Source: Microthyrium microscopicum (taxonomy: Eukaryota > Ascomycota > Dothideomycetes > Microthyriales > Microthyriaceae). From it: a stretch of DNA of 64,000 bases. Position numbers and translations under genes: made by a program. Below, piece by piece: positions 1 through 64,000 of this stretch. The DNA is taken from positions 65,067 through 129,066 of the forward strand of contig MU004233.1 in the NCBI GenBank assembly GCA_010405405.1. Reading direction: 5' to 3'. Below the pieces are notes generated by a model. It saw nothing but the letters and a program-made list of their open reading frames with translations, had not been told where the DNA came from and made no database searches. The number at the start of each line of letters is the position of its first letter. Within the stretch, counting starts at the first letter, position 1.

Positions 1-3000
1 AACTATACTATATATCTTTAATTATTAGTTCTTAGGCTATAATAGTCTTTTAGAAACCCTTTATAGAGAGATATATAATAAAGGATAATTTCTTCTTTCT
101 TAAAATTAATATCTTATTACTATAAATTTAGCTTATCTTAGTAATAGTAGAAATATACTAGTTATTTTTATTTAGGGTCTTAATAAACTTTAAGTTATAA
201 TTATCTACTCTTTTATTATAATAAACCTTATTGCTAATACTCTTTAAGAGTATACTAGCTACTTTAATAGAATAATCTTACTAGAGTACTTATATACTTT
301 TAATAGTTAGGTATTAGGCCTAATCCTTCTATTTAGCGTCTTTAAAAATAACTTAAAGATTACTATTTTATAGAAAGCGTATACTTATAATATCTATAAA
401 TATCTTTTTAAGTTCCTTAAGAACTTCTAGAAGAGTCTTTATATATTATCCTATTTTAAGTTATAGAATAATAGAACGACCTTTTAGTTTACTTACGTAT
501 AGTTTAATATAAAAGGTAATTACTACTTAAGAGTATAGCTTTAGAGCTAGTATAATAGAATAACGTTAAATTGCTACTTTAATCTTATTAAGCTAATTAA
601 AGATAGTTTTAAAGAAGGTAAGTTTAGGGGTAGAATATTTAGCTATTAGAGGCTCTTCCTCTTAATAGAGAATATAGTCCTTTAGCTTAATAAGCTTCTC
701 TATAGTATTATAGAGGACTTATTTTAAGATAATTATTTCTAATCCTTTTTATATACCTTTTTATATTTTAGATAGGGATATTCTTACTACGTTAACTATA
801 TTAAGTAGTTCTAAAGGGCTACTATTAAGTAAGCTCTTATAGCTCTTAAAATTAGAGTCTTATTCTTTTATATTTTAGTCGTTTAGTTCTATTATACTTC
901 TAGCTATAATAATACTATAGCGCGTATGAACGTCTTACTAAAAATTCGTAAGTATAATCCTTAAGCCTTAGTAAAGGGGTTCTAATAGTTTATTTAAATT
1001 AAATTAATAAAGTAGTGCGAATTAAGCTATATAGAAGCTAAAGAAGGTCCTATAATAGCTATTTAAATAATTATACTATTTATATTATCTTAAATATATA
1101 AGTTATAAATAATATAATAGTAATTATAGTATACTAGTTATTTATACTATTTATTTTATATAAATTATTAAATATATTTAGATTATATTAAATATAAGTC
1201 TATTTTACTTATTATATTTATATATATAATAATTATTATCTTAGTTATTAAATAATTTTAAGTATTTATTTTATTTAAGTAATAATATTTATTATAAATA
1301 TATACTAGTTCTAGCTATTAATATTAGTTAAGTTATAAAGTATATTAGACTTATTTAAGAATTCTAATTATTTATCTTATTTAAAGAATATCTTTTATTA
1401 GCTTTATAAAAGTACTTTAATAGTTTATCTTATTTTATTAATTTAAATACTATAAGTAGTTTTAGTTCTAATTTCTATTTAATATATCTTAAATTAGTAA
1501 ATTTATTTTAATTATTCTAGATATTTTAAATAAATTAGATATTAAGTTAAGTACTTAGATATAGAACTACGTATTATAGTAATAAGTAGTTATAATATTA
1601 TTAAATAACTTAAATTAATAATAATTTTTTTATAATATAAGAAGTTTATACTTATTTTATTTCTCTTCTTTTTAATATATTTTTAAATAGAGTACTAAAC
1701 TTCTATAGTTTCTCTTAGCTTCTATAATTAAGAATTAACTACTTATTTTTATATTTATTAATTATTAAAAGAAGTACTAACTTATTAATAAAGAGAAATA
1801 TATAGCTTTACTTTAAGAAATATTTATATTTCTTATATTTTAACTTATTAATTTTATAGTATACTTATTAGTAAAGTAATTTTATATTACTAGTAAAACT
1901 AATATTCTTACTAGAGTATATAGTACTAAATTAACCTATATAATATTTTAAAAGTAAAGCTTAGTTCTAGTTAAAATTATTTTAAAAAACTTTAACTTTA
2001 AAGAATTTAGAAACCTAGTAAAGCTAAAAGAATACTAATATTTTAGTACTTATATATTAGAGGAAATAGTATATTCGTTTCTAGAAAGATAAGATTAGTA
2101 AAATAATAACTTTAATATTAAAGGAAATTACTTTTTATAATTAATAGTAGTTACTATTAAGAGTATATATTATAGAAGTAAGTAATAAGAAAATACTATA
2201 TAAAATATACTATAAAGAGAAGTATTCTATAAGAATCTTCTACTATTTTAGTATTATTACTAAATCTTTATATATAGCTAAAAAGTAGTAGTAAATTTAA
2301 TAATATTTCTTTCTAATACTACTAGAGACTTTTAAATCTATAAGCTAGACTTCTATAATAATTTTTAAGTTTATAGTTTTTTATATACGTTATAACTCTT
2401 TATAATTAATAATAAAAGATTTATAAAGTTTTTACTACTATTTATTATATAGTTATAAAGTATAAAATCTAAGAAACTATAGAAAATACTACTATTTAAG
2501 TATAATAATAAGATAAACTTTCTAAACTAGCTAAAAAGTATAAACTATAAATATTAAAAATAAATAGAGTTACTAGAACTAAAGTAAAATACTAAGATAT
2601 TATTATATTTCTATTTAGTTATTAATAATATTATATAGAGTATAATAATTACTACTTATAGTTATATATAGTTCTAAGTACCTTCTTATAGTTTTATTAA
2701 TAAAAGTTAAGCTCTACTAGTAGTCTTAGTAGGTACCTACTAGGATGTTAGTTTGTTAGTCTATATCTAATATATTAAGTTAACTTATTACCTAAGAACT
2801 AGTAGGATGGGAGCTAAATTTTAGTAGGAGCTAATAGGGATCTTAGCTTAGTAAAGAACATTAAAACCTCTAAGTCTTTAATAACTAATAGCTAACTAAC
2901 CTTCCTATTACTAGCTATCTAGCCTAATACAAATACTATCCTTTCGCCTATAGGTAAAAGTAACGAGTTTTATAGGTATTTTAAAAGAACTAGCTAAATC

Positions 3001-6000
3001 TATTAAGGTTTTATAGAGTTAGTAAGGGTAGAAGATATAAAACGCTACTTAAACTTTAGGTTATTAAGCTATACTTTTTATATTTAGGCTATACTTAGTA
3101 ATAAGGCTTTAATAATCTATAACCTATATATATTAATACTCGTCTTAACGAGCTCTATCTAATAGTGCTAGTTCTATTACTATAGCTAGCCTAATTAGGA
3201 AGTTATTATAAAAGTTATTTTTAGCAAAATAATAATCGCTTTATCTTAATGGCTATTAGGGCTAAGGTAATATAAATTACATAATAATATAGCCCTAGTC
3301 TAGGGCTATAGAACGATATATAAAATACGCGCTAAACCTAACTAGAAAGTAAAATAATAATAGAAACGTTTTTAATCTAATAATAAAAAATATTTCTAGA
3401 CTTATAGAATCTGCTAGGACCTGCTAGGACCTATAAGATTCTTTAGGACTACTAGGATATTTTCTCTTCCTAAGCTAAGCTTAACTTTTACTAATATTAA
3501 GATTTATTAAGCTTAAATTTTTTTTACTTTTTTTTTATATATTTTCCTTTACTATTTAGTATACTAGGTTTTATAAGTAATCTATTTTCTAGTCTACTTT
3601 ATAGCTATAGAAAAAGACTTATAGCTATACTATAATATTTATTTCTCTAAAAAGAAAAACTACTTAAATAGTTATAAAAGTTAAAATAAGCTAAGTATTT
3701 CTAGATTTTAATATAATTTAATATATAAAACTTATTTCTTTAAGCTTAGAAACTTAATATAATAAGCTTCTACGTTACTAGATCTAAATTATAGAATATT
3801 ACTAATAATTTCTACTAAATCTTTTTAAAGCTTTAGCTTTAGATCGTTATTAATTTCCTACTAATAACTATCTTATTTTCCTACCCTTTTTAATTAATTT
3901 CCTACTCCTTTCTAAAGATTAGGCGCTTTACCTAAATAGGATAAAATTAATTACCTATTTAGAGTAGTAGTAATTAGGGAATAGTTATTTAAGTCTACAA
4001 AGTTAATCTTACTACTAAATCTTACTACTAGATCTCTCTATAGGTTATATTTTAAAGTAGTAATTTAATAATAATTTAATAATTACTAGACTAAATTTAA
4101 TACTTTTAAAGCCTAAATATTACTAAATTATACTACTACTACCTCTTCCTTATCCGCGCCCTCTACTAGATCCTCTTAGTCGTCCCTTACCTCTTCCTCT
4201 ACTTCTCTCTAGTCCTAGCGGAGTTATAGTTATAGTATATAATTACTCTTTAAGAGCTTAAATTTAAAGGCGTAATTCCTAGTTCTCCTTCTATTTATAC
4301 GTTAATTTAGTACGCTATTTAAGTAATTATAAACGTACCTCTACTACGTAGCGTTTAGATAATAGTTCTTTAAAATTAGACAATTCTTCTAAATCTAATT
4401 ACTAAAGATTATCGTCTTAATAAAGCTATTCTAATATCTCTTACTCTATAAGATTAAGAAGCTTATTAAAGGTATTAATATCTTTAGCTTAAGATCTAGT
4501 AATAGGCTATTTAATAGCAGGTAGTTTAATAATAGGTAGCCTTATAGTATTTAAAGCGCTACTAATAGCATCTTCTTCCTAATATAAAGGATCTTAATAA
4601 GTTATATTTCGCTATAAAGCTAGTTAAGGACGTCTACTACTTTGAACGACGTTAGGAGGTAGGATTATTAGTATTCTCTCTACTCTTTAAGGTAGTAGAA
4701 AGAGTAGTAAATTAGTATTTAGCCTTAAGTTACTATTTACTATAGTAAGCTCTAGTAAAGCAAGTTGAATTAAAGGTTGCTCTCTACCTACGAGTATATA
4801 GAATCTTAATTAATCTAAGAACTAGTACTTATTAACGTAATTAACTAAAGATAACTACTATTTAGGATCTCTATAAAGGTAACGTTAAATGGTGTAATTA
4901 TAAGGAAGACTATAAATATCTTTAAAAGCTTTAGAATAGTAGCTTTAATAAATAGAAGTAAGATCTTCTTTATCTTTAAACTTACGATACTATTTAGTAA
5001 TATGCTCTAGAGTATAGTTTAATACTAGCTTAAACGCATCTATAGAAACGATAGGAAGAGCTTTTAGCTTTAGATTAAATCGCTCTTAAATTAATTTAAT
5101 ACTAAAAATACCCTTAAGCTTTAAAAGCTAATTATTAGATACTTTATAGAGTATCTTTACTACTATATCTAGGTCTCTACGATAAGTAACAAGCTAGTCT
5201 TTTATACTACTATAAAGACCCTCTAATAATAAAGTTATAATATATCTATAATATTAAAACTAATTAATATAGGCCTTTACGAAGTATTGCTTCTTAACGA
5301 GCTATATTATTTAAAGATAGAAGATAAGATCTAGCTAAGATATACTAAAAATACGCTAAAAATTAGCCTATTCTCGCTCGTATTTATCTACTATGCTAGC
5401 TTTAATAATCTAATACTATAATATTAGCTATAGAATAGGTAGAAAGAGTAGAATTACCTTTTTCTAGAGAGATATAACTTATTTACGGTCTTAAATGATT
5501 CTATAATATTCTAAGGACTCTAAGTCAAGATATTAAAATTTAAAGCACTTATTAATATAGGATTTAATAGCCTTATTAATATACTACTAGCAAAGAAGCT
5601 AAGGTACTTATTTAAAGTCTATATCCTTCTTTAGAGCGTTTTTTAGTGCTTAGTAATCATTAGTAAGTATAACATCTAGTAGATTTATTAACGGGCGTAG
5701 TAGCTCTAGTAAATTATCGTTATTACTAGCTTCTTCGTTGCTATTAAGCTAAGCTTTATTATTAGGCTAAGAATAAATTAAATAAGAGCGTATAAATATC
5801 TAGAGGGCCTATATATAATCTTCTTCTAATTTGCTAGACATCTAGATAAAAGTAACTAAGTAGAAGTAGTTTATTAGCGTAATAGATCTAATATAAAGCA
5901 ATAGTATATTATAGCAGTTTGTGTAGTATATATAATCTATAAGAAGCACTTTAGGATATTCTTAATATAAAGTAACCTAATCTCGTAATACTACTAAAAT

Positions 6001-9000
6001 TAACTTTAGCTTGCCTTCTTATTTCTAAATAGCAGCAAGATAGGATTTATCTTCTTTAAGATAATTAATAAGGGCTTTAATTAGTGTACGCCTATTAATC
6101 TAATTCTTACGTGTCCTTACTCGTTAATTATAAACGTTTTATAGAGTAAAAGTAGTTCCTAGATACGCTATTTAAAGCTCTAAGATAATAATACTAAGCT
6201 TCACGCTAGTAGCTAACATTCTAGTAATAGTAGCTAATATATTATAATTTTAGAGGTCTATTCTTTAATAATCTTCGTACGTAGCTAGTTCTAGTAAAGA
6301 AATATAATTATATAGTTTAAGATGAACGTTAAGTATCTAAAATAGCATCTTTTTAGTCTTTTTAATCATTATAGTAAATTTATAGCTATAAGCCTTTAAA
6401 GTAGTATTTTTACGTTATCTAGTACTCTTTAAATTATAAACGCGTACGCAATTATAATAAAATTTAAAATGTATCTTATATTCTTAAAGGACGTAATTAG
6501 GCTTTAATTATAGCTTCGCTATATAATAACTATATTCTTTTACATGTTTTTACATATAGTTAATAGCTTCTTAAGTAGAGATAAAGGTAATAGCATTTTT
6601 AAGTTAAGAGATTTCTATTTTATAAAGTTATAGTAGTTTAAAGTTTAGTTAAAATATATAAAGATTTAGTATAATTATAGTAAGAGAGATATTAATTAGG
6701 ACGCACTATAACGCATTAAAAAGATAGAAACCAAAATAACTATTTCCTAATTACTACTATCCTAAATAGGTAATTAATTTTATCCTATTTAGGTAAAGCG
6801 CCTAATCTTTATAGAAAGGGGTAGGAAATGAATTAAAAAGGGTAGGAAAATAAGATAATTATTAGTAGGAAATTAATAACGATCTTAGCTTTATACTAAG
6901 ATTAAAAATTAGAATCTTTTTTAGTCTTTATTTAATACTTATTATATAATAAGATTAGATATATATAGTACTATAAGTAATTCTCTACTAGTAACTTATT
7001 TAAACTCTAACTATCTAGCTTTTTTTATTTTAAAAGTATAAAAACTATAAACTCTTTAAATTTTATAACTTTAAAGAATTTAAATTTTTACTTATAATTA
7101 AATAAATCTTCTCTATTCTTAATAAGAAAGTCTAGTTATAGAAATAGCTCTAATAAAGTACTTAGCTAAATACTTCTAATTAAATATAAAAACTATAATT
7201 TCTACTACTATACTTTTAATCTCTTTATAATTTATATAGTTTTAATTAGAAATAGAAAAAGTATTTAGATTTATTTAATAGTATCTTAAAAGCTTTCTAA
7301 AAGTATTAATAGTTTATTATATATATTAAAATTAATAATATATTTATTTATAAAACTAGTTTAATAATATTTTATCTAAATCTCTTTCTAGAATAAGGTA
7401 GTTAAAGTTTTATACTAATTAAAATAAATATATATAGTACTTATATTTTACTATAAACTAGAAAGATTAATATTATTTATAAAGTAACTATCTTTTTAAG
7501 TACTATAATTAAGTAGAAATAACTTTTTACTAAGTCTAATAAATATTCTTCTTTTTAAAAAGCTAGATTTAAACTATAACTCTTCTAGAATATTTAAAGT
7601 ACTAAGTATATATAAGTTTTATTTATAAATATTTAATTTTAAAGGTTTTACTAGTATATAACTAGCTAGTACGTTATCTCTATTTATTAATACTAATATA
7701 AAATTAGTAGTCTTTTTAAAATAGTAGTTAGTTATATTCTATATATAAAGATTAGTAGTAATATATAATTAAAGAAGCTAGAAAGTCTTAAAGTTTTACT
7801 TAATTCTACGTATAACTCTACTAGAAATATAATATAAAGTTATTTATTAGTAAGCTAGATTATAGTTATAGTATTTAATTATTTACTTTATAAATTTATT
7901 TACTACTTTTATAAGAAACTAAAGCTATAAAAAGAGTAAAGTTATTATACTTTCTAAATACTTTAAAAAAGTTAATTAAAAAGTATTATAAGTAATAATA
8001 ATTGTCTTTTTTAAATAAAGAAAAAGAAATAAATATCTTTATATTTACTAAATATAAAGTAAGTATAATATTATATAAATTATTTTATATATTTTTTTTA
8101 GCTATTAATATACTAATATATTACTTAATTACTAGCTAGAACTAGTATATTATAAATAAAGTACTTTATTTCTAGTAACTAGTAGCTCTTTACCTAGTAA
8201 ATATATATTTATTTTAAAATAATAAATAATTTCTAAATATAGAAAAACTATAAAATTCTAAAGAATATAAACTTTACTATTATTATTTAAAGTAATACGT
8301 ACTAATTATATAGCTTAAGTAAAATAAGTATAATTTAGCTTACTAAATAATTTTATTAAATAAAAATAGAAATATATATAATTATAAAATTAACTAAAGT
8401 CTTTTAATTATAATATAATATTTACTTAATAATATTTTTAGTTTCTTTATTTTTTAAATAAACTACTATATAACTTATTATAACTTATTTAATTATTAAT
8501 ATAAAGCTTTTTATAATATTTATTACTTTAGTAGTATTAAGCTCTAATATCTTTATATTACTTACTATAAATATTATAAAAGTAGTTTATTAATCTTTAG
8601 TAATTTATACTAAATTAGTAGAAACTAAAAGTCTTATTTTTAAAGAGAAATATATTAACTCTACTTCTTAAAATATTAAAATAATATATTTAACTTATTA
8701 TATAAAGGAATTATTTAATTAACTAAGTAATAAGTAATATAAAAAAATAGTAAAAAAAGTACTTAAGTTATATCTTAGTATAAAAGAAATATTCTTTTAT
8801 TAGAAAATATTAGTATTTCTAGTAAAAGAAATAGTTAAAATAATAAAGTCTACTAGTAATATAATTAGAAGCCTATACTAGATTATTTCTCTAAATATAC
8901 TACTAGTTATAGTATATAAGCTATTATATATAGTATATTTATTTATTTAATATATAACTACTAGTAATTTAGTATTTAATTTAGTATTAAAATTATTATA

Positions 9001-9890
9001 AACTATAGTAAGTCTTTATAATCTTTATAGTACGCTTTTATTTTAGTTTTTTAAAGTTATTTATAGTACTAGCTATATATAGCCTATTATTAAAATTTCT
9101 ATTAATTTTAGTAAGTAAATTTTTATAAAAAAATACTATAATTATAAAGTCTTTATATATAATTTATAGCTTTTTAATATAAATAGTAATCTAAGTACTT
9201 TAAAATACTAGCTTATAATATATTATTTATTTTAAGATTATAACTATTTATTACTCTTTAAAATTATATAGTAAAACTAAAGTTTAATAGAATTAATAAG
9301 TATTTTAAAGCCTAATACTATTATATTCTTTATTAATTTAATATACTTAAAATATAAAATTTTTAAATATAATAATAATTAAAGTTTCTAATTAGAAGGA
9401 CTATACTAGTAATAAAAACTAGTAATTAAAAAACTAAAGTATAAGTATAACTATACTTAAGTTATATAGTCTTACTTATATATTATAAAAAATATTTTAA
9501 TTTAAAAAAAATAAATAAAATAAATAATATAATTAATAGTTTCTACTTTTATTAGTTATAATATCTAATAAGTAGTATAGTTTATTATTAATTTTATTAC
9601 TTACTCTTAATATTACTAAGCCTTTATAATATTTAATAAAAGCTATATTATAGATATTTAATAAAATTTAATTAGGTTTAGTAATAGCTAGTATAATATA
9701 TAAAATAATACTATTTATTTTATTATTTAGTTATCTTTTAAGCTTTATTAATATAAGTATAATATAAAAAATCTTTTTATATAATATATAGTAGTATATA
9801 TAGTAGATTTTTACACTTAGCTAATTATAAGATATTATACTTTAGTCTTCTTAATTCTAGAAGAACGCTATAAATATTAATAAATTTAAA
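1..9890. repeat. RIP-degenerated AT-rich repeat island
   Basis: Almost ten kilobases of extremely AT-rich DNA full of TpA steps, with no credible reading frame on either strand. This is the pattern RIP leaves on repeats in Pezizomycotina (C to T and G to A on both strands). The block is a patchwork. Segments near 1-1030, 2700-3480 and 3842-6884 keep some G+C, while 1060-2700, 3480-3840 and 6890-9800 have almost none, so several insertions of different age are stacked here. Apart from the Mutator-like element described separately, I could not assign the relic families; some may be retroelement fossils. The island stops abruptly at about 9.9 kb, where ordinary codon-bearing DNA begins. It could be subtelomeric, pericentromeric or an interstitial island. 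Confidence 0.85.
3842..6884. mobile_element. Mutator-like (MULE) DNA transposon, RIP-decayed
   Basis: The two ends are inverted copies of each other over about 150 bp: 3842-3990 on the left and 6735-6884 on the right. Both begin GATCGTTATTAATTTCCTAC read inwards and stay alignable with few differences. Immediately outside lies a 9 bp direct repeat, TTAGCTTTA, at 3833-3841 and 6885-6893. Long inverted ends with a 9 bp target duplication are the hallmark of MULEs; hAT elements have 8 bp duplications and much shorter ends. The 2.7 kb interior is of the right size for a transposase gene but carries no open frame, as expected after RIP. It retains more G+C than the DNA on both sides, so it inserted into an already decayed repeat. 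Orientation of the lost transposase was not determined. Confidence 0.8.
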
Positions 9891-10031
9891 CGCTACTAAA
9901 GGCTCCTATAGATATTAACCCTCTAGTCGTTTGTACCTTTTACGTACTATTAATTTTCATACAAGTACGACCCATGTTTACCTTCAAGTCGAGAACTTAG
10001 TACAAATCCTTATCATTTTAGAAAAGGAAAA

Positions 10032-11311
10032 ATGTCTCCCAGACTCTTGTCCACTTCACTTGTTCTAGCCCTCGCTAGCTTGTCCGCCACCATGCCTACT
10101 CCTTCCTCAACTCCAGTGCCACGACCCTGTGTCAACTCTCGAGTAACCGTAGCAGTTAACAGGATCAATCAGCAATACAATGCTTCTCCAGTAAACGGCA
10201 CATATGACCCCGTCAAATTGGTTACCAGTCTCGAGACTTAAAGCTCTCCCAATACAACACAAAGAGTTAGAGGGAATATCAATGTGCAGCCGAGTTTTTT
10301 ATTAGTGCACGACTTCCCGTTCCAAAGAATGGAACAAAAAAAGATATATTGCAGATTGCAACACATGGCGGTAGATTTAGTAAAACGTAACTTCTCGCGA
10401 ACCTGGTTTTCAAAGCCAAATGTAATTGATCGCCTTCTGCTTCAGGTACTAGGACCCGGAACTACAACCTCAGAAATATTCCTGTATCGACGCGGCTCTA
10501 GATTCTGGATATTTAATCATAATATACGATCGCTAGGGAACCGATCGATCAGAGAAGCCAGATGCTTACGAGATTGTTCAAGGGCCGACACAGATCGAGA
10601 TACTCAATCAACTTATAGCTCTCGCTCGCTCCGGGAGGCTTGGTTTGTCAGTCAAACAGCAGCAATGTACGTTAACAAACTTCAATAAGACTGTGGCCCT
10701 TAGACATTTAATTGGCTCCATTGTCACCTCGGGGCTACTCACGAGACATCCAAGTGCTGCTAATGGCGCCGTATTAACCGGCTTCCTTCTAAGCACTAAA
10801 ACTCTAAACACGCAACCTCCCGGACTTATTCTTGCACGCTCCGACAGCAATCAGCGGTTCCAGAACCTACCAAATGGCTATCTGGTTCAGGCTACCCAAG
10901 GCGATATCCATCATGATTTCTTCTTGTCTGGGAACCTTGAGCTTAACGTTCTGGACTATACTTTTCCTGTCAAGGATTCAAGCACAGTCGGCGAAAGAGT
11001 GGGCCTTCCAGTCATTACGGGTGTCCCAGCTCCCAACGATACAAACACGCTGTTGGTAAGTAATTCTGCCCAATCTAATGGTGGTTCTCTTTTGCTAACT
11101 TCTTAGATGTCCAATGGGGATCACGATTTCCCCGTCTGTGGAGGATGTTGTCCAGGTACATACACTGTTAATTTACAGAAAGCTCTTTCCAAACGCAAAA
11201 AACTTGTAGATCAACCTTCAGCCAAACACTGGCCATAGCTTGACACTCCATACCAATGCCACGGCACATTATAAGGTAATCATGGAATATTTGAGGGATA
11301 ACGGTTTGTGA
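10032..11311 (+). pseudogene. Decayed secreted alpha/beta-hydrolase
   Basis: The opening frame begins MSPRLLSTSLVLALASLSA, a plausible signal peptide, but stops at 10241. Further pieces of the same protein follow in different frames. They include DILQIATHG (strand before the oxyanion region), YDR with an in-frame stop then SEKPDAYEIVQGPTQIEIL (10524-10600), and a long stretch through SAANGAVLTGFLLS. Next come an intron at about 11056-11106, a SNGDHDFPVCGG segment and finally NTGHSLTLHTNATAHY with a terminal stop. These match the order of conserved blocks in fungal secreted alpha/beta-hydrolases, including the catalytic-histidine GHS near the end. The nucleophile elbow normally reads GHSxGS; here it is RHLIGS (about 10702), so the catalytic serine is gone. 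Both changes fit C-to-T/G-to-A mutation. It is a dead host gene lying against the RIP island. Confidence 0.75.
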
Positions 11312-11488
11312 ACTTAACCTGGAGACATACGGATGATGCAACAAAGAGAAGACGGCAGTAATATCGGTCTATAATTCATCATTATGGTTGGAACTATTTT
11401 GCTAGCTAATTGATTACATCCTCCTCTTATGGCTATTATCACAGGTCGGTGATAACATTGCATTGTAATGATCAACATAACAGGTTGT

Positions 11489-11956
11489 TCACTGTCCTTT
11501 GGCTTTGTATGATGGAATATGGTTGCTGATTCGTTTCCTTTCGAGGAGATATGCAAACCACGGAAGAAAAAAGAGACTAGAAAACAGTGGTATTTGAGGT
11601 GCAATCATCCTTCCATCGTCGAGTTCTGGATCAGTCCAACCGGAACCAGGGTAGAAAATTGCACTTATTCCAGTGAGATAGTATACTGATCCTGTCAAGG
11701 CTGCGAGAAATGTCGAGTCTAGGATCTCTTTCGGTGACGACTTTGTATTAACTCTCCAAGTCAGGTAAAATGTAAGGACTCCTAGACATAAACCCATGGA
11801 CATGGTTTGACCGTTATGAAAGCGAGCATGTGGTGGCCAGTTGGGGTTTTTGACGTGCGTCTCATTCCAGTCTGCGAGAAAACCTCCGAAAGAAGTTGCG
11901 ATGGCGACGAGTGAAAGCACCAGGCGACCAGTGGATATGAGTAATTTCGAGGACAT
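11489..11956 (-). CDS. Small four-helix membrane protein (DUF6640-like)
   Basis: A single-exon frame of 155 residues starting MSSKLLISTGRLVLSLVAIA; the frame extends 12 codons upstream but without an ATG. Four hydrophobic segments are visible: the N-terminal one, one around GLCLGVLTFYLTW, one around FLAALTGSVYYLTGISAIFY, and one near the C-terminus (LFSSLFFLPWFAYLLE), which ends in a basic tail. Between helices one and two is the motif ADWNETHVKNPNWPPHARFH, which I recognise from a widespread ascomycete family of small integral membrane proteins of unknown function (probably Pfam DUF6640). Length fits that family. No neighbour suggests a role. The assignment rests on recall of the motif, not a search. 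Confidence 0.7.
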   Translation of the reverse strand: MSSKLLISTGRLVLSLVAIATSFGGFLADWNETHVKNPNWPPHARFHNGQTMSMGLCLGVLTFYLTWRVNTKSSPKEILDSTFLAALTGSVYYLTGISAIFYPGSGWTDPELDDGRMIAPQIPLFSSLFFLPWFAYLLERKRISNHIPSYKAKGQ

Positions 11957-12428
11957 GATGTTGCTATCTTTTGTGTCCTTAAGTCTTTCCACTTCTGATA
12001 GACATATAAATACCGAGCCCTCATTACTTTCTGCTTTCTAATATGAACTGTTTCTGCTAACAGTGAGCGGGAATAGTGAATGGGCTTACGAGGCCAGGCT
12101 GACAAGGCTTATTAAAGGGGCGGCATCCGTAACCATCCGTCGATACAAAACTCGGAGCAACTTTTAAGTCCGAATACTTTGAGCTTCATGGAACAATTCA
12201 ATGAAATGCCTTTCAAAACATACGTAGAGTACGGCAACCATAGCAGGATATATCAGGAAACGAACTAAATTAGCAGGCTGGCTGCTGGCATGCAGAAACA
12301 ATTCAATGAGCATGGTTCCAGAACATCATCTGTAGATCTAAGAGGAGGCTCAAGAACCTAGAAAAGTCTGAGATTGCATTTTTTCCAATTCAAATGAGTA
12401 GCTATCGTTAACTTTCGACCCAATCCCT

Positions 12429-13880
12429 CTATTTTGTATCGCGAAGTCTAGCAAATTGAACATTGAGAACGCCCATTTCTTCGGCGGTGTTTCCATCAAG
12501 ATGGGATCGTCTAGAAGCCTGTTAATGTATTTGTGATGATACTTTCACAGTAAACTTACGCTGGATGCTTGTTGAGATCATATCCGGCATCAATGACCAG
12601 CTTGTCGCCTTTCTTCACTGGAATAGGGTCTTTGCAGGTGGTCATTTCCTTGATTGTGTCCCATTTGGCGTCTCCGGCCTTGCCAAAATACTCTGGTTGG
12701 GAGGTGCAAATTTCTTTACCATTGACGATAACCTTCAAATAATCACCGCCATCGTGCAAGTGTCCACCTAATACAGAAGTCAATGAACAGCAAGCATTTG
12801 CAATAATATTGAGTGCCTTACGAGAGCCAAATAGAACTCCATCCATTTGAATGGTCATTTCTTTGCTGACGGCACCGAACTTCATCTGACCTGCAGCTGG
12901 CTTTAATCCAATCGATGTACCGTCGCATTGTGTTACACTGATGGCTTCTGCTGAGACTTCGTATTGGGTCTTGCCTTCAACGTATTCCATATCGAGAGTG
13001 GTGTAAACATCTCTGGTCGTATTTGCATAGTTCACGATCTCGGCAAAGAGGGCAACTCGATCGCCTTTACCGAGATAATATCCACCACTGAACTTTGGAT
13101 CATCGGTAGTGAACTTGTATTGACCACCCTCTTCTCCAGCAGAAGCGAGGATAGCGACAGGTACAGAGCCCGCCGCCGATTTACCAGGGCATGCTACAAA
13201 TGCGTTGGGGGCTTTTTGTGCGTCGGCGACCACGGTGTGACTGGAACATTTGTTAATAACTGTCGTCTAGGACCAGAAGATTTTTTCGCAGCTTACTGAT
13301 TGTAAACACCATCCTTCACACCCAACGGCTTGCCATTGATATCTGCAACGTTTATTTTTGAAGCAAGGACTGATATGTCGGTGGGAAAGTTGGCAGCTTG
13401 GCTATACCAGGTATTACCTTGAGGATCGAGGCCAATCTTGTTGGGGATCTTAAGTTTGTACTGCTTCAAGTCAGCATCTATTCATCAGTCTGTGTCTGAA
13501 TTGATTCTTACGGCTGCGCTTTCCAACAACATTGGCCCATAATAGAGTCGGACACGCTTCGCTCCAGGAACTGAGCTTTGCGGCTTCAGAGTTTCCGTCT
13601 TGTTTACGGGTATCTTTGGCATCAAGATAGCTCCATAGTACAAGGCATTTGAGATCATGTTGGAGATGGTAGGATTTGTGATATCAAAGCCGCCCATGCC
13701 CATTCCTCCTCCACTTTTGGCCTCTGCACCACCGCCGTGGTTGTGTCCTCCCATTTCCTGCCGAGAATCTGTCAGAAGTCAACTCTGACCTCAGGCTGAA
13801 ATGATGTACATACTCAATCTGAAAACCGGTCCAGCCTGAGCTCTTGCAGCCAGTGCGAACAATGCAATAGTCGCAATCAT
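12429..13880 (-). CDS. Secreted SURNod19-like protein
   Basis: Multi-exon gene of roughly 390 codons. Exon 1 encodes a signal peptide (MIATIALFALAARAQA). The mature protein starts with a His/Gly/Met-rich stretch (MGGHNHGGGAEAKSGGG), then KRVRLYYGPMLLESAA, DGVYNHHTVVADAQ, GGHLHDGGDYLKVIVNGKE, YDLNKHPA and EEMGVLNVQFA at the C-terminus. The HHTVV, GHLHDGG and VNGKxIC blocks match the stress-up-regulated Nod19 family (Pfam SURNod19), known in plants and fungi. Introns predicted on the minus strand include 12511-12559, one of about 54 bp near 12780-12835, about 13241-13296, and about 13763-13808. One junction, near 13480-13512 after LLESAA, does not resolve to an in-frame GT-AG pair: one base appears missing before the donor. 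Conserved histidines hint at metal binding, but the biochemical role is unknown. Confidence 0.72.
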
Positions 13881-14640
13881 GATCAAGGATGCTTTGCAAC
13901 AAGAAATTAGTAAACTCGGTAGGTATATCGAGTATTGACGGAATCCAAAGTCCAGTCTCAATAACGAGTCCCAATGCTTATTATTATATGCTTCTTAGCC
14001 AAAGCTCGACAGCTTTGCCTCCAAGTCTTAGATATACTTCAGTCCAACCATTGCAAAAGAAGGTAGGTAGTCTGGACCTCCAATGCGCTACCGTAGATTA
14101 GAATATTCTTACGGTTCTCGGAGACATGTATATTCGAGCCTGTCCCTTGCTATGTCGCATAATTAGCCAATCATAGTATAGTAGAGGCCATTGACAGCTC
14201 TAGCTCAGACCAGGCTAGTTAATGGATCTACAGAGGATAAGGTCAAAGAATTGGTTTCCCGACTTGCTGAAACACATATCGAGCAGACCAGGGCAAGTCC
14301 ATATTAGATCTACCAGCTGCTCCGGAAAGACATGCCGAGACCTGGTTCCTGGCAATACAGGGTTCAATCAATGCTTTGAGCAGAATTTGGGCATTGAGGT
14401 TTTCACATGGAATGTAACCGAACATCCTGTTATCATTCCGAAAAAGCTACTTCCGCTTTCTTTGATTCTGTTTGTCGTAAACGAAAGTAGAAGTCGTACA
14501 ATAATGGAACACGAGCTTCTAAATTCCTGTCTTGCTAATGTCTTTACATTAATAATTTGAACATCACTCTAACGAAAGAATTATACTCAGAGCCTAGGCA
14601 GTTGTCTTGCCATGTTTGGAACCCTGCATAATATCTTAGC
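13881..14640. other. Intergenic, no gene recognised
   Basis: About 760 bp of ordinary composition upstream of the SURNod19-like gene. One 112-codon frame (14222-14560, plus) has no recognisable motif, no signal peptide and no codon-use support, so it is not called. The stretch presumably holds the promoter and 5' leader of the minus-strand gene that starts at 13880. Confidence 0.5.
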
Positions 14641-15101
14641 CGGTACTGTACGTATTTAACTTAATAACATATAGTTCTTATGTTGTAAATATATCTTGTA
14701 GGGGAAGTAGGCAAACTCTTAGGAGCTTCGTAATACTAGTAATGGATACAATTCACTAGCCCCTTAATATGGTCGCACCACCCTTGGCGAAATATAGCTT
14801 AGGGAGTAAAAGAACAAAATAAGGTAAATAAGTTCTATACTTATAACTAGGAGCAGAAGCCTACTATATACTATAGCGGGCGACGGGAGGTTATAGAAAT
14901 AGTATTACAAGGATGTTTTTATAATTTCTAATAATATTTAGTAAAAAAATAGTACTTCTTAGAATAGAAAAAAAAATTATAGATTTATTTAGAAATAGTA
15001 TTTTCTTTAGAAGTACTATTTTTAGGCTAAAAATAGTCTTTTAAAAGTAATACTTTTTATAATACTAAAAAAAAGGGTATAATAGGCTAAAACTAGTACC
15101 T

Positions 15102-15135
<34 letters not shown>

Positions 15136-15620
15136 TTTCTTATATTTAAACTACGAATTAGGCTAGTATAGTATTATATTATAATAAGAGTTATAAGTCT
15201 ATAGTTCTACTATAATTATAATTTACTAAGTTAAGAATTACTCTTAATTAAGTTATATAGAAGTAGGAGTAAGGCTTAGTAATTTACTCTTACTAAAGTA
15301 CTTATTATAACTTCTTTCTTTTCTATTAAAGATACTTAAAGTAGATAAATATAGACTTAAGCTAAAGATAGGTAAATATAACGCTTAAATAATAAATAGA
15401 TTATATTACGAAGTTTTAATTATAACTTTATACTCTATAAAAACATCGCTAGAAATAATTTCTATAACCCTCTCTACTACGCTATAGTAAACATCTTCCG
15501 TAAGCTTATTATTTAACCGTAATAATGACTTCCTAGCACTTCCTATCACTTCATGCAAAGATTAACATTAGATTTTTGAGTTCTAGCGGATCTATCAGTC
15601 TTTTAATAATATAGAAGCTA
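14640..15620. repeat. Second AT-rich RIP-like island
   Basis: About 1 kb of abruptly AT-rich sequence between normal-composition DNA, with the same TpA-dominated look as the left island. It contains an inverted pair of about 17 bp, AAAATAGTACTTCTTA-like near 14944-14961 facing TAGAAGTACTATTTTT near 15008-15024, and a long poly-T tract. No coding potential is visible. It is probably one or two small decayed insertions next to the apple-domain gene. Confidence 0.65.
15104..15132 (-). repeat. 29 bp uninterrupted poly-T tract
   Basis: Twenty-nine consecutive T residues. On the minus strand this reads as a poly-A tail, which would fit the 3' end of a retroposed LINE or SINE whose body lies to the right (15133 to about 15590), now RIP-decayed. 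It could equally be a simple homopolymer expansion. Confidence 0.5.
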
Positions 15621-15630
15621 TTGTCTGTTC

Positions 15631-17126
15631 TCAAGAACTAGTAGTACAGTTTTGTCTCGCATAAGCTCCATAAAATGCTGCAGCAGTTCTTTGGCTATAG
15701 GGAAGATTGTTGACGGTAACATTAGAAGCCCAGCATGTACTCATGTAACCGGTATAGAACACAAAACTGAGGCAATCGGAATGAGGCAGACAGCCTTGCG
15801 TGTAACACTCCTCGGCGGTGTCGACTTCAATGGTGACGATAGTATTAGCAGCTGGAGGACTGTCCGTGCCACCTCTGGATAGAAAATAAGGAGAGCAGGC
15901 TGATGAAGATGCGGATGCGGTGGAGCTTGTAGACGTCGCTGGTAGTAAGCTGGTTGACGATACAATGGCGCTGCTTGATGAGGGCACTGGTATGCATGAC
16001 CGGTCATAGAAGGAATATGGGCTTCCTGCAACTGCAACGAAGTTTCCAGTAACTGGAGCCGCGTACAGCAGGCAGGCACCTCCAGCCGCGAAGCTGCGAC
16101 ATGCACTATTGGCTAGACAGATGGCTGAGCAGGATGTGAAGTTGGAGTTTGCCAGTGTGTCATCGTAGAAAAACGCTTGTGGAGTTCCAGAGTCGTACCC
16201 GGGGGATCCACAGACTGCTGGTGCGGACAATGAAGTAGTAGGAGCACTGGATGTTGACGACGCCTGCTGCACTAAAACCGATGATGACTGCTGAAGTGAG
16301 GTTGACGGGGACAGCTGTACTGAGCTTGATGATGACTGCTGTCTTGAGCTTGTTGACGGCACTTGTGGTCCTGATGATGACTTTGTCGTTGGTGGCGCCG
16401 ATGATGTTGAAAGTACTGTTGCTTGAGAAGAGAACACAGATGTAGTTGACTTTGTCTGTGGCACTGATATTGAGGAAGATGATGTAACTTTAACGAGCGT
16501 GCTGCTTGCTGTTGATGTTGCTGCGATTGATTGCTTTGCTGAGGTGGAAGAGGATGATGCCGATATACACGCTTTGTCATAAAAGACATACGGGCTGCTT
16601 GTAATTTTGTTGACATTGCTTGCTCTAGTATCAAATTAGATTGGTTCTCCATGACTATTTGCATTCAACGGGTCGACAAAATAAATGGCGAGCCCCCAGC
16701 GAGTGTGATGTGTACCGCCGCACCTTATGAAGATCATACTCTCTAACTCGCATCGTATCCAATATTCCACTGTTATTTCTTCTTGTTCGAAAGGAAATAA
16801 AGCAGTTTATAGAAGAACGTAGCGGATGGGAGGCAACGAAGCTGATGGGAGCGTGCCATTTATTTTGTGCTTTGGATGGCATGCTGATTTGACTCTTACA
16901 CTGAGGTTGAATAGAGCAAGCAGGTACTGGATCCAACAGCAAAAGATTTACAGCTCGCATCATTCTGACATTGACCACTGCACCCAGCATAAGTCGCAAT
17001 GGAGGACTTGGTGCTAGAATAATATGCCGAAACACCTTTGTCATAACCGTTGACTCCACAAGATATGGATTGGGAAGAGACCAGTGTTGTTGAAAGAAAA
17101 ATAGCGAGCGAAATCGATGAAAACAT
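15631..17126 (-). CDS. Secreted apple/PAN-domain protein, Ser/Thr-rich
   Basis: Two exons, 17126-16900 and 16624-15631, give 406 residues. The start ATG opens a clear signal peptide (MFSSISLAIFLSTTLVSSQ). Two cysteine-patterned apple-type modules follow. The first runs from SISCGVNGYDKG through CSGQC, CKSFAVG and CLLYSTS to FYDKAC; the second from CGSPGYDSGTPQ through CSAICLANSACRSFAAGGACLLY to FYDRSC. Long Ser/Thr/Gln-rich linkers, probably O-glycosylated, separate them. A C-terminal cysteine-containing segment (EECYTQGCLPHSDCLSFVFY) resembles a third, divergent module. Apple/PAN folds bind protein or carbohydrate, so a cell-wall or host-surface role is an inference. The 275 bp intron is long for this genome and is an introner-like repeat. 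No GPI-anchor signal is evident. Confidence 0.8.
16625..16899 (-). repeat. Introner-like element, copy A (intron of apple-domain gene)
   Basis: The whole intron between GTAAGAGTC (donor at 16899) and ATACTAG (acceptor at 16625). On the sense strand the donor region reads GTAAGAGTC, then CATCCAAAGCACAAAATAAA. Two 16-mers follow, CCATCAGCTTCGTTGC (16848-16833) and CCATCCGCTACGTTCT (16829-16814), separated by three bases. This is the arrangement seen in the dienelactone hydrolase and FAD oxidase introns. The palindromes are more degenerate here than in the copies near 33 kb. Confidence 0.6.
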
Positions 17127-17980
17127 CGTGAAGAGATGGTTGTGTCGGAAAGAAACGACGAGATTACGAAGCTCGTCGGCGTAGTGGAAAAAAATGCAGG
17201 AAAGTTGAAGATTTTCGTTCATAGAGAGTGACCAGGAGTTGCTCAAGACTTCTTTATGAGTTTGTAATATTGTAGATAGGCTGCAAAAAGGCTGCAATTC
17301 TTCCCGTATCTTTGTGCGCCCACAGACGGCCAAACTGAAAATTCAACCCAAAGTTCAGCTGGGCGGCATAAGGAGAGTTACACATTATTCCTACCGCACT
17401 GACAATTTGTGCGAAGGCGGGTGTATTTACCAACCAAAACGTACGAAGCGAACGAGGCGTCGAATAACCTTGCTTTGCCAAGTTGGATACCCCATACTCC
17501 GTAGCCTCATCGTGGTTGTGGCAGTTGTTCCTGGAAATAGGAGAAGCTGGTAATCAACCAGTCGTTGCCTTTAGTCTTTAAGGGATATTGATATTCTACA
17601 GCATATTCATATTCTTTGGTGAGGCCAAAATATCTCATGCTCATGGTCATAATAAGATATAAGAAGTACTTGGTATGCAGTCAAGCATTGGTGAAACCGA
17701 GGATAAGCTTTCTGATAAGCTTTATGTATGCTGGCTGGCTGAGAATGAGATCAATCCTGACTTGTCCCAGGTCATCAAGTACTGCATGGCAGTGGTGCAT
17801 GCATGGCTGGGAGACTCTGGCGCGGTCAAAAATAAGCCAGAACATTCTTAACGAGCGTTTGATGTTTGCGATCTGAGCCGAATGCTAAGACAAAAGGATT
17901 GCTAATCTGCGCAGCTCCAGGAGGAAGACAATTGCAAGTCGTGAGATTCATAGACTTTCATTCCTCGCAAAATCTCTCAA
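17127..17980. other. Intergenic, no gene recognised
   Basis: About 850 bp of normal composition between the start of the apple-domain gene and the stop codon of the next minus-strand gene. Frames here are short and motif-free. It presumably contains the apple-gene promoter and the 3' leader of the neighbouring membrane-protein gene. Confidence 0.5.
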
Positions 17981-19609
17981 CTATCCTAGCCAGTCATACC
18001 ACAACGGCTGACCTGTCGTAATGCAGTTATAACTCCAAAAGTCATTGAGATGGCCGGTATACCGAGCGAGACTTATTCCAGCGGTGACAACTGCTACATA
18101 ACTTGGAACCATATACTTGTTATTGGCTGGAACAAGCTCATTTGTGAGTGCTTTGAGATGGCGGCTTAATCGTGATGATTTTGGTGCGCAATATGTGAGC
18201 ACCCGTAAACATATAGCTGGAAGTACTGGAGAGGCTATCGTGAGTAACAGCTTGAAGTATAGCAGGAGAAACCCCGGTTGTAGGCATGTGCCAATTATTA
18301 TGGGTAGTTTCTCTATTGGCTGCAATACCACATAAAGCCAGCGAGGTAGCGCTGAGAAATCCCATGTTTTGAAAATGTAGAAGAACGGTATAACCAGAAA
18401 GTCTGTCGAATAGGAGACTGGGACCCAGAGATTGAAGGCTGTCTGCAACCAGATCACAAGTGCTCCTAATATCATGGCTGTCGTCTGAGAATAGTCAAAT
18501 ATGCTCCAATTCCATTTGAAAGGATTCGATTCAATATCTTCCTGTTCAACATCTTTGCGCAACAGTGCACTAAAAGTGACTGCGCTGGATTTCTCGCTAG
18601 AATTCAGTTCTCTGCTCCCGCTAGCAATGAGAAGAAATTCCACAGCGAACCATCCTATCACAAACATGAGACCAAACAGTTTGGGGCCAGTCAGTGGGTT
18701 CCATCCACCGGAAACGACAGCCAGCTTGGCTATTAGCATCAGCATTGGTAGCCAGGCGAACACTCGATACGATATGGCCGTTTCCCGTCGAGAGACTTCT
18801 TCAAGTTGAGACAGAAAGATTTTGTCTTTGATTTGCTCATTCCATCGGTAGCCCAACCAGCGTGCCTGTTTCTGTGCCTCTCTTTGCCGTTCAACCTCCC
18901 TTTGTGCATGATAGATCTTCATCTTGGCTTCCACAAGAGCGCTTACGGCGAGAATTTTCCCCATTTCATCCTTTGTTCGACCCTCCTCAGCTCCCACAAT
19001 CTCAATGGTAGGTGTACGTTTGTAAGCGGAGGTAGTGGAGACCTCGTCTCGAGCGGTCGAATGAGCTTCGTTGGTTGAGTTATCGTCAACTTTGTCTTCT
19101 GCTTTCTTGGCTTTGTCTTTGTCTTCGATCTGAGCCCGAGCAATATCGTACACCGAGGTAGGTAGGGTATTGCTTGATCTCACAGCTAATATGGTCGAGC
19201 ACACAACTCGCCATGAGTAGCCACCAATCTTGCCCCGAATAACCGCATACAATATGGCGAGTGTCTCAACGAAGACAAATAGAGGCACAAGCCGCCATAC
19301 CCGTCCGGATTGATTGAAGGCGAGGGAGCCGGGTAGATGAGCGACGCAGCAGAAGGCAAGGGACGCGAGGGTGAAAAAGGCCGCGCCTGGGGACCAGTTG
19401 TTGTTGGCGCATGACGAAGGGTAGTTGGAAGTATTGCTGGTATTATTTGAAATCGAAATGGAAGAGCTGGCCTCAAGAGTTTGTGGTAGTATTGAAGACG
19501 TCGTCGCGGTTGCGAAGGCTGGTGTCGTTAATAATGCCAAGAGGATCAGCGACGCAGCTTTTGGTGGTTGGAATTGTGGATATATCCAACTCCAGGCTTT
19601 TTGGTTCAT
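17981..19609 (-). CDS. Multi-pass membrane protein, function unknown
   Basis: Single-exon frame of 542 residues, ATG at 19609. An N-terminal signal-like helix (LILLALLTTPAFATATT) leads into a Ser/Asn-rich, probably glycosylated stretch. At least seven further hydrophobic segments follow, for example AFFTLASLAFCCVAHLPG, VPLFVFVETLAILYAVI, VFAWLPMLMLIAKLAVV, LFGLMFVIGWFAVEFLLIA, MILGALVIWLQTAFNLWV and a long paired segment near IIIGTCLQPGFLLLYFKLLL. Between the second and third lies a charged cytosolic loop of about 150 residues with Lys/Glu-rich, helix-forming sequence. I do not recognise the family; the topology suggests an ascomycete-specific plasma-membrane or endomembrane protein. It diverges from the gene starting at 20003. 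Confidence 0.7.
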   Translation of the reverse strand: MNQKAWSWIYPQFQPPKAASLILLALLTTPAFATATTSSILPQTLEASSSISISNNTSNTSNYPSSCANNNWSPGAAFFTLASLAFCCVAHLPGSLAFNQSGRVWRLVPLFVFVETLAILYAVIRGKIGGYSWRVVCSTILAVRSSNTLPTSVYDIARAQIEDKDKAKKAEDKVDDNSTNEAHSTARDEVSTTSAYKRTPTIEIVGAEEGRTKDEMGKILAVSALVEAKMKIYHAQREVERQREAQKQARWLGYRWNEQIKDKIFLSQLEEVSRRETAISYRVFAWLPMLMLIAKLAVVSGGWNPLTGPKLFGLMFVIGWFAVEFLLIASGSRELNSSEKSSAVTFSALLRKDVEQEDIESNPFKWNWSIFDYSQTTAMILGALVIWLQTAFNLWVPVSYSTDFLVIPFFYIFKTWDFSALPRWLYVVLQPIEKLPIIIGTCLQPGFLLLYFKLLLTIASPVLPAICLRVLTYCAPKSSRLSRHLKALTNELVPANNKYMVPSYVAVVTAGISLARYTGHLNDFWSYNCITTGQPLWYDWLG

Positions 19610-20002
19610 TGTTCAATTTGTTCTAGATTTCTTACGCGCTGAATTGCTGAATTCTTCAAATCCAACTCATCTCCTCAGGAGCAGTGAGCTTTCGTATTTT
19701 GAAGCGCCGCTCGCCACATGCATTCTCCATAAATACATCTGCCCCTGAGTTCTAGAGTCTACACAGCCTTCACGCTGAACGCCACAAACGAGGCTTCCTC
19801 TGAGCTGATTCCTGAAAGGGCATCCAACAACGCCAAATAATTCCATCATTACGCGCCTAGTTCTGAGATACACGTGCGGAATTTCCAGTAGCTTAGTCTT
19901 TCTTCGCTGTTACTTTGGTGTACCAGATGTCGCAGGCCAATACGCACAAATCTGGAACATATTTGGAAATCAGCATAGAAATCCAACTTACGGATAGACA
20001 AC

Positions 20003-22465
20003 ATGCAAACCGACGAGTACCTGCCCATTCGGCAGGCTGGAACTCCAGAGTATCAACCATACACCGCTGCTCCTCCGGCCTACAAACCACCATGCAGCTG
20101 CCCTGACTGCGACTCCTACTGGTACACATATCAAGAGCAACACACTGACAGATATTGTTACGTCGACCAAGTCACGAACGCACAAGCTCAAAAGATTATC
20201 AGCACACATATTGAACAGATCAAAGCTGATCGACAAACTCTTGTAGATCGCTGCGCCCTTCATGGTGACCGCATTATTACTCGTTGGAAGAAAAAGAGCA
20301 GAGACCAAAGAGCATCCTGCTTAATTCAGGCGGAACCCGATCTTTATCCTCAACAGTGGTTCTTGCCCAGGTATACAAACACCGATCCGCATTGGAAAGA
20401 AGTCCGACAATATCATAGATTCCACATGCTGCTCCCCTACTTGAGTGTTGAGCTTCTCAAAAGTTCCCCCATGGTTTTGTTTGGTCTTCTTCACAATCGG
20501 ACCGCATTTGACCCAGAAAGATGGATACCATTTGATAGCCGAGAATTGAAAACAGCATGGGCAGGTGGGTTTCTAGATGTCGATTTCAATCCATCCTGTG
20601 TTGTCATGCATGGTCAAGAACTTGGGAACTTGATACCCTGGCAGGCAAATATAGTCCATCGAGCCGATGCTATTGGATTTCCACGAGCTCGTTTGATCTT
20701 CGAAGCACAAGCACGACTTCTCAGACTGTTGTGCCGAATCACAGATTTGATCTTGGATGGAGTCAAGCCTGATGCACCAGCTGCCTGTCTGAAATGGACT
20801 GAGATGACAGGGCAAGGTTTTAAACAACCAGGAGATATCGCCTTCTGGTCACAATATACCAACCAGGCTTTCTCAAAGCCACCCGACTTTAAAATTGAAG
20901 TTCTGCTCTCTAAAGCAAAAGCAAGAACCGACGCTTTGGCTGATCACTTTTGGCTACTACAAACAGATGTACCTTATATGCGTCGCTACGTTAAACAAAT
21001 ATCTGAAGCTTCTGTTATCAAGAATTCTAGGAGACAACCTGGGACAGAGGCTTCGGAAATAGTTGCAGTTGAGATTTGCTACGATCTCAGCGTATATTGG
21101 TTTTGGCGAACCATCAATGACGAGCTGGAGCATATTCAAAGTTGCCGGAACAGATTTAGAGATCATATCAATCCAGGAGAAGCATTGCCACCCAAGTACG
21201 ACGAAGCTCTAGGAACGATTGAACTGTTGCTAGTCAATGCTATGCGTAAGCGATCAAGGCATCTTCAAGCAATCGTACCCCAAAGGCCTGGTTTTGCCCA
21301 GTATTATCAACATTCTCCTTCCAACGAGGAGGGTGTGCTCACCTATCGACGAACACGTAAAACAAAGATCACTGATCTGTTCAATGAAGACCCACTGGAA
21401 TGGGCACTTATACAGCTTCAGGGTGAGCCGGACGCGGCTCTGCGATTCGATCATGCCATGTTGTTCAACTTTCTCGATAATCATCTTGTGGACTGCTCTG
21501 CCAAAGATCGAGCAAGGTTGGATCAAATTCTGTTCCAAAAGCTGTCTGATTATGCTGCAATTCATGAAATGCTCATTGCAGTACGTCTTCATCGACCCCA
21601 AAATACCAATTTGGAGCTCGACGCCATCTTGCCATATGATCACAGAGAACAATATGGCTTCGGACCTAAGACGGAACTTAAGCTTGGACGAAAGGATTTT
21701 GCGATTCTAGGTGTTGCACTTCAAGAGTTTTTAGACACACCTGCGCCTACCGGCACGAAAGATCGGAACTGGCTCCAACAATCTGATCTCACCAACGACA
21801 GAATGATCAAGTTCTGGGTCATGGTCCGTCTAGTGTACGAAAATCAAATCAGCACTCTAGGATTATCGCCCGAACGCATGTTAGACGTCTTGGGTGCCTG
21901 TGATGGTCCAGAAAATGCGGAAGAAATCAAGTTGCAGCGAGATGCAGTGATGAAAGTCATTGTTCAGACCGAAGAGTCATCAGAGTACCCACAGCAATCA
22001 TCTCAAAACATTCCGGATAACCAAAAGAAATCTGTTCAACAAAGTCAGAATTTCAAGACCAAGGCAAAAACTCGTGGAGAACCAACAAGTCAATCACAAT
22101 TCACAGAAGAAAGTAATGATTCAGGAGACGAGAAAGTCGTGCCAACATTACTTGTAAAGTCTCGCTTTTTGCCTATATTCACGGGCATGTATCCATTGAC
22201 TGGAGAAGAAGGCACCAAGACTGTGGATTGGGATTCCTTTGTTCAAGCACTTGGTGACGTTGGCTTCTCCTCAAGCAACAGTGGTGGGTCTGCTGTGGTT
22301 TTTGAGGGAGGAAAGAATGCGCAGGGAGAACAGGCAGGTGGAAGAATCATTGTTCATAAACCTCATCCTGTGAGCAAAATCGATCCGATTATGCTCCGTT
22401 CATTAGGCAAAAGGTTCGGGAAATGGTTTGGATGGCAGCGAGCTGTCTTTGGCGCCGAAAAATAA
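20003..22465 (+). CDS. Ascomycete protein of unknown function, 820 aa
   Basis: Long uninterrupted frame with ATG at 20003. The N-terminus is Pro/Tyr-rich with a CSCPDCDSYWY cysteine motif. Residues around 90-110 carry RIITRWKKKSRDQRASCL, which I recognise from a large family of ascomycete proteins of unknown function (sometimes labelled 'ipa' or CLR5-related). The middle is mainly helical. A polar Gln/Ser linker (about residues 655-715) precedes a compact C-terminal domain: VDWDSFVQALGDVGF, a Gly/Ser turn, then RIIVHKPHPVSKIDPIMLRS. That last part resembles the HicA-like double-stranded-RNA-binding fold. No signal peptide or membrane segment is present. Function and location are unknown; the family match is from memory. 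Confidence 0.7.
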   Translation: MQTDEYLPIRQAGTPEYQPYTAAPPAYKPPCSCPDCDSYWYTYQEQHTDRYCYVDQVTNAQAQKIISTHIEQIKADRQTLVDRCALHGDRIITRWKKKSRDQRASCLIQAEPDLYPQQWFLPRYTNTDPHWKEVRQYHRFHMLLPYLSVELLKSSPMVLFGLLHNRTAFDPERWIPFDSRELKTAWAGGFLDVDFNPSCVVMHGQELGNLIPWQANIVHRADAIGFPRARLIFEAQARLLRLLCRITDLILDGVKPDAPAACLKWTEMTGQGFKQPGDIAFWSQYTNQAFSKPPDFKIEVLLSKAKARTDALADHFWLLQTDVPYMRRYVKQISEASVIKNSRRQPGTEASEIVAVEICYDLSVYWFWRTINDELEHIQSCRNRFRDHINPGEALPPKYDEALGTIELLLVNAMRKRSRHLQAIVPQRPGFAQYYQHSPSNEEGVLTYRRTRKTKITDLFNEDPLEWALIQLQGEPDAALRFDHAMLFNFLDNHLVDCSAKDRARLDQILFQKLSDYAAIHEMLIAVRLHRPQNTNLELDAILPYDHREQYGFGPKTELKLGRKDFAILGVALQEFLDTPAPTGTKDRNWLQQSDLTNDRMIKFWVMVRLVYENQISTLGLSPERMLDVLGACDGPENAEEIKLQRDAVMKVIVQTEESSEYPQQSSQNIPDNQKKSVQQSQNFKTKAKTRGEPTSQSQFTEESNDSGDEKVVPTLLVKSRFLPIFTGMYPLTGEEGTKTVDWDSFVQALGDVGFSSSNSGGSAVVFEGGKNAQGEQAGGRIIVHKPHPVSKIDPIMLRSLGKRFGKWFGWQRAVFGAEK

Positions 22466-23085
22466 ACTTGACGTACATCTTCCGCAGAGAAACAAACGAG
22501 CCATTCCAATCCAGTCTCAGATCTTGGAGCGCTGACTTTGCCAACTTTGATAGGTCCGTTTGGCGCAAAACAAAATCAGGAAACACATGCAAAAGCTCCA
22601 AGTCATAGCACCATTTGATTCCGAAGCACAGTACCCTCCAAGTTGTTCTAACATGTTTAATTCGTGCAGTTCTGCAAGTGGTCTTATCTCTGAGATTGTG
22701 TATACAAAGTATTAATATCCATAACTCCAGATGAGGTTAGACTCTAACCACGGGATCGACGGCATACATTACTAGCACGAACCTTTGCCTTGACATTTGA
22801 AGCAGCACAGGGCTCCACGAGCTTCCTCTCTCTCTCCTCATCCTGTGAGCCACTTAATCCTAGTCAATCTGCTATCAGTGTACATCCCATCCAACTCGCT
22901 TCCAAAACGGCAGGTTAGAATGTAACCATGTACCGGGCTTACCAGAGCGAGTGCAACTACACCTCTCAGGACCTCTCCACGCCAGATCCCGATCATACAT
23001 ATCGTGAAATAACTGCCGCTAAGCTTCAGCTTCAGTGGCTTCATCTACTACTAATATAATACTCTGTCATCGTCGCCAACTGGAC
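22466..23085. other. Intergenic, no gene recognised
   Basis: About 620 bp between the unknown 820-residue gene and the transporter start. Small frames on both strands show no motif. It presumably carries the terminator of the former and the promoter of the latter. Confidence 0.5.
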
Positions 23086-24943
23086 ATGTTTACAAGATCA
23101 AATACTCATACTTGGATGCCCGCATGGGTTCCCGAGTCAACTACAACGCTTGCATTTCTTCTCTTGATATGTTCCGCCGTACAATCAAGTGTAAGTTCCA
23201 TTTCTATTTCCAGCCACAATGACTAATTGTCCTTAGACTAATGGCTATGATGGCTCCATGCTCAACGGACTCAATATCCTGCCATCATACACGAACTATT
23301 TCCATCTCAATCCAGCTACTACTGGTCTCAACACAGCATCAGTGTTTATCGGCGGATTCTTTGGTCCAATGGTCTCTGGAGTGATTACCGATCGACTTGG
23401 TCGTCGCCCTGCTATCTTCTGGGGATCTGTCATTACTCTAGTTGGGATTTTACTCCAAACTGCTGCGCAGAACGTTGCCATGTTTGTTATTGCTCGAATT
23501 ATTCTAGGTTTTGGAACTGCGTTATCGGGAATTGCTGCCGGGGTTTATCTTACGGAAACGTTTCCTAGTCGATGGAGGGCCTGGGGTGTAGGCATACTGA
23601 ACAATTTCTACTAGTAAGTCTACTGTAAAGGTACACGCCGAAAGTCTTCCAGCTTATCGGTACAGCGTGGGTGCTCTCATTGCGGCTGGAATTACTCTCG
23701 GAACATCCAAATGGGAATCAACTTGGGCATGGAGAGCCCCATCATTATTCCAAGGAATCTTCTCCCTGCTTTGCATTCTCATACTTCCTTTCATGTAAGC
23801 AAATCATACCTACGAAACGACAAAACTAATCCCACAGACCTGAATCACCTCGTTGGCTAGCTCATAACGGTCATTACGAAGAAGCTCGTACCGTAGTCGC
23901 AGAGACGAATAGTAACGGCAATCTTGTGGACCCAGTCGCCATTACCATATACAAAGAAATCGTCGACACATTAGATTGGGAGAAAAAAGATGGCCGGACT
24001 ATGAGTCCTATGGAAATGTTCAAAACTCCTGTGGCAAGAAAGCGGATGTTGATTGGCATGTCACCAGGTCCAATCTCCTGTGTTGTTGGCAACATTATTG
24101 CCTCCTATTATCTAGGCGATGAACTCACTACAGCGGGAATCACCAACTCAGACGACCAACTCAAAGCTGTAAGTTTCTAGTTTCCGATAAAGCTTCAAGA
24201 CTAACGCATCATAACAGAATATCGTGCTGAACGTATGGTGCTTACTTTGCGCTCTTTTTGGTACACATCTCATCGCCTTATGGGGACGTAAGTCTACTGC
24301 TCTATTGTCGCAGTCTCTACTCATAGTCTGTCTCTTCATCATTGGAGGTCTCTCCAAAAAATACGCGGATAATCCGGGCGGAGCGTCACATAGCCTCATT
24401 TACGGTGATGTGGCGGTGATGTTCTTGTTCCAAGGCTTCTACTCCATCGCATGGACGCCTCTTCTTTTTCTTTATCCACCGGAAGTTATGAATTATTCCA
24501 TTCGTGCCAATGGTTTGGCCTTTTCAACCTTTGCTCTCAATGCATTAGCGTGCGTACCTATTCTACTCCACGTTTTGAGCGTCAAACTTGACTAAACTAA
24601 TCTAGTTGCTTATTGGTCTTTGTAATGCCAATAGCGATCAACAACATTGGCTGGAAGACTTATATCATCAATGGATCCTGGGACATAGTCATTCTGGTCA
24701 TCATTGTAAGCATTTAAGCATACTAAGCTATTCAGTCCTGTTCGCTAATTCTGAGTGTATTAGGCCGTCTATTGGGTTGAAACGAAAGGCAAGACCCTAG
24801 AAGAAATTGATGTGATATTTGAGGGAGAAAAACATTCTTCTGTTCCCAATGTGGAAGCAGTTCGAACAGGTCAAGCTACTGTCGACGTCGATGCAATAGA
24901 GCATGAGCTACATGGAGAGAAAGGAACCATGAAGACTGAATAA
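23086..24943 (+). CDS. MFS sugar-porter family transporter
   Basis: Seven exons join in frame to 517 residues: 23086-23190, 23237-23613, 23666-23794, 23838-24168, 24218-24549, 24606-24705 and 24764-24943. Signatures of the sugar porter family are in order: NGYDGSMLNGL after helix 1, DRLGRRPA between helices 2 and 3, AAGVYLTETFPSRWRAWG, PESPRWLAHNG after helix 6, and VETKGKTLEEI after helix 12. The protein lies in the plasma membrane and should move a sugar by proton symport. The NGYDGSMxNG type is common in lactose/cellobiose- and hexose-type permeases, so an oligosaccharide substrate is possible but not shown. The short soluble C-terminal tail is acidic. The next gene, an FAD oxidase, is convergent. 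Confidence 0.9.
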
Positions 24944-25174
24944 ACCCACTGCAATAGCTCAACCATCTAAGAGGAGTCCCTTATCGCAGCTCTCAAACAA
25001 AAGCTCTGCTAGATCTCTCCGTATGTGGAACCGCTTCTTGGTACGTTTGACATGCGTACCACGCTGAGAATATGTGCTAGTTACCATCAAGCTAGTATCC
25101 TGAAGCAGCCTACAACGTTAGCCAGAATGCACCGGCTGGTATGCAAGGCAGCAGTAACATTAATATATGATATT

Positions 25175-27140
25175 CTATGTGATATAAAGCTTCCCATCGT
25201 CTTTTCTCGTGAACACTTCCGAGCCAACGCATGGATAACACCACAACGTGTTATTTGGGTCATACTTTTGCTTGATTTTCAAAAGTCGAGGGTAGTTTGA
25301 GCCCCAAAACGTCTTCTGCCAATCGGGTTCTAAATAACTTGCCTACTTGAAGTCAGATATTGATCAGGATGCCGGTCACAGAGGCTGAGAAGCTTACCTC
25401 ATTCAGATATGCTGCAGACTGGACCGAAAATTTGTCAAGCATTGAAATATCTGCTTGTGTAGCGACATAACTTTGCAACACTTGACGATTCGTTGTGAAC
25501 TTTGACTGGTTCAATGGGAGAATCGACATGTGTACAATTGCATCTCGCCAGGCTGGATTCAATCCAGTACTCTCTTTACTCTTTTCCACCGCTCCTCCTG
25601 CGATGTTGAAAGGTTCGAGGACATGACCATTAGCAAAGAGTTCCCCAAGTACTTTTGCCATGCCATCAACATCCTGAAGACCTTTGCGGCCCAAAAGTCT
25701 AGAAGCCATAATACCAGCATCTCCTTCTGTTATTTCCGTTAATCCATCATTCAAAGCCAAATTCAAGGATATCAGTAAGGTATTCAAAGCGTCTGGAACC
25801 GGGTAGCTTGTGACCTTCAAGCCCATTGCAGTCAAATTCTTGCCATACGGATCCAGAAATTTGTTCATTTCGTCCATCGTCTTTCCAGGGGCACTGAGCA
25901 GGGTCCGAAATATATTGCTGTACATGAGAGGATATCCGCTGATTCCATAATCGCACCACTCCGGCATGACGCTGAGTAAATAGGCCATGCCTTTCAAGTA
26001 TCCAGCATTTCCAGAGCTTCCAGGAGTGACAGAAATTTTGATTCCGTTCAGCGTTGTAGGGTCGTGAGTCTTCATGGTAACCTTCGTTACGATTCCCCAA
26101 GTACCACCACCTCCACCACGTAAGGCCCAGAACAGATCAGGGTGGCTGTTCTTGTTGGCAATTGCAACTTCTCCAGTGGGGAGCACGACTTCGAATTCCA
26201 GTACGTTATCGACTCCTAGGCCTTTGTAATTGCTGAAAAAGCCATGTCCTCCTCCTTGAAGCCAGCCACCTGCTGCACCGACGCTCTTTCAGTTGTTAGA
26301 TCTTGATCATATATTAACTCGGTTGTTCTTACCCCACTTGTGCCTCCGGTAACAATCTTCTTTTGCGTGTATGCAGCGGAATACAAGTCCTTCCATTGTA
26401 TACCACCACCGTAAATTACCACACTCTGTGCCGTTGTATTCTCAAAAATGTTATTTGATTTATCCAATCTTTGCGACTGAGTAGTAGCGGTCGGGGTCCA
26501 GTCGTTTGACCATTTTATTCCCTTCAGATTATGTACCCATATCCCCAGACTGCCATAGCCTAAGTTTCTACCAAGAGATCAGTATGAAAGGTTCTTGTTT
26601 TGACAATGAGTTTGACTCACTTGCCGAGGAAATCATGGCCGGTGTTCTTGATGCTGATCCTTAGATTCCATTTGTTTGCAAATTTGACAGCAGCAACGAC
26701 ATCAGATACTGACATTGCCTTGACGACATAGGTCGGATAGTTGCCAAGCGAGCAAGTCACTGCCGCGTATTTGGATGGACAGTCAAGACACCCGAATCCT
26801 CCCCACCAACCCGATTTCACCAGCCATGGATCATTATCGAAATCTTTGGTCCGTAGCCCACATCCCAAGACACCTCCTTTGGCTTGTGTCTCATACTTGC
26901 CCGTGTTGGACAGAACTGGCGTCAAAAGTTTCCCATTAATAGTTTTATTGAAAACAAGCCAGTCATCACTCTTCGGATAGGATTCGTCTCCTGGATACTG
27001 AATTGCGATCAGCGTGATAGTAGAATATTTCGGGAATGTATACGTACTGTCTTGGCCAGCTTCTGAGCAACCGCTGTCGAGCTCGAGGAAGATAGCAAGG
27101 CACAAACAGCAATTATGCTGGTACCGATATGCCATCGCAT
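25175..27140 (-). CDS. Secreted FAD-linked oxidase, BBE type
   Basis: Exon 1 (27140-27048) encodes a signal peptide (MRWHIGTSIIAVCALLSS). Later exons give a PCMH-type FAD domain with NTGHDFLGKNLGYGSL, whose histidine is the usual site of covalent flavin attachment, and with SVGAAGGWLQGGGHGFF and LFWALRGGGGGTWGIVT. The last exon (25342-25175) gives the berberine-bridge C-terminal block ASYLEPDWQKTFWGSNYP then KYDPNNTLWCYPCVGSE. Introns predicted include 26998-27047, about 26564-26615, about 26289-26336 and 25343-25397; all read in frame. There is no second-loop cysteine, so the flavin is probably held by histidine alone. It resembles fungal isoamyl-alcohol-oxidase-like and AA7-like enzymes; substrate unknown. 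It lies tail to tail with the sugar transporter. Confidence 0.85.
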
Positions 27141-28123
27141 GCCTAAGGAGGATTTATGTATTCAACAGCAACCCAAGAGGAATCGTATCGCCAGTATTCA
27201 CGCATCTCAGGCGCTTGTGGCTATCTTTAACCAATGACAATAGTATTTTCCCATGGCTGTTCCACAATGATACGACTATAAAGAATCGCGAAATTGATTG
27301 AACCTGCGATCTAATATCGCTATTCAGTGTTTACGGGACAGTGTCAGTGCCCGATGTGAATCCAGGCTCCCGGCAGCCGTTTGGTCATCTGTACACCAAT
27401 AGGGCAGAGTGTGCTGGTTATGCCTGTCCATCTTCGTAAAAGCCCACTATTTTCCAGGCGCTTGGAGACCTAAATGAAGAATACTCCAAGATCTAGACTG
27501 GACTGATTGGTCTTATGCCCTGGAAGCTAAGGATATTATATGACCAGGAGTATCGAGATTCAGATCTATATTGCTTCCGACATTCGCGAATACGTAATAC
27601 AGTCTTATTGAATCTCGGGCCGAGAATGAGAGTAGGGATCCCGTTTCTACAGATACTTGAATAATGGCATTTCTGCAGTGATGTACGGAATGTTAATCAC
27701 AGCAACTTCTTATTTCTTGTCCATTGGAAATATACATAGTATAAGATGTAAAGCCACACTGCGAAATGTGTATAGAATTGTGGAAACAGCTCACGAAATT
27801 CAACTGCTAGCACATGTCTTCCCACTTTTCTAGTATCTACAAGTACATGTACTACTACTAGTCAGCATATGAATGACTACTACTTACCGGTATAGCTACT
27901 TCCACTCTATACAAGCGAACCAAGAGTGCCAGGCTGTCCAACCCTCCTGTGGTTAGCTTGAAGGAAATGGAAGATCACTGGCAGGTTCTACCTTTACAGG
28001 TACGCCCTATGCATGACCATTTCACCGCTGGGTTTGAATAGAAAGACATAGGGACAACATGCCCCTCAATCCTCTATTCACTTTTCTTGCGAGAGAATAG
28101 AATGTACGAAAAAATCCAGTTTG
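27141..28123. other. Divergent intergenic region
   Basis: Nearly 1 kb between the divergent FAD oxidase and ATP-grasp genes. No reading frame of interest was seen. This must hold both promoters. Several AGGTACATGTACT-like short palindromes (for example near 27841-27855) were noted but not assigned. Confidence 0.5.
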
Positions 28124-29137
28124 ATGCCTTCATCTACCCGAAAAGTTCTCTTGTTGAGTCACACAAACTATGATCCAGGCAATTCCAACAATGAGAGCTC
28201 TGCGCCAGCTCGAATCCTCACTGCGGCTGGTAATTCTCGTGCTGGGCTAGCTCGAATCCTTACTGCTGCTGGTGCATCAGTTTCTGCCACATCGTGGAAC
28301 GACGATTGCCTTGATCCGGAATATCTGGCAGCTTACGATGTCGTCAGCTTCATAGGTTGTTGGTTCTATGATAAGCAGCCAAAAAGGTTTTGTGCATTAG
28401 TCAAAGACAAAATCATCCCGGCCCAAAAGCTCAATTCGGAACTGAGAATCCTCAATAATCCCGAAATTGTCCTCTGGAACATGGAAAAAACATACTTGCA
28501 AGATCTCGAAGAAGCAGGCTTCCAGGTTCCCAAAACACACTTCATTGATGATCTTTCGCAAATTTCTGATCCCGAGATGTTATGCAAGCATCTCAATGAA
28601 GTTGCAAATGATTTTGGACAGAGAAAATCATATGTGCTCAAGCCATCCATTTCTGCCTCTGCTAAACAGACGCATCTCGTTCTCGATCGCTTCAACTACT
28701 CGAAGGCGGATCACGAGTACCTTTCCTCTGTACTGACAAACGGCCTCGATGGAAGGTTGATGGTACAGCACTTTGAGCCCACCATCCACAGTGGTGAATA
28801 TAGTCTGGTCTTTGTGGGTGGTGAACACACGCATACCGTGCTCAAAATGCCTGCAAAGAATGACTTTCGAAGCCAGAAAGCATTTGGCGGCCAACGGATT
28901 GAGATTGGCAAAGCGGAGCTGCCCAGCGAGGCCAAAAGAGCCGCAGAAAAATTGATTATATGGCTAGAGCAGCGCTTTGGCGAAGTGTCTTATTGTAGGA
29001 TCGATGGTGTCATTCGTGACGATGGCGAATTTGTCTTCATGGAGGTGGAAGCGATCGAGCCAGAGCTATGGTGGGAAAGTGCCAGCACTTCTCGAGCAAA
29101 GGACCTTTTATGCCAGGTTTTTCTTGGGAAAGGCTGA
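28124..29137 (+). CDS. ATP-grasp domain enzyme
   Basis: Single-exon frame of 337 residues; ATG at 28124 (MPSSTRKVLLLSHTNYD). The C-terminal two thirds have the ATP-grasp layout. A lysine-containing strand appears in SYVLKPSISASAKQTHLV, hinge residues in LMVQHFEPTIHSGEYSLVFV, and the metal-binding end in SYCRIDGVIRDDGEFVFMEV followed by EAIEPELWW. This set is typical of RimK/glutathione-synthetase-like ligases of the small fungal type, which join a carboxylate to an amine with ATP. The substrate is unknown; such enzymes occur in both primary and secondary metabolism. The N-terminal domain contains an in-frame duplication (ARILTAAG twice). No signal peptide, so it is probably cytosolic. Confidence 0.8.
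   Translation: MPSSTRKVLLLSHTNYDPGNSNNESSAPARILTAAGNSRAGLARILTAAGASVSATSWNDDCLDPEYLAAYDVVSFIGCWFYDKQPKRFCALVKDKIIPAQKLNSELRILNNPEIVLWNMEKTYLQDLEEAGFQVPKTHFIDDLSQISDPEMLCKHLNEVANDFGQRKSYVLKPSISASAKQTHLVLDRFNYSKADHEYLSSVLTNGLDGRLMVQHFEPTIHSGEYSLVFVGGEHTHTVLKMPAKNDFRSQKAFGGQRIEIGKAELPSEAKRAAEKLIIWLEQRFGEVSYCRIDGVIRDDGEFVFMEVEAIEPELWWESASTSRAKDLLCQVFLGKG
28207..28274 (+). repeat. 42 bp in-frame tandem duplication inside ATP-grasp gene
   Basis: The string AGCTCGAATCCTCACTGCGG at 28207 recurs at 28249 with two silent differences in the first 25 bp, an offset of exactly 42 bp. It adds 14 residues, so the protein reads ARILTAAG, then SRAGL, then ARILTAAG again. Confidence 0.85.
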
Positions 29138-29829
29138 AAGTGGTACAATCTCTTACATCACTTCATACTAGATTCCACCATATTTTACATTGTGGAGTGA
29201 AGAAAGTGGTCATTGTAAGTATTTGCAGAGACCAGAGGTAAAAATTATATAATATGACAGATTTAGTTTTCAGCCAAATACTATAAGACTCTAATTCGTA
29301 GGCATTTCCAACCTTTGGTGAATTTTATGTATTGATATGATGAAAGGTGAGTTCCTACACAGATACGGAGTACATAGGTCCTGGATCAAACTTTAATGCT
29401 TCAGCCTTCTCGAAAAAGTAGAGAACCAACACTGTAAGCATTCTTTCGCTGCCTCAGCGAACTTATATACATATCAAAATCCAAACAATATGACTTCGGA
29501 AGTTCCGAGCTGTTCGACCTAGCCACGAAGATGCGCGAGGGCATGTTCAACATAGGTGCCGCGGGTCAGAATTATACGCCACCTTCAAATATATTGATTA
29601 TCTTCATGGCCCTATGAATCTGGTAGTAGTTTGTCTCACTCGGTTAGGAGCGAGGTTAGTGGCGTTAAAGACTCATTTATTCACTAAGCAAAAGGCTATG
29701 ATCTTCGATCAATCAAACAACCTTATCTTGAGAACCATCTATAAGTGTGTAGAGAGTCTTTCTTATGGATCTAGTAGTTTCGCGATTGCTTTTCGTGATT
29801 CTATCCAGTATTGAGTCAAATTTCGAAAG
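29138..29829. other. Intergenic, no gene recognised
   Basis: About 690 bp between the ATP-grasp and AA9 genes. Only short motif-free frames are present. It contains the AA9 promoter by position. Confidence 0.5.
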
Positions 29830-31250
29830 ATGCGAGCTACAACAATTTCTTTGCTCTTTGCGGGTGCTGTCTCGGCCCATAGTGCCGTCTGGAATATCAC
29901 CATCGATGGGACAGTGTAAGAAGTTCACAGTCGAAGATATTCCATAGGCTCATATCTCCAGATACCCAGCTCGTGACGCGCGAATCGATCCTTTCGTGAA
30001 GGCCAAGCGTATTGAGTGGGGATTTGATAACGCTCAGAACTTCACTTGGGCGGCGGTCACTAATGTAACCGACAAGGGAATCGCATGTATGCTCTGTAAA
30101 TGCTCGATATGGAGGCGCCATGAACTGACCACTACAAGGCGGAATCAATGCACAACCTCCTGCGCTCACAGCAAAAGCTCGTGCTGGTGCCAAAGTGACT
30201 GTCCAATGGTCTGGCGTAATCAAAGGACATCAAGGCCCTTACATGACTGTGAGTAATTACGGAAAGTCACCAGTGCCGCTTTTAATGGGAGCTGTAGTAT
30301 CTAGGAGAATATAAGCCGGGCCAATCTCCAAACGATGTCGCATTTTTCAAGATAGATGAGGTCGGCTACGACAAGGAGAAGAGTGAGTATACCGTCAAAC
30401 AAAACATTTGAACTGCTCTAACACATGAATCTACAGAGATATGGGCCAACGAAAAGCTGATCCAGTCCGGAACGCGGGAAACCTTCCAAATTCCAAGTGA
30501 CATCAAGCCGGGTGTTTATGTCATGCGAACTGAACTATTGTCTCTTCATGGTAACATGTGGAACAAAGATAATGATGTCGAGCCATTTGGTGGACGTGGT
30601 CCTCAATTCTATACCCATTGCTTCAACGTTGATATCTCAGGTTCTGGAAATGCCGAGCCCAAGGGTGTCAAGTTCCCCAGTCCAGAAGCTATGAAGCAGG
30701 ATGACTACGGAGTCAAGTTCAATGTTTTCGATCAGCAAAAGTTCCCATGGCCATCATATGTAAGCTGGTCTCATTCACTCGTGAAGACGATTACTAACGA
30801 ACGTGCAAAAAGACACCTCCGGGACCACCCAAGTACAATGGAAAATATGCCGAACCAGTAGGACCAGCGCCAGTAGTTACGCCAAAAGAATTGGGAGCTT
30901 TCTCCGAACCATTCGAGTCCAAATACCAAGCCTTCAAGAGATACTGGGATCATGATGCTCGAAGCACAAATGATTTCGTCAATTCGTTGTCACCTGGCAC
31001 TAAAGAAGGCGATAAGCCCCGACCGATGGCTCCACCCAAGGCTGGCTCTGGCTCACCTGGAGCATATGACAAGGATACCAGCAAGGATTTCAATCTGACG
31101 GCAAACACGGAAGGAATTTTCAAGGCCTTTGAGAAAGATCCCAAGTCGGCAGACTTCTTCAAGAAGCAGGGTGCGGAGCGAAGGAAGTTCCCAGAGGAGC
31201 TTGAAGCTTTGCGACAAGAAGGTATTAAACTTGGCGCGGTAACTCCATAA
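29830..31250 (+). CDS. AA9 lytic polysaccharide monooxygenase with long C-terminal tail
   Basis: Six exons (29830-29915, 29962-30086, 30139-30248, 30298-30382, 30437-30759, 30813-31250) sum to 388 residues. A signal peptide, MRATTISLLFAGAVSA, ends just before a histidine, giving the N-terminal His of the copper His-brace. The second His is in GVIKGHQGPYMTYL. The signature GPQFYTHCFNVDISG near residue 235 has the Gln and axial Tyr of AA9 enzymes and a cysteine. AA9 enzymes oxidatively cleave cellulose and related glucans outside the cell. The catalytic domain ends about residue 240. Beyond it are a Pro-rich linker (SYTPPGPPKY) and about 110 residues rich in Lys, Glu, Pro and Phe, with no CBM1 cysteines. 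I do not recognise this tail. Confidence 0.85.
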
Positions 31251-31396
31251 AGGACAGAACGAGTAAATCTATGAGGAGTCAATGAAAGCCGACTTAGAAA
31301 CTCACATTCATTCAGTGATGTTGAATGACCAGTAATAGAGCCAATGCGTAAGCATCAAGGGGATATCATATTCAGTCATAATCCAATACAAACTGC

Positions 31397-33069
31397 TCAG
31401 TGAGCTTGAAGCCAACCAAGCATCTGTCCAAATGCTAGCTGTTGAGCTTCCTTGATCTTTGAATCCTCGTAATCACCCAATACTGCAAAGCCGTGGGGAA
31501 CTTCAGGATATACCTTGACCTCATGTTCAATCTCGGCTTTTTCGAGTGCCTCAACACCAGCTATGCGCACCTCATCTGGGAACAGTGGATCGTTTTCCAC
31601 GCAAACCAGAATAGTCGGGACTTTAAGCTTGCTGATATCCTCAGGGGCAATTTGTGTGCCGTGAGCGATGGCGCCAACCTTGATCACCGGACCGCTCGTC
31701 GCAGCGGCTTGCGATTCCTCATCGTCTTTTGGTGCTGCGCTTTGTGGTGTAGCATTTCCGCCTTCACCGCCAAGTAAGAGAACGTATCGCGCGCCAAAGC
31801 AGTAACCCACAGCATATATGCCACCTCCATTGGCAACAGCGTCTGCGAATTCTTCCTTGGCGCCTTCGATGACTTTGTGCAGGATGGGCAAGACCTTCTC
31901 TGGCGTGTGTCTGGCAAGCCACATATCTATCATGAAGGCTTTGGCTGTGTCGGCTACACCCATTTTGATACGCTCTAGTAAAGATAGCTCTGCGCCGGCA
32001 TCAGTGACACTGTTCCCAGTTGCCGTATCGCCTCCAAACCTAGAATTCCTATCAGAACCATTGTAAATATATGATTAGAGTTTCGACTCACTGATCTGGC
32101 ATGATGACCAAAAAGCCTTCCGAAGCAAACTTGTCTGCTTGTAACTGATTGTTTGCGGATTTTAGACCAGTACCTGGATTGATTAGTATGCATTGTATGG
32201 TTTGGGTCCCTCATAAGTTGGGAACCAAAAGCGGATTTTCATACCTCCTGTCAAAAGCAGAAGCAATTTGGACGGAGAATGCGGATAGTCAGCCGGCTTC
32301 GCGATGTACACCTTGTATGGTCAACTTGGAACTTTCGAAATGTATGACATGGGACAATGGAACGTTCATACATCGACGTCTCCAAGCTTCGTAAGCTCCT
32401 AGTTTGCGAGTCAATGTAAAGAGCTTTGCAAAACTCATGAAAGCTTACTCCCGTTGGCACCTCACCAGCAGCTATATCAGTTAGCATTGCAGAGTGTAAT
32501 AGTTTGGGTGGCATGTTTTACGTGAAGGTCTATCCGTTGTACAGTGCTCACCCATTGTTGGCCCAGTTTGAGCAACAGAGTCTCCTAGAAATTCTTAGAT
32601 CAAGATTGCGAATAAAGCTAACACGCGCTGAAAAGACCAAAATGGTCTGGTCAGGATCAACAAATAGAATAATCGCATAATCCATCGCATTCGACGGCAT
32701 CCATAGCATTCGATTAGAAACGCCTTATGGGAGCCATCGAATGCGATGTGGGACACATTGATTTTGTGTTCATTGGATGTCGTCAAGAAATGCTGTTTGA
32801 CACGGCGGAATCTTACCTGCAAATTGTCAATATACGATTACGACTAGACCTGACATGCTGGAAAGATCACTTAGGCTTTTCGTGCCGAAACCGTTAAACA
32901 CCCATTGCATTCGATGGTAGCCATCGAGTGCGATGGGAGACAAGATTACTTTGGTCCATAGCATGTCATCAAGAAATATAACTTAGCATGGAGGAATCTG
33001 ACCTTGAAATGGGGAGTCTTCAACAGCGTCACTTTCGGGAGCCTTGGTGGCAAGCTCTGGGTCGGACAT
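31397..33069 (-). CDS. Dienelactone hydrolase family protein
   Basis: Exons read on the minus strand from ATG at 33069 (MSDPELATKAPESDAVED), through small exons giving AAGEVPTGELTKLGDVDVYI and LLLLTGGTGLKSANNQLQ, to the large last exon from about 32040 to 31397. Catalytic features of the family are present: GGIYAVGYCFGARYV (nucleophile Cys in GYCFG), ENDPLFPDE (acid) and PEVPHGFAVLG (His). Such enzymes hydrolyse lactone or ester bonds, and the fungal versions are cytosolic with broad substrates. The first intron (32585-33002, 418 bp) is built of two tandem introner-like repeats meeting at CAG|GTAAG with nothing between them. Other introns are of the usual 45-75 bp. It is transcribed convergently with the AA9 gene. 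Confidence 0.85.
32585..32816 (-). repeat. Introner-like element, copy B2 (second half of tandem intron)
   Basis: A 232 bp unit from donor GTAAGATTCCGCCGTG (32816) to GAATTTCTAG (32585). It shares with copy B1 the donor block and the internal CATTTCTTGACGACATCC. Plus-strand palindromes are CCATCGCATTCGACGG (32682-32697), CCATAGCATTCGATTA (32701-32716) and CCATCGAATGCGATGT (32734-32749). The 22 bases from CCATAGCA to AAACGC also appear, inverted and nearly identical, in the intron at 62.8 kb. Confidence 0.75.
32817..33002 (-). repeat. Introner-like element, copy B1 (first half of tandem intron)
   Basis: A 186 bp unit from donor GTCAGATTCCTCC (33002) to GACAATTTGCAG (32817). It contains TATTTCTTGATGACATGC and the best-preserved palindrome pair. 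On the plus strand these are CCATTGCATTCGATGG at 32902-32917 and CCATCGAGTGCGATGG at 32921-32936, 19 bp apart start to start. Both ends are recognisable splice sites, so the unit equals a complete intron. Confidence 0.75.
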
Positions 33070-33337
33070 GATTGTAAAGTTACGACCGGTTACAGTGAGG
33101 CACTGCGATAATTCAAAGTTGATATTCGAAGATGAAAGTGAAGGTTATGTAACTAATGGTGAGCATCTGCATTCGTAGACCAAACGCCTGGATGACATCA
33201 AATAGATAAGCGCGCGGCAGCTTCTTCATGCACGCCGCATTTATATATGCGCGGGCCCGGGCGGCTGCACTTTTCACATCAGGCATCTCGCGACCACCAG
33301 CGTTGAAGCATACACCTCATTCATTGCCGGCTATTCG

Positions 33338-34590
33338 TCAATACCCGGTATTATTATAAGCAATCTCCTCCGCCTTCAGTCCTAGACCATAGTCCGAATA
33401 CTGGTCCCACGTCTCGCTGACGCCCAGCCCATTGACAGCCGCTCCACTTACATGCGCCAGCGTCGAAGTTGTCAACTCGATTACATACAAGCTTCCGCGA
33501 TGAGAGATCATACGATGAGTCCAGCTTCCCTACGTGGGCAGCATGATCGTATTCTGTATCGCCATTCTCGGTTTCGCGGTGCCGTTGGTCGCTATACTTT
33601 CGATCTGCACAGTGAACACGGCATTGACGCAAGAAGGGCACACCGTCGACGACCCTAGGAGCCAGAAACGTGATGGATCTTGGTCAAACGCGAGGTGAAT
33701 AATAGGCGCGGTACTGCCTTCAGCTGAAGAGAGCGTAAACCTCTCGATGGACGCGTCTTTGTTGATGCGGCCAAAAGGTTCCCGTGCCTGAAGTCGTGTC
33801 GCCCAGCAAAACAACCCAAGCATTTCCATCTGCTCCAGCAATTAGACCGACAGGCGTGCTGCCTTGTTTTGGGGTGACGGCGATTTCTTCGCCCTTGCCT
33901 CCATCGTTCTTGTAATGCCAGATCTTGCTACTCGTGTCAAGGCCAGAGTATACATCACCGCTAGTAGGATGTATTGCGATGAAAATTGGGCGCCCGCTGA
34001 CGGCCCAGACTTGGTGATCGTTCGGGTTGCTGATGCTAATTCTAACCTGGATTTTTTTAGTCTAAGATCCATAAAGAGCATTGTATTCTATGGAAGCCAA
34101 TATGCGCTAATATGATCATGGGGACTCTTACCACGTGCGAACTATCCTTACACGATATCCACAAATTCCCATCATTCTACAATACGCCGTGAGGTCCGAA
34201 AGCGGGAGAAGATATCGGAATGGTCTTGATAACCTTTGGGGGTGAATTGATTATTGATATCGTCGCCTTTGGGGTCGATCAGAAGCATGGCATTGTCGAA
34301 CTGAACAGTGGCCCAAACCGTGCTAGATGCGTTGGTTCCGGATCCCGGATGAAGTGCTAGTCCATGTAGACCAGACACTGATTTGTCGCAGTCCATTTAC
34401 GAGACCCGGTGGGTCGTCCATTGCTATCAAGTCCTGCCTTGATGAGACTGCCATCGGTTTGCTGGGAAATGAGTAGCAGCTCATCGCTGACGGCTTGTAC
34501 CTCGTGCGTTTCTTCAGCAGCTGGTAGAGGATATTCGACGATCGATTTGACGGGTAAGGAGCTCAGTGTGCTGGAAGTCCATTTGGGAAC
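33338..34590 (-). pseudogene. Decayed beta-propeller gene (lyase/NHL-like)
   Basis: Minus-strand pieces of one protein lie in order but in different frames. They are VKSIVEYPLPAAEETHE with LLLISQQTDGSLIKAGLD (about 34565-34400), SVSGLHGLALHPGSG (34385 on), QVWAVSGRPIFIAIHPTSGD then LIAGADGNAWVVLLGD (about 34020-33800), INKDASIERFTLSSAEGSTA, and finally GSWTHRMISHRGSLYVIELT to a stop at 33338. Repeated G-x-D-G-x-x-W and H-P-x-S-G-D units are typical of propellers of the virginiamycin-B-lyase/NHL type. At least two frame changes (about 34385 and 33795) and an in-frame TAG near 33524, where the frame reads LPT-stop-GSWTH, break it. The TAG is one C-to-T step from glutamine. No splice pattern restores one frame convincingly. 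Confidence 0.6.
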
Positions 34591-35411
34591 GGAAAAGAGA
34601 TTTCAAGCAAGTTGCACGCAGTAGGCAAACGCGACTTTCATATTAGTTTTTATATCGCACGCCAGTCAATTGGCGGATGGTGTTTATACTATTTCGAGCT
34701 AGAACACGATGCAAACGTGCCGATCTCTGTCCTCCCAACTTCCCAAGAACATGAGAAAGAAGGCAACACATTTCTGAATCCGGTAACGCTCGGTGGAGCC
34801 GCGGCGCCTCATTTGATACTACTACAAAGTAGATAATGTTACGCCCGTCCCGGATTGCCGAGGTTTAATTTCCCACGATCGTTATGGTGTACCATAAATA
34901 CGAATTCTTGTAAAACTGAGAACATGTTGATGCAGCCTTTGCGAATGGCGGTCAAACCGTCGTGTACACATGCAGCCAAGACAGCCCAGACCTCAGGGAT
35001 ACTCATTAGAGTACTTGAATACACCGGCTACATAGGTAAGGTAGGTAGTATCTTATGGCAGCCTCAGCTCTGCGACCTCATCTAGCATATTGGAGGAAAG
35101 AGAGGTTTTCAAAATACATTGTAAACGATATGGCCATGGTGACACAAATGATCATGTACAACAGATCTCGACACGCCTAAGATCTAATGATAAATTAGGT
35201 ACTAAAACAGTACCAGTAGTATGAGCGTTATCAAGTTATTACTGCAGTACTGAGCATCATGTAGCAAGTCCTGAAAATCATGGATTCATGGCAATGCCTC
35301 ATCATTAAATCTACCAAAGCCTATTCCATAGTAGGCGCAGACACGAGATTGCTAGAGCAACGATAGGCTTAGCGATCGTACAATGTAAAACTAACCGAAA
35401 CAAAACTCCTA
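34591..35411. other. Intergenic, no gene recognised
   Basis: About 820 bp downstream of the giant coiled-coil gene and upstream of the decayed propeller gene. Several 60-80 codon frames occur by chance; none has a motif. Confidence 0.45.
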
Positions 35412-38400
35412 TCAAACACCAGCCGCACTAGAAGCCTCTTCTTCCGCCGTTCGTCTAAAGTAATCAGTCTCACTACCACTGAGAACCGCAGTGGTAGGAA
35501 TCTCAGATCCGATGCCTGAGTCTGCGTCAGCTTGGAAAAGAACCAGCTTCTTCTCCGCCGGCACAGGAGTCGAGTCCTTGTCTTCCTCCAAGATCTCCTC
35601 CTCATGCTCAACTTCGCTCTCTACATCACCACCGCGCTCAGCGCCCGCACTGACTTCACTATCAGTCTGCATCACACTCTCTGTCTCCGTCTGTTCCTCC
35701 TCATCCTCGCTCTCCCCGCGCATACTCTCCGTAACATCACTACTCCGTCGTGATATCTCGCTCTCCGTGAAATATTCGCCAGTGCTATAACTCACTGCAC
35801 TGCCCGCGCTCGTTCTCCGCTCACTCTCATCACCAAGCGAGCTCTCTCCATCCGCCATCTGACTCTCGCCATCACCCTCATGAATCGTCACAGTTCCGGT
35901 ACTCTCAACATCCTCTTCATCTTCATCGCGAATGTCTTCGAGTAGCGAGTTCTCCTTGTCATCATCTTCATCCATCAAGCCACCACTGACGCGTCGCTTC
36001 TCAACACCGCCCCAAGAAGACTTGCGCACACTACCCTGGCTCCGCACACTCTGGCTACGCTTCAACGCGGCGGCACCTAGCCCGGCGCCCAGAGTGGCTT
36101 CAGGTCGATATGCATGTGCGCCGGTAGGCGTGTTATGTGTGATTTGACTCAGGCTTAAGATACGTCGACTCGCGCTATTTGGTGTAGCTGGTGCACGACG
36201 TGCTGCTCGCGTCTTCAGCGCCATGCTCAGACCGGAAGTGGCAGCACTATTCGGCAGAGGAGCCAAAGTGCTTGCGTTGCTGGGGGCGCGTGGCCGACCA
36301 GCGTTAGCTGAGATGCCGCGGGACATAAGGAGTGCGCGGCTCTGGTCCATGATGCCTTCGAGGATGCGACGTTCAAGAGCATCGGCTTTGGCGTCCATGG
36401 CGTGGAGTTCGTCTTTGCGGATCGAGAGCGCGGTGTGTAAGGAGGACACGTCTGCTGCCAGACGAGCCTTGTGCCCGACGAGGGCATCGCGTTCGGCGCG
36501 GAGGTCAGAAACGATTGCGCGTAAGCTCTCCTTTTCGCTGGTCAAGGAGGTGATGTCGGACTCAAGATGTTCTTTCTCAGCTAGGCGACGCTCAAGGACG
36601 AGTGCGGTGTCGGCTGCTTCGCGTTCTTTGGATTCGTGGCCTTCTGTCAACAGTCGAGTCTGCGTAGAGACGAAGGTGGAGACTTCGGCAGCAGTAGCGA
36701 GGACTTGTTGGTGAATCTTGTCAAGGCGGTCGAGCTGCACAGCTGAATCACGGGGCTCGCTGAGGAGCGTCGTAAGGTCGTCGAGTTTGGCGTGAACTTC
36801 AGTGTCATCATACTTTTCGGGAGCCTCGATGGTGGGAACTGGTGCTGGAAGGAGGGCAGGCAGACCGGACACTGTGCTCTTGATTTCTTCAGTGAGTGAG
36901 CGAGAAGCTTCGGTAGCAGAGCGGTCGCGTTCTTCAAGTTGTTCTTTAGTTTGCTTGACGTGCTCGAACTGCTGATTGATGATTTCGCGGATTTCTTCAA
37001 GGGTAACCATAAAGCGGGGATGATACTCTGTCACGTCTGCTTGGAGAGCTTCGACAACAGTGGTGATTTTCGAGACATCTTCGCGAGTTTGCTCATGTTC
37101 TGCCTTCGCAGAAGTGCGTGTCTCGACGTTATCAATCTTGCTGAAGCCATCATCAATACGAGTGAATACCGTAGCCGAATCTTCCGAAAGCTTTTTGGTG
37201 ACTGTTTCAAAATCTTCCTTTACACCTGTAATAGCAACACCAAGAGTATCAACAGAGATACGGAGATCATCTGAAGTTTGCTTGGTCAAATCAATAATCT
37301 CTTTTTGCTCGGCGGTAGCAGCGAGAGAATCTATCTTGGACTCGTCATACTTGGACGCCATAGCATCAAAACGATCATCAAGTTTCTCAGAGATATCCTT
37401 GACCATAGCATCGCGGACTTCTTCGCTCTTGGTGTTGATGGCGGCGGTTTGTGCATCCTGACCTTCAGTAAAGGCAGACATGGTACCAACCACACCTTCA
37501 AACTCGCGTTCAACCTTCTCTCGAAGATCCTTGACCACCTCAGTAATGGCAAAGTGGTCTTTGATGGTTTGTTCCATGCCGTTCACGTTGGCGGACAAGA
37601 TCGTGAGATCGTCACCATTGGTAGTGAGTTTGGAGGTAACCTCCTCCTTGACCGATTCGACAAATTCTTTGAGTTGTTGAACGTTGTCGAGTATGCTTTG
37701 GGCTTCGAGTTTGCGATCGTCAAATGCTTTGGCAGTGATACCAATGTCAGCTTCGTAGCTCTCGCGCATCTTGTCGTGGCTATCTCGGAAGTCGTGGATA
37801 AGACCAGTAATTTGCTCAACGTCAGATTTGACTGGGGCGTTGTCGGAGCGGTCTTGTTGCATTTCGAGTACCTTCTCTTTGACCTCCAAAGCCACTAGTT
37901 GGAGAGCATCGAGTGATGTCTGTAGCGACTTCTTTTGCTCTTCAATGTTGGTTTGGTGGGCGGACTTGAGCTCTTCAAGCTTTGGTGTCACGTCAAGGAG
38001 AAGTTGTTGAACAGTGTCGAGGTCTTCCTTCTTCGGCATGTTTTCCATCATCTCTTCGGACATGGCTCCAATGGCAGTTTCAAGTTTCTCGGACAATTCT
38101 GCGATCTGCTCGCTGCTTACTCCTGCAGGTATAGCTTGTGTCTGCATCTCCTCCAATTGTGATTTGGTGTTGCGAAGCAAAGTCTCAATAGCGTCAGTAT
38201 CATCCTTCTTGGCCAAGCCATTGGTGTCCGTCTCGCGGCTGGCGATGAGATCGAGAGTAGCTTGCATATCTTTGAGGAGGTTTTCGATCGGGCTAATATC
38301 TTCCTTAGTGGCAGCACTCTCAACAGACGATGGTGTCGAAGCTTGATTTGAGATCTCGCCGATGTTGGCATCCATGGCATCGACCTTTACCTCAAGAGCG

Positions 38401-41400
38401 GCAAGCATAACTTCCATCTTTTGCAGATCGTCACGCTGGAGAATACTCGAGGCTGGAATGCTAGCTGGAGCGCTGACTGCTTTGCTGGCCACTGTCGGAG
38501 CTGCTTCATCACCTTCCTCGACAAGAACAATTTCATTGCCAGGGGATGCGATTGATCGTTCAGTTGTACTAGACTTGGGCCGGTCTTTGATGGCGTCAAT
38601 ATCTCCTTTGAGAGACTTGATGCCGTCTTTCAAGGTCTCAAGGATATCGTAGCAGACTGTAAGATCAATTGGCTTCTCAACCTTGTCCGCAAGCTCAGTC
38701 TTGAGTGTTTCCGAGTGTTCATTGAGAGCGTCGAGGATCTGACCATATGCCTGAGTGTGTGTTTCCGGGTTGTCGAGCTTCTTGAAGATGTCACCTCGTA
38801 GATCGTCCAATCCGCAGCGAACAGTGGTCATGATTTCTTCGTAATCGGCCTTGGTGTTTTCGCGGACATTATTAAGTGCCGCTGCGACCTTGGCTAACTC
38901 AACTTGTACACCTTGGAGCGTCTCAGGAGACATTCCGTGTCCCGTCGATAAAGCAGAGGCCTCTTTGATGGCGTCAAGTGTGCTTTGCAACGAGCTCATG
39001 ACATGTTCATCGGGTTCGCCGTCAACAGAACGTACCATGGCACCACCAGAAACACGATCCTTGAGTGACTCGAATTCAGCGAGAATAGTAGCAAGCATAC
39101 TACGCTCCTCATCGCCATCCTCGCCTACCGTACGGGTTTTGAGATCATCCAGGCACAGCCGAATATCTTCCAGCAACTCGCCGCTTTGTGATGAGCCCAT
39201 GCTGCCTGCAATGGTTGAGCGCAAGTGCTCAAGCTCAGCTTTCACCTCCTGCAAATCGCCATCACCGATCTTCGCCTCAAGAATATCGAAGCCCATCTTG
39301 ACAGCGTCTAGGATCTGTTCTTTATGGCCCTCGGAGCGCATGATGACCGTGTCACGAACACTCTCAAACTCTCCCTTGACAGCTTCGCCAAAGACGTGAC
39401 CCGACGGATCCGCAAGCGCACGAGAGCCTTCAGAAGAACGCATCTCCTCAAAGCCAGCATGTAGAGCAGTAAGCACAGCCTGATGATGCTGCTCGCTCTC
39501 AACACGAGTCAGCGCATCTTGGATGCTCTCAAATTGCTCGCGCACATAGTTCATGCTGAACCGCGCCTCACCCTGCGGGCCCGCCGCAATGGAGCTCTCA
39601 AGCTCCTTGAGCAGGTGGCTGACACCAGCGCGAATTTCATCGATAACCTCGTCTTTGCCTGTGACGTCCTGCGCGCGATCAACATACTGCTCGATATCTG
39701 ATCGCAGGGTCTCCTGGCCGTCTTTGAACGAATCGAGAAGCTGCTCAGTGTCTCGGCCATGGGCCGTAGAATACTCCTTAAATTGGAGATGGAGGTCGGA
39801 GATGATATCTTCGAGACCTTTGCGGATCTCATCGCCGAAACGACCAAGTGGATTGACTGACTCATCGAGAGCGCGTGTGACTGCGTCAAAGAGGTCATCG
39901 GCGCTGATCTCCAGTTGTTGAGTGGCATTCGGACCGTGCGCTGTTAGACCTGATTTTACAGCCTCCGCGACGATTTCTGGAAGTGCGTCAAGCTCGCGGC
40001 TACGTGTCGGTTCACTGGAAGCAGCCAGGGCGAGAGTGGGTTTATATTCATCCAGGCATTCTCGTACAGCACAGAGCACTTCATCACGAACTTCTTGAGC
40101 TTCGTTGATGGGTCGGGGCGGGTTAAAGGATTGCATGGCTTCGTGGATGGTTTCCATGATTTCTGCGCGGTTCAGGCCTTCAGTAGCCTCTGGTGCCGGG
40201 GAACGGTATTCTTCGAGCCCGGCTTTGAGGCAGTCGAGAATCTCATCACGCTCAAGGCCAATTTGCTGAATCTCGACGTTAGGTTGATAGGCTTCGTATG
40301 CTTCTTTGATCGCATCTACAATAGCTTCCTTGTCGAGATTGGTGGCTTGGTCGGCAACCGCATTGCTGGGCATGCGATCGAGGCCACGTTCAGTGAGGGC
40401 GTGCTTGACTACATCGTAGACTTCTTGGTTATCAACAGTGCCGCGCGAGATAGTGCTGCTGGAGCTCTGGCGGCGTTTTTCGCGCATAACTGTATCGAGA
40501 TGTGTCTTGAGCTCCGAGAGGCCTTCAGTGACGATGCGCGCAATATCTTGCTTGCCGGAGCCATCCTCAATCGCCTTTGCGGTAGAAGCTGGTTTTCTGG
40601 CCTCATCGATTTTCTGTGCAAGGTTTCGTCCAATGCCAAGTACTTCGGAGCGGAGATCGCGCTGCTGAGCCTTGACTTCGCTGATGACGGCCCCAGAATG
40701 GAAGACACTATCCTTGATTTTCTTGAGCAGCGCAATCATCTCTTCGCTGACAAACTCCTCTGGCTCTGGGCGACTGGCACCAGCAGTAGCAGAGGCAGTG
40801 CTCAAATCACGCGAGCCGAGGGTTAGTGCACCGGACTGCGATTCAAAAGAGAACGCACGTTGCTGCTGGCCAGATGGTCGCACGGGGTGCCCATTAGTGC
40901 ACACAAGAGCGCTGCTGGCAGGTCCAGCTTTAATGAACTCGACGAGATCCGCGACTTTCTTGGCAGTGTCGGTATTTTCGATGGTAGCCTTTTCGAGGAG
41001 CTTGCTAAGTCCATCGATGAGCCGCTCTTGACCGTCTTTTGTGACCATTTCGCGGATGATCTTCTCCAACATGGCGACGCTGGCAGCACCCTCAACTGAG
41101 TATGGGTTTGGACTACCAATGCGGCTGCCTATGCCATCATCGAACAGTGAGCCGGGGCTAGGAATGCGTGGGAGAGTGAAGGCGCGCGTTGCGGGTGGTG
41201 GAGTTGCATTTAAATTGTAGTTTGGTTGCCGAGAGCCAACACTAGCTGCTCCGCCAGTAGTGTGAGAAGAGTTATTGTTGGCTGGGAGATGAGTAACAGA
41301 ATGAAGCAAATCTTTTAGACTCTTGCGAATATCCTCGTCTCGAAGGTTGGTAGCCTCTCTGAGGCTTATAAGATCACTAGCATTGTCTTTGCTGCGACGA

Positions 41401-42133
41401 CTCAGCTGAGTCATTTCTTTTTGGAGGCTCGTTGCGATATTTGTCAAGCTTGAGATCTGTGTTAAAAGAGCATCGAAGCTCTGTGGGGCTCGAGGAGTCG
41501 AGTTGTTGCTAATATCTTCAAATGGAGGGTCTTTGTAGTCTCGAACAGTCATAGTTTGGAGAGCCAACATGGTTGCGGATGGTGGTGTGTTTTCGCCGAG
41601 TATTGACATCGGTGGACGAGAGGATGGTCGGCGACTGGGAGTCTCTTTCGATGGGGTTTCTGGAGAACCAGGCGGCAGAAAAGAAGGAGTGGGTGCTCGT
41701 TCCTGGCGCTCAGGCGAGCGTTCCGGTGTTCTGTTTCCATCCAGAACAGCTCGTATATCACGAACAGATTGGAGTCGGCGGTGAGTAGCACCTTTAATCA
41801 ACGATCGCTCCGGAGACCGCTCAGCGGATCGTTCTGGCATAGGATTTGTGGTATAATGAGAGGGAGTGACGCTTTCACGAGCCTTATCGGCAAGAAGCTG
41901 AGCAGCCTGGGCAATACCCGATGATGTTCCAGTCTTGACGGTCGGCGAAGCGGTTGATGGATTTAGCGGAAGAGGTGGAGGGTTTCTTGCTGGATCACTG
42001 GAATCCCACCTAGAGAAGAGTTTACGTTTCAGCGATTTTGTTGAGTCAACCATTAGAACAGTGGTTTTGCTTACATTGGTAGTTTCTTGGTGGGTGAGCG
42101 CTCTGGAGAGCGATCGCCATCTCGAGATGGCAT
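35412..42133 (-). CDS. Giant coiled-coil protein, about 2,220 residues
   Basis: The best model starts at ATG 42133 (MPSRDGDRSPERSPTKKLP), splices out 42010-42074 and continues WDSSDPARNPPPLPLNP in one exon to 35412. The unspliced frame from 42224 is less likely because the GTAAGC...CTCTAG intron is clean and joins the SPERS-type sequences that recur downstream. The N-terminal 350 residues are Ser/Pro/Arg-rich with repeated PERSPER motifs, likely phosphorylated. A long helical, heptad-rich body follows, with degenerate units such as IVDAIKEAYEAYQPN, EILDCLKAGLEEYRSP, EIMETIHEAMQSFNPP and EVLCAVRECLDEYKPT (about 39850-40440). The C-terminus is Ser/Glu-rich and acidic. Similar ascomycete proteins are often labelled chromosome-segregation ATPase-like, but no Walker motifs are visible. 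A cytoskeletal or scaffold role is a guess. Confidence 0.75.
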
Positions 42134-44073
42134 CGTGGAATGGAGTGGCCTCTGGCCCGGCAACAGGATTAAGACGACAGGGCGCGCGACGGGAAGTTGT
42201 TGGATGAGCGATTGAAAAACTCACACTTCAGTTGAAGGCGAAAAATCACTGGTGAGAATGTAATATGAGGGTAACACGATAGTAGTAGTGGTGCGGTAAG
42301 CGGGCGGTAGGATCAATCAATTGGTAGGGGAGTGGAAGTTTTGATGTTGGATGATTGGGGTTTGGTTTGTTTACAATTTTGGGTCAGGGATTTGTAAACA
42401 ACCAGGAGCTTGGGCCATTCAACCGGGCCAGCGAGTCGCTCCTTCCTCCATCAACCAACCCCTGTCAGCCAATCATTCTCAGCCTCATGACGTTGAATTT
42501 TCGACGACTCCAACCAGACACGACAGTGCAGTCCAGACAACCTCGAGTTTGAGGCATTCGTCCCACCATGTGCTGTTCATGGCCAGCATATAAGACAACA
42601 TCCAGTACTATTCTACTGCCTATACAGTGAATATTGGCTTACCATCTCCGGGCGATTAGGGAACCCGGCTCTCCAAGAACAAAATAAACGAGCACTTTCA
42701 TCATCGAATACGTTGGTGATTGAAGAAGTCACTCTTTGATAAGTGTTATGACAGCTATCGTAATCGGTGTCAATAGTCGTCGGTAAAACTTAATAGTTTT
42801 TGTCCCCGAAGAACTAAGACACTGGAACAGCATTGGTACTAATCATCGGTCATGAAAATAATCTGTTTCGGATTGTTTTCACTCGCTCCTATTCTTTATA
42901 CCGTACTCTATCATCAAATACCTTTTCTACTATTGAGTACTTTAGATATAGCTACAAGATATTGGATATGACAGAAGTTGAAGAGTATGCTCTTTAGAAG
43001 GTGCAGTAGTAGACAAGCTGATATGGAAGTCGATGGAATCGTGACAATCTTTCTGTCGAGTGTCGACTCTTTGGCAGTACTATCACTTGTCTAGGTACGC
43101 ATGGGAAATTTTTGATCCGGCAAACCTTACGATATGTACGGTAACCAATATCAAGGCAATTCGAATTCAGCTCGCGACCCGTCCGTTGATACCCCTACAC
43201 GCCAATCTCTGAGCTGGCAACACTAAAACACACCACTTTAAGCAAATCCGCATCTACCTTCCTCAAAGGTCCAAATGATGATGATACATCAACTTGTGCT
43301 TCAAGAAATCGCCCCCCACAATCCAGCGAGATAATTCGGGTCCCCTCTTTCTAGCCAGAGCAGCTAACATTACCCCTCATCTCCAACTCGCACCATCTAT
43401 CCTGCATCCGGCGCAAAACAGACCATACTATCTTGTAAATCCACTCCCGGCACCGGGATGATAGCTCAAGAGATGAACGTTATCCAATGGGCTATACCAG
43501 GAGTAGACAGTCCAACCGGAGCCAGGAAGGCGGAAGCGCGGGTGATTCGTCTTGTACGACTGAGATCAACTCCAAGCTGCAAGCACGGGGAAAACAATCA
43601 CGCAGCAGAGGGATGAATCTGGACCAGAAGGGGAAAATTTGATAGTGGTTTTGTGCAGAATGTTGATGCACGTCGGGTGCTGTATACAGTATGCATATTT
43701 GATATGCTGAAGCACATTGGAGATTGAGCTTAGGCCTTCTCTTTATGGAGCATCGGGTAGGTTATCAGCCCAGTGAACGTTGCGAGATTAGTGGAAACTG
43801 GGGTATGGGGGTCAGATCTGTCTGGACTCTGCACCGCTCGTTTGGTTGTCAAATGTTAAATCGTGGGAGGCGTTATGGAAGGGTCCAAAATCACTCCGTC
43901 ATGAGGGGCCAAAAAGTCAATGGGAATAGGATTGGATTCTGTTGAGCTACTGCTGTTATTTCACTACATTCCACGGCGTTTGTTCTATAGGCTGCCGAAC
44001 ATATTTATATATTCTACCGGACCTGTCCTCATTTTATGCTGAATTGCTCAAACGCGATTGCGGAGGTATCACA
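42134..44073. other. Divergent intergenic region, about 1.9 kb
   Basis: This is one of the longest non-coding stretches outside the RIP islands. It separates the divergent coiled-coil and copper amine oxidase genes. No frame has a recognisable motif; the 73-codon frame at 43724 is not supported. C/T-rich strings around 42420-42480 and 43190-43440 look like fungal promoter or leader sequence. No tRNA or other structured RNA was identified. Confidence 0.5.
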
Positions 44074-46513
44074 ATGTTTTCGACAAATGTGGAACAAGAA
44101 CACTACATAATACCGGACATCATACGGACAAGACACCCGTTCGCCAGCTTGTCCGAAGATGAGATTGCTCAAACCGCATCTGCCATTCGAAGTCTTTGGC
44201 CCAAATCAGTCGACCTACAATTCAAGGCTTTGACCTTGCACGAGCCACCCAAGGCCGAAGTATTGGTATATCTTGAAGCGGAACACACTGGAGTCATCCT
44301 CCCCCAACTGCATCGTAAAGCATTTGTCAATTACTATATCCGGAATACAGTCAGTCGCTCCTGTTTACACTATCACTAGCGTCGATTAACTCATTTCGTA
44401 TAGAATCGATTCCATGAAGCGGTAGTCAACATCTCAAGACATGTAGTTGAGCGTAATGTCAGACTCGGGCCAAATATACATGGCCCAGCAGATGGAGAAG
44501 AAATTTTGGCCATGGAAAGAATCGCTCTAGATGATGAAGGTGTCCAAAGACAAATTCAAAAGCTAAAGCTCCCGGCGGGAACGGTTGTAGTGATTGATCC
44601 GTGGATATACGGTTCGAAAACCCAAACCTTTTGATATGCCATTGCTCACTAACATTATAGGCTCCGATGGTGTGGAAGATGATGACAGAATGTATCAATG
44701 CTTCCTGTACATGCGAGATCCTACCAACTCTGAGGAAGCTGATTCAAATCACTACGCATTTCCTCTACCAATCTCACCTGTTATCAGCACTTTGAATAGA
44801 AAAGTCATTCGAATAGACATGATCCCAACTGGAGCTGATAGTCGAGTGCGAGATGTGCAGCCATATGTTCCGAGGCTGCCGAATGAGTACATCTCAGAGC
44901 ATCAAGATTTACGAACTGATCTCAAACCTCTGCATGTTGTTCAACCAGAAGGCGTGAGCTTTCAGGTCATGGAGCAGGATGGCACAAACATCGTCGAGTG
45001 GCAAAAGTGGCGGATACGAGTGGGATTCAACCAGAGAGAAGGTGTGGTTCTTCACGATGTATGTATTTTTCTCATAGTATATCCAGCTGATTGTTGGAAT
45101 TTTCAAAATCTTGAGTCCGTCACTGACGAGTAAAAATAGGTACGCTACGACAGTCGATCATTATTTTATCGAGTATCTCTTTCAGATGCCAACATCCCTT
45201 ACGCAGATCCTCGTGCCCCTTTACACAGGAAAAGTGCTTTCGATCTCGGCGATGTAGGCGCTGGAATCATGTCCAACAATCTCAAGCTAGGCTGTGACTG
45301 CCTTGGCTCTATATACTATATGTCTGGTCTCTTAGCAGACGATAAAGGTCAACCCATGCCCATGCCAAATGTTATCTGCATCCACGAACAGGACGGAGGA
45401 ATTGGTTGGAAACACACCAACTACCGTACAGGACGCGCATCCGTCGTTCGTTCACGAGAGCTAGTCATCCAAAGCATTATCACCGTAGCCAACTATGAAT
45501 ACATTCTCGCTTTCAACTTCAATCAAGCGGCCGAAATGCACTACGAAGTCCGCGCAACCGGCATTCTCTCCACCCAACCCATCGACGCTGATGTTGGTGT
45601 TCCATATGGGACCATAATCCATCCTGGAGTTCTAGCTGTTCACCATCAACATATATTCTCTCTCCGCATTGACCCACACATCGATGATTCTCCCAACAAC
45701 CGCCTCGTCTACACTGAAGCACACCCTATGTCCATCAACGAAATCAATCCTCACGGTACGGGCTACACTATTCAGCAAACACCCATCAATACTTCTGGCG
45801 GCTACGACCTGGATTTCCAGCACAGCCGCGTCTACGCCATCCAAAATACCTCCTCCCTCAACCCCATCAACAATCTCCCGGTAAGCTCCGCGTATCAACC
45901 CACATTTTCTGCCGATGTATCAAGGGAGTGTTGACTGCCAGCATTTTGGTGGCTTCAATAGCATGTATCCTTGCTCGAGTGCTATGCTCCCAACAGATGC
46001 GATTGCTTCTGTGACGCATTTATTCATACTAACAAATCTCAGGTCAGCTACAAAATCAGTCTCCCACCTGTCCAGCCCATCCTCGCAAATCCATCTAGCC
46101 TCAACGCCAAGCGCGCTGAGTTTGCCGACCACGCGATCTACGCCGTCCGATATCGCGAAGACGAGCTCTATGCTGGTGGACGCTACACAAACCAAAGCCG
46201 GGGAGGAACAGGTGTATCCTCCTGGGCGGCGCGGAATGATGATATACTGAATCAGGACTTGGTGTTGTTCGTTCAGTTTGGGCTGAATGATGTGCCAAGG
46301 TGTGAAGACTTTCCAGTGATGCAATGCGAGAAGGTGGTGGTGGGCTTTAAGCCTGTGAACTTCTTTGGCAGAAATCCGGCAATTGATGTACCTCCTAGCG
46401 AGCAACAGGTCAATAAGAGCGTTGGCCTCAATCAGGAAGCAGGAAAGCATATGCAAGGGGCGGCGCAATTAGTGATTGAGGATGGAGGGTGCTGTGCTGG
46501 TTCTAAGCTCTAA
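44074..46513 (+). CDS. Copper amine oxidase
   Basis: Five exons (44074-44349, 44404-44611, 44661-45058, 45140-45880, 46043-46513) give 697 residues, the usual family size. The topaquinone-forming tyrosine lies in TVANYEYILAF, the catalytic base region in SAFDLGDVGAG with NNLKLGCDCLG, and the first two copper ligands in AVHHQHIFSLRID. The conserved C-terminal block reads LNDVPRCEDFPVM, where family members normally have a copper-binding histidine just before the proline (THxPRxEDWP-type). Here that position is Asp. The enzyme would oxidise primary amines to aldehydes with hydrogen peroxide and ammonia; the missing ligand may impair copper binding. No signal peptide; the C-terminus ends in a Cys-containing tail (GGCCAGSKL). 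Intron 4 is an introner-like repeat. Confidence 0.88.
45881..46042 (+). repeat. Introner-like element, copy C (intron 4 of copper amine oxidase)
   Basis: Whole intron of 162 bp, donor GTAAGCTCCGCGTATCAA and end CATACTAACAAATCTCAG. Its 5' part aligns with the donor block of copy B2 (GTAAGATTCCGCCGTGTCAA). It carries the palindrome-derived pair TGCTCGAGTGCTATGC (45972-45987) and CAACAGATGCGATTGC (45991-46006), again 19 bp apart. The string TCGAGTGCTATG is shared with the intron at 62.8 kb. Confidence 0.6.
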
Positions 46514-47203
46514 GAGGCTTGGAGGTGTAGAGAGGGATAGAGAAAGATTGTTTCGTGATATGACTGATGATTTATGCTTACGACTGGGGACGAGAAATGA
46601 TGGACTAATTTAACTATCAGCTATAATGCATTTTTTAATGCGAGAGGATTGGCTCTGGTGGATCGGTTGACTGTACAATTCTTTTATCTACCTAGTCCAT
46701 CAAGCCCATTAAATTTGTTTGCCTGGACAACTTACTGGGCAACAAGTCGGCAAAATATGGCGCACCCCCATCAGGTTCGCCGACTCCAGACGCTCCGCTC
46801 TTGTATTGAGTTCTTCATTTGCCGTGAAGGACGCTTAGATTCGAATGAGTTATCGAATACGACGGGAAATATAGCACCTATTGCTTAAGGCCGTTGGTGG
46901 CAGCTATCAGAGTAGATGGGAGAGCGCCATTCGTTTTGTCACGTCGTTGACTGAGAATTTTCTGTTTTTCCTCTAATATGAGCTGCTGCTAACGAGAATT
47001 CACAGCCGCAAAAATGTTCGATTAGCCTTGAAGGTCAGCCTTATCAACTCAGGCATTGACCAATCACAACTGACAAGGCTGAAAGTGGGCAGGGGTTCTT
47101 TTCACGTGACTGCGCGGTTCTCCTTCGCGAACTTAGACGCGTTACCTTTTCCAACTTCAAGATCATTTCACTGAATGCCAAACTCCGTTTCCCACCCAAC
47201 ACT
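46514..47203. other. Intergenic with a relic of the introner-like family
   Basis: About 690 bp between the amine oxidase and MSH2. Near 46885-46965 the minus strand reads GTGACAAAACGAATGGCGCT followed by CCATCTACTCTGATAG, three bases, then CCACCAACGGCCTTAA. This has the block order and 19 bp spacing of the introner-like elements, without obvious flanking exons. No gene is recognised in the stretch. The MSH2 promoter should lie in its right half. Confidence 0.45.
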
Positions 47204-50059
47204 ATGTCGTCAAGACCGGAATTGAAGGTCGATGATGAGCTAGGCTTCATCAAAGCTTTCAAAGGACTTCCTACCCTTGAAGAAGGAACGATCCGCTTAT
47301 TCGACCGCAGCGATTACTACACTGCGCATGGCGAGAACGCCGTGTTCATAGCGAAATCAGTGAGTGTAACTTCTAATGGAGGCAAGCTAGCATAGTCGCT
47401 GATAAATGACAGGTCTATAAAAGCACGTCTGTGCCTCGTCAACTTGGTCGCAATCCTGGCCTCGATTCAGTCACACTTTCCAACACAGTCTTCAAAAGCT
47501 TCCTTAGAGACGCTCTCTTCAGACTGGGCAAACGGATTGAGATATGGGAGAACTCTGGTCGCGGAAATTGGAAGCTTGCGAAACAAGCAACCCCTGGAAA
47601 CTTACAGGACATTGAGGATCAATTAGGGGAAAACATCGGCGAGCAAGCACCAATTATACTTGCAGTCAAGATCAGCGCCAAAGCGTCAGAGGTCCGACAA
47701 GTCGGCGTTTGCTTTGCAGACGCAACTGTCCGCGAGCTAGGCATCTCAGAGTTTTCGGACAACGAGCTGTACAGCAACTTCGAGTCACTTCTCATCCAGC
47801 TTGGTGTTCGGGAATGCATTGTTCAGGCAGATACGAACAACAAAGATGTTGAGTTGAAGAAGATCCGCTCAATTGTGGATAATTGCGGCTGCGCTATCAC
47901 AGTTCGATCTTCTGGGGACTTTGTTGATAGAGATGTTGAGGAGGATCTCACCAGACTCCTCAAGGATGAGAGTGCCCCAGGACGATTACCACAGACTGAC
48001 CTGAAGCTGGCCATGAGTTCTGCCGCTGCATTGATCAAATACCTTGGTCTCATGTCACAACAATCGAACTTTGGACAGTATGCGCTATATCAGCATGACC
48101 TTGCACAATACATGAAGCTGGATGCTGCAGCTTTACGCGCCCTCAATCTCATGCCAGGACCTCGAGATGGCTCCAAAACCATGAGCTTGTTTGGTCTCCT
48201 TAACCATTGCAAGACACCTATGGGCCCACGCTTACTGGCACAATGGCTCAAGCAACCATTGATGTCACTGGATGCCATCGAAAAACGACAACGGCTTGTC
48301 GAGGCGTTCGTTGAAGATACCGAGCTTCGGCAGACCATGCAGGAAGAGCATCTGCGATCAATGCCGGACTTGTTCAGGCTGACGAAGAAGTTCCAACGTA
48401 ACAAAGCTGGCTTGGAGGATGTCATCCGAGCATACCAAGCAGCATCAAAACTCTCCGGTTTTCTCGGAACATTTGAAGGTGTTATGGATGAGAAATACAA
48501 GGACCATTTGACGGCAGAATATATAACGAAACTGGAAGAATGCAACAATAGCCTTGGCAAGCTTCAAGAAATGGTTGAGACAACCATCGATCTTGATGCT
48601 CTTGATGCTCACGAATATATCATCAAATCCGAGTTCGACGAGCGATTAAAGGTGATCAGAAAGAAGCTTGATCGTGCCAAGGGTGAAATGGAGGAGGAAC
48701 ATCGCCGGGTGTCTGAAGATCTTAATCAAGACATGGAGAAGAAGTTGTTCCTGGAGAACCAAAGAGTTCATGGATGGTGTTTTCGGCTGACTCGTGCTGA
48801 AGCTGGCGCTATAAGAAACAAGAAGGATTACAAGGAGATTACTACTCAGAAGAACGGCGTCTATTTTACCACCAACAACATGCAAGATCTTCGACGGGAG
48901 CATGATCAACTTTCAGAGAACTACAACAGAACACAAAGTGGACTAGCATCAGAAGTTGTAACTGTTGCAGGTATGTCATTAAGCTCTCTTCTTCTCACTC
49001 ATCGACTAACATAAAGCAGGATCATATTGTCCTGTTCTAGAAAAGCTCGCTGGCGTCCTCGCTCATCTTGATGTCATAATCTCTTTCGCACACGTTTCAG
49101 CACACGCGCCAACGCCATACGTAAAGCCAAAGATGCACGCCCGCGGCACTGGTAACACCATCCTCCGCGAAGCCCGCCATCCATGTATGGAGATGCAGGA
49201 CGACGTCAACTTTATCACGAACGACGTAACTCTCGAGCGTGGATCCTCCGAATTTGCCATCATCACTGGCCCCAACATGGGCGGCAAGTCCACTTATATC
49301 CGCCAAATTGGTGTCATCGCCCTAATGGCCCAAACCGGCTGTTTCGTACCCTGCAGTGAAGCCGAGCTGTGCATATTCGACTGTATCCTCGCCCGTGTAG
49401 GCGCCAGTGACAGCCAGCTCAAGGGCGTATCAACATTTATGTCTGAGATGCTTGAGACTGCCAACATCCTTAAATGCGCGACTCGCGAATCCCTAATCAT
49501 TATTGACGAGTTAGGTCGCGGGACTAGCACATATGATGGCTTTGGACTGGCATGGGCAATCGCAGAGCATATCGTAAAAGAAATTGGCGCCTTTGCGCTG
49601 TTCGCTACGCATTTCCACGAGCTGACTGCACTGGCTGATCAATGGCCACAAGTCGCCAACTTACATGTCGTGGCGCACGTGGATGGCGATGACCGCCCAG
49701 GGGGCCAGCGCCAAGTGACGCTTCTCTACAAAGTCGAGCCAGGTGTCTGCGATCAGAGCTTCGGTATCCACGTTGCAGAATTAGTACGCTTCCCAGAGAA
49801 GGTGGTCAACATGGCTAAGCGCAAGGCCGATGAGCTTGAAGATTTCGAGGGCAAGCACGAGCAGGGAATGGAGTCTATTGCACCGGCGGATGTGGAGAAG
49901 GGCAGTGAGCTCTTGAAAGAGGTGCTAGTCAAGTGGAAGGAAGCCACGGAGGGAAAGGATATGTCGACTGAGGAGCAAATTTCGAAGATGCGGGAGTTGG
50001 TGGATGGTAATCAAGCGTTGCTTGACAGTCCTTTCTTCAAGGGCGTGCTGGCGTTGTAA
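47204..50059 (+). CDS. msh2: DNA mismatch repair protein Msh2 (MutS homologue)
   Basis: Three exons (47204-47359, 47413-48970, 49020-50059) give 917 residues, close to the 930-960 of other Msh2 proteins. The N-terminal mismatch-recognition domain begins [18 protein letters not shown]. The connector, lever and clamp regions follow, including [12 protein letters not shown] before the last intron. The ATPase domain has Walker [14 protein letters not shown], the signature [14 protein letters not shown], Walker [17 protein letters not shown] and the switch histidine in [13 protein letters not shown]. The C-terminal helix-turn-helix dimerisation part ends in ALL-rich sequence. In the nucleus Msh2 pairs with Msh6 or Msh3 to recognise mismatches and small loops and recruits Mlh1-Pms1. 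All key motifs are intact, so the gene looks functional. Confidence 0.97.
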
Positions 50060-50981
50060 GATTATCAAAATTGCGCGTTCTAATACCCATCCTTCAAAGG
50101 TAGCTAGGCATTGGGCGAACGAGATGCCGTGATGTCGTGTATCAAGTACCTGTATATCTAATGATCAGAACCTCTATGTTCCATGTGTTATGCCTTAATG
50201 TAGTTCCGCGAACCTGGTCTTCGATCGTCCAAACATTAAATAACAAGAAAAGTAAGATAGGAATTGACAAAAAGTTCACCACCCAACTCTTTCGAGTCAG
50301 ATGGCTATGAAAATCAGGTGAACTGATTTTACTTTATTAGTGTTTTTTTGTTTTTGTTTTTGTTTAGCTTGTCGTGGAATTGAACCGGAGGCATCGTGAT
50401 TGTCGTGTATTATTATCTTGCTGAGGTGGCTGCTGTTCTGCATCAGGTTAGCATTATCAATACCAGCGGATAATGCGTCCCCTTCATCTGCGCCATTTGA
50501 ACCTAATATCGTTACGGGATTAGTACGTCAGATATTGCCAACAGTGTGTATATATAAAGCAGTATTTCCGACCAAATGGTAGCTAAGGCCTCGCAACTCT
50601 CCAACACAATTTGATGGGATGATGGCAGCCTAGTGACTTCGTGGACAAGATCATAGGCTTCAGGATATATGCTACATCCCAATTCTTTTGTCTAAAAGAG
50701 GTTCTGAGATATCAGGACTAGGTACATATGGAGTTTTGGCTCGTACTTGCCGTATTCTTATTCAATATAAAGCAGTCATTACCTGTTGAATTTCAGCAAG
50801 AACCGCTCACGAATCATCCTTGGATCCCTCAAACTCTCAGACCTCTCAACTCTTCTGCTCATCATCTCCAACCCTTCTTCATAAACCTTACCATCTTCAT
50901 CCTCGGGCTCTCAGCAATGCAAAATTTCTAAACCCACATTCATTTCCATCGTCGGACCCACCTTGAAGCGCCTACCAACTC
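50060..50981. other. Intergenic, T-rich tract present
   Basis: About 920 bp downstream of msh2. A GTTTTT-type repeat is found near 50341-50364. Two frames of 60-67 codons (50400-50582 and 50728-50931) have no motif and are not called. Confidence 0.5.
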
Positions 50982-51701
50982 ATGAATCACTACGATTTCA
51001 ACGATCAGCATTACTGCAACCCCCTACATCACCACTCCAACATAGCTTGCCCACCTCCCTACCAGCAACCTAAAGTAATGCGAGTCGAACACAAGCCAAG
51101 TCTCGCTCTCCCAGCTTCCCACCATACCAGCAATAGAGGGTTTTACAGCCCGGCATCAGACGATACGTTCTTTACCGCCCCACTCGTTCCCGCCCAAGAC
51201 ATCGTTTCTCGCCCATCGCCTGCGATGGGCCCCAGAAGAGGCGATGGGGAAATCGCACATTTGCCAAGAGGACGATCCGCGAGACGAAGTGCGTTTCCGG
51301 GACGTGGAATTCGGCTGGGAAAGCATGTTTCTGAGAGGAAAAGAGATGACATGCCGTATGTTTCGATCGTTCCCAGCCTTTTGGAATTTTGCTCAAACTC
51401 CCATCGCATTCGATGGTTCCCATCGTATCTGTTAATTATCACCGTCGATGGGCGCCATCGCATCTGATGGGAAATTTGCGTTTTTTGCTGCCCATCCGTT
51501 TCCCTTTGAAATTCACTGTTCTGATGGTGCTAATGCGATAAATCTGCAGGCCAGCCAAGATCAAAATGCACATATATCTCATCAAGATGGAACTCCGATG
51601 GCTCAAATTCCAGAACAAACATCCCATTCTACGAAGTCAACGACGGATGGATTCGCGAGCTGGACGAATTCGACGGAAAATGGATCGATTGTTTGCCATG
51701 A
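50982..51701 (+). CDS. Hypothetical small protein interrupted by an introner-like intron
   Basis: Unrecognised. A frame from ATG 50982 (MNHYDFNDQHYCNPLHHH) is rich in His, Pro and Ser and runs past 51240. The neighbouring +1 frame carries acidic, protein-like sequence (EDDPRDEVRFRDVEFGWES to GKEMTC). That frame splices cleanly at 51356/51549 to an exon reading RQPRSKCTYISSRWNSDGSN then PFYEVNDGWIRELDEFDGKW and a stop at 51701. The two frames overlap around 51213-51240, exactly where a CCATCGCCTGCGATGG palindrome sits. Possibly an insertion shifted the frame, or a further small intron lies there; an independent start at 51244 is also possible. The exon layout is uncertain. Confidence 0.35.
51356..51549 (+). 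repeat. Introner-like element, copy D
   Basis: Predicted 194 bp intron with donor GTATGTTTCG and end AAATCTGCAG. It has perfect or near-perfect palindromes CCATCGCATTCGATGG (51401-51416) followed after three bases by CCATCGTATCTGTTAA (51420-51435). A second pair follows: a degenerate unit ending CGTCGATGG at 51451 and CCATCGCATCTGATGG (51455-51470). A lone copy, CCATCGCCTGCGATGG, lies upstream at 51213-51228. Confidence 0.6.
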
Positions 51702-51792
51702 CAAAGTGATTGATGGGTCCGAGTCGCTGTTTCTTGAAATGGCCGAGCTAGTCTTTGGGAAGGAGGGTTTTGGGAAGAGAAGAGTGTGGTGA

Positions 51793-52195
51793 TGATCAAA
51801 TCCTACGAATGACGGAAGTGGAAACTATTGGTAGATTGAGTGAACAGAGAGAATGGTAAATTGTTGTGTTGGACTAGTTGTTCTCATATGACGTGATGAT
51901 GCTGTGCTTGTGACTTGAGCTTGTGTTGAGTATGGGTTGGGTCTGGAGTGATCAGAGGCTTCCCTGATTTGAATGCGGTGTGTAATGGGTTTGATAGGAG
52001 TTCAAGGAGCCGAAGCTGTTGATTATATTACAACAAGGCTCTATGTTCACTCTCGGAGGTCAAGGCAAAAGTTTCAATCACCAATATATTCAATTTCACT
52101 AATCAAGCATAAATCAATGGGGTATCAACCATCCAGTAGCCAACTCCAAACCAAAAAGCATTCATCATACTACTAATAACATGCATCATCTGTCT
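51793..52195. other. Intergenic, no gene recognised
   Basis: About 400 bp between two small convergent genes. No reading frame with a motif was seen. Confidence 0.5.
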
Positions 52196-52924
52196 TTAAT
52201 TTGGAAACCCCATCGAATTCCTTCGCCTCATTGGCGATGACGCCGATTGCTCCGCAGGGACCGGCTGTTCCGCCTCTTTCTCTCCGAAGATCGCTTGCTG
52301 AGAGAAAGATTTTCGATAGTCCACAAGAGCGAGTATAGCATGTTGCTGAGGTATCGACCATTTACTAGTCATAGACTCGTCAATGAACCACGCATTCAGG
52401 GATCTGAATGCGTCTTGCATCTTCCTCTCAACGTCCTTATCATTAGCGCGATCCGTCGCATCCGCCCAGGCCATCCAGTCGCTTTTGCCTTTTGGTGCGC
52501 CAGGTTCTTTGAGCCATGGAAGGAAGTGTGTGAAGACAACGATATTGCGGAATGACTTTGCGTTGCCGCGCTCAATGTTGAAGTACAAGTCTTTGACTCG
52601 CTCTTCCCATTCTTTGTTGAAGTCTTCCTTTAGTCTTCGCAGATCTCGGATGTACGAGAAAATTTTGTCGGGAGTCTCCTCGCGGTCCCAGTTGGAGTTG
52701 GTTTCGGTGAACTCGTCGATTAGTGCTTGGACTCCCGTGTAGTAGAGCATGAAGACTATCTTGAGACCGCCAGGTTGGATCTGGCCTGGATCGGGCAGTC
52801 CAATGCCATTAGTGCAGTACTTCATTAGGTCAATGTAGCGATGGAATTCGTTGTGGATCTTGACTGAGTCGTAGTCTTCTTTTGGGGGTTTCCGTTCGCC
52901 TTGGGTTCCTGAAGGAGTTGCCAT
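52196..52924 (-). CDS. Hypothetical cytosolic protein, 242 aa
   Basis: Single-exon frame starting MATPSGTQGERKPPKEDYDS. It could extend upstream in frame to 53305, but that extension is Cys/His/Asn-rich and looks like leader sequence, so the internal ATG at 52924 is preferred. The protein is mostly helical and charged, with YIDLMKYCTNGIGLPDPGQI, YIRDLRRLKEDFNKEWEERV and VVFTHFLPWLKEPGAPKGKS. It ends in a Ser/Arg tail (SSPMRRRNSMGFPN) that looks like a kinase site. I do not recognise the family. There is no signal peptide or membrane segment. Confidence 0.6.
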   Translation of the reverse strand: MATPSGTQGERKPPKEDYDSVKIHNEFHRYIDLMKYCTNGIGLPDPGQIQPGGLKIVFMLYYTGVQALIDEFTETNSNWDREETPDKIFSYIRDLRRLKEDFNKEWEERVKDLYFNIERGNAKSFRNIVVFTHFLPWLKEPGAPKGKSDWMAWADATDRANDKDVERKMQDAFRSLNAWFIDESMTSKWSIPQQHAILALVDYRKSFSQQAIFGEKEAEQPVPAEQSASSPMRRRNSMGFPN

Positions 52925-54969
52925 CTCGGATGAAACAAGTAGTCGTGTGAAGTATTGAAGTAGTATGATAGTAGTCAAGTACAATTGTTTTTGTGTATTT
53001 CCAAACTCAAACCAGTTGAGATGATGTTTTCTGTTGTTGATGTTCTTTCCATTTCTCCAGCCATGGAAATAGCCGTTATATGGGCAGGAATTATGACCAG
53101 TGTTTGCAGCATCGTGACTTCCATGTAAACGACTCACGGATCTTTTGTTGGATAAGATCGTTGGCGCTGACCGATTGATACCAAGTGTTTGAATTTCGTT
53201 GGCAGTCAAACTGAGTCGACTGCAATACCTTTCCACCAGCATATCGTGGCTGTTGGTATATCCAAACGCCCATGAACTATGAGGCTGAGAAATTGACACA
53301 GCCATTCACTTGACGTGTAGTACAGTGGCGTACATCAGAAGACACACCCGAACAACCAGAAGTCGGTCGGAATAGTCACGATAGAATATAGTCTGTTGGC
53401 ATGAAGTTACAGTCCCAAATACTTATCAATGATGCCACCGAGTTCTCCCACGCCATTGGACTAGTGTGGTTGGCGCCAATGGGCCCACCATCTATAAGCG
53501 GGGTCTGGTATTCTTCTAGAACATATTGATCCTACTAAAATATGTTCTAGCGGGTGAATTGATCACGAGAGCTTGGACTTTGACGAGCGTCTGGTGTGAA
53601 ATTTGGCCAACGTTACTTCAAAGGCACGTTTGATAGCAACCCGAGAATATGGTAAGTTATGTACCCATGTCAGTAAACTGTGAAACAAAAAATAATGCCT
53701 GCTAAAAACTGCGGAAGAAGAAAAATATGCGGATTGGCTCGCGATCGGGAGACCAGGATGGCGGTGTTCTGTTTACTTTTTATAACCAGATAATCGGTTG
53801 GAAAAGTCAATCTCTGTTTACTTTTGGCCAGTAAGCCTGTAAATCATGCCTACATTTTCTGTTCTCGCTTTCGTCATTCATATCACGACAACAACCTCAT
53901 ATTCAATGATAAAAATGAGCTGATTATGGGGTTGCACGACTGGTTCAAGGACAAGTCAAGTGGCAAGTAAGATATCCACAGAATTGAAGGTTCCTGAAGG
54001 CAGTCGCGCAGTGTTCCTGGATGGCAAAAATGGTGGAGCAAGGCACAGGGAAAATGCTCGATCTTGAATCTTGACGGGCGTACAGCGTGCATTGCACTGC
54101 GCAGCAAGCGTGCAGCGTGGAGGGTTGTTAGTGGTGGAGGGCTACTGTCTCGTCTGGATTGGGTTTGTTGATGCATGAGAGTCGAGAAGGTGACTTGCAA
54201 AGTCGAGATGTGTTGTTTACTCTAAATATTATTGTATGAATTATGTTGTAGACGAAGAAGGACTAGCTTTTTTTATAGGGGGCAGCAGGCAGGTAATAGG
54301 TAATGGGCGTGCGTATGATATTGTAGATAGACGACGATGAGTGTTGTATGGAAGCATTCCAATCAAAGCAATAACAACGCGCTTGTGGTTGACCGCGCCT
54401 GCCCTGTTTGGCTGTTTGTGAATCGCGGTTGCCTCTGTCATCGCCCTGTAGGCTTTGGCTCAGGAACGGAAGGAACGACCAGTCGACCACTCCTTGGGTC
54501 CTTCCTCATCCAAAGACTGACACTTCTTCTCGTCAATTCCTTTGCAACACCAAAAGTTATCCATCATCCTCCATCATACATTCCAATTTCCGACAATTAT
54601 CGCGCGTGTTTCACCCATTTAAACATCCACGAAGGCCCCTTTAAGCTAGTTGAGTAGTTTCATGCAAACTGGCCACTGCAAAACGCCTCCAAGCCTCCCC
54701 CAAGACCAGCAACGCCACGCTCGGAATTATTCAACTTCAGTCTTCAACTGCGCATTTCTTACCGCAACTGCTTGCATCTGTCGCTCAATATAGCATTGCA
54801 TTGATACTCAGCCAACAGTTATTATCGTGCATATCATGACAACAAATATAGCAGCATCCAAGAACCACTTTTTCTAGAAGATTGAGCCTTCAAAAGGCAG
54901 TCTGGTCACCCGTTGACTACTGCAGCATACGCTCCACCATCTGAGCGCGTTCCGAGACCCCTGTCAGAA
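52925..54969. other. Divergent intergenic region, about 2 kb
   Basis: The stretch separates the 242-residue hypothetical gene from KAR9. The first 380 bp are open in the frame of the upstream gene but look like its 5' leader. No other frame has a motif. C-rich and CA-rich strings just before 54970 fit a KAR9 leader. Confidence 0.5.
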
Positions 54970-57900
54970 ATGTCCCAATCAACTCACACCCCTGCTCCCC
55001 TGCCCTCAACTACACCTTCCACTGCTCACACCCGACCAAGACCATACTCTCTCTTCTCACCAGGCACTTTCGACTATTCTCCAACTCCTCAAGCAGTCAC
55101 TCCATCCCCTTCGCCTGCTGTCCTTCAGGATCGCGATCCCAACATCTCTGGAGTCTCCTCTGCCCTCAAGCTTCTTCGCAAACCAGCCCCAGGTCTGCTG
55201 AAGCGTCTGAAGGCATTGGATACACGAACAAAACGTCGCAAATCCCTCCCCGAACCTGACGTTGGTCGCATCCCCGAAGAACAGATTCGCGAACTCGACA
55301 GCCTCCAAAAGTTACGGAACGAAATCACAATCCAGCGGCGCGGCCGGCCGTGGACTCCGCCAAGGTCGTCGCTGCCTGATTCTGAAAACCCTATGGCTCT
55401 ATCAGGACCTCAACAGCTTGGGTTGGGGGACTCCTTCCAGAGTTCGGTTATGGCTGCATTGGCTGATCATGATGATCATGAAGCCAGTGACTTGTCTTCA
55501 GTCATCAGTACTAGTGATCATCCTGTCCTCTCCGAATCGGACGCAAGCGAAGAGATTCTGGATACTCAGAAATATCATCTTCCAGACATGGGTATGGCTC
55601 TCTCGCGTCATCTGATGGCCATTGATGGATGGACAGAATGTATGGCACAACCCCTCGAGGAACTTGACTATCATAGACCTTCATAAGAGGAGTGTGCTTT
55701 TTCTCCATGGCATGCGATGAGTCTTTGATTTGTCAACGCATTCTATGGTGAAACAGGCACCCCATCAAGCCAAGTAAACTGGAAACAGAAGAGTCACAGG
55801 GTCCCGCTATATATTTTGTCCATTCGTCTTGCGCCAGCAAAGTGCACAATACTGATCGCAAAATGCTAACTACAATAGGCAAATCTCGTGGCTCTTCACG
55901 CGCTGGATTCATTCTAGAGGATGGAAGAGCTGTTGAGCGCGATAGACCGCCGTCTCCACCCCCTAAAGATCCTCAATACATACCGAACCGCCCAATCTCC
56001 ATGTCTACGGAATCCCTCAATGGAGATCGCGAGGATCCATATTTCAATCCATACGGACTGCAAAGAACGGGTTCCATATACACACTTTCAAGAGCCTCGC
56101 TTTCGAATCAGCTTCAACAGCTCACCTCTATCAAACTTCCAGATTCCTCTTCGCTGGAATCGAGTATTGCATCAATTCCAACTTCTGTCGCTGCTGCCAA
56201 GGTCCTTAACGATGCCGCCCATCAGATACGGATTTGGATCAAAAAGGCAAATGAGGTCTTGGAAACGTTGGACGCCGAGGACGATGTTGAGTGGGCCGCT
56301 GCAGCTGGTCGAGAAGGACTCGGCGAAGTGGACACTGCTATAAATGTCTTTGAGCGACTCATAATTGTCTTTGTTAATGCTATCGAAAACCTCGAATCGA
56401 GACCGGATATTCAAAGCATACCAACTTCTGATCAGACGGCAATTGTTGATCGTATGGAAAAGATACTGGAAGATTGGGAAAAGATAAAATCGTCACTGAA
56501 CAAGACGAAGGAACAGGTTGAAATCGCCATGGAATTTGAAGAGCTCTGGAATACTGTTCTGGGCGAAATTGGAATGGAACAAGACAAACTCAGCCGTTTA
56601 ATCTTTGAGATGGAAGAGAGACGCCACAAAAACAGTCTACTCGATGCAATGGCAGAACCTGGTCAAGGCTTGGATATCAAGGAACTCGAAACTATTGTTG
56701 AGGAGGCACCTGGTCGGGCTATGGATGCTCGTGCAGGAGCCAGCAAGATCAGTCTCGTCGTAGGCTTTGAAGATGCTGAATCTGCAGTACCACAGGAAGC
56801 TCCAAGTCAAGAAGTCTCCAACCTTTTGGCGTTAACAGCTCGTATGCAGCCTCTACGCGCATCGCTTGATTTCTTGCCAATGCGCCTGGCTGGTTTCCTA
56901 CATCGCGGAAAGGATCTCTTCCCCTCGGCGTGTGAGGAGCTTGACAGTCGTATGCAGACATTAGAAGCCAGATTCAAGAAACTACAGGGCGATGCTGAAG
57001 CTTTGCGAAAAGAACTTGGCGAGGATCGATGGGTTTTGATTTTCCGAAAAGCCGGTCGACAAGCACTTAAGATGTGCGAATCTGTCGAAAGAAGTGTCGC
57101 CAAATTGCGCGAGTCCTTAGACGAAGGAATACATCACACCAACCCCCCAGCTTTGACCAAGAAAATCGAAAACTACGAGGCCAAGCGAGAACACTACGGC
57201 CCTGCTATCCAGCAAGTTTTGGCTATCATAGATCGTGGTGTTTCATCGCGTTTGACTGTCAATGGCGAGATTTTGAGACTACAAGCAGACATGCAGCGTC
57301 GGTGGGCGGATATCGAAGGTCTTATGAAGAGCATGGATTTTGCACTTGATCAGTTGAACATTTCGCGGCATCGGCAACTACGAGATTCGGTATCAACGGT
57401 TCTTTCCGAGCAACGCTCAATCGCAAGCAGCACTGGTACACTGGTTGATACCCCTGGTAGTTCACCTGCATCTTCGATCGTTCTTCTCAACCATCGGAGG
57501 GCCAGCGATAACGGTTCAACGACCCCTTTCAGTTCCAAGTCAAGACAAAGTAGTTTCACGAGCAACACAACCGCACGAGGAAAGCGAATGTCAAGTCTCC
57601 CAACCCCAAACAATGCTGGTGGTGCAAGAAAGATCCCATTGGGAAAAGCCAGTGCATCGAACCTTCGCTCAGGTGTCATTGGCGCTTCGTCGCGATTGTA
57701 TCCGCCTCCAACTCCAAGAAGTGTATCAAGACAAGAAGTTATCGAGGAGCGACCGTCAAATAAGCCCAGATGGAACTCGTCCACAAACACGCATGACACT
57801 GCAATAGGACATAACTTTAAACCTCTCTCTGCCACAACTCCATCACCTTATCGCAAAGGTATGCCAGCTCTTCGATCGCCTCGCAGCTTCTCACACTCGA

Positions 57901-58583
57901 CAACCACAAACTCTACCATCCCATCGCCTCTTGGTCCAGGCTCTCGACCAGCAAGCGCTGTACCTCCAACCACCCCTCTTGTCCAGCCAAAGCGGAGTCA
58001 TATCGGGTTGAGACCGCCAGCCTCTTCTTCCCATACCACCACCGGAATCCCTCAATCGAATCGAACAAAATCATCATCCCATATACCCACTACCCCTCGC
58101 TCCGCTCTACCCCGAGGCACATCCTTCGTCACTCCCGGCGCAACTCCACATACCCCTGGTCGACCAGAATCGCGGCACTTCTCCCATTCCTCCATTGCGT
58201 CCTCAACTTCCACCCACACCTTGACAGAGCGCAACCTCCAACGCAACGCGTCCATGCCTACGCCTCAAGATACACCCTCCTCATCCACTGCCGACGCCCA
58301 GCCCGACGACAGCCCATCTTCACGCGGTACAGCTCGACCAAGCAGGCCCGGCACCGCCATGGCTCTCGGTGGTAACAGACGCCAAAGTCTCCTCCCGCAG
58401 CCAAAGCGCGCTGTCAGCCACGTCGCCACCGCCGCAGCAGCCTCCGCCATGACCACAGCCGCAAATGGTCGAACAAGTCGCAGTGGTTCTACTACCACGA
58501 ATGGACGTAATAGCCGCATGGGCAGAATGTCGAGTCTCGGCACTAATGCCAGCGACGAGAATAGACCAAAGTGGAGAGGCTAG
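54970..58583 (+). CDS. kar9: KAR9-like spindle-positioning protein
   Basis: Two exons, 54970-55591 and 55879-58583, join in frame (phase 1) to 1,108 residues. The start MSQSTHTPAPLPSTTPS was chosen as the first in-frame ATG. The Ser/Pro-rich N-terminus is followed by a helical, spectrin-like region (AAHQIRIWIKKANEVLETLD through EDWEKIKSSLNKTKEQVEIA and LRASLDFLPMRLAGFLHRG), characteristic of the KAR9 family. The C-terminal third is basic and Ser/Thr-rich. It contains SxIP-type sites, STIP and SHIP with TGIP between them, the motif by which proteins bind EB1/Bim1 at microtubule plus ends. Kar9 links Bim1-capped astral microtubules to myosin V for spindle and nuclear positioning. The 287 bp intron is unusually long and weakly resembles the introner-like repeats. 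Confidence 0.82.
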
Positions 58584-59434
58584 GCGATCTTTGGATTTTT
58601 CAATCAGTCTTCTTTTGCATACCCATATACACTCGCTCCCGTTGATATCATTTGGCTTCCGTTTACTTTTTTTCCTGTAGCATTGGTGTTGGTGGTGTTT
58701 AATCTGTAGTTTGTATAGCGAAATAATATCCATCCACAGCTTTCTGCTTGTTTTATGTATTTTGTCTTTTCTCATGGATGTGCGACTTCACCTATTTTGA
58801 TAAATATATACGCAAGAGTAGGAATAGCAGTCACGGAAATTTGGTTTATCGATTGCGCCAGGTCCAGTTGCCAATTATCTACGGTGGTCCCGGATCCAGC
58901 AGCGGAAGTAGTAGAAAAGGCGTAGAGGTGGAGGAAGCGTTCGGTTACCGGTGCTCGGTCGATAGTGGAGATATTCTATGATACAGTTGTAATTGTAGAA
59001 AGCAAAGCAAAGCAAGTTGCACATCGAATATAACATTTCAAGATTCAAATCCGGGTCATATCAATCAGGTCATGTGTGAAATGACTGGTCTAGTCCATTT
59101 CTCATACTTGGGCGACAATAGCTGACACAATGTACCTTAGATTGCACGATAACTCGTTGTATGAGAGTTAGGATGATTTCGTCGAAGAGCCGCATTGGAC
59201 TGGGCGCTTAATTTGTTGCTCCTTTTACTTACTGACATGGTGAAGGCTTGAGTTATGTGACAAGTTGGGATAATCTGGTATTTCTATCTACCTGATCATA
59301 TTTCCCAGCCTCTCAAACCCTTGAGAATTCAACCGTTCATACACCGCTCTTTTCAAGCATGCTCATCACACACTATCAAAGTTTTCCCATGCAATCCTAC
59401 CAGCGCTCACATCTTCTCGACAAACAGGGCAAAC
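58584..59434. other. Convergent 3' regions, no gene recognised
   Basis: About 850 bp between the stop codons of KAR9 and the uL16 gene. It presumably holds both 3' untranslated regions. A GCAAAGCAAAGCAA tandem is present near 59003. No credible frame. Confidence 0.5.
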
Positions 59435-60293
59435 CTAAGCTTCCGACTTGAAGGCATCAGGGAAGCGGCGGATGTTTTGAGCCAAGTTTCCGTGGTTGGA
59501 AAGGAATTGCACATAAGCACCATCAACCTTGACGCGTCCTTCCTGGCGGAGCTTGACGTAGTCGTCACGGCGGAGGGGAGTGAAGCCCCAGTTCTTGCTG
59601 ACGATGATCTTCTGGCGACCGGGGAACTTGTACTGGCTACGGCGGATGGCTTCAATGGCAGTGGCGCGGTCTTTTCATCATAATTGTTAGCCAATTCTTT
59701 CTCTCGCAGCTTTTTAGGGTCAGAACTTACGATTGTCACGGGTCCGCACACTCAAGAGAATCTGACCAATGTTGACACGAGCGACCTTGCCGTTAGGCTT
59801 GCCAAAGGCACCACGCATACCCGTTTGCAGGCGATCGGCGCCGGCACACGACAACATCTTGTTGATGCGGACGACGTGGTAAGGGTGAGCGCGAATGCGC
59901 ATGTGGAAACCTTCCTTTCCGGCAATCTTCACGAGGTATTTGTTGGCGCAAATGCGAGCGGCTTCGAGGGCTTCGGAGGAGAGTTGTTCATACTCGTCTA
60001 TTTTCCTTTGTCAGCAACTTTGTTCTAGCGGTATCAGGTATTGTGGGAAGAAGGGACGTACTGGAGACGAGATGAACACAGGTTGGGAACTCATCGACAC
60101 CTGCGCGCTTGCGACCGAGATCGTAAATGCGGATTTTGGCACTGGGAATTGTTAGTTTGGGGTTGCGTAATTTTTGGACTCATGAGGTGAGGTTGGGGAG
60201 TAAGACGTACTCAGGCACACCACGGTTGAAGCGGGACTTTGGATAAGGCTTGTTCTTGCAGTAACGGTAGCATCTTGCTGGACGACGAGCCAT
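59435..60293 (-). CDS. RPL10: 60S ribosomal protein L10 (uL16)
   Basis: Four exons (60293-60211, 60141-60062, 59997-59731, 59670-59435) give 221 residues, the same length as yeast uL16. The sequence is nearly textbook: [100 protein letters not shown] and [20 protein letters not shown]. uL16 is added late in the cytoplasm to the 60S subunit and shapes the peptidyl-transferase and A-site regions. All introns have GT-AG ends. It is followed on the same strand, upstream, by the gene for another large-subunit protein, eL30. Confidence 0.97.
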
Positions 60294-60838
60294 TTTTGGA
60301 GTTGTTTTCCTGAATGGTTCTGAGTGGTGGTTGTAGGAGAGGAAGAGGGAGAGAGAGCGGTGGTGATGTCTGGAGTTGGCTTGGTGGTGGTGGAGGGCTC
60401 GGGTGTGGCAAGGATTATTTTCGGCCCACAATCGCTTGCTTTGTGCAGTGCTTAGAAATCAATAAGACCCCAGTCCGTTTTATTGGCGATTATCAAGCAC
60501 CTGCCTGTTTTTAATTGCCCTAAAATTGCTTTCATTCTTATTTTGCCCGAAAGCTCAATTATTTCAATCGCGCTACTGAGCTTACTCAGCCACGTATCTT
60601 TTGAACATTGGCAACAAGCAGTTAAGATCAATTCTTATGCAGACGAACCGCAGTATCTTCACTTTTCACACATACATAATTTGGTCACATGGCAACTGCA
60701 AACCGGAGACGTCGAGCACATTGAAAGTTTTCATTGCTATCATTGTCTACAAGAGCAGAAGTCGGTGAAAGAGTTCATCCGACGGCCTAATGATCCTTCC
60801 ATCACCAATTTTGTGACGCTTGGAAAGAACACAGACAT
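60294..60838. other. Intergenic between two ribosomal protein genes
   Basis: About 545 bp lying upstream of RPL10 and downstream of RPL30, both on the minus strand. A pyrimidine-rich leader (minus strand, 60300-60400) precedes the RPL10 ATG, as is common for ribosomal protein genes. A plus-strand frame at 60483-60959 is antisense to the end of RPL30 and is not called. Confidence 0.55.
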
Positions 60839-61508
60839 CTATGCAGCGCTAGTGGACAGAATATCTGAGTCACCAGCGTCCAGAATGGAGAGGGTGGAGC
60901 AGCGGAAGAGTTTACCGCACGCAGTACCGAGCTCAATCTGCAGGGGAAACACATGTTAGCCAACTATTCATGTCCTCCAAAGCCTCGAAAAGATGGCTTT
61001 TTCTCAGGACACGCCCTCAAGGCATGAAATGCCTGGTCTTTGGGATGGAATATGTAAGAACTTACGTTGTTTCCGGAGAAATGATGGACGGGTGTCTTGG
61101 CCAACATGCTGTAGTACTCAAGCTCAGACTTCTTCAATGGTGGGGTGTTTCCAGCCTGGTTTTGGTAAGTATTTGGAGGAGTGTGATTGATGGTGGTGCC
61201 TTACAATGATGACAAGCTTGGCCTTTCCAGAGCGGAGGTGCTTGAGTGTGCCTGTTCAATCAAGTCAATCAACGTCCAACGAGCACCAATAGGTTTCCAT
61301 ACTCTTGTATCCCAAGGTCACCTTGCCAGATTTCATAACAAGTGCCAGGCGGGAGTTCTACAAATTTTGTAAGTCGAGGTCGTCTAAGGGAATATTTGAG
61401 GGGCTTGGAAACTGACGATGGAGTCGGCGGTCTTCTTGGATTTCTATATAGAGGTTAGCGCAATGATTTTGGAGCTCGGGAGAAGATCAGACTGACTTTT
61501 GGTGCCAT
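60839..61508 (-). CDS. RPL30: 60S ribosomal protein L30 (eL30)
   Basis: Six exons (61508-61497, 61443-61417, 61357-61303, 61251-61205, 61155-61066, 60937-60839) give 109 residues. Joined, they read [67 protein letters not shown] and [20 protein letters not shown], an unmistakable eL30. It is a large-subunit protein; in yeast it binds its own transcript to block splicing and translation. The gene is very intron-dense for its size: five introns, with a first exon of only 12 coding bases. The short exons explain why no long reading frame marks the gene. It diverges from the FAD oxidase at the right end. Confidence 0.93.
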
Positions 61509-62172
61509 CGTTGCGCTTCAGCTGTAGTATTTTGCTGACGTGAATTGTTGCGCTCCGGTCGGATGTTGTTGGTTGAAAGTTGATGGAGAGTTCTTCACAA
61601 AATTTAGTGTGTGTAGTGGGCGCGAAGTCTTGGCATCGCGGCTCCACATTTCTAAGCGCGCGGCTCTGCCCAACGACAACTCAACTCCAATGTTTTATCC
61701 GAGTCCATTTTGACCATCTGCAAAGGTAAATTTCGCATGTACGAAGATCTGGAGATCGGGTAACTTTGTGGAACGAATACAACAGCAAGTTGTCAAAGAT
61801 TTGGCCCTTTTGCGGAGCGCCAAACCATCGACAAAACGACCAGCGTGCTCAGCTGCTCCCATGCTATATCTTTGATCCAGTGCTTTATTTCCCAAAGACA
61901 GTCATAAATTCTTGACCGTTCAGCGAGTACGCTGGCAATCAAAGTAAACTGTGATGAGAGACACCACAGTCGATGGGAGCGCATCGCTTATTGTGTCAAC
62001 CCATTGATACGCCAACTTGTCTTGTCCCCTATTCGCCAACTTGATCCTTCAATCCCACGAGTGCATCCTCATCCCTCAACCTTGTCGCAACTGCCTTGAT
62101 ATTAACCCCTAGCATCTGCCGATGCCTTCAAAGAAATGCCTCCAGGTTGAATGACCCGGCTCTTATATCACC
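61509..62172. other. Divergent promoter region with an introner-like relic
   Basis: About 660 bp between the divergent eL30 and FAD oxidase genes. On the minus strand, 62005-61942 reads GACACAATAAGCGATGCGCT, then CCATCGACTGTGGTGT, three bases, and TCATCACAGTTTACTT. This matches the A-rich block and the 16+3+16 layout of the introner-like family. In that orientation it lies 5' of the RPL30 ATG, so it could be a leader intron. No protein-coding gene is seen. Confidence 0.45.
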
Positions 62173-64000
62173 ATGTGGTTCCTTATCCGTGTAGCTCTGG
62201 CGGTAGTGACGAGCTTTGTCTCACTATCTTATGGTTCTCAAAGCGTCCTGTCTGCAGGAGATCATCATATTCCTCAAGCAGTAAGCACATAATCTCCAAC
62301 AGGAACCCTGCGCAGGTATATTAACAAGCCAGTGTAACGCCATTGAACTGGCCATCAATGGCGATGTCTACCACCGCCGTACATCCGAGTACAATGACCA
62401 GCAAAAGGATTACTGGCTACTGCAACAAGCAAAGGACTATTCGCCTCATTGCCGCGTCACTCCTCGGGATGCCAAGGATGTCAGCATTGCTCTGAAGCTT
62501 TTTGGCAAACATCAGACTCCATTTGCTGTCAAGAGCGGTGGCCATAGCTTTCTCTCCGGGGCTTCCAATATCAACAATGGCATTACGCTCGACCTATCGC
62601 GCCTAAATTCAATCAAGCTATCAGAAGACAAGCAAAGCGTTCGGCTGGGTCCCGGCGCTACCTGGAAGGAAGTCTACCAGGTCCTTGAACCACTTGGTCT
62701 CACAGCACTTGGTAAGATTTCCCCATTTGGCATCTGAAATGTCTTGACAACATTCGATAAACGGGAAAAACGTCGTTTCATCATCGGAATCAATGGTAGC
62801 GTTTCTAATCGAGTGCTATGGTTCCCACTGAGTACGATGAGCCCTCCATGGTTTCACCCCGAAAAGATATGATGGTTGTCTCGGGCGTGTTTGCTCTCAC
62901 TGTAATAAAATACTGACAATGCCAGGTGCGCGAGCCGGTAGCGTGGGCGTAGGAGGATTCATTCTCGGTGGAGGATCAACATGGCTCTCGAATCGCCATG
63001 GATGGGCAGTAGACTCAGTACTGGAGTTTGAAGTCGTTGTCTACGGCAAGATCAAAACTGCATCAAGCACAGAGAACCCCGACCTATTCTGGGCTCTCAA
63101 AGGAGGCGGCAGCAACTTTGGCATCGTTACTGCCATCGCAATGGCCACTCATCCCCTTGGCGATCTTTATGTCTATGGTCAAAGCTGTCCCCAAGAATCA
63201 GTACCGCAAGGCCTTAAGGCGCTACAAAGCTTCACTGACGCCGGCTCAAACGATACTGGCTCTAGTGCAATAATGGGCGTCATGTTCACTCCGGGCCAGG
63301 AAGAACTCGCCGCAGCCATAACAGTTGTGAATATAGACAACGACCTGAATGCTGAAGGCTTGAAGTATTTTACGGACATACCGCAGTTTCATGCTGACAA
63401 CTTTACGATCAAGTTGACTGAACTCAGTGATCAAATGAGCCAGTATGCTGATCGAGAATATCGGAAGATCAAATTCTCGATTACTGTACATAACAACGCT
63501 ACTCTTCTTGGTCATTTATTTGAGGAATTGGAGAATTTGGTCCGCGATCATGATCTTGATGATATGCTTGGTAAGTTCATTTCGTCTCAAGTGGATTCTG
63601 AGAGCATGCCAACATAAAGTTCGTGATTTACGTATGACACCTCGGCCAGTCTATTACAGCTCTGGCTCCCATTTTGCCATTCTCATGCGTAAATCAATGA
63701 CAAATTTCCGCTAACATCGTACAGCCTTGGGCACTAGCTTCCAACCACTCACCAGATCGCATATCAGCAACCGCAACAATGCTCTCGGACTCTCTCACGT
63801 CACCTCTGGTCTAATGCTAGTCTCCTTTGAAATCTACTGGTCGGACGCCGCCAACTCCACCTACTTCGAAAAGCTCTCCAGAAATTTACATGACAAGCTC
63901 TGCGCTCGGGCAAGCGAGAAGCAAATGCTGCACAGATTTACATATCTGAACTATGCGGCAAGCTGGCAGGAACCGTTCAGTGGCTATGGAACAGAGAGTT
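62173..64000 (+). CDS. Secreted FAD-linked oxidase, BBE type (partial, right edge)
   Basis: Exons 62173-62280, 62333-62711, 62926-63570 and 63725 onward, open to the window end. The first encodes a signal peptide (MWFLIRVALAVVTSFVSLS). The FAD-binding PCMH domain has AVKSGGHSFLSGASN, whose histidine normally carries covalent flavin. It also has ITLDLSRLNSIKLSEDKQSV, GGARAGSVGVGGFILGGGST and LFWALKGGGSNFGIVT. The C-terminal BBE block lies beyond the window. This type is common in fungal secondary metabolism and oligosaccharide oxidation; substrate unknown. It is not a recent duplicate of the FAD oxidase at 25-27 kb, since motifs and intron positions differ. Intron 2 is an introner-like element, and intron 3 (63571-63724) is also longer than usual. 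Confidence 0.85.
62712..62925 (+). repeat. Introner-like element, copy E (intron 2 of FAD oxidase)
   Basis: Whole intron of 214 bp. Donor GTAAGATTTCCCCATTTGGC, internal ATGTCTTGACAACATTCG and end ATACTGACAATGCCAG all have counterparts in the dienelactone hydrolase copies. Units TAATCGAGTGCTATGG (62806-62821) and CCACTGAGTACGATGA (62825-62840) are 19 bp apart. The string from GCGTTTCTAATCG to GCTATGG is the near-identical inverse of 32701-32723. Confidence 0.72.

Follow-up and report, generated by a model that had tools for sequence, protein, structure and literature searches.

Does a run of long introns in one fungal locus record the multiplication of a mobile intron, or have repeats settled inside introns of ordinary origin? 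In the window analysed here, the whole 64,000-nucleotide (64-kb) stretch of DNA, a preliminary description named six predicted introns in five unrelated genes as copies of one introner-like repeat. All six segments do have the GT...AG ends ascribed to them, and the described contrast in length stands, with units of 162–275 nt against 50, 50, 60, 71 and 52 nt for the five other introns of the hydrolase gene and 47 nt for an intron in a paralogue of the FAD oxidase gene. We conclude that three of the six, u2, u3 and u6, are probably old, diverged copies of a single fungal introner-like element that was inserted whole. The units and the host genes of these three copies are as follows.

u1, 16625..16899, minus strand: intron in a gene for a PAN-domain protein, most plausibly an intron of about 57 nt plus an inserted element
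u2, 32585..32816, minus strand: introner-like copy, GTAAGATTCC...CTAAGAATTTCTAG, 232 nt, the 3′ partner in a zero-exon pair
u3, 32817..33002, minus strand: introner-like copy, GTCAGATTCC...ATTGACAATTTGCAG, 186 nt, the 5′ partner in the same pair
Host of u3 and u2, 31397..33069, minus strand: dienelactone hydrolase family protein, PF01738 on the last exon
u4, 45881..46042, plus strand: copper amine oxidase intron, 162 nt, certain as an intron and a possible diverged family member
u5, 51356–51549, with a foldback at 51399..51472, no strand assigned: nested CCATCGnnTnCGATGG palindromes resembling the u2/u3 core
u6, 62712..62925, plus strand: introner-like copy, GTAAGATTTC...ACTGACAATGCCAG, 214 nt, within a gene for an FAD-dependent oxidase
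Host of u6, 62285..63614, plus strand: FAD_binding_4 oxidase, part of the gene modelled

The family is defined by similarity outside the palindromic core. With the cores masked and profiles built from two copies at a time, the held-out copy of u2, u3 or u6 was the best match outside the training set in 6 of 6 leave-one-out tests across the 64-kb window, with place and strand both correct. E values were 1.2e-5, 8.3e-5 and 0.0094 for the 5′ parts and 0.49, 1.8e-4 and 0.013 for the 3′ parts, the value of 0.49 being the one of the six that is not significant. The 5′ matches begin at the donor in all three copies and the 3′ matches stop 10, 4 and 5 nt short of the acceptor end; the masked profiles gave no additional match in the window at E < 0.9. 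Single-unit nhmmer searches of the window recovered the same copies: u2 finds u3 at E 5.7e-10 over 179 of 186 nt and u6 at 9.1e-10 over 193 of 214 nt, u3 finds u6 at 1.9e-6 over 206 nt and u2 at 1.8e-9 over only 118 of 232 nt, and u6 finds u2 at 1.9e-9 over 208 nt and u3 at 5.4e-6 over 160 nt. After the splice consensus had been trimmed off, shuffle tests gave p 0.0005–0.028 in all six comparisons among the three. Local scores of 58 for u2–u3 and 44 for u2–u6 compare with a maximum of 26 among 396 random window pairs, and with 26 and 17, respectively, on the opposite strand. The u3–u6 pair fails by this measure, its same-strand score of 19 being reached by 33 of 200 shuffles, and its opposite-strand score of 23 (reached by 0 of 200) is an effect of the palindrome. 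In 20 comparisons, no likeness to u2, u3, u4 or u6 emerged for the 5′ parts of five ordinary introns, with 0.062 as the lowest p.

At the level of sequence, u2, u3 and u6 show homology over nearly the whole unit, ends that coincide with predicted splice sites, unrelated hosts and frames that stay open across the predicted joins, and the three most likely form a degenerate introner-like family of the ascomycete kind. The proposed family of six was dropped because u1 and u5 have no significant similarity to these copies beyond palindromic and short motifs and u4 is marginal; since relatedness outside the core is confined to u2, u3 and u6, the supported copies sit in two genes and not in five. 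For these three the introner reading itself is well supported, with similarity running from the donor to 4–10 nt short of the acceptor in unrelated hosts, always in the sense orientation (3 of 3, in a sample of three copies per 64 kb that were originally chosen as introns). Pairwise identities are 66% for u2–u3 (123/186), 58% for u2–u6 (123/212) and 59% for u3–u6 (109/185), and with three copies only, at 58–66% identity, the family gives no sign of recent activity.

The motifs said to unite the units are distributed unevenly. The imperfect palindrome is over-represented, with 61 matches at up to three mismatches against 11.28 expected and 0 of 100 shuffles reaching 61, in a count that takes both strands and thus scores many sites twice. 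Exact copies of the TCTTGAYRACAT block are present in u2, u3 and u6, but another lies outside the units at 47204–47215, and 10 matches occur at up to one mismatch. An extended version of this block, written from u2, u3 and u6, matches those three alone (3 found, 0.00 expected); scans with it returned 0 matches in viral contigs and 0 in prokaryote genome contigs, and as neither collection is fungal these zeros are uninformative about fungi. The A-rich CACAAAATAAATGG block, also assigned to intergenic relics, occurs at up to two mismatches only in u1 (two) and u2 (one), and the relics have looser versions. Predicted fold stability is likewise an uneven trait, with z of −5.43 for u2, which has a strong hairpin, −2.14 for u3 and −0.43 for u6. 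No occurrence of three core sequence strings was found in the literature searched.

Excision of u1, u4 or u6 joins long open frames. PF01565 spans the u6 join, which is shown in two alignments, one ungapped and the other with a one-residue gap. The FAD gene at 25.2–27.2 kb, a paralogue that served for comparison, is intron-free at the u6 position and has its 47-nt intron 14 nt downstream. The host of u2 and u3 is described by a seven-exon gene model that is open through to the stop. Within it u3 and u2 abut exactly, acceptor to donor, with zero exon between them (CAAG/GTCAG...TTTGCAG/GTAAG, slashes at the splice junctions) and with both donors whole, and this stacking is the unusual point of the family. 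No domain match supports the first coding exon, and the pair could therefore be 5′ untranslated, above a second possible start codon. A local tandem duplication is not favoured as the source of the pair: identity is 66% for u2–u3 against 58% for u2–u6 and 59% for u3–u6, and u2 and u6 have a common stretch that is absent from u3. An old duplication may still account for it.

The remaining units stand apart from these copies to different degrees. The u4 join gives a gapless alignment to a solved homologue, and u4 is certainly an intron; its membership in the family is possible. The 5′ part of u4 resembles that of u2 (p 0.004 and 0.013, and 0.026 in another test) and not those of u3 or u6, and its whole-unit score of 27 with u6, reached by 0 of 200 shuffles, comes from a match within the core at 62809–62831. 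With default filters and an E limit of 10, a profile built without u4 does not list it among its matches, and the masked profiles also miss it. By eye, u4 aligned with u2, u3 and u6 looks good, but a profile with u4 among its training copies is bound to match it. For u5, neither of the two joins tested gave a Pfam match and codon scores were about zero; its outer parts have no likeness to the other units. On these sequence criteria, u5 has no support as an intron and has a likeness to the other units in the palindromic core alone.

The description of the units as mobile introns, and not transposons lying within introns, does not carry over to u1, where the opposite arrangement fits better. This unit is best read, from its matches, as a roughly 57-nt ordinary intron that carries an element of about 215 bp and lies outside the u2/u3/u6 family. 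Its best match, to the 46.7-kb copy, spans unit positions 35–244. A second match to the same copy, on the opposite strand, spans positions 24–267 at E 9.5e-10, so the limits of the element in u1 are uncertain. The outer 20 and 40 nt of u1 matched nothing else in the 64-kb window at E up to 1. In a blastn comparison, the outer part of u1 gave a 25-nt match at 22061–22085 (E 0.049). The element belongs to a second set of repeats, family B, with limits chosen by eye and no strand assigned.

16665..16879: family B inverted-repeat element inside u1, about 215 bp with approximate limits, possibly with an ATG duplicated at either end
46729..46961: intergenic copy, E 1.3e-13, limits approximate
61815..62015: intergenic copy upstream of the FAD gene, E 5.4e-7
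42913..43059: weak, partial intergenic copy, E 6.9e-6, elsewhere with one end only at E 0.039

The outermost 50 nt match as inverted ends in the u1 element (p 0.0005), in 46729–46961 (p 0.0025) and in 61815–62015 (p 0.03). Family B thus consists of short elements with terminal inverted repeats found at several places, and we take the u1 and intergenic copies to be comparable to MITE-type elements: like these they are about 200 bp long, have imperfect inverted ends and lie in an intron as well as between genes. They differ in that no transposase or superfamily could be assigned and target duplication is uncertain, with a possible ATG at u1, a possible CTG, by eye, at 46.7 kb and none seen at 61.8 kb.

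For u2, u3 and u6, the reading that we prefer is that the element is a spliceosomal intron of about 185–230 nt, in which a donor, a branch site and an acceptor of its own flank the palindromic core, and that it would have multiplied by whole, sense-oriented insertion at G/G sites of transcribed genes. We infer both the splicing and the movement of these copies. Given that the copies have no common terminal inverted repeat and a target duplication of no more than G or GGT, insertion would have proceeded via spliced RNA that reverse-spliced into transcribed DNA, the route modelled for introners of other ascomycetes. A second copy would then have landed exactly at the junction of an existing one to give the zero-exon pair. 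This pair could be spliced out stepwise, one intron at a time, or whole as a single 418-nt intron, and the mRNA would be identical.

The units could instead be small non-autonomous DNA transposons of a foldback or MITE type, with ends that happen to double as splice sites in the manner of algal introners. The foldback and palindromic core would suit such an origin, as would an inverted-repeat family in the same window, the copies of which give p < 0.05 against the units in 7 of 40 comparisons (3 of 24 for u2, u3 and u6). A profile of six family B ends run against the six units gave E 0.034 for u5, 0.05 for u4, 0.36 for u3 and 1.3 for u2, but the match in u3 and u2 is the short palindrome only and u6 is not listed. 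In u3 the outer 50 nt match in inverted orientation (p 0.0085; p 0.97 at 30 nt), but u2 and u6 have no such terminal repeat (p 0.057–0.45), whereas the u1 element and the copies at 46.7 and 61.8 kb are positive by the same test at 50 nt. GGT stands at each end of u3, u4 and u6, with AGG only at u2; since GT also comes right after the acceptor in 3 of the hydrolase gene's 5 ordinary introns, the GGT does not speak for a duplication, and a GGT target duplication at the introner ends was dropped. We consider this origin unlikely. That independent ordinary introns were each invaded by one foldback repeat, leaving only the core in common, we hold to be quite improbable for u2, u3 and u6: the cores do match strongly on their own, and the arrangement fits u1 better and perhaps u5, but these three are related beyond the core and the masked leave-one-out tests largely refute it for them. 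It is more improbable still that the long introns host a conserved intronic RNA such as a C/D snoRNA, which would account for their length and partial conservation. By eye, u3 has TGATGA in the conserved block and CTGA-like boxes near its 3′ end, but u2 and u6 lack an intact C-box-like motif, and Rfam gave no match in the window at the gathering score; relaxing the limit to E 1 brought only four weak microRNA-precursor matches (E 0.16–0.95), at the hairpins in 32500–33100, and none in 62650–62990.

The introner-like family thus favoured has counterparts in other fungi. Fungal introner-like elements are described as spliceosomal introns repeated across unrelated genes and longer than regular introns, some genes having two copies 145–626 bp apart (Collemare 2015, PMC4457414), and u2, u3 and u6 are likewise long spliceosomal-type introns repeated in unrelated genes. 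Further accounts describe co-linearity with transcription and predicted stable folds (PMC3443670) and seamless insertion (PMC8469720). Compared by description, the present copies differ from published elements in being old, at 58–66% identity, in number, with three seen, and in that two of them abut. The survey of Gozashti 2022 gives 5 to over 2,000 copies per genome (PMC9860276), and its families are described elsewhere as having at least five copies (PMC12403724), against three copies within a 64-kb window here. As characterized in that survey, the ascomycete families have intron similarity that runs near the splice boundaries and have neither terminal inverted repeats nor target duplications (PMC9860276); u2, u3 and u6 likewise have similarity that runs near these boundaries, no common terminal inverted repeat and no target duplication longer than G or GGT. 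Closest to the u3+u2 pair are the sister stwintrons of Hypoxylaceae and Xylariaceae, described as multiplying introns with internal symmetry and as two-intron complexes usually removed in two steps and occasionally as one (PMC8469720, PMC12403724); both are complexes of two introns from a multiplying intron kind. In those stwintrons, as described, the inner intron sits between nucleotides 1 and 2 of the outer donor, whereas u3 and u2 have whole donors and abut, and a [D1,2] stwintron was ruled out for the pair on account of its two intact donors.

A common origin of the introner core and family B is possible but not established by these sequences; the u1–u2 comparison, taken by itself, is significant (p 0.001 in one test and 0.007 in another). 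We regard as a long shot the combined possibility of an ascomycete introner family with a hairpin core that shares its origin with the family B transposon and that targets the donor junctions of its existing copies for re-insertion, building head-to-tail stacks with zero-length exons. If true, it would link DNA elements to the introners of ascomycetes, which have so far stood out by lacking transposon marks, and re-insertion at the donor junction would be a new route to multi-part introns. For searches, u1 and u5 exemplify two traps, an ordinary intron with a repeat element in it and a candidate without intron support. Introner-like elements are a main candidate for the bulk origin of new introns, and copies stacked at a splice junction are a natural record of the insertion site, relevant to the question of whether insertion recognizes the splice site itself.

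Working from the window itself, protein libraries and the literature, we found that three introns, u2, u3 and u6, are related to one another outside the palindromic middle of each unit, or core. The units compared were:

16625-16899, minus strand: u1, linking two parts of a PAN-domain protein gene
32585-32816, minus strand: u2, in a dienelactone hydrolase gene
32817-33002, minus strand: u3, in the same gene
45881-46042, plus strand: u4, an intron of a copper amine oxidase gene
51356-51549: u5, a candidate unit around the foldback at 51399-51472
62712-62925, plus strand: u6, in an FAD-dependent oxidase gene

Single-unit nhmmer searches interlinked u2, u3 and u6 with E-values between 5.7e-10 and 5.4e-6 and matches of 118 to 208 nt. 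Since such links could arise from the palindromes alone, we masked the core in both queries and window and reran the search leave-one-out. The held-out copy was the best match outside the training pair in 6/6 tests, at the expected place and strand, with E-values of 1.2e-5, 8.3e-5 and 0.0094 for the donor-side (5′) parts and 0.49, 1.8e-4 and 0.013 for the acceptor-side (3′) parts, of which 0.49 alone is not significant. All three 5′ matches start at the donor, and the 3′ matches end 10, 4 and 5 nt before the acceptor end. Shuffle tests with the splice consensus trimmed off gave p 0.0005-0.028 in 6/6 comparisons, and none of 20 comparisons between the 5′ parts of u2, u3, u4 and u6 and five ordinary introns fell below p 0.06. 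The plain u3-u6 local score of 19 is not significant (33/200 shuffles reach it); on the opposite strand the pair scores 23, reached by 0/200. By inspection, the branch sites fall in register (u6 ACTGAC, u3 ATTGAC, u2 TCTAAG). Overall identity is 58-66%, and the copies are therefore old. The short TCTTGAYRACAT block is by itself unspecific, with a further exact occurrence at 47204-47215. The preliminary description had placed all six units in a single repeat family spread over five unrelated host genes; u2, u3 and u6 hold as members, u1 and u5 do not, u4 is a possible diverged member, the supported copies occupy two genes, and two families are present, u2/u3/u6 and u1 with intergenic copies. 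The central observation is real; its stated extent was too wide.

The PF01565 match of the oxidase hosting u6 (E 6.1e-26, residues 54-180) runs across the join near residue 142, and alignments of this join to two solved homologues show no gap in one and a one-residue gap in the other. Both remaining members sit together between coding exons 1 and 2 of the dienelactone hydrolase gene, whose seven-exon model keeps its frame open to the stop and whose five other introns measure 50, 50, 60, 71 and 52 nt. A domain search gave the first exon no support, so the pair could also precede a second possible start codon by a short distance. Read along the minus strand, the order is exon CAAG, GTCAGATT (u3) ... 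TTTGCAG, GTAAGATT (u2) ... CTAG, exon GAGAC. Both units are complete and the acceptor of u3 meets the donor of u2 exactly, which supports the intron itself as the unit of movement. This arrangement differs from donor-splitting stwintrons, where the inner intron sits between nucleotides 1 and 2 of the outer donor (PMC12403724). Pairs of introner-like elements within one gene have been reported 145-626 bp apart (PMC4457414), and a literature search showed no obvious published case of stacked introners among the 20 papers listed of 479, nor did word searches of PMC12403724 and the main text of PMC9860276.

The u1 intron instead contains a member of the second family, an element of ~200 bp with imperfect inverted ends:

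16665-16879: intronic copy, inside u1
46729-46961: intergenic copy
61815-62015: intergenic copy
42913-43059: weak intergenic copy

No ORF of at least 110 codons overlaps the three intergenic copies. Inverted ends reach significance in three of these elements, with p 0.0005 for the one inside u1, 0.0025 at 46.7 kb and 0.03 at 61.8 kb. Without its ~215-bp element, u1 would measure about 57 nt, an ordinary intron size, and the element has a possible ATG duplication. Its limits are approximate, since one opposite-strand match, over positions 24-267 of u1, extends into the intron's outer 3′ part. A degenerate ~24-nt tandem repeat at 16262-16382 lies in the part of the PAN-domain protein gene for the serine/threonine-rich linker.

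The u4 unit is an intron: the PF01179 match of its host (E 2.3e-129) spans the join, which is gap-free in the alignment to the best solved homologue. Its 5′ part is marginally similar to that of u2 (p 0.004-0.026), and so is its core to that of u6 (score 27, 0/200 shuffles). For u5, neither of two joins tested gave a Pfam match, and its outer parts showed no relation to other units in the masked-profile comparison; it contains a 74-bp foldback with nested palindromes. Codon scores near u5 are close to zero, as they are in the low-complexity PAN exons, leaving u5 as an intron unproven rather than disproved. Further CCATCG-type palindromes occur beyond the six units, at 51205-51240 and at 55700-55750, the latter directly past a predicted stop codon.

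The window resembles fungal nuclear DNA, with enzyme genes carrying short GT-AG introns. Its 1-10 kb stretch (GC 0.14-0.27) bears a strong dinucleotide signature of repeat-induced point mutation, with TpA/ApT of 1.5-1.75 and (CpA+TpG)/(ApC+GpT) of 0.03-0.17, against 0.4-0.83 and 1.15-1.54 in other 2-kb windows except 14-16 kb. This extremely AT-rich stretch (1-10000) ends sharply near 10 kb. At 14001-16000, which may be a further decayed repeat, GC drops locally to 0.35 and a number of short inverted repeats occur. A repeat-induced point mutation signature is typical of filamentous ascomycetes, and the short introners would fall under the repeat length required by this process.

Van der Burgt 2012 is reportedly the founding paper on introner-like elements. 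Many introners resemble DNA transposons, and ascomycete families are outliers that lack inverted repeats and target duplications (PMC9860276); fungal introners have been read as RNA-based, inserting by reverse splicing (PMC9860276, PMC8469720, PMC3443670). With frames open across their joins, sense-strand orientation and no terminal repeats on testing, u2 and u6 fit this RNA-based group; the outer 50 nt of u3 show an inverted match (p 0.0085) not common to u2 or u6. Fungal introner-like elements have been described as having stable secondary structure (PMC3443670), which the hairpin core brings to mind, although folding is better than shuffles in only 2/3 copies (z -5.43 for u2, -2.14 for u3, -0.43 for u6). 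Gain was assessed by a single comparison, with an FAD-oxidase paralogue on the minus strand (25.2-27.2 kb), which has no intron at the u6-equivalent position and carries an ordinary 47-nt intron (26286-26332, minus strand) 14 nt downstream of it. This offset resembles reports of introner-like elements at most 15 bp from regular introns of other species (PMC4457414); u6 may be a gained intron, which a paralogue comparison cannot prove. The u2/u3/u6 copies would have moved through RNA, by reverse splicing, and would be spliced. The element is of a known kind, and what is most unusual here is the zero-exon stack.
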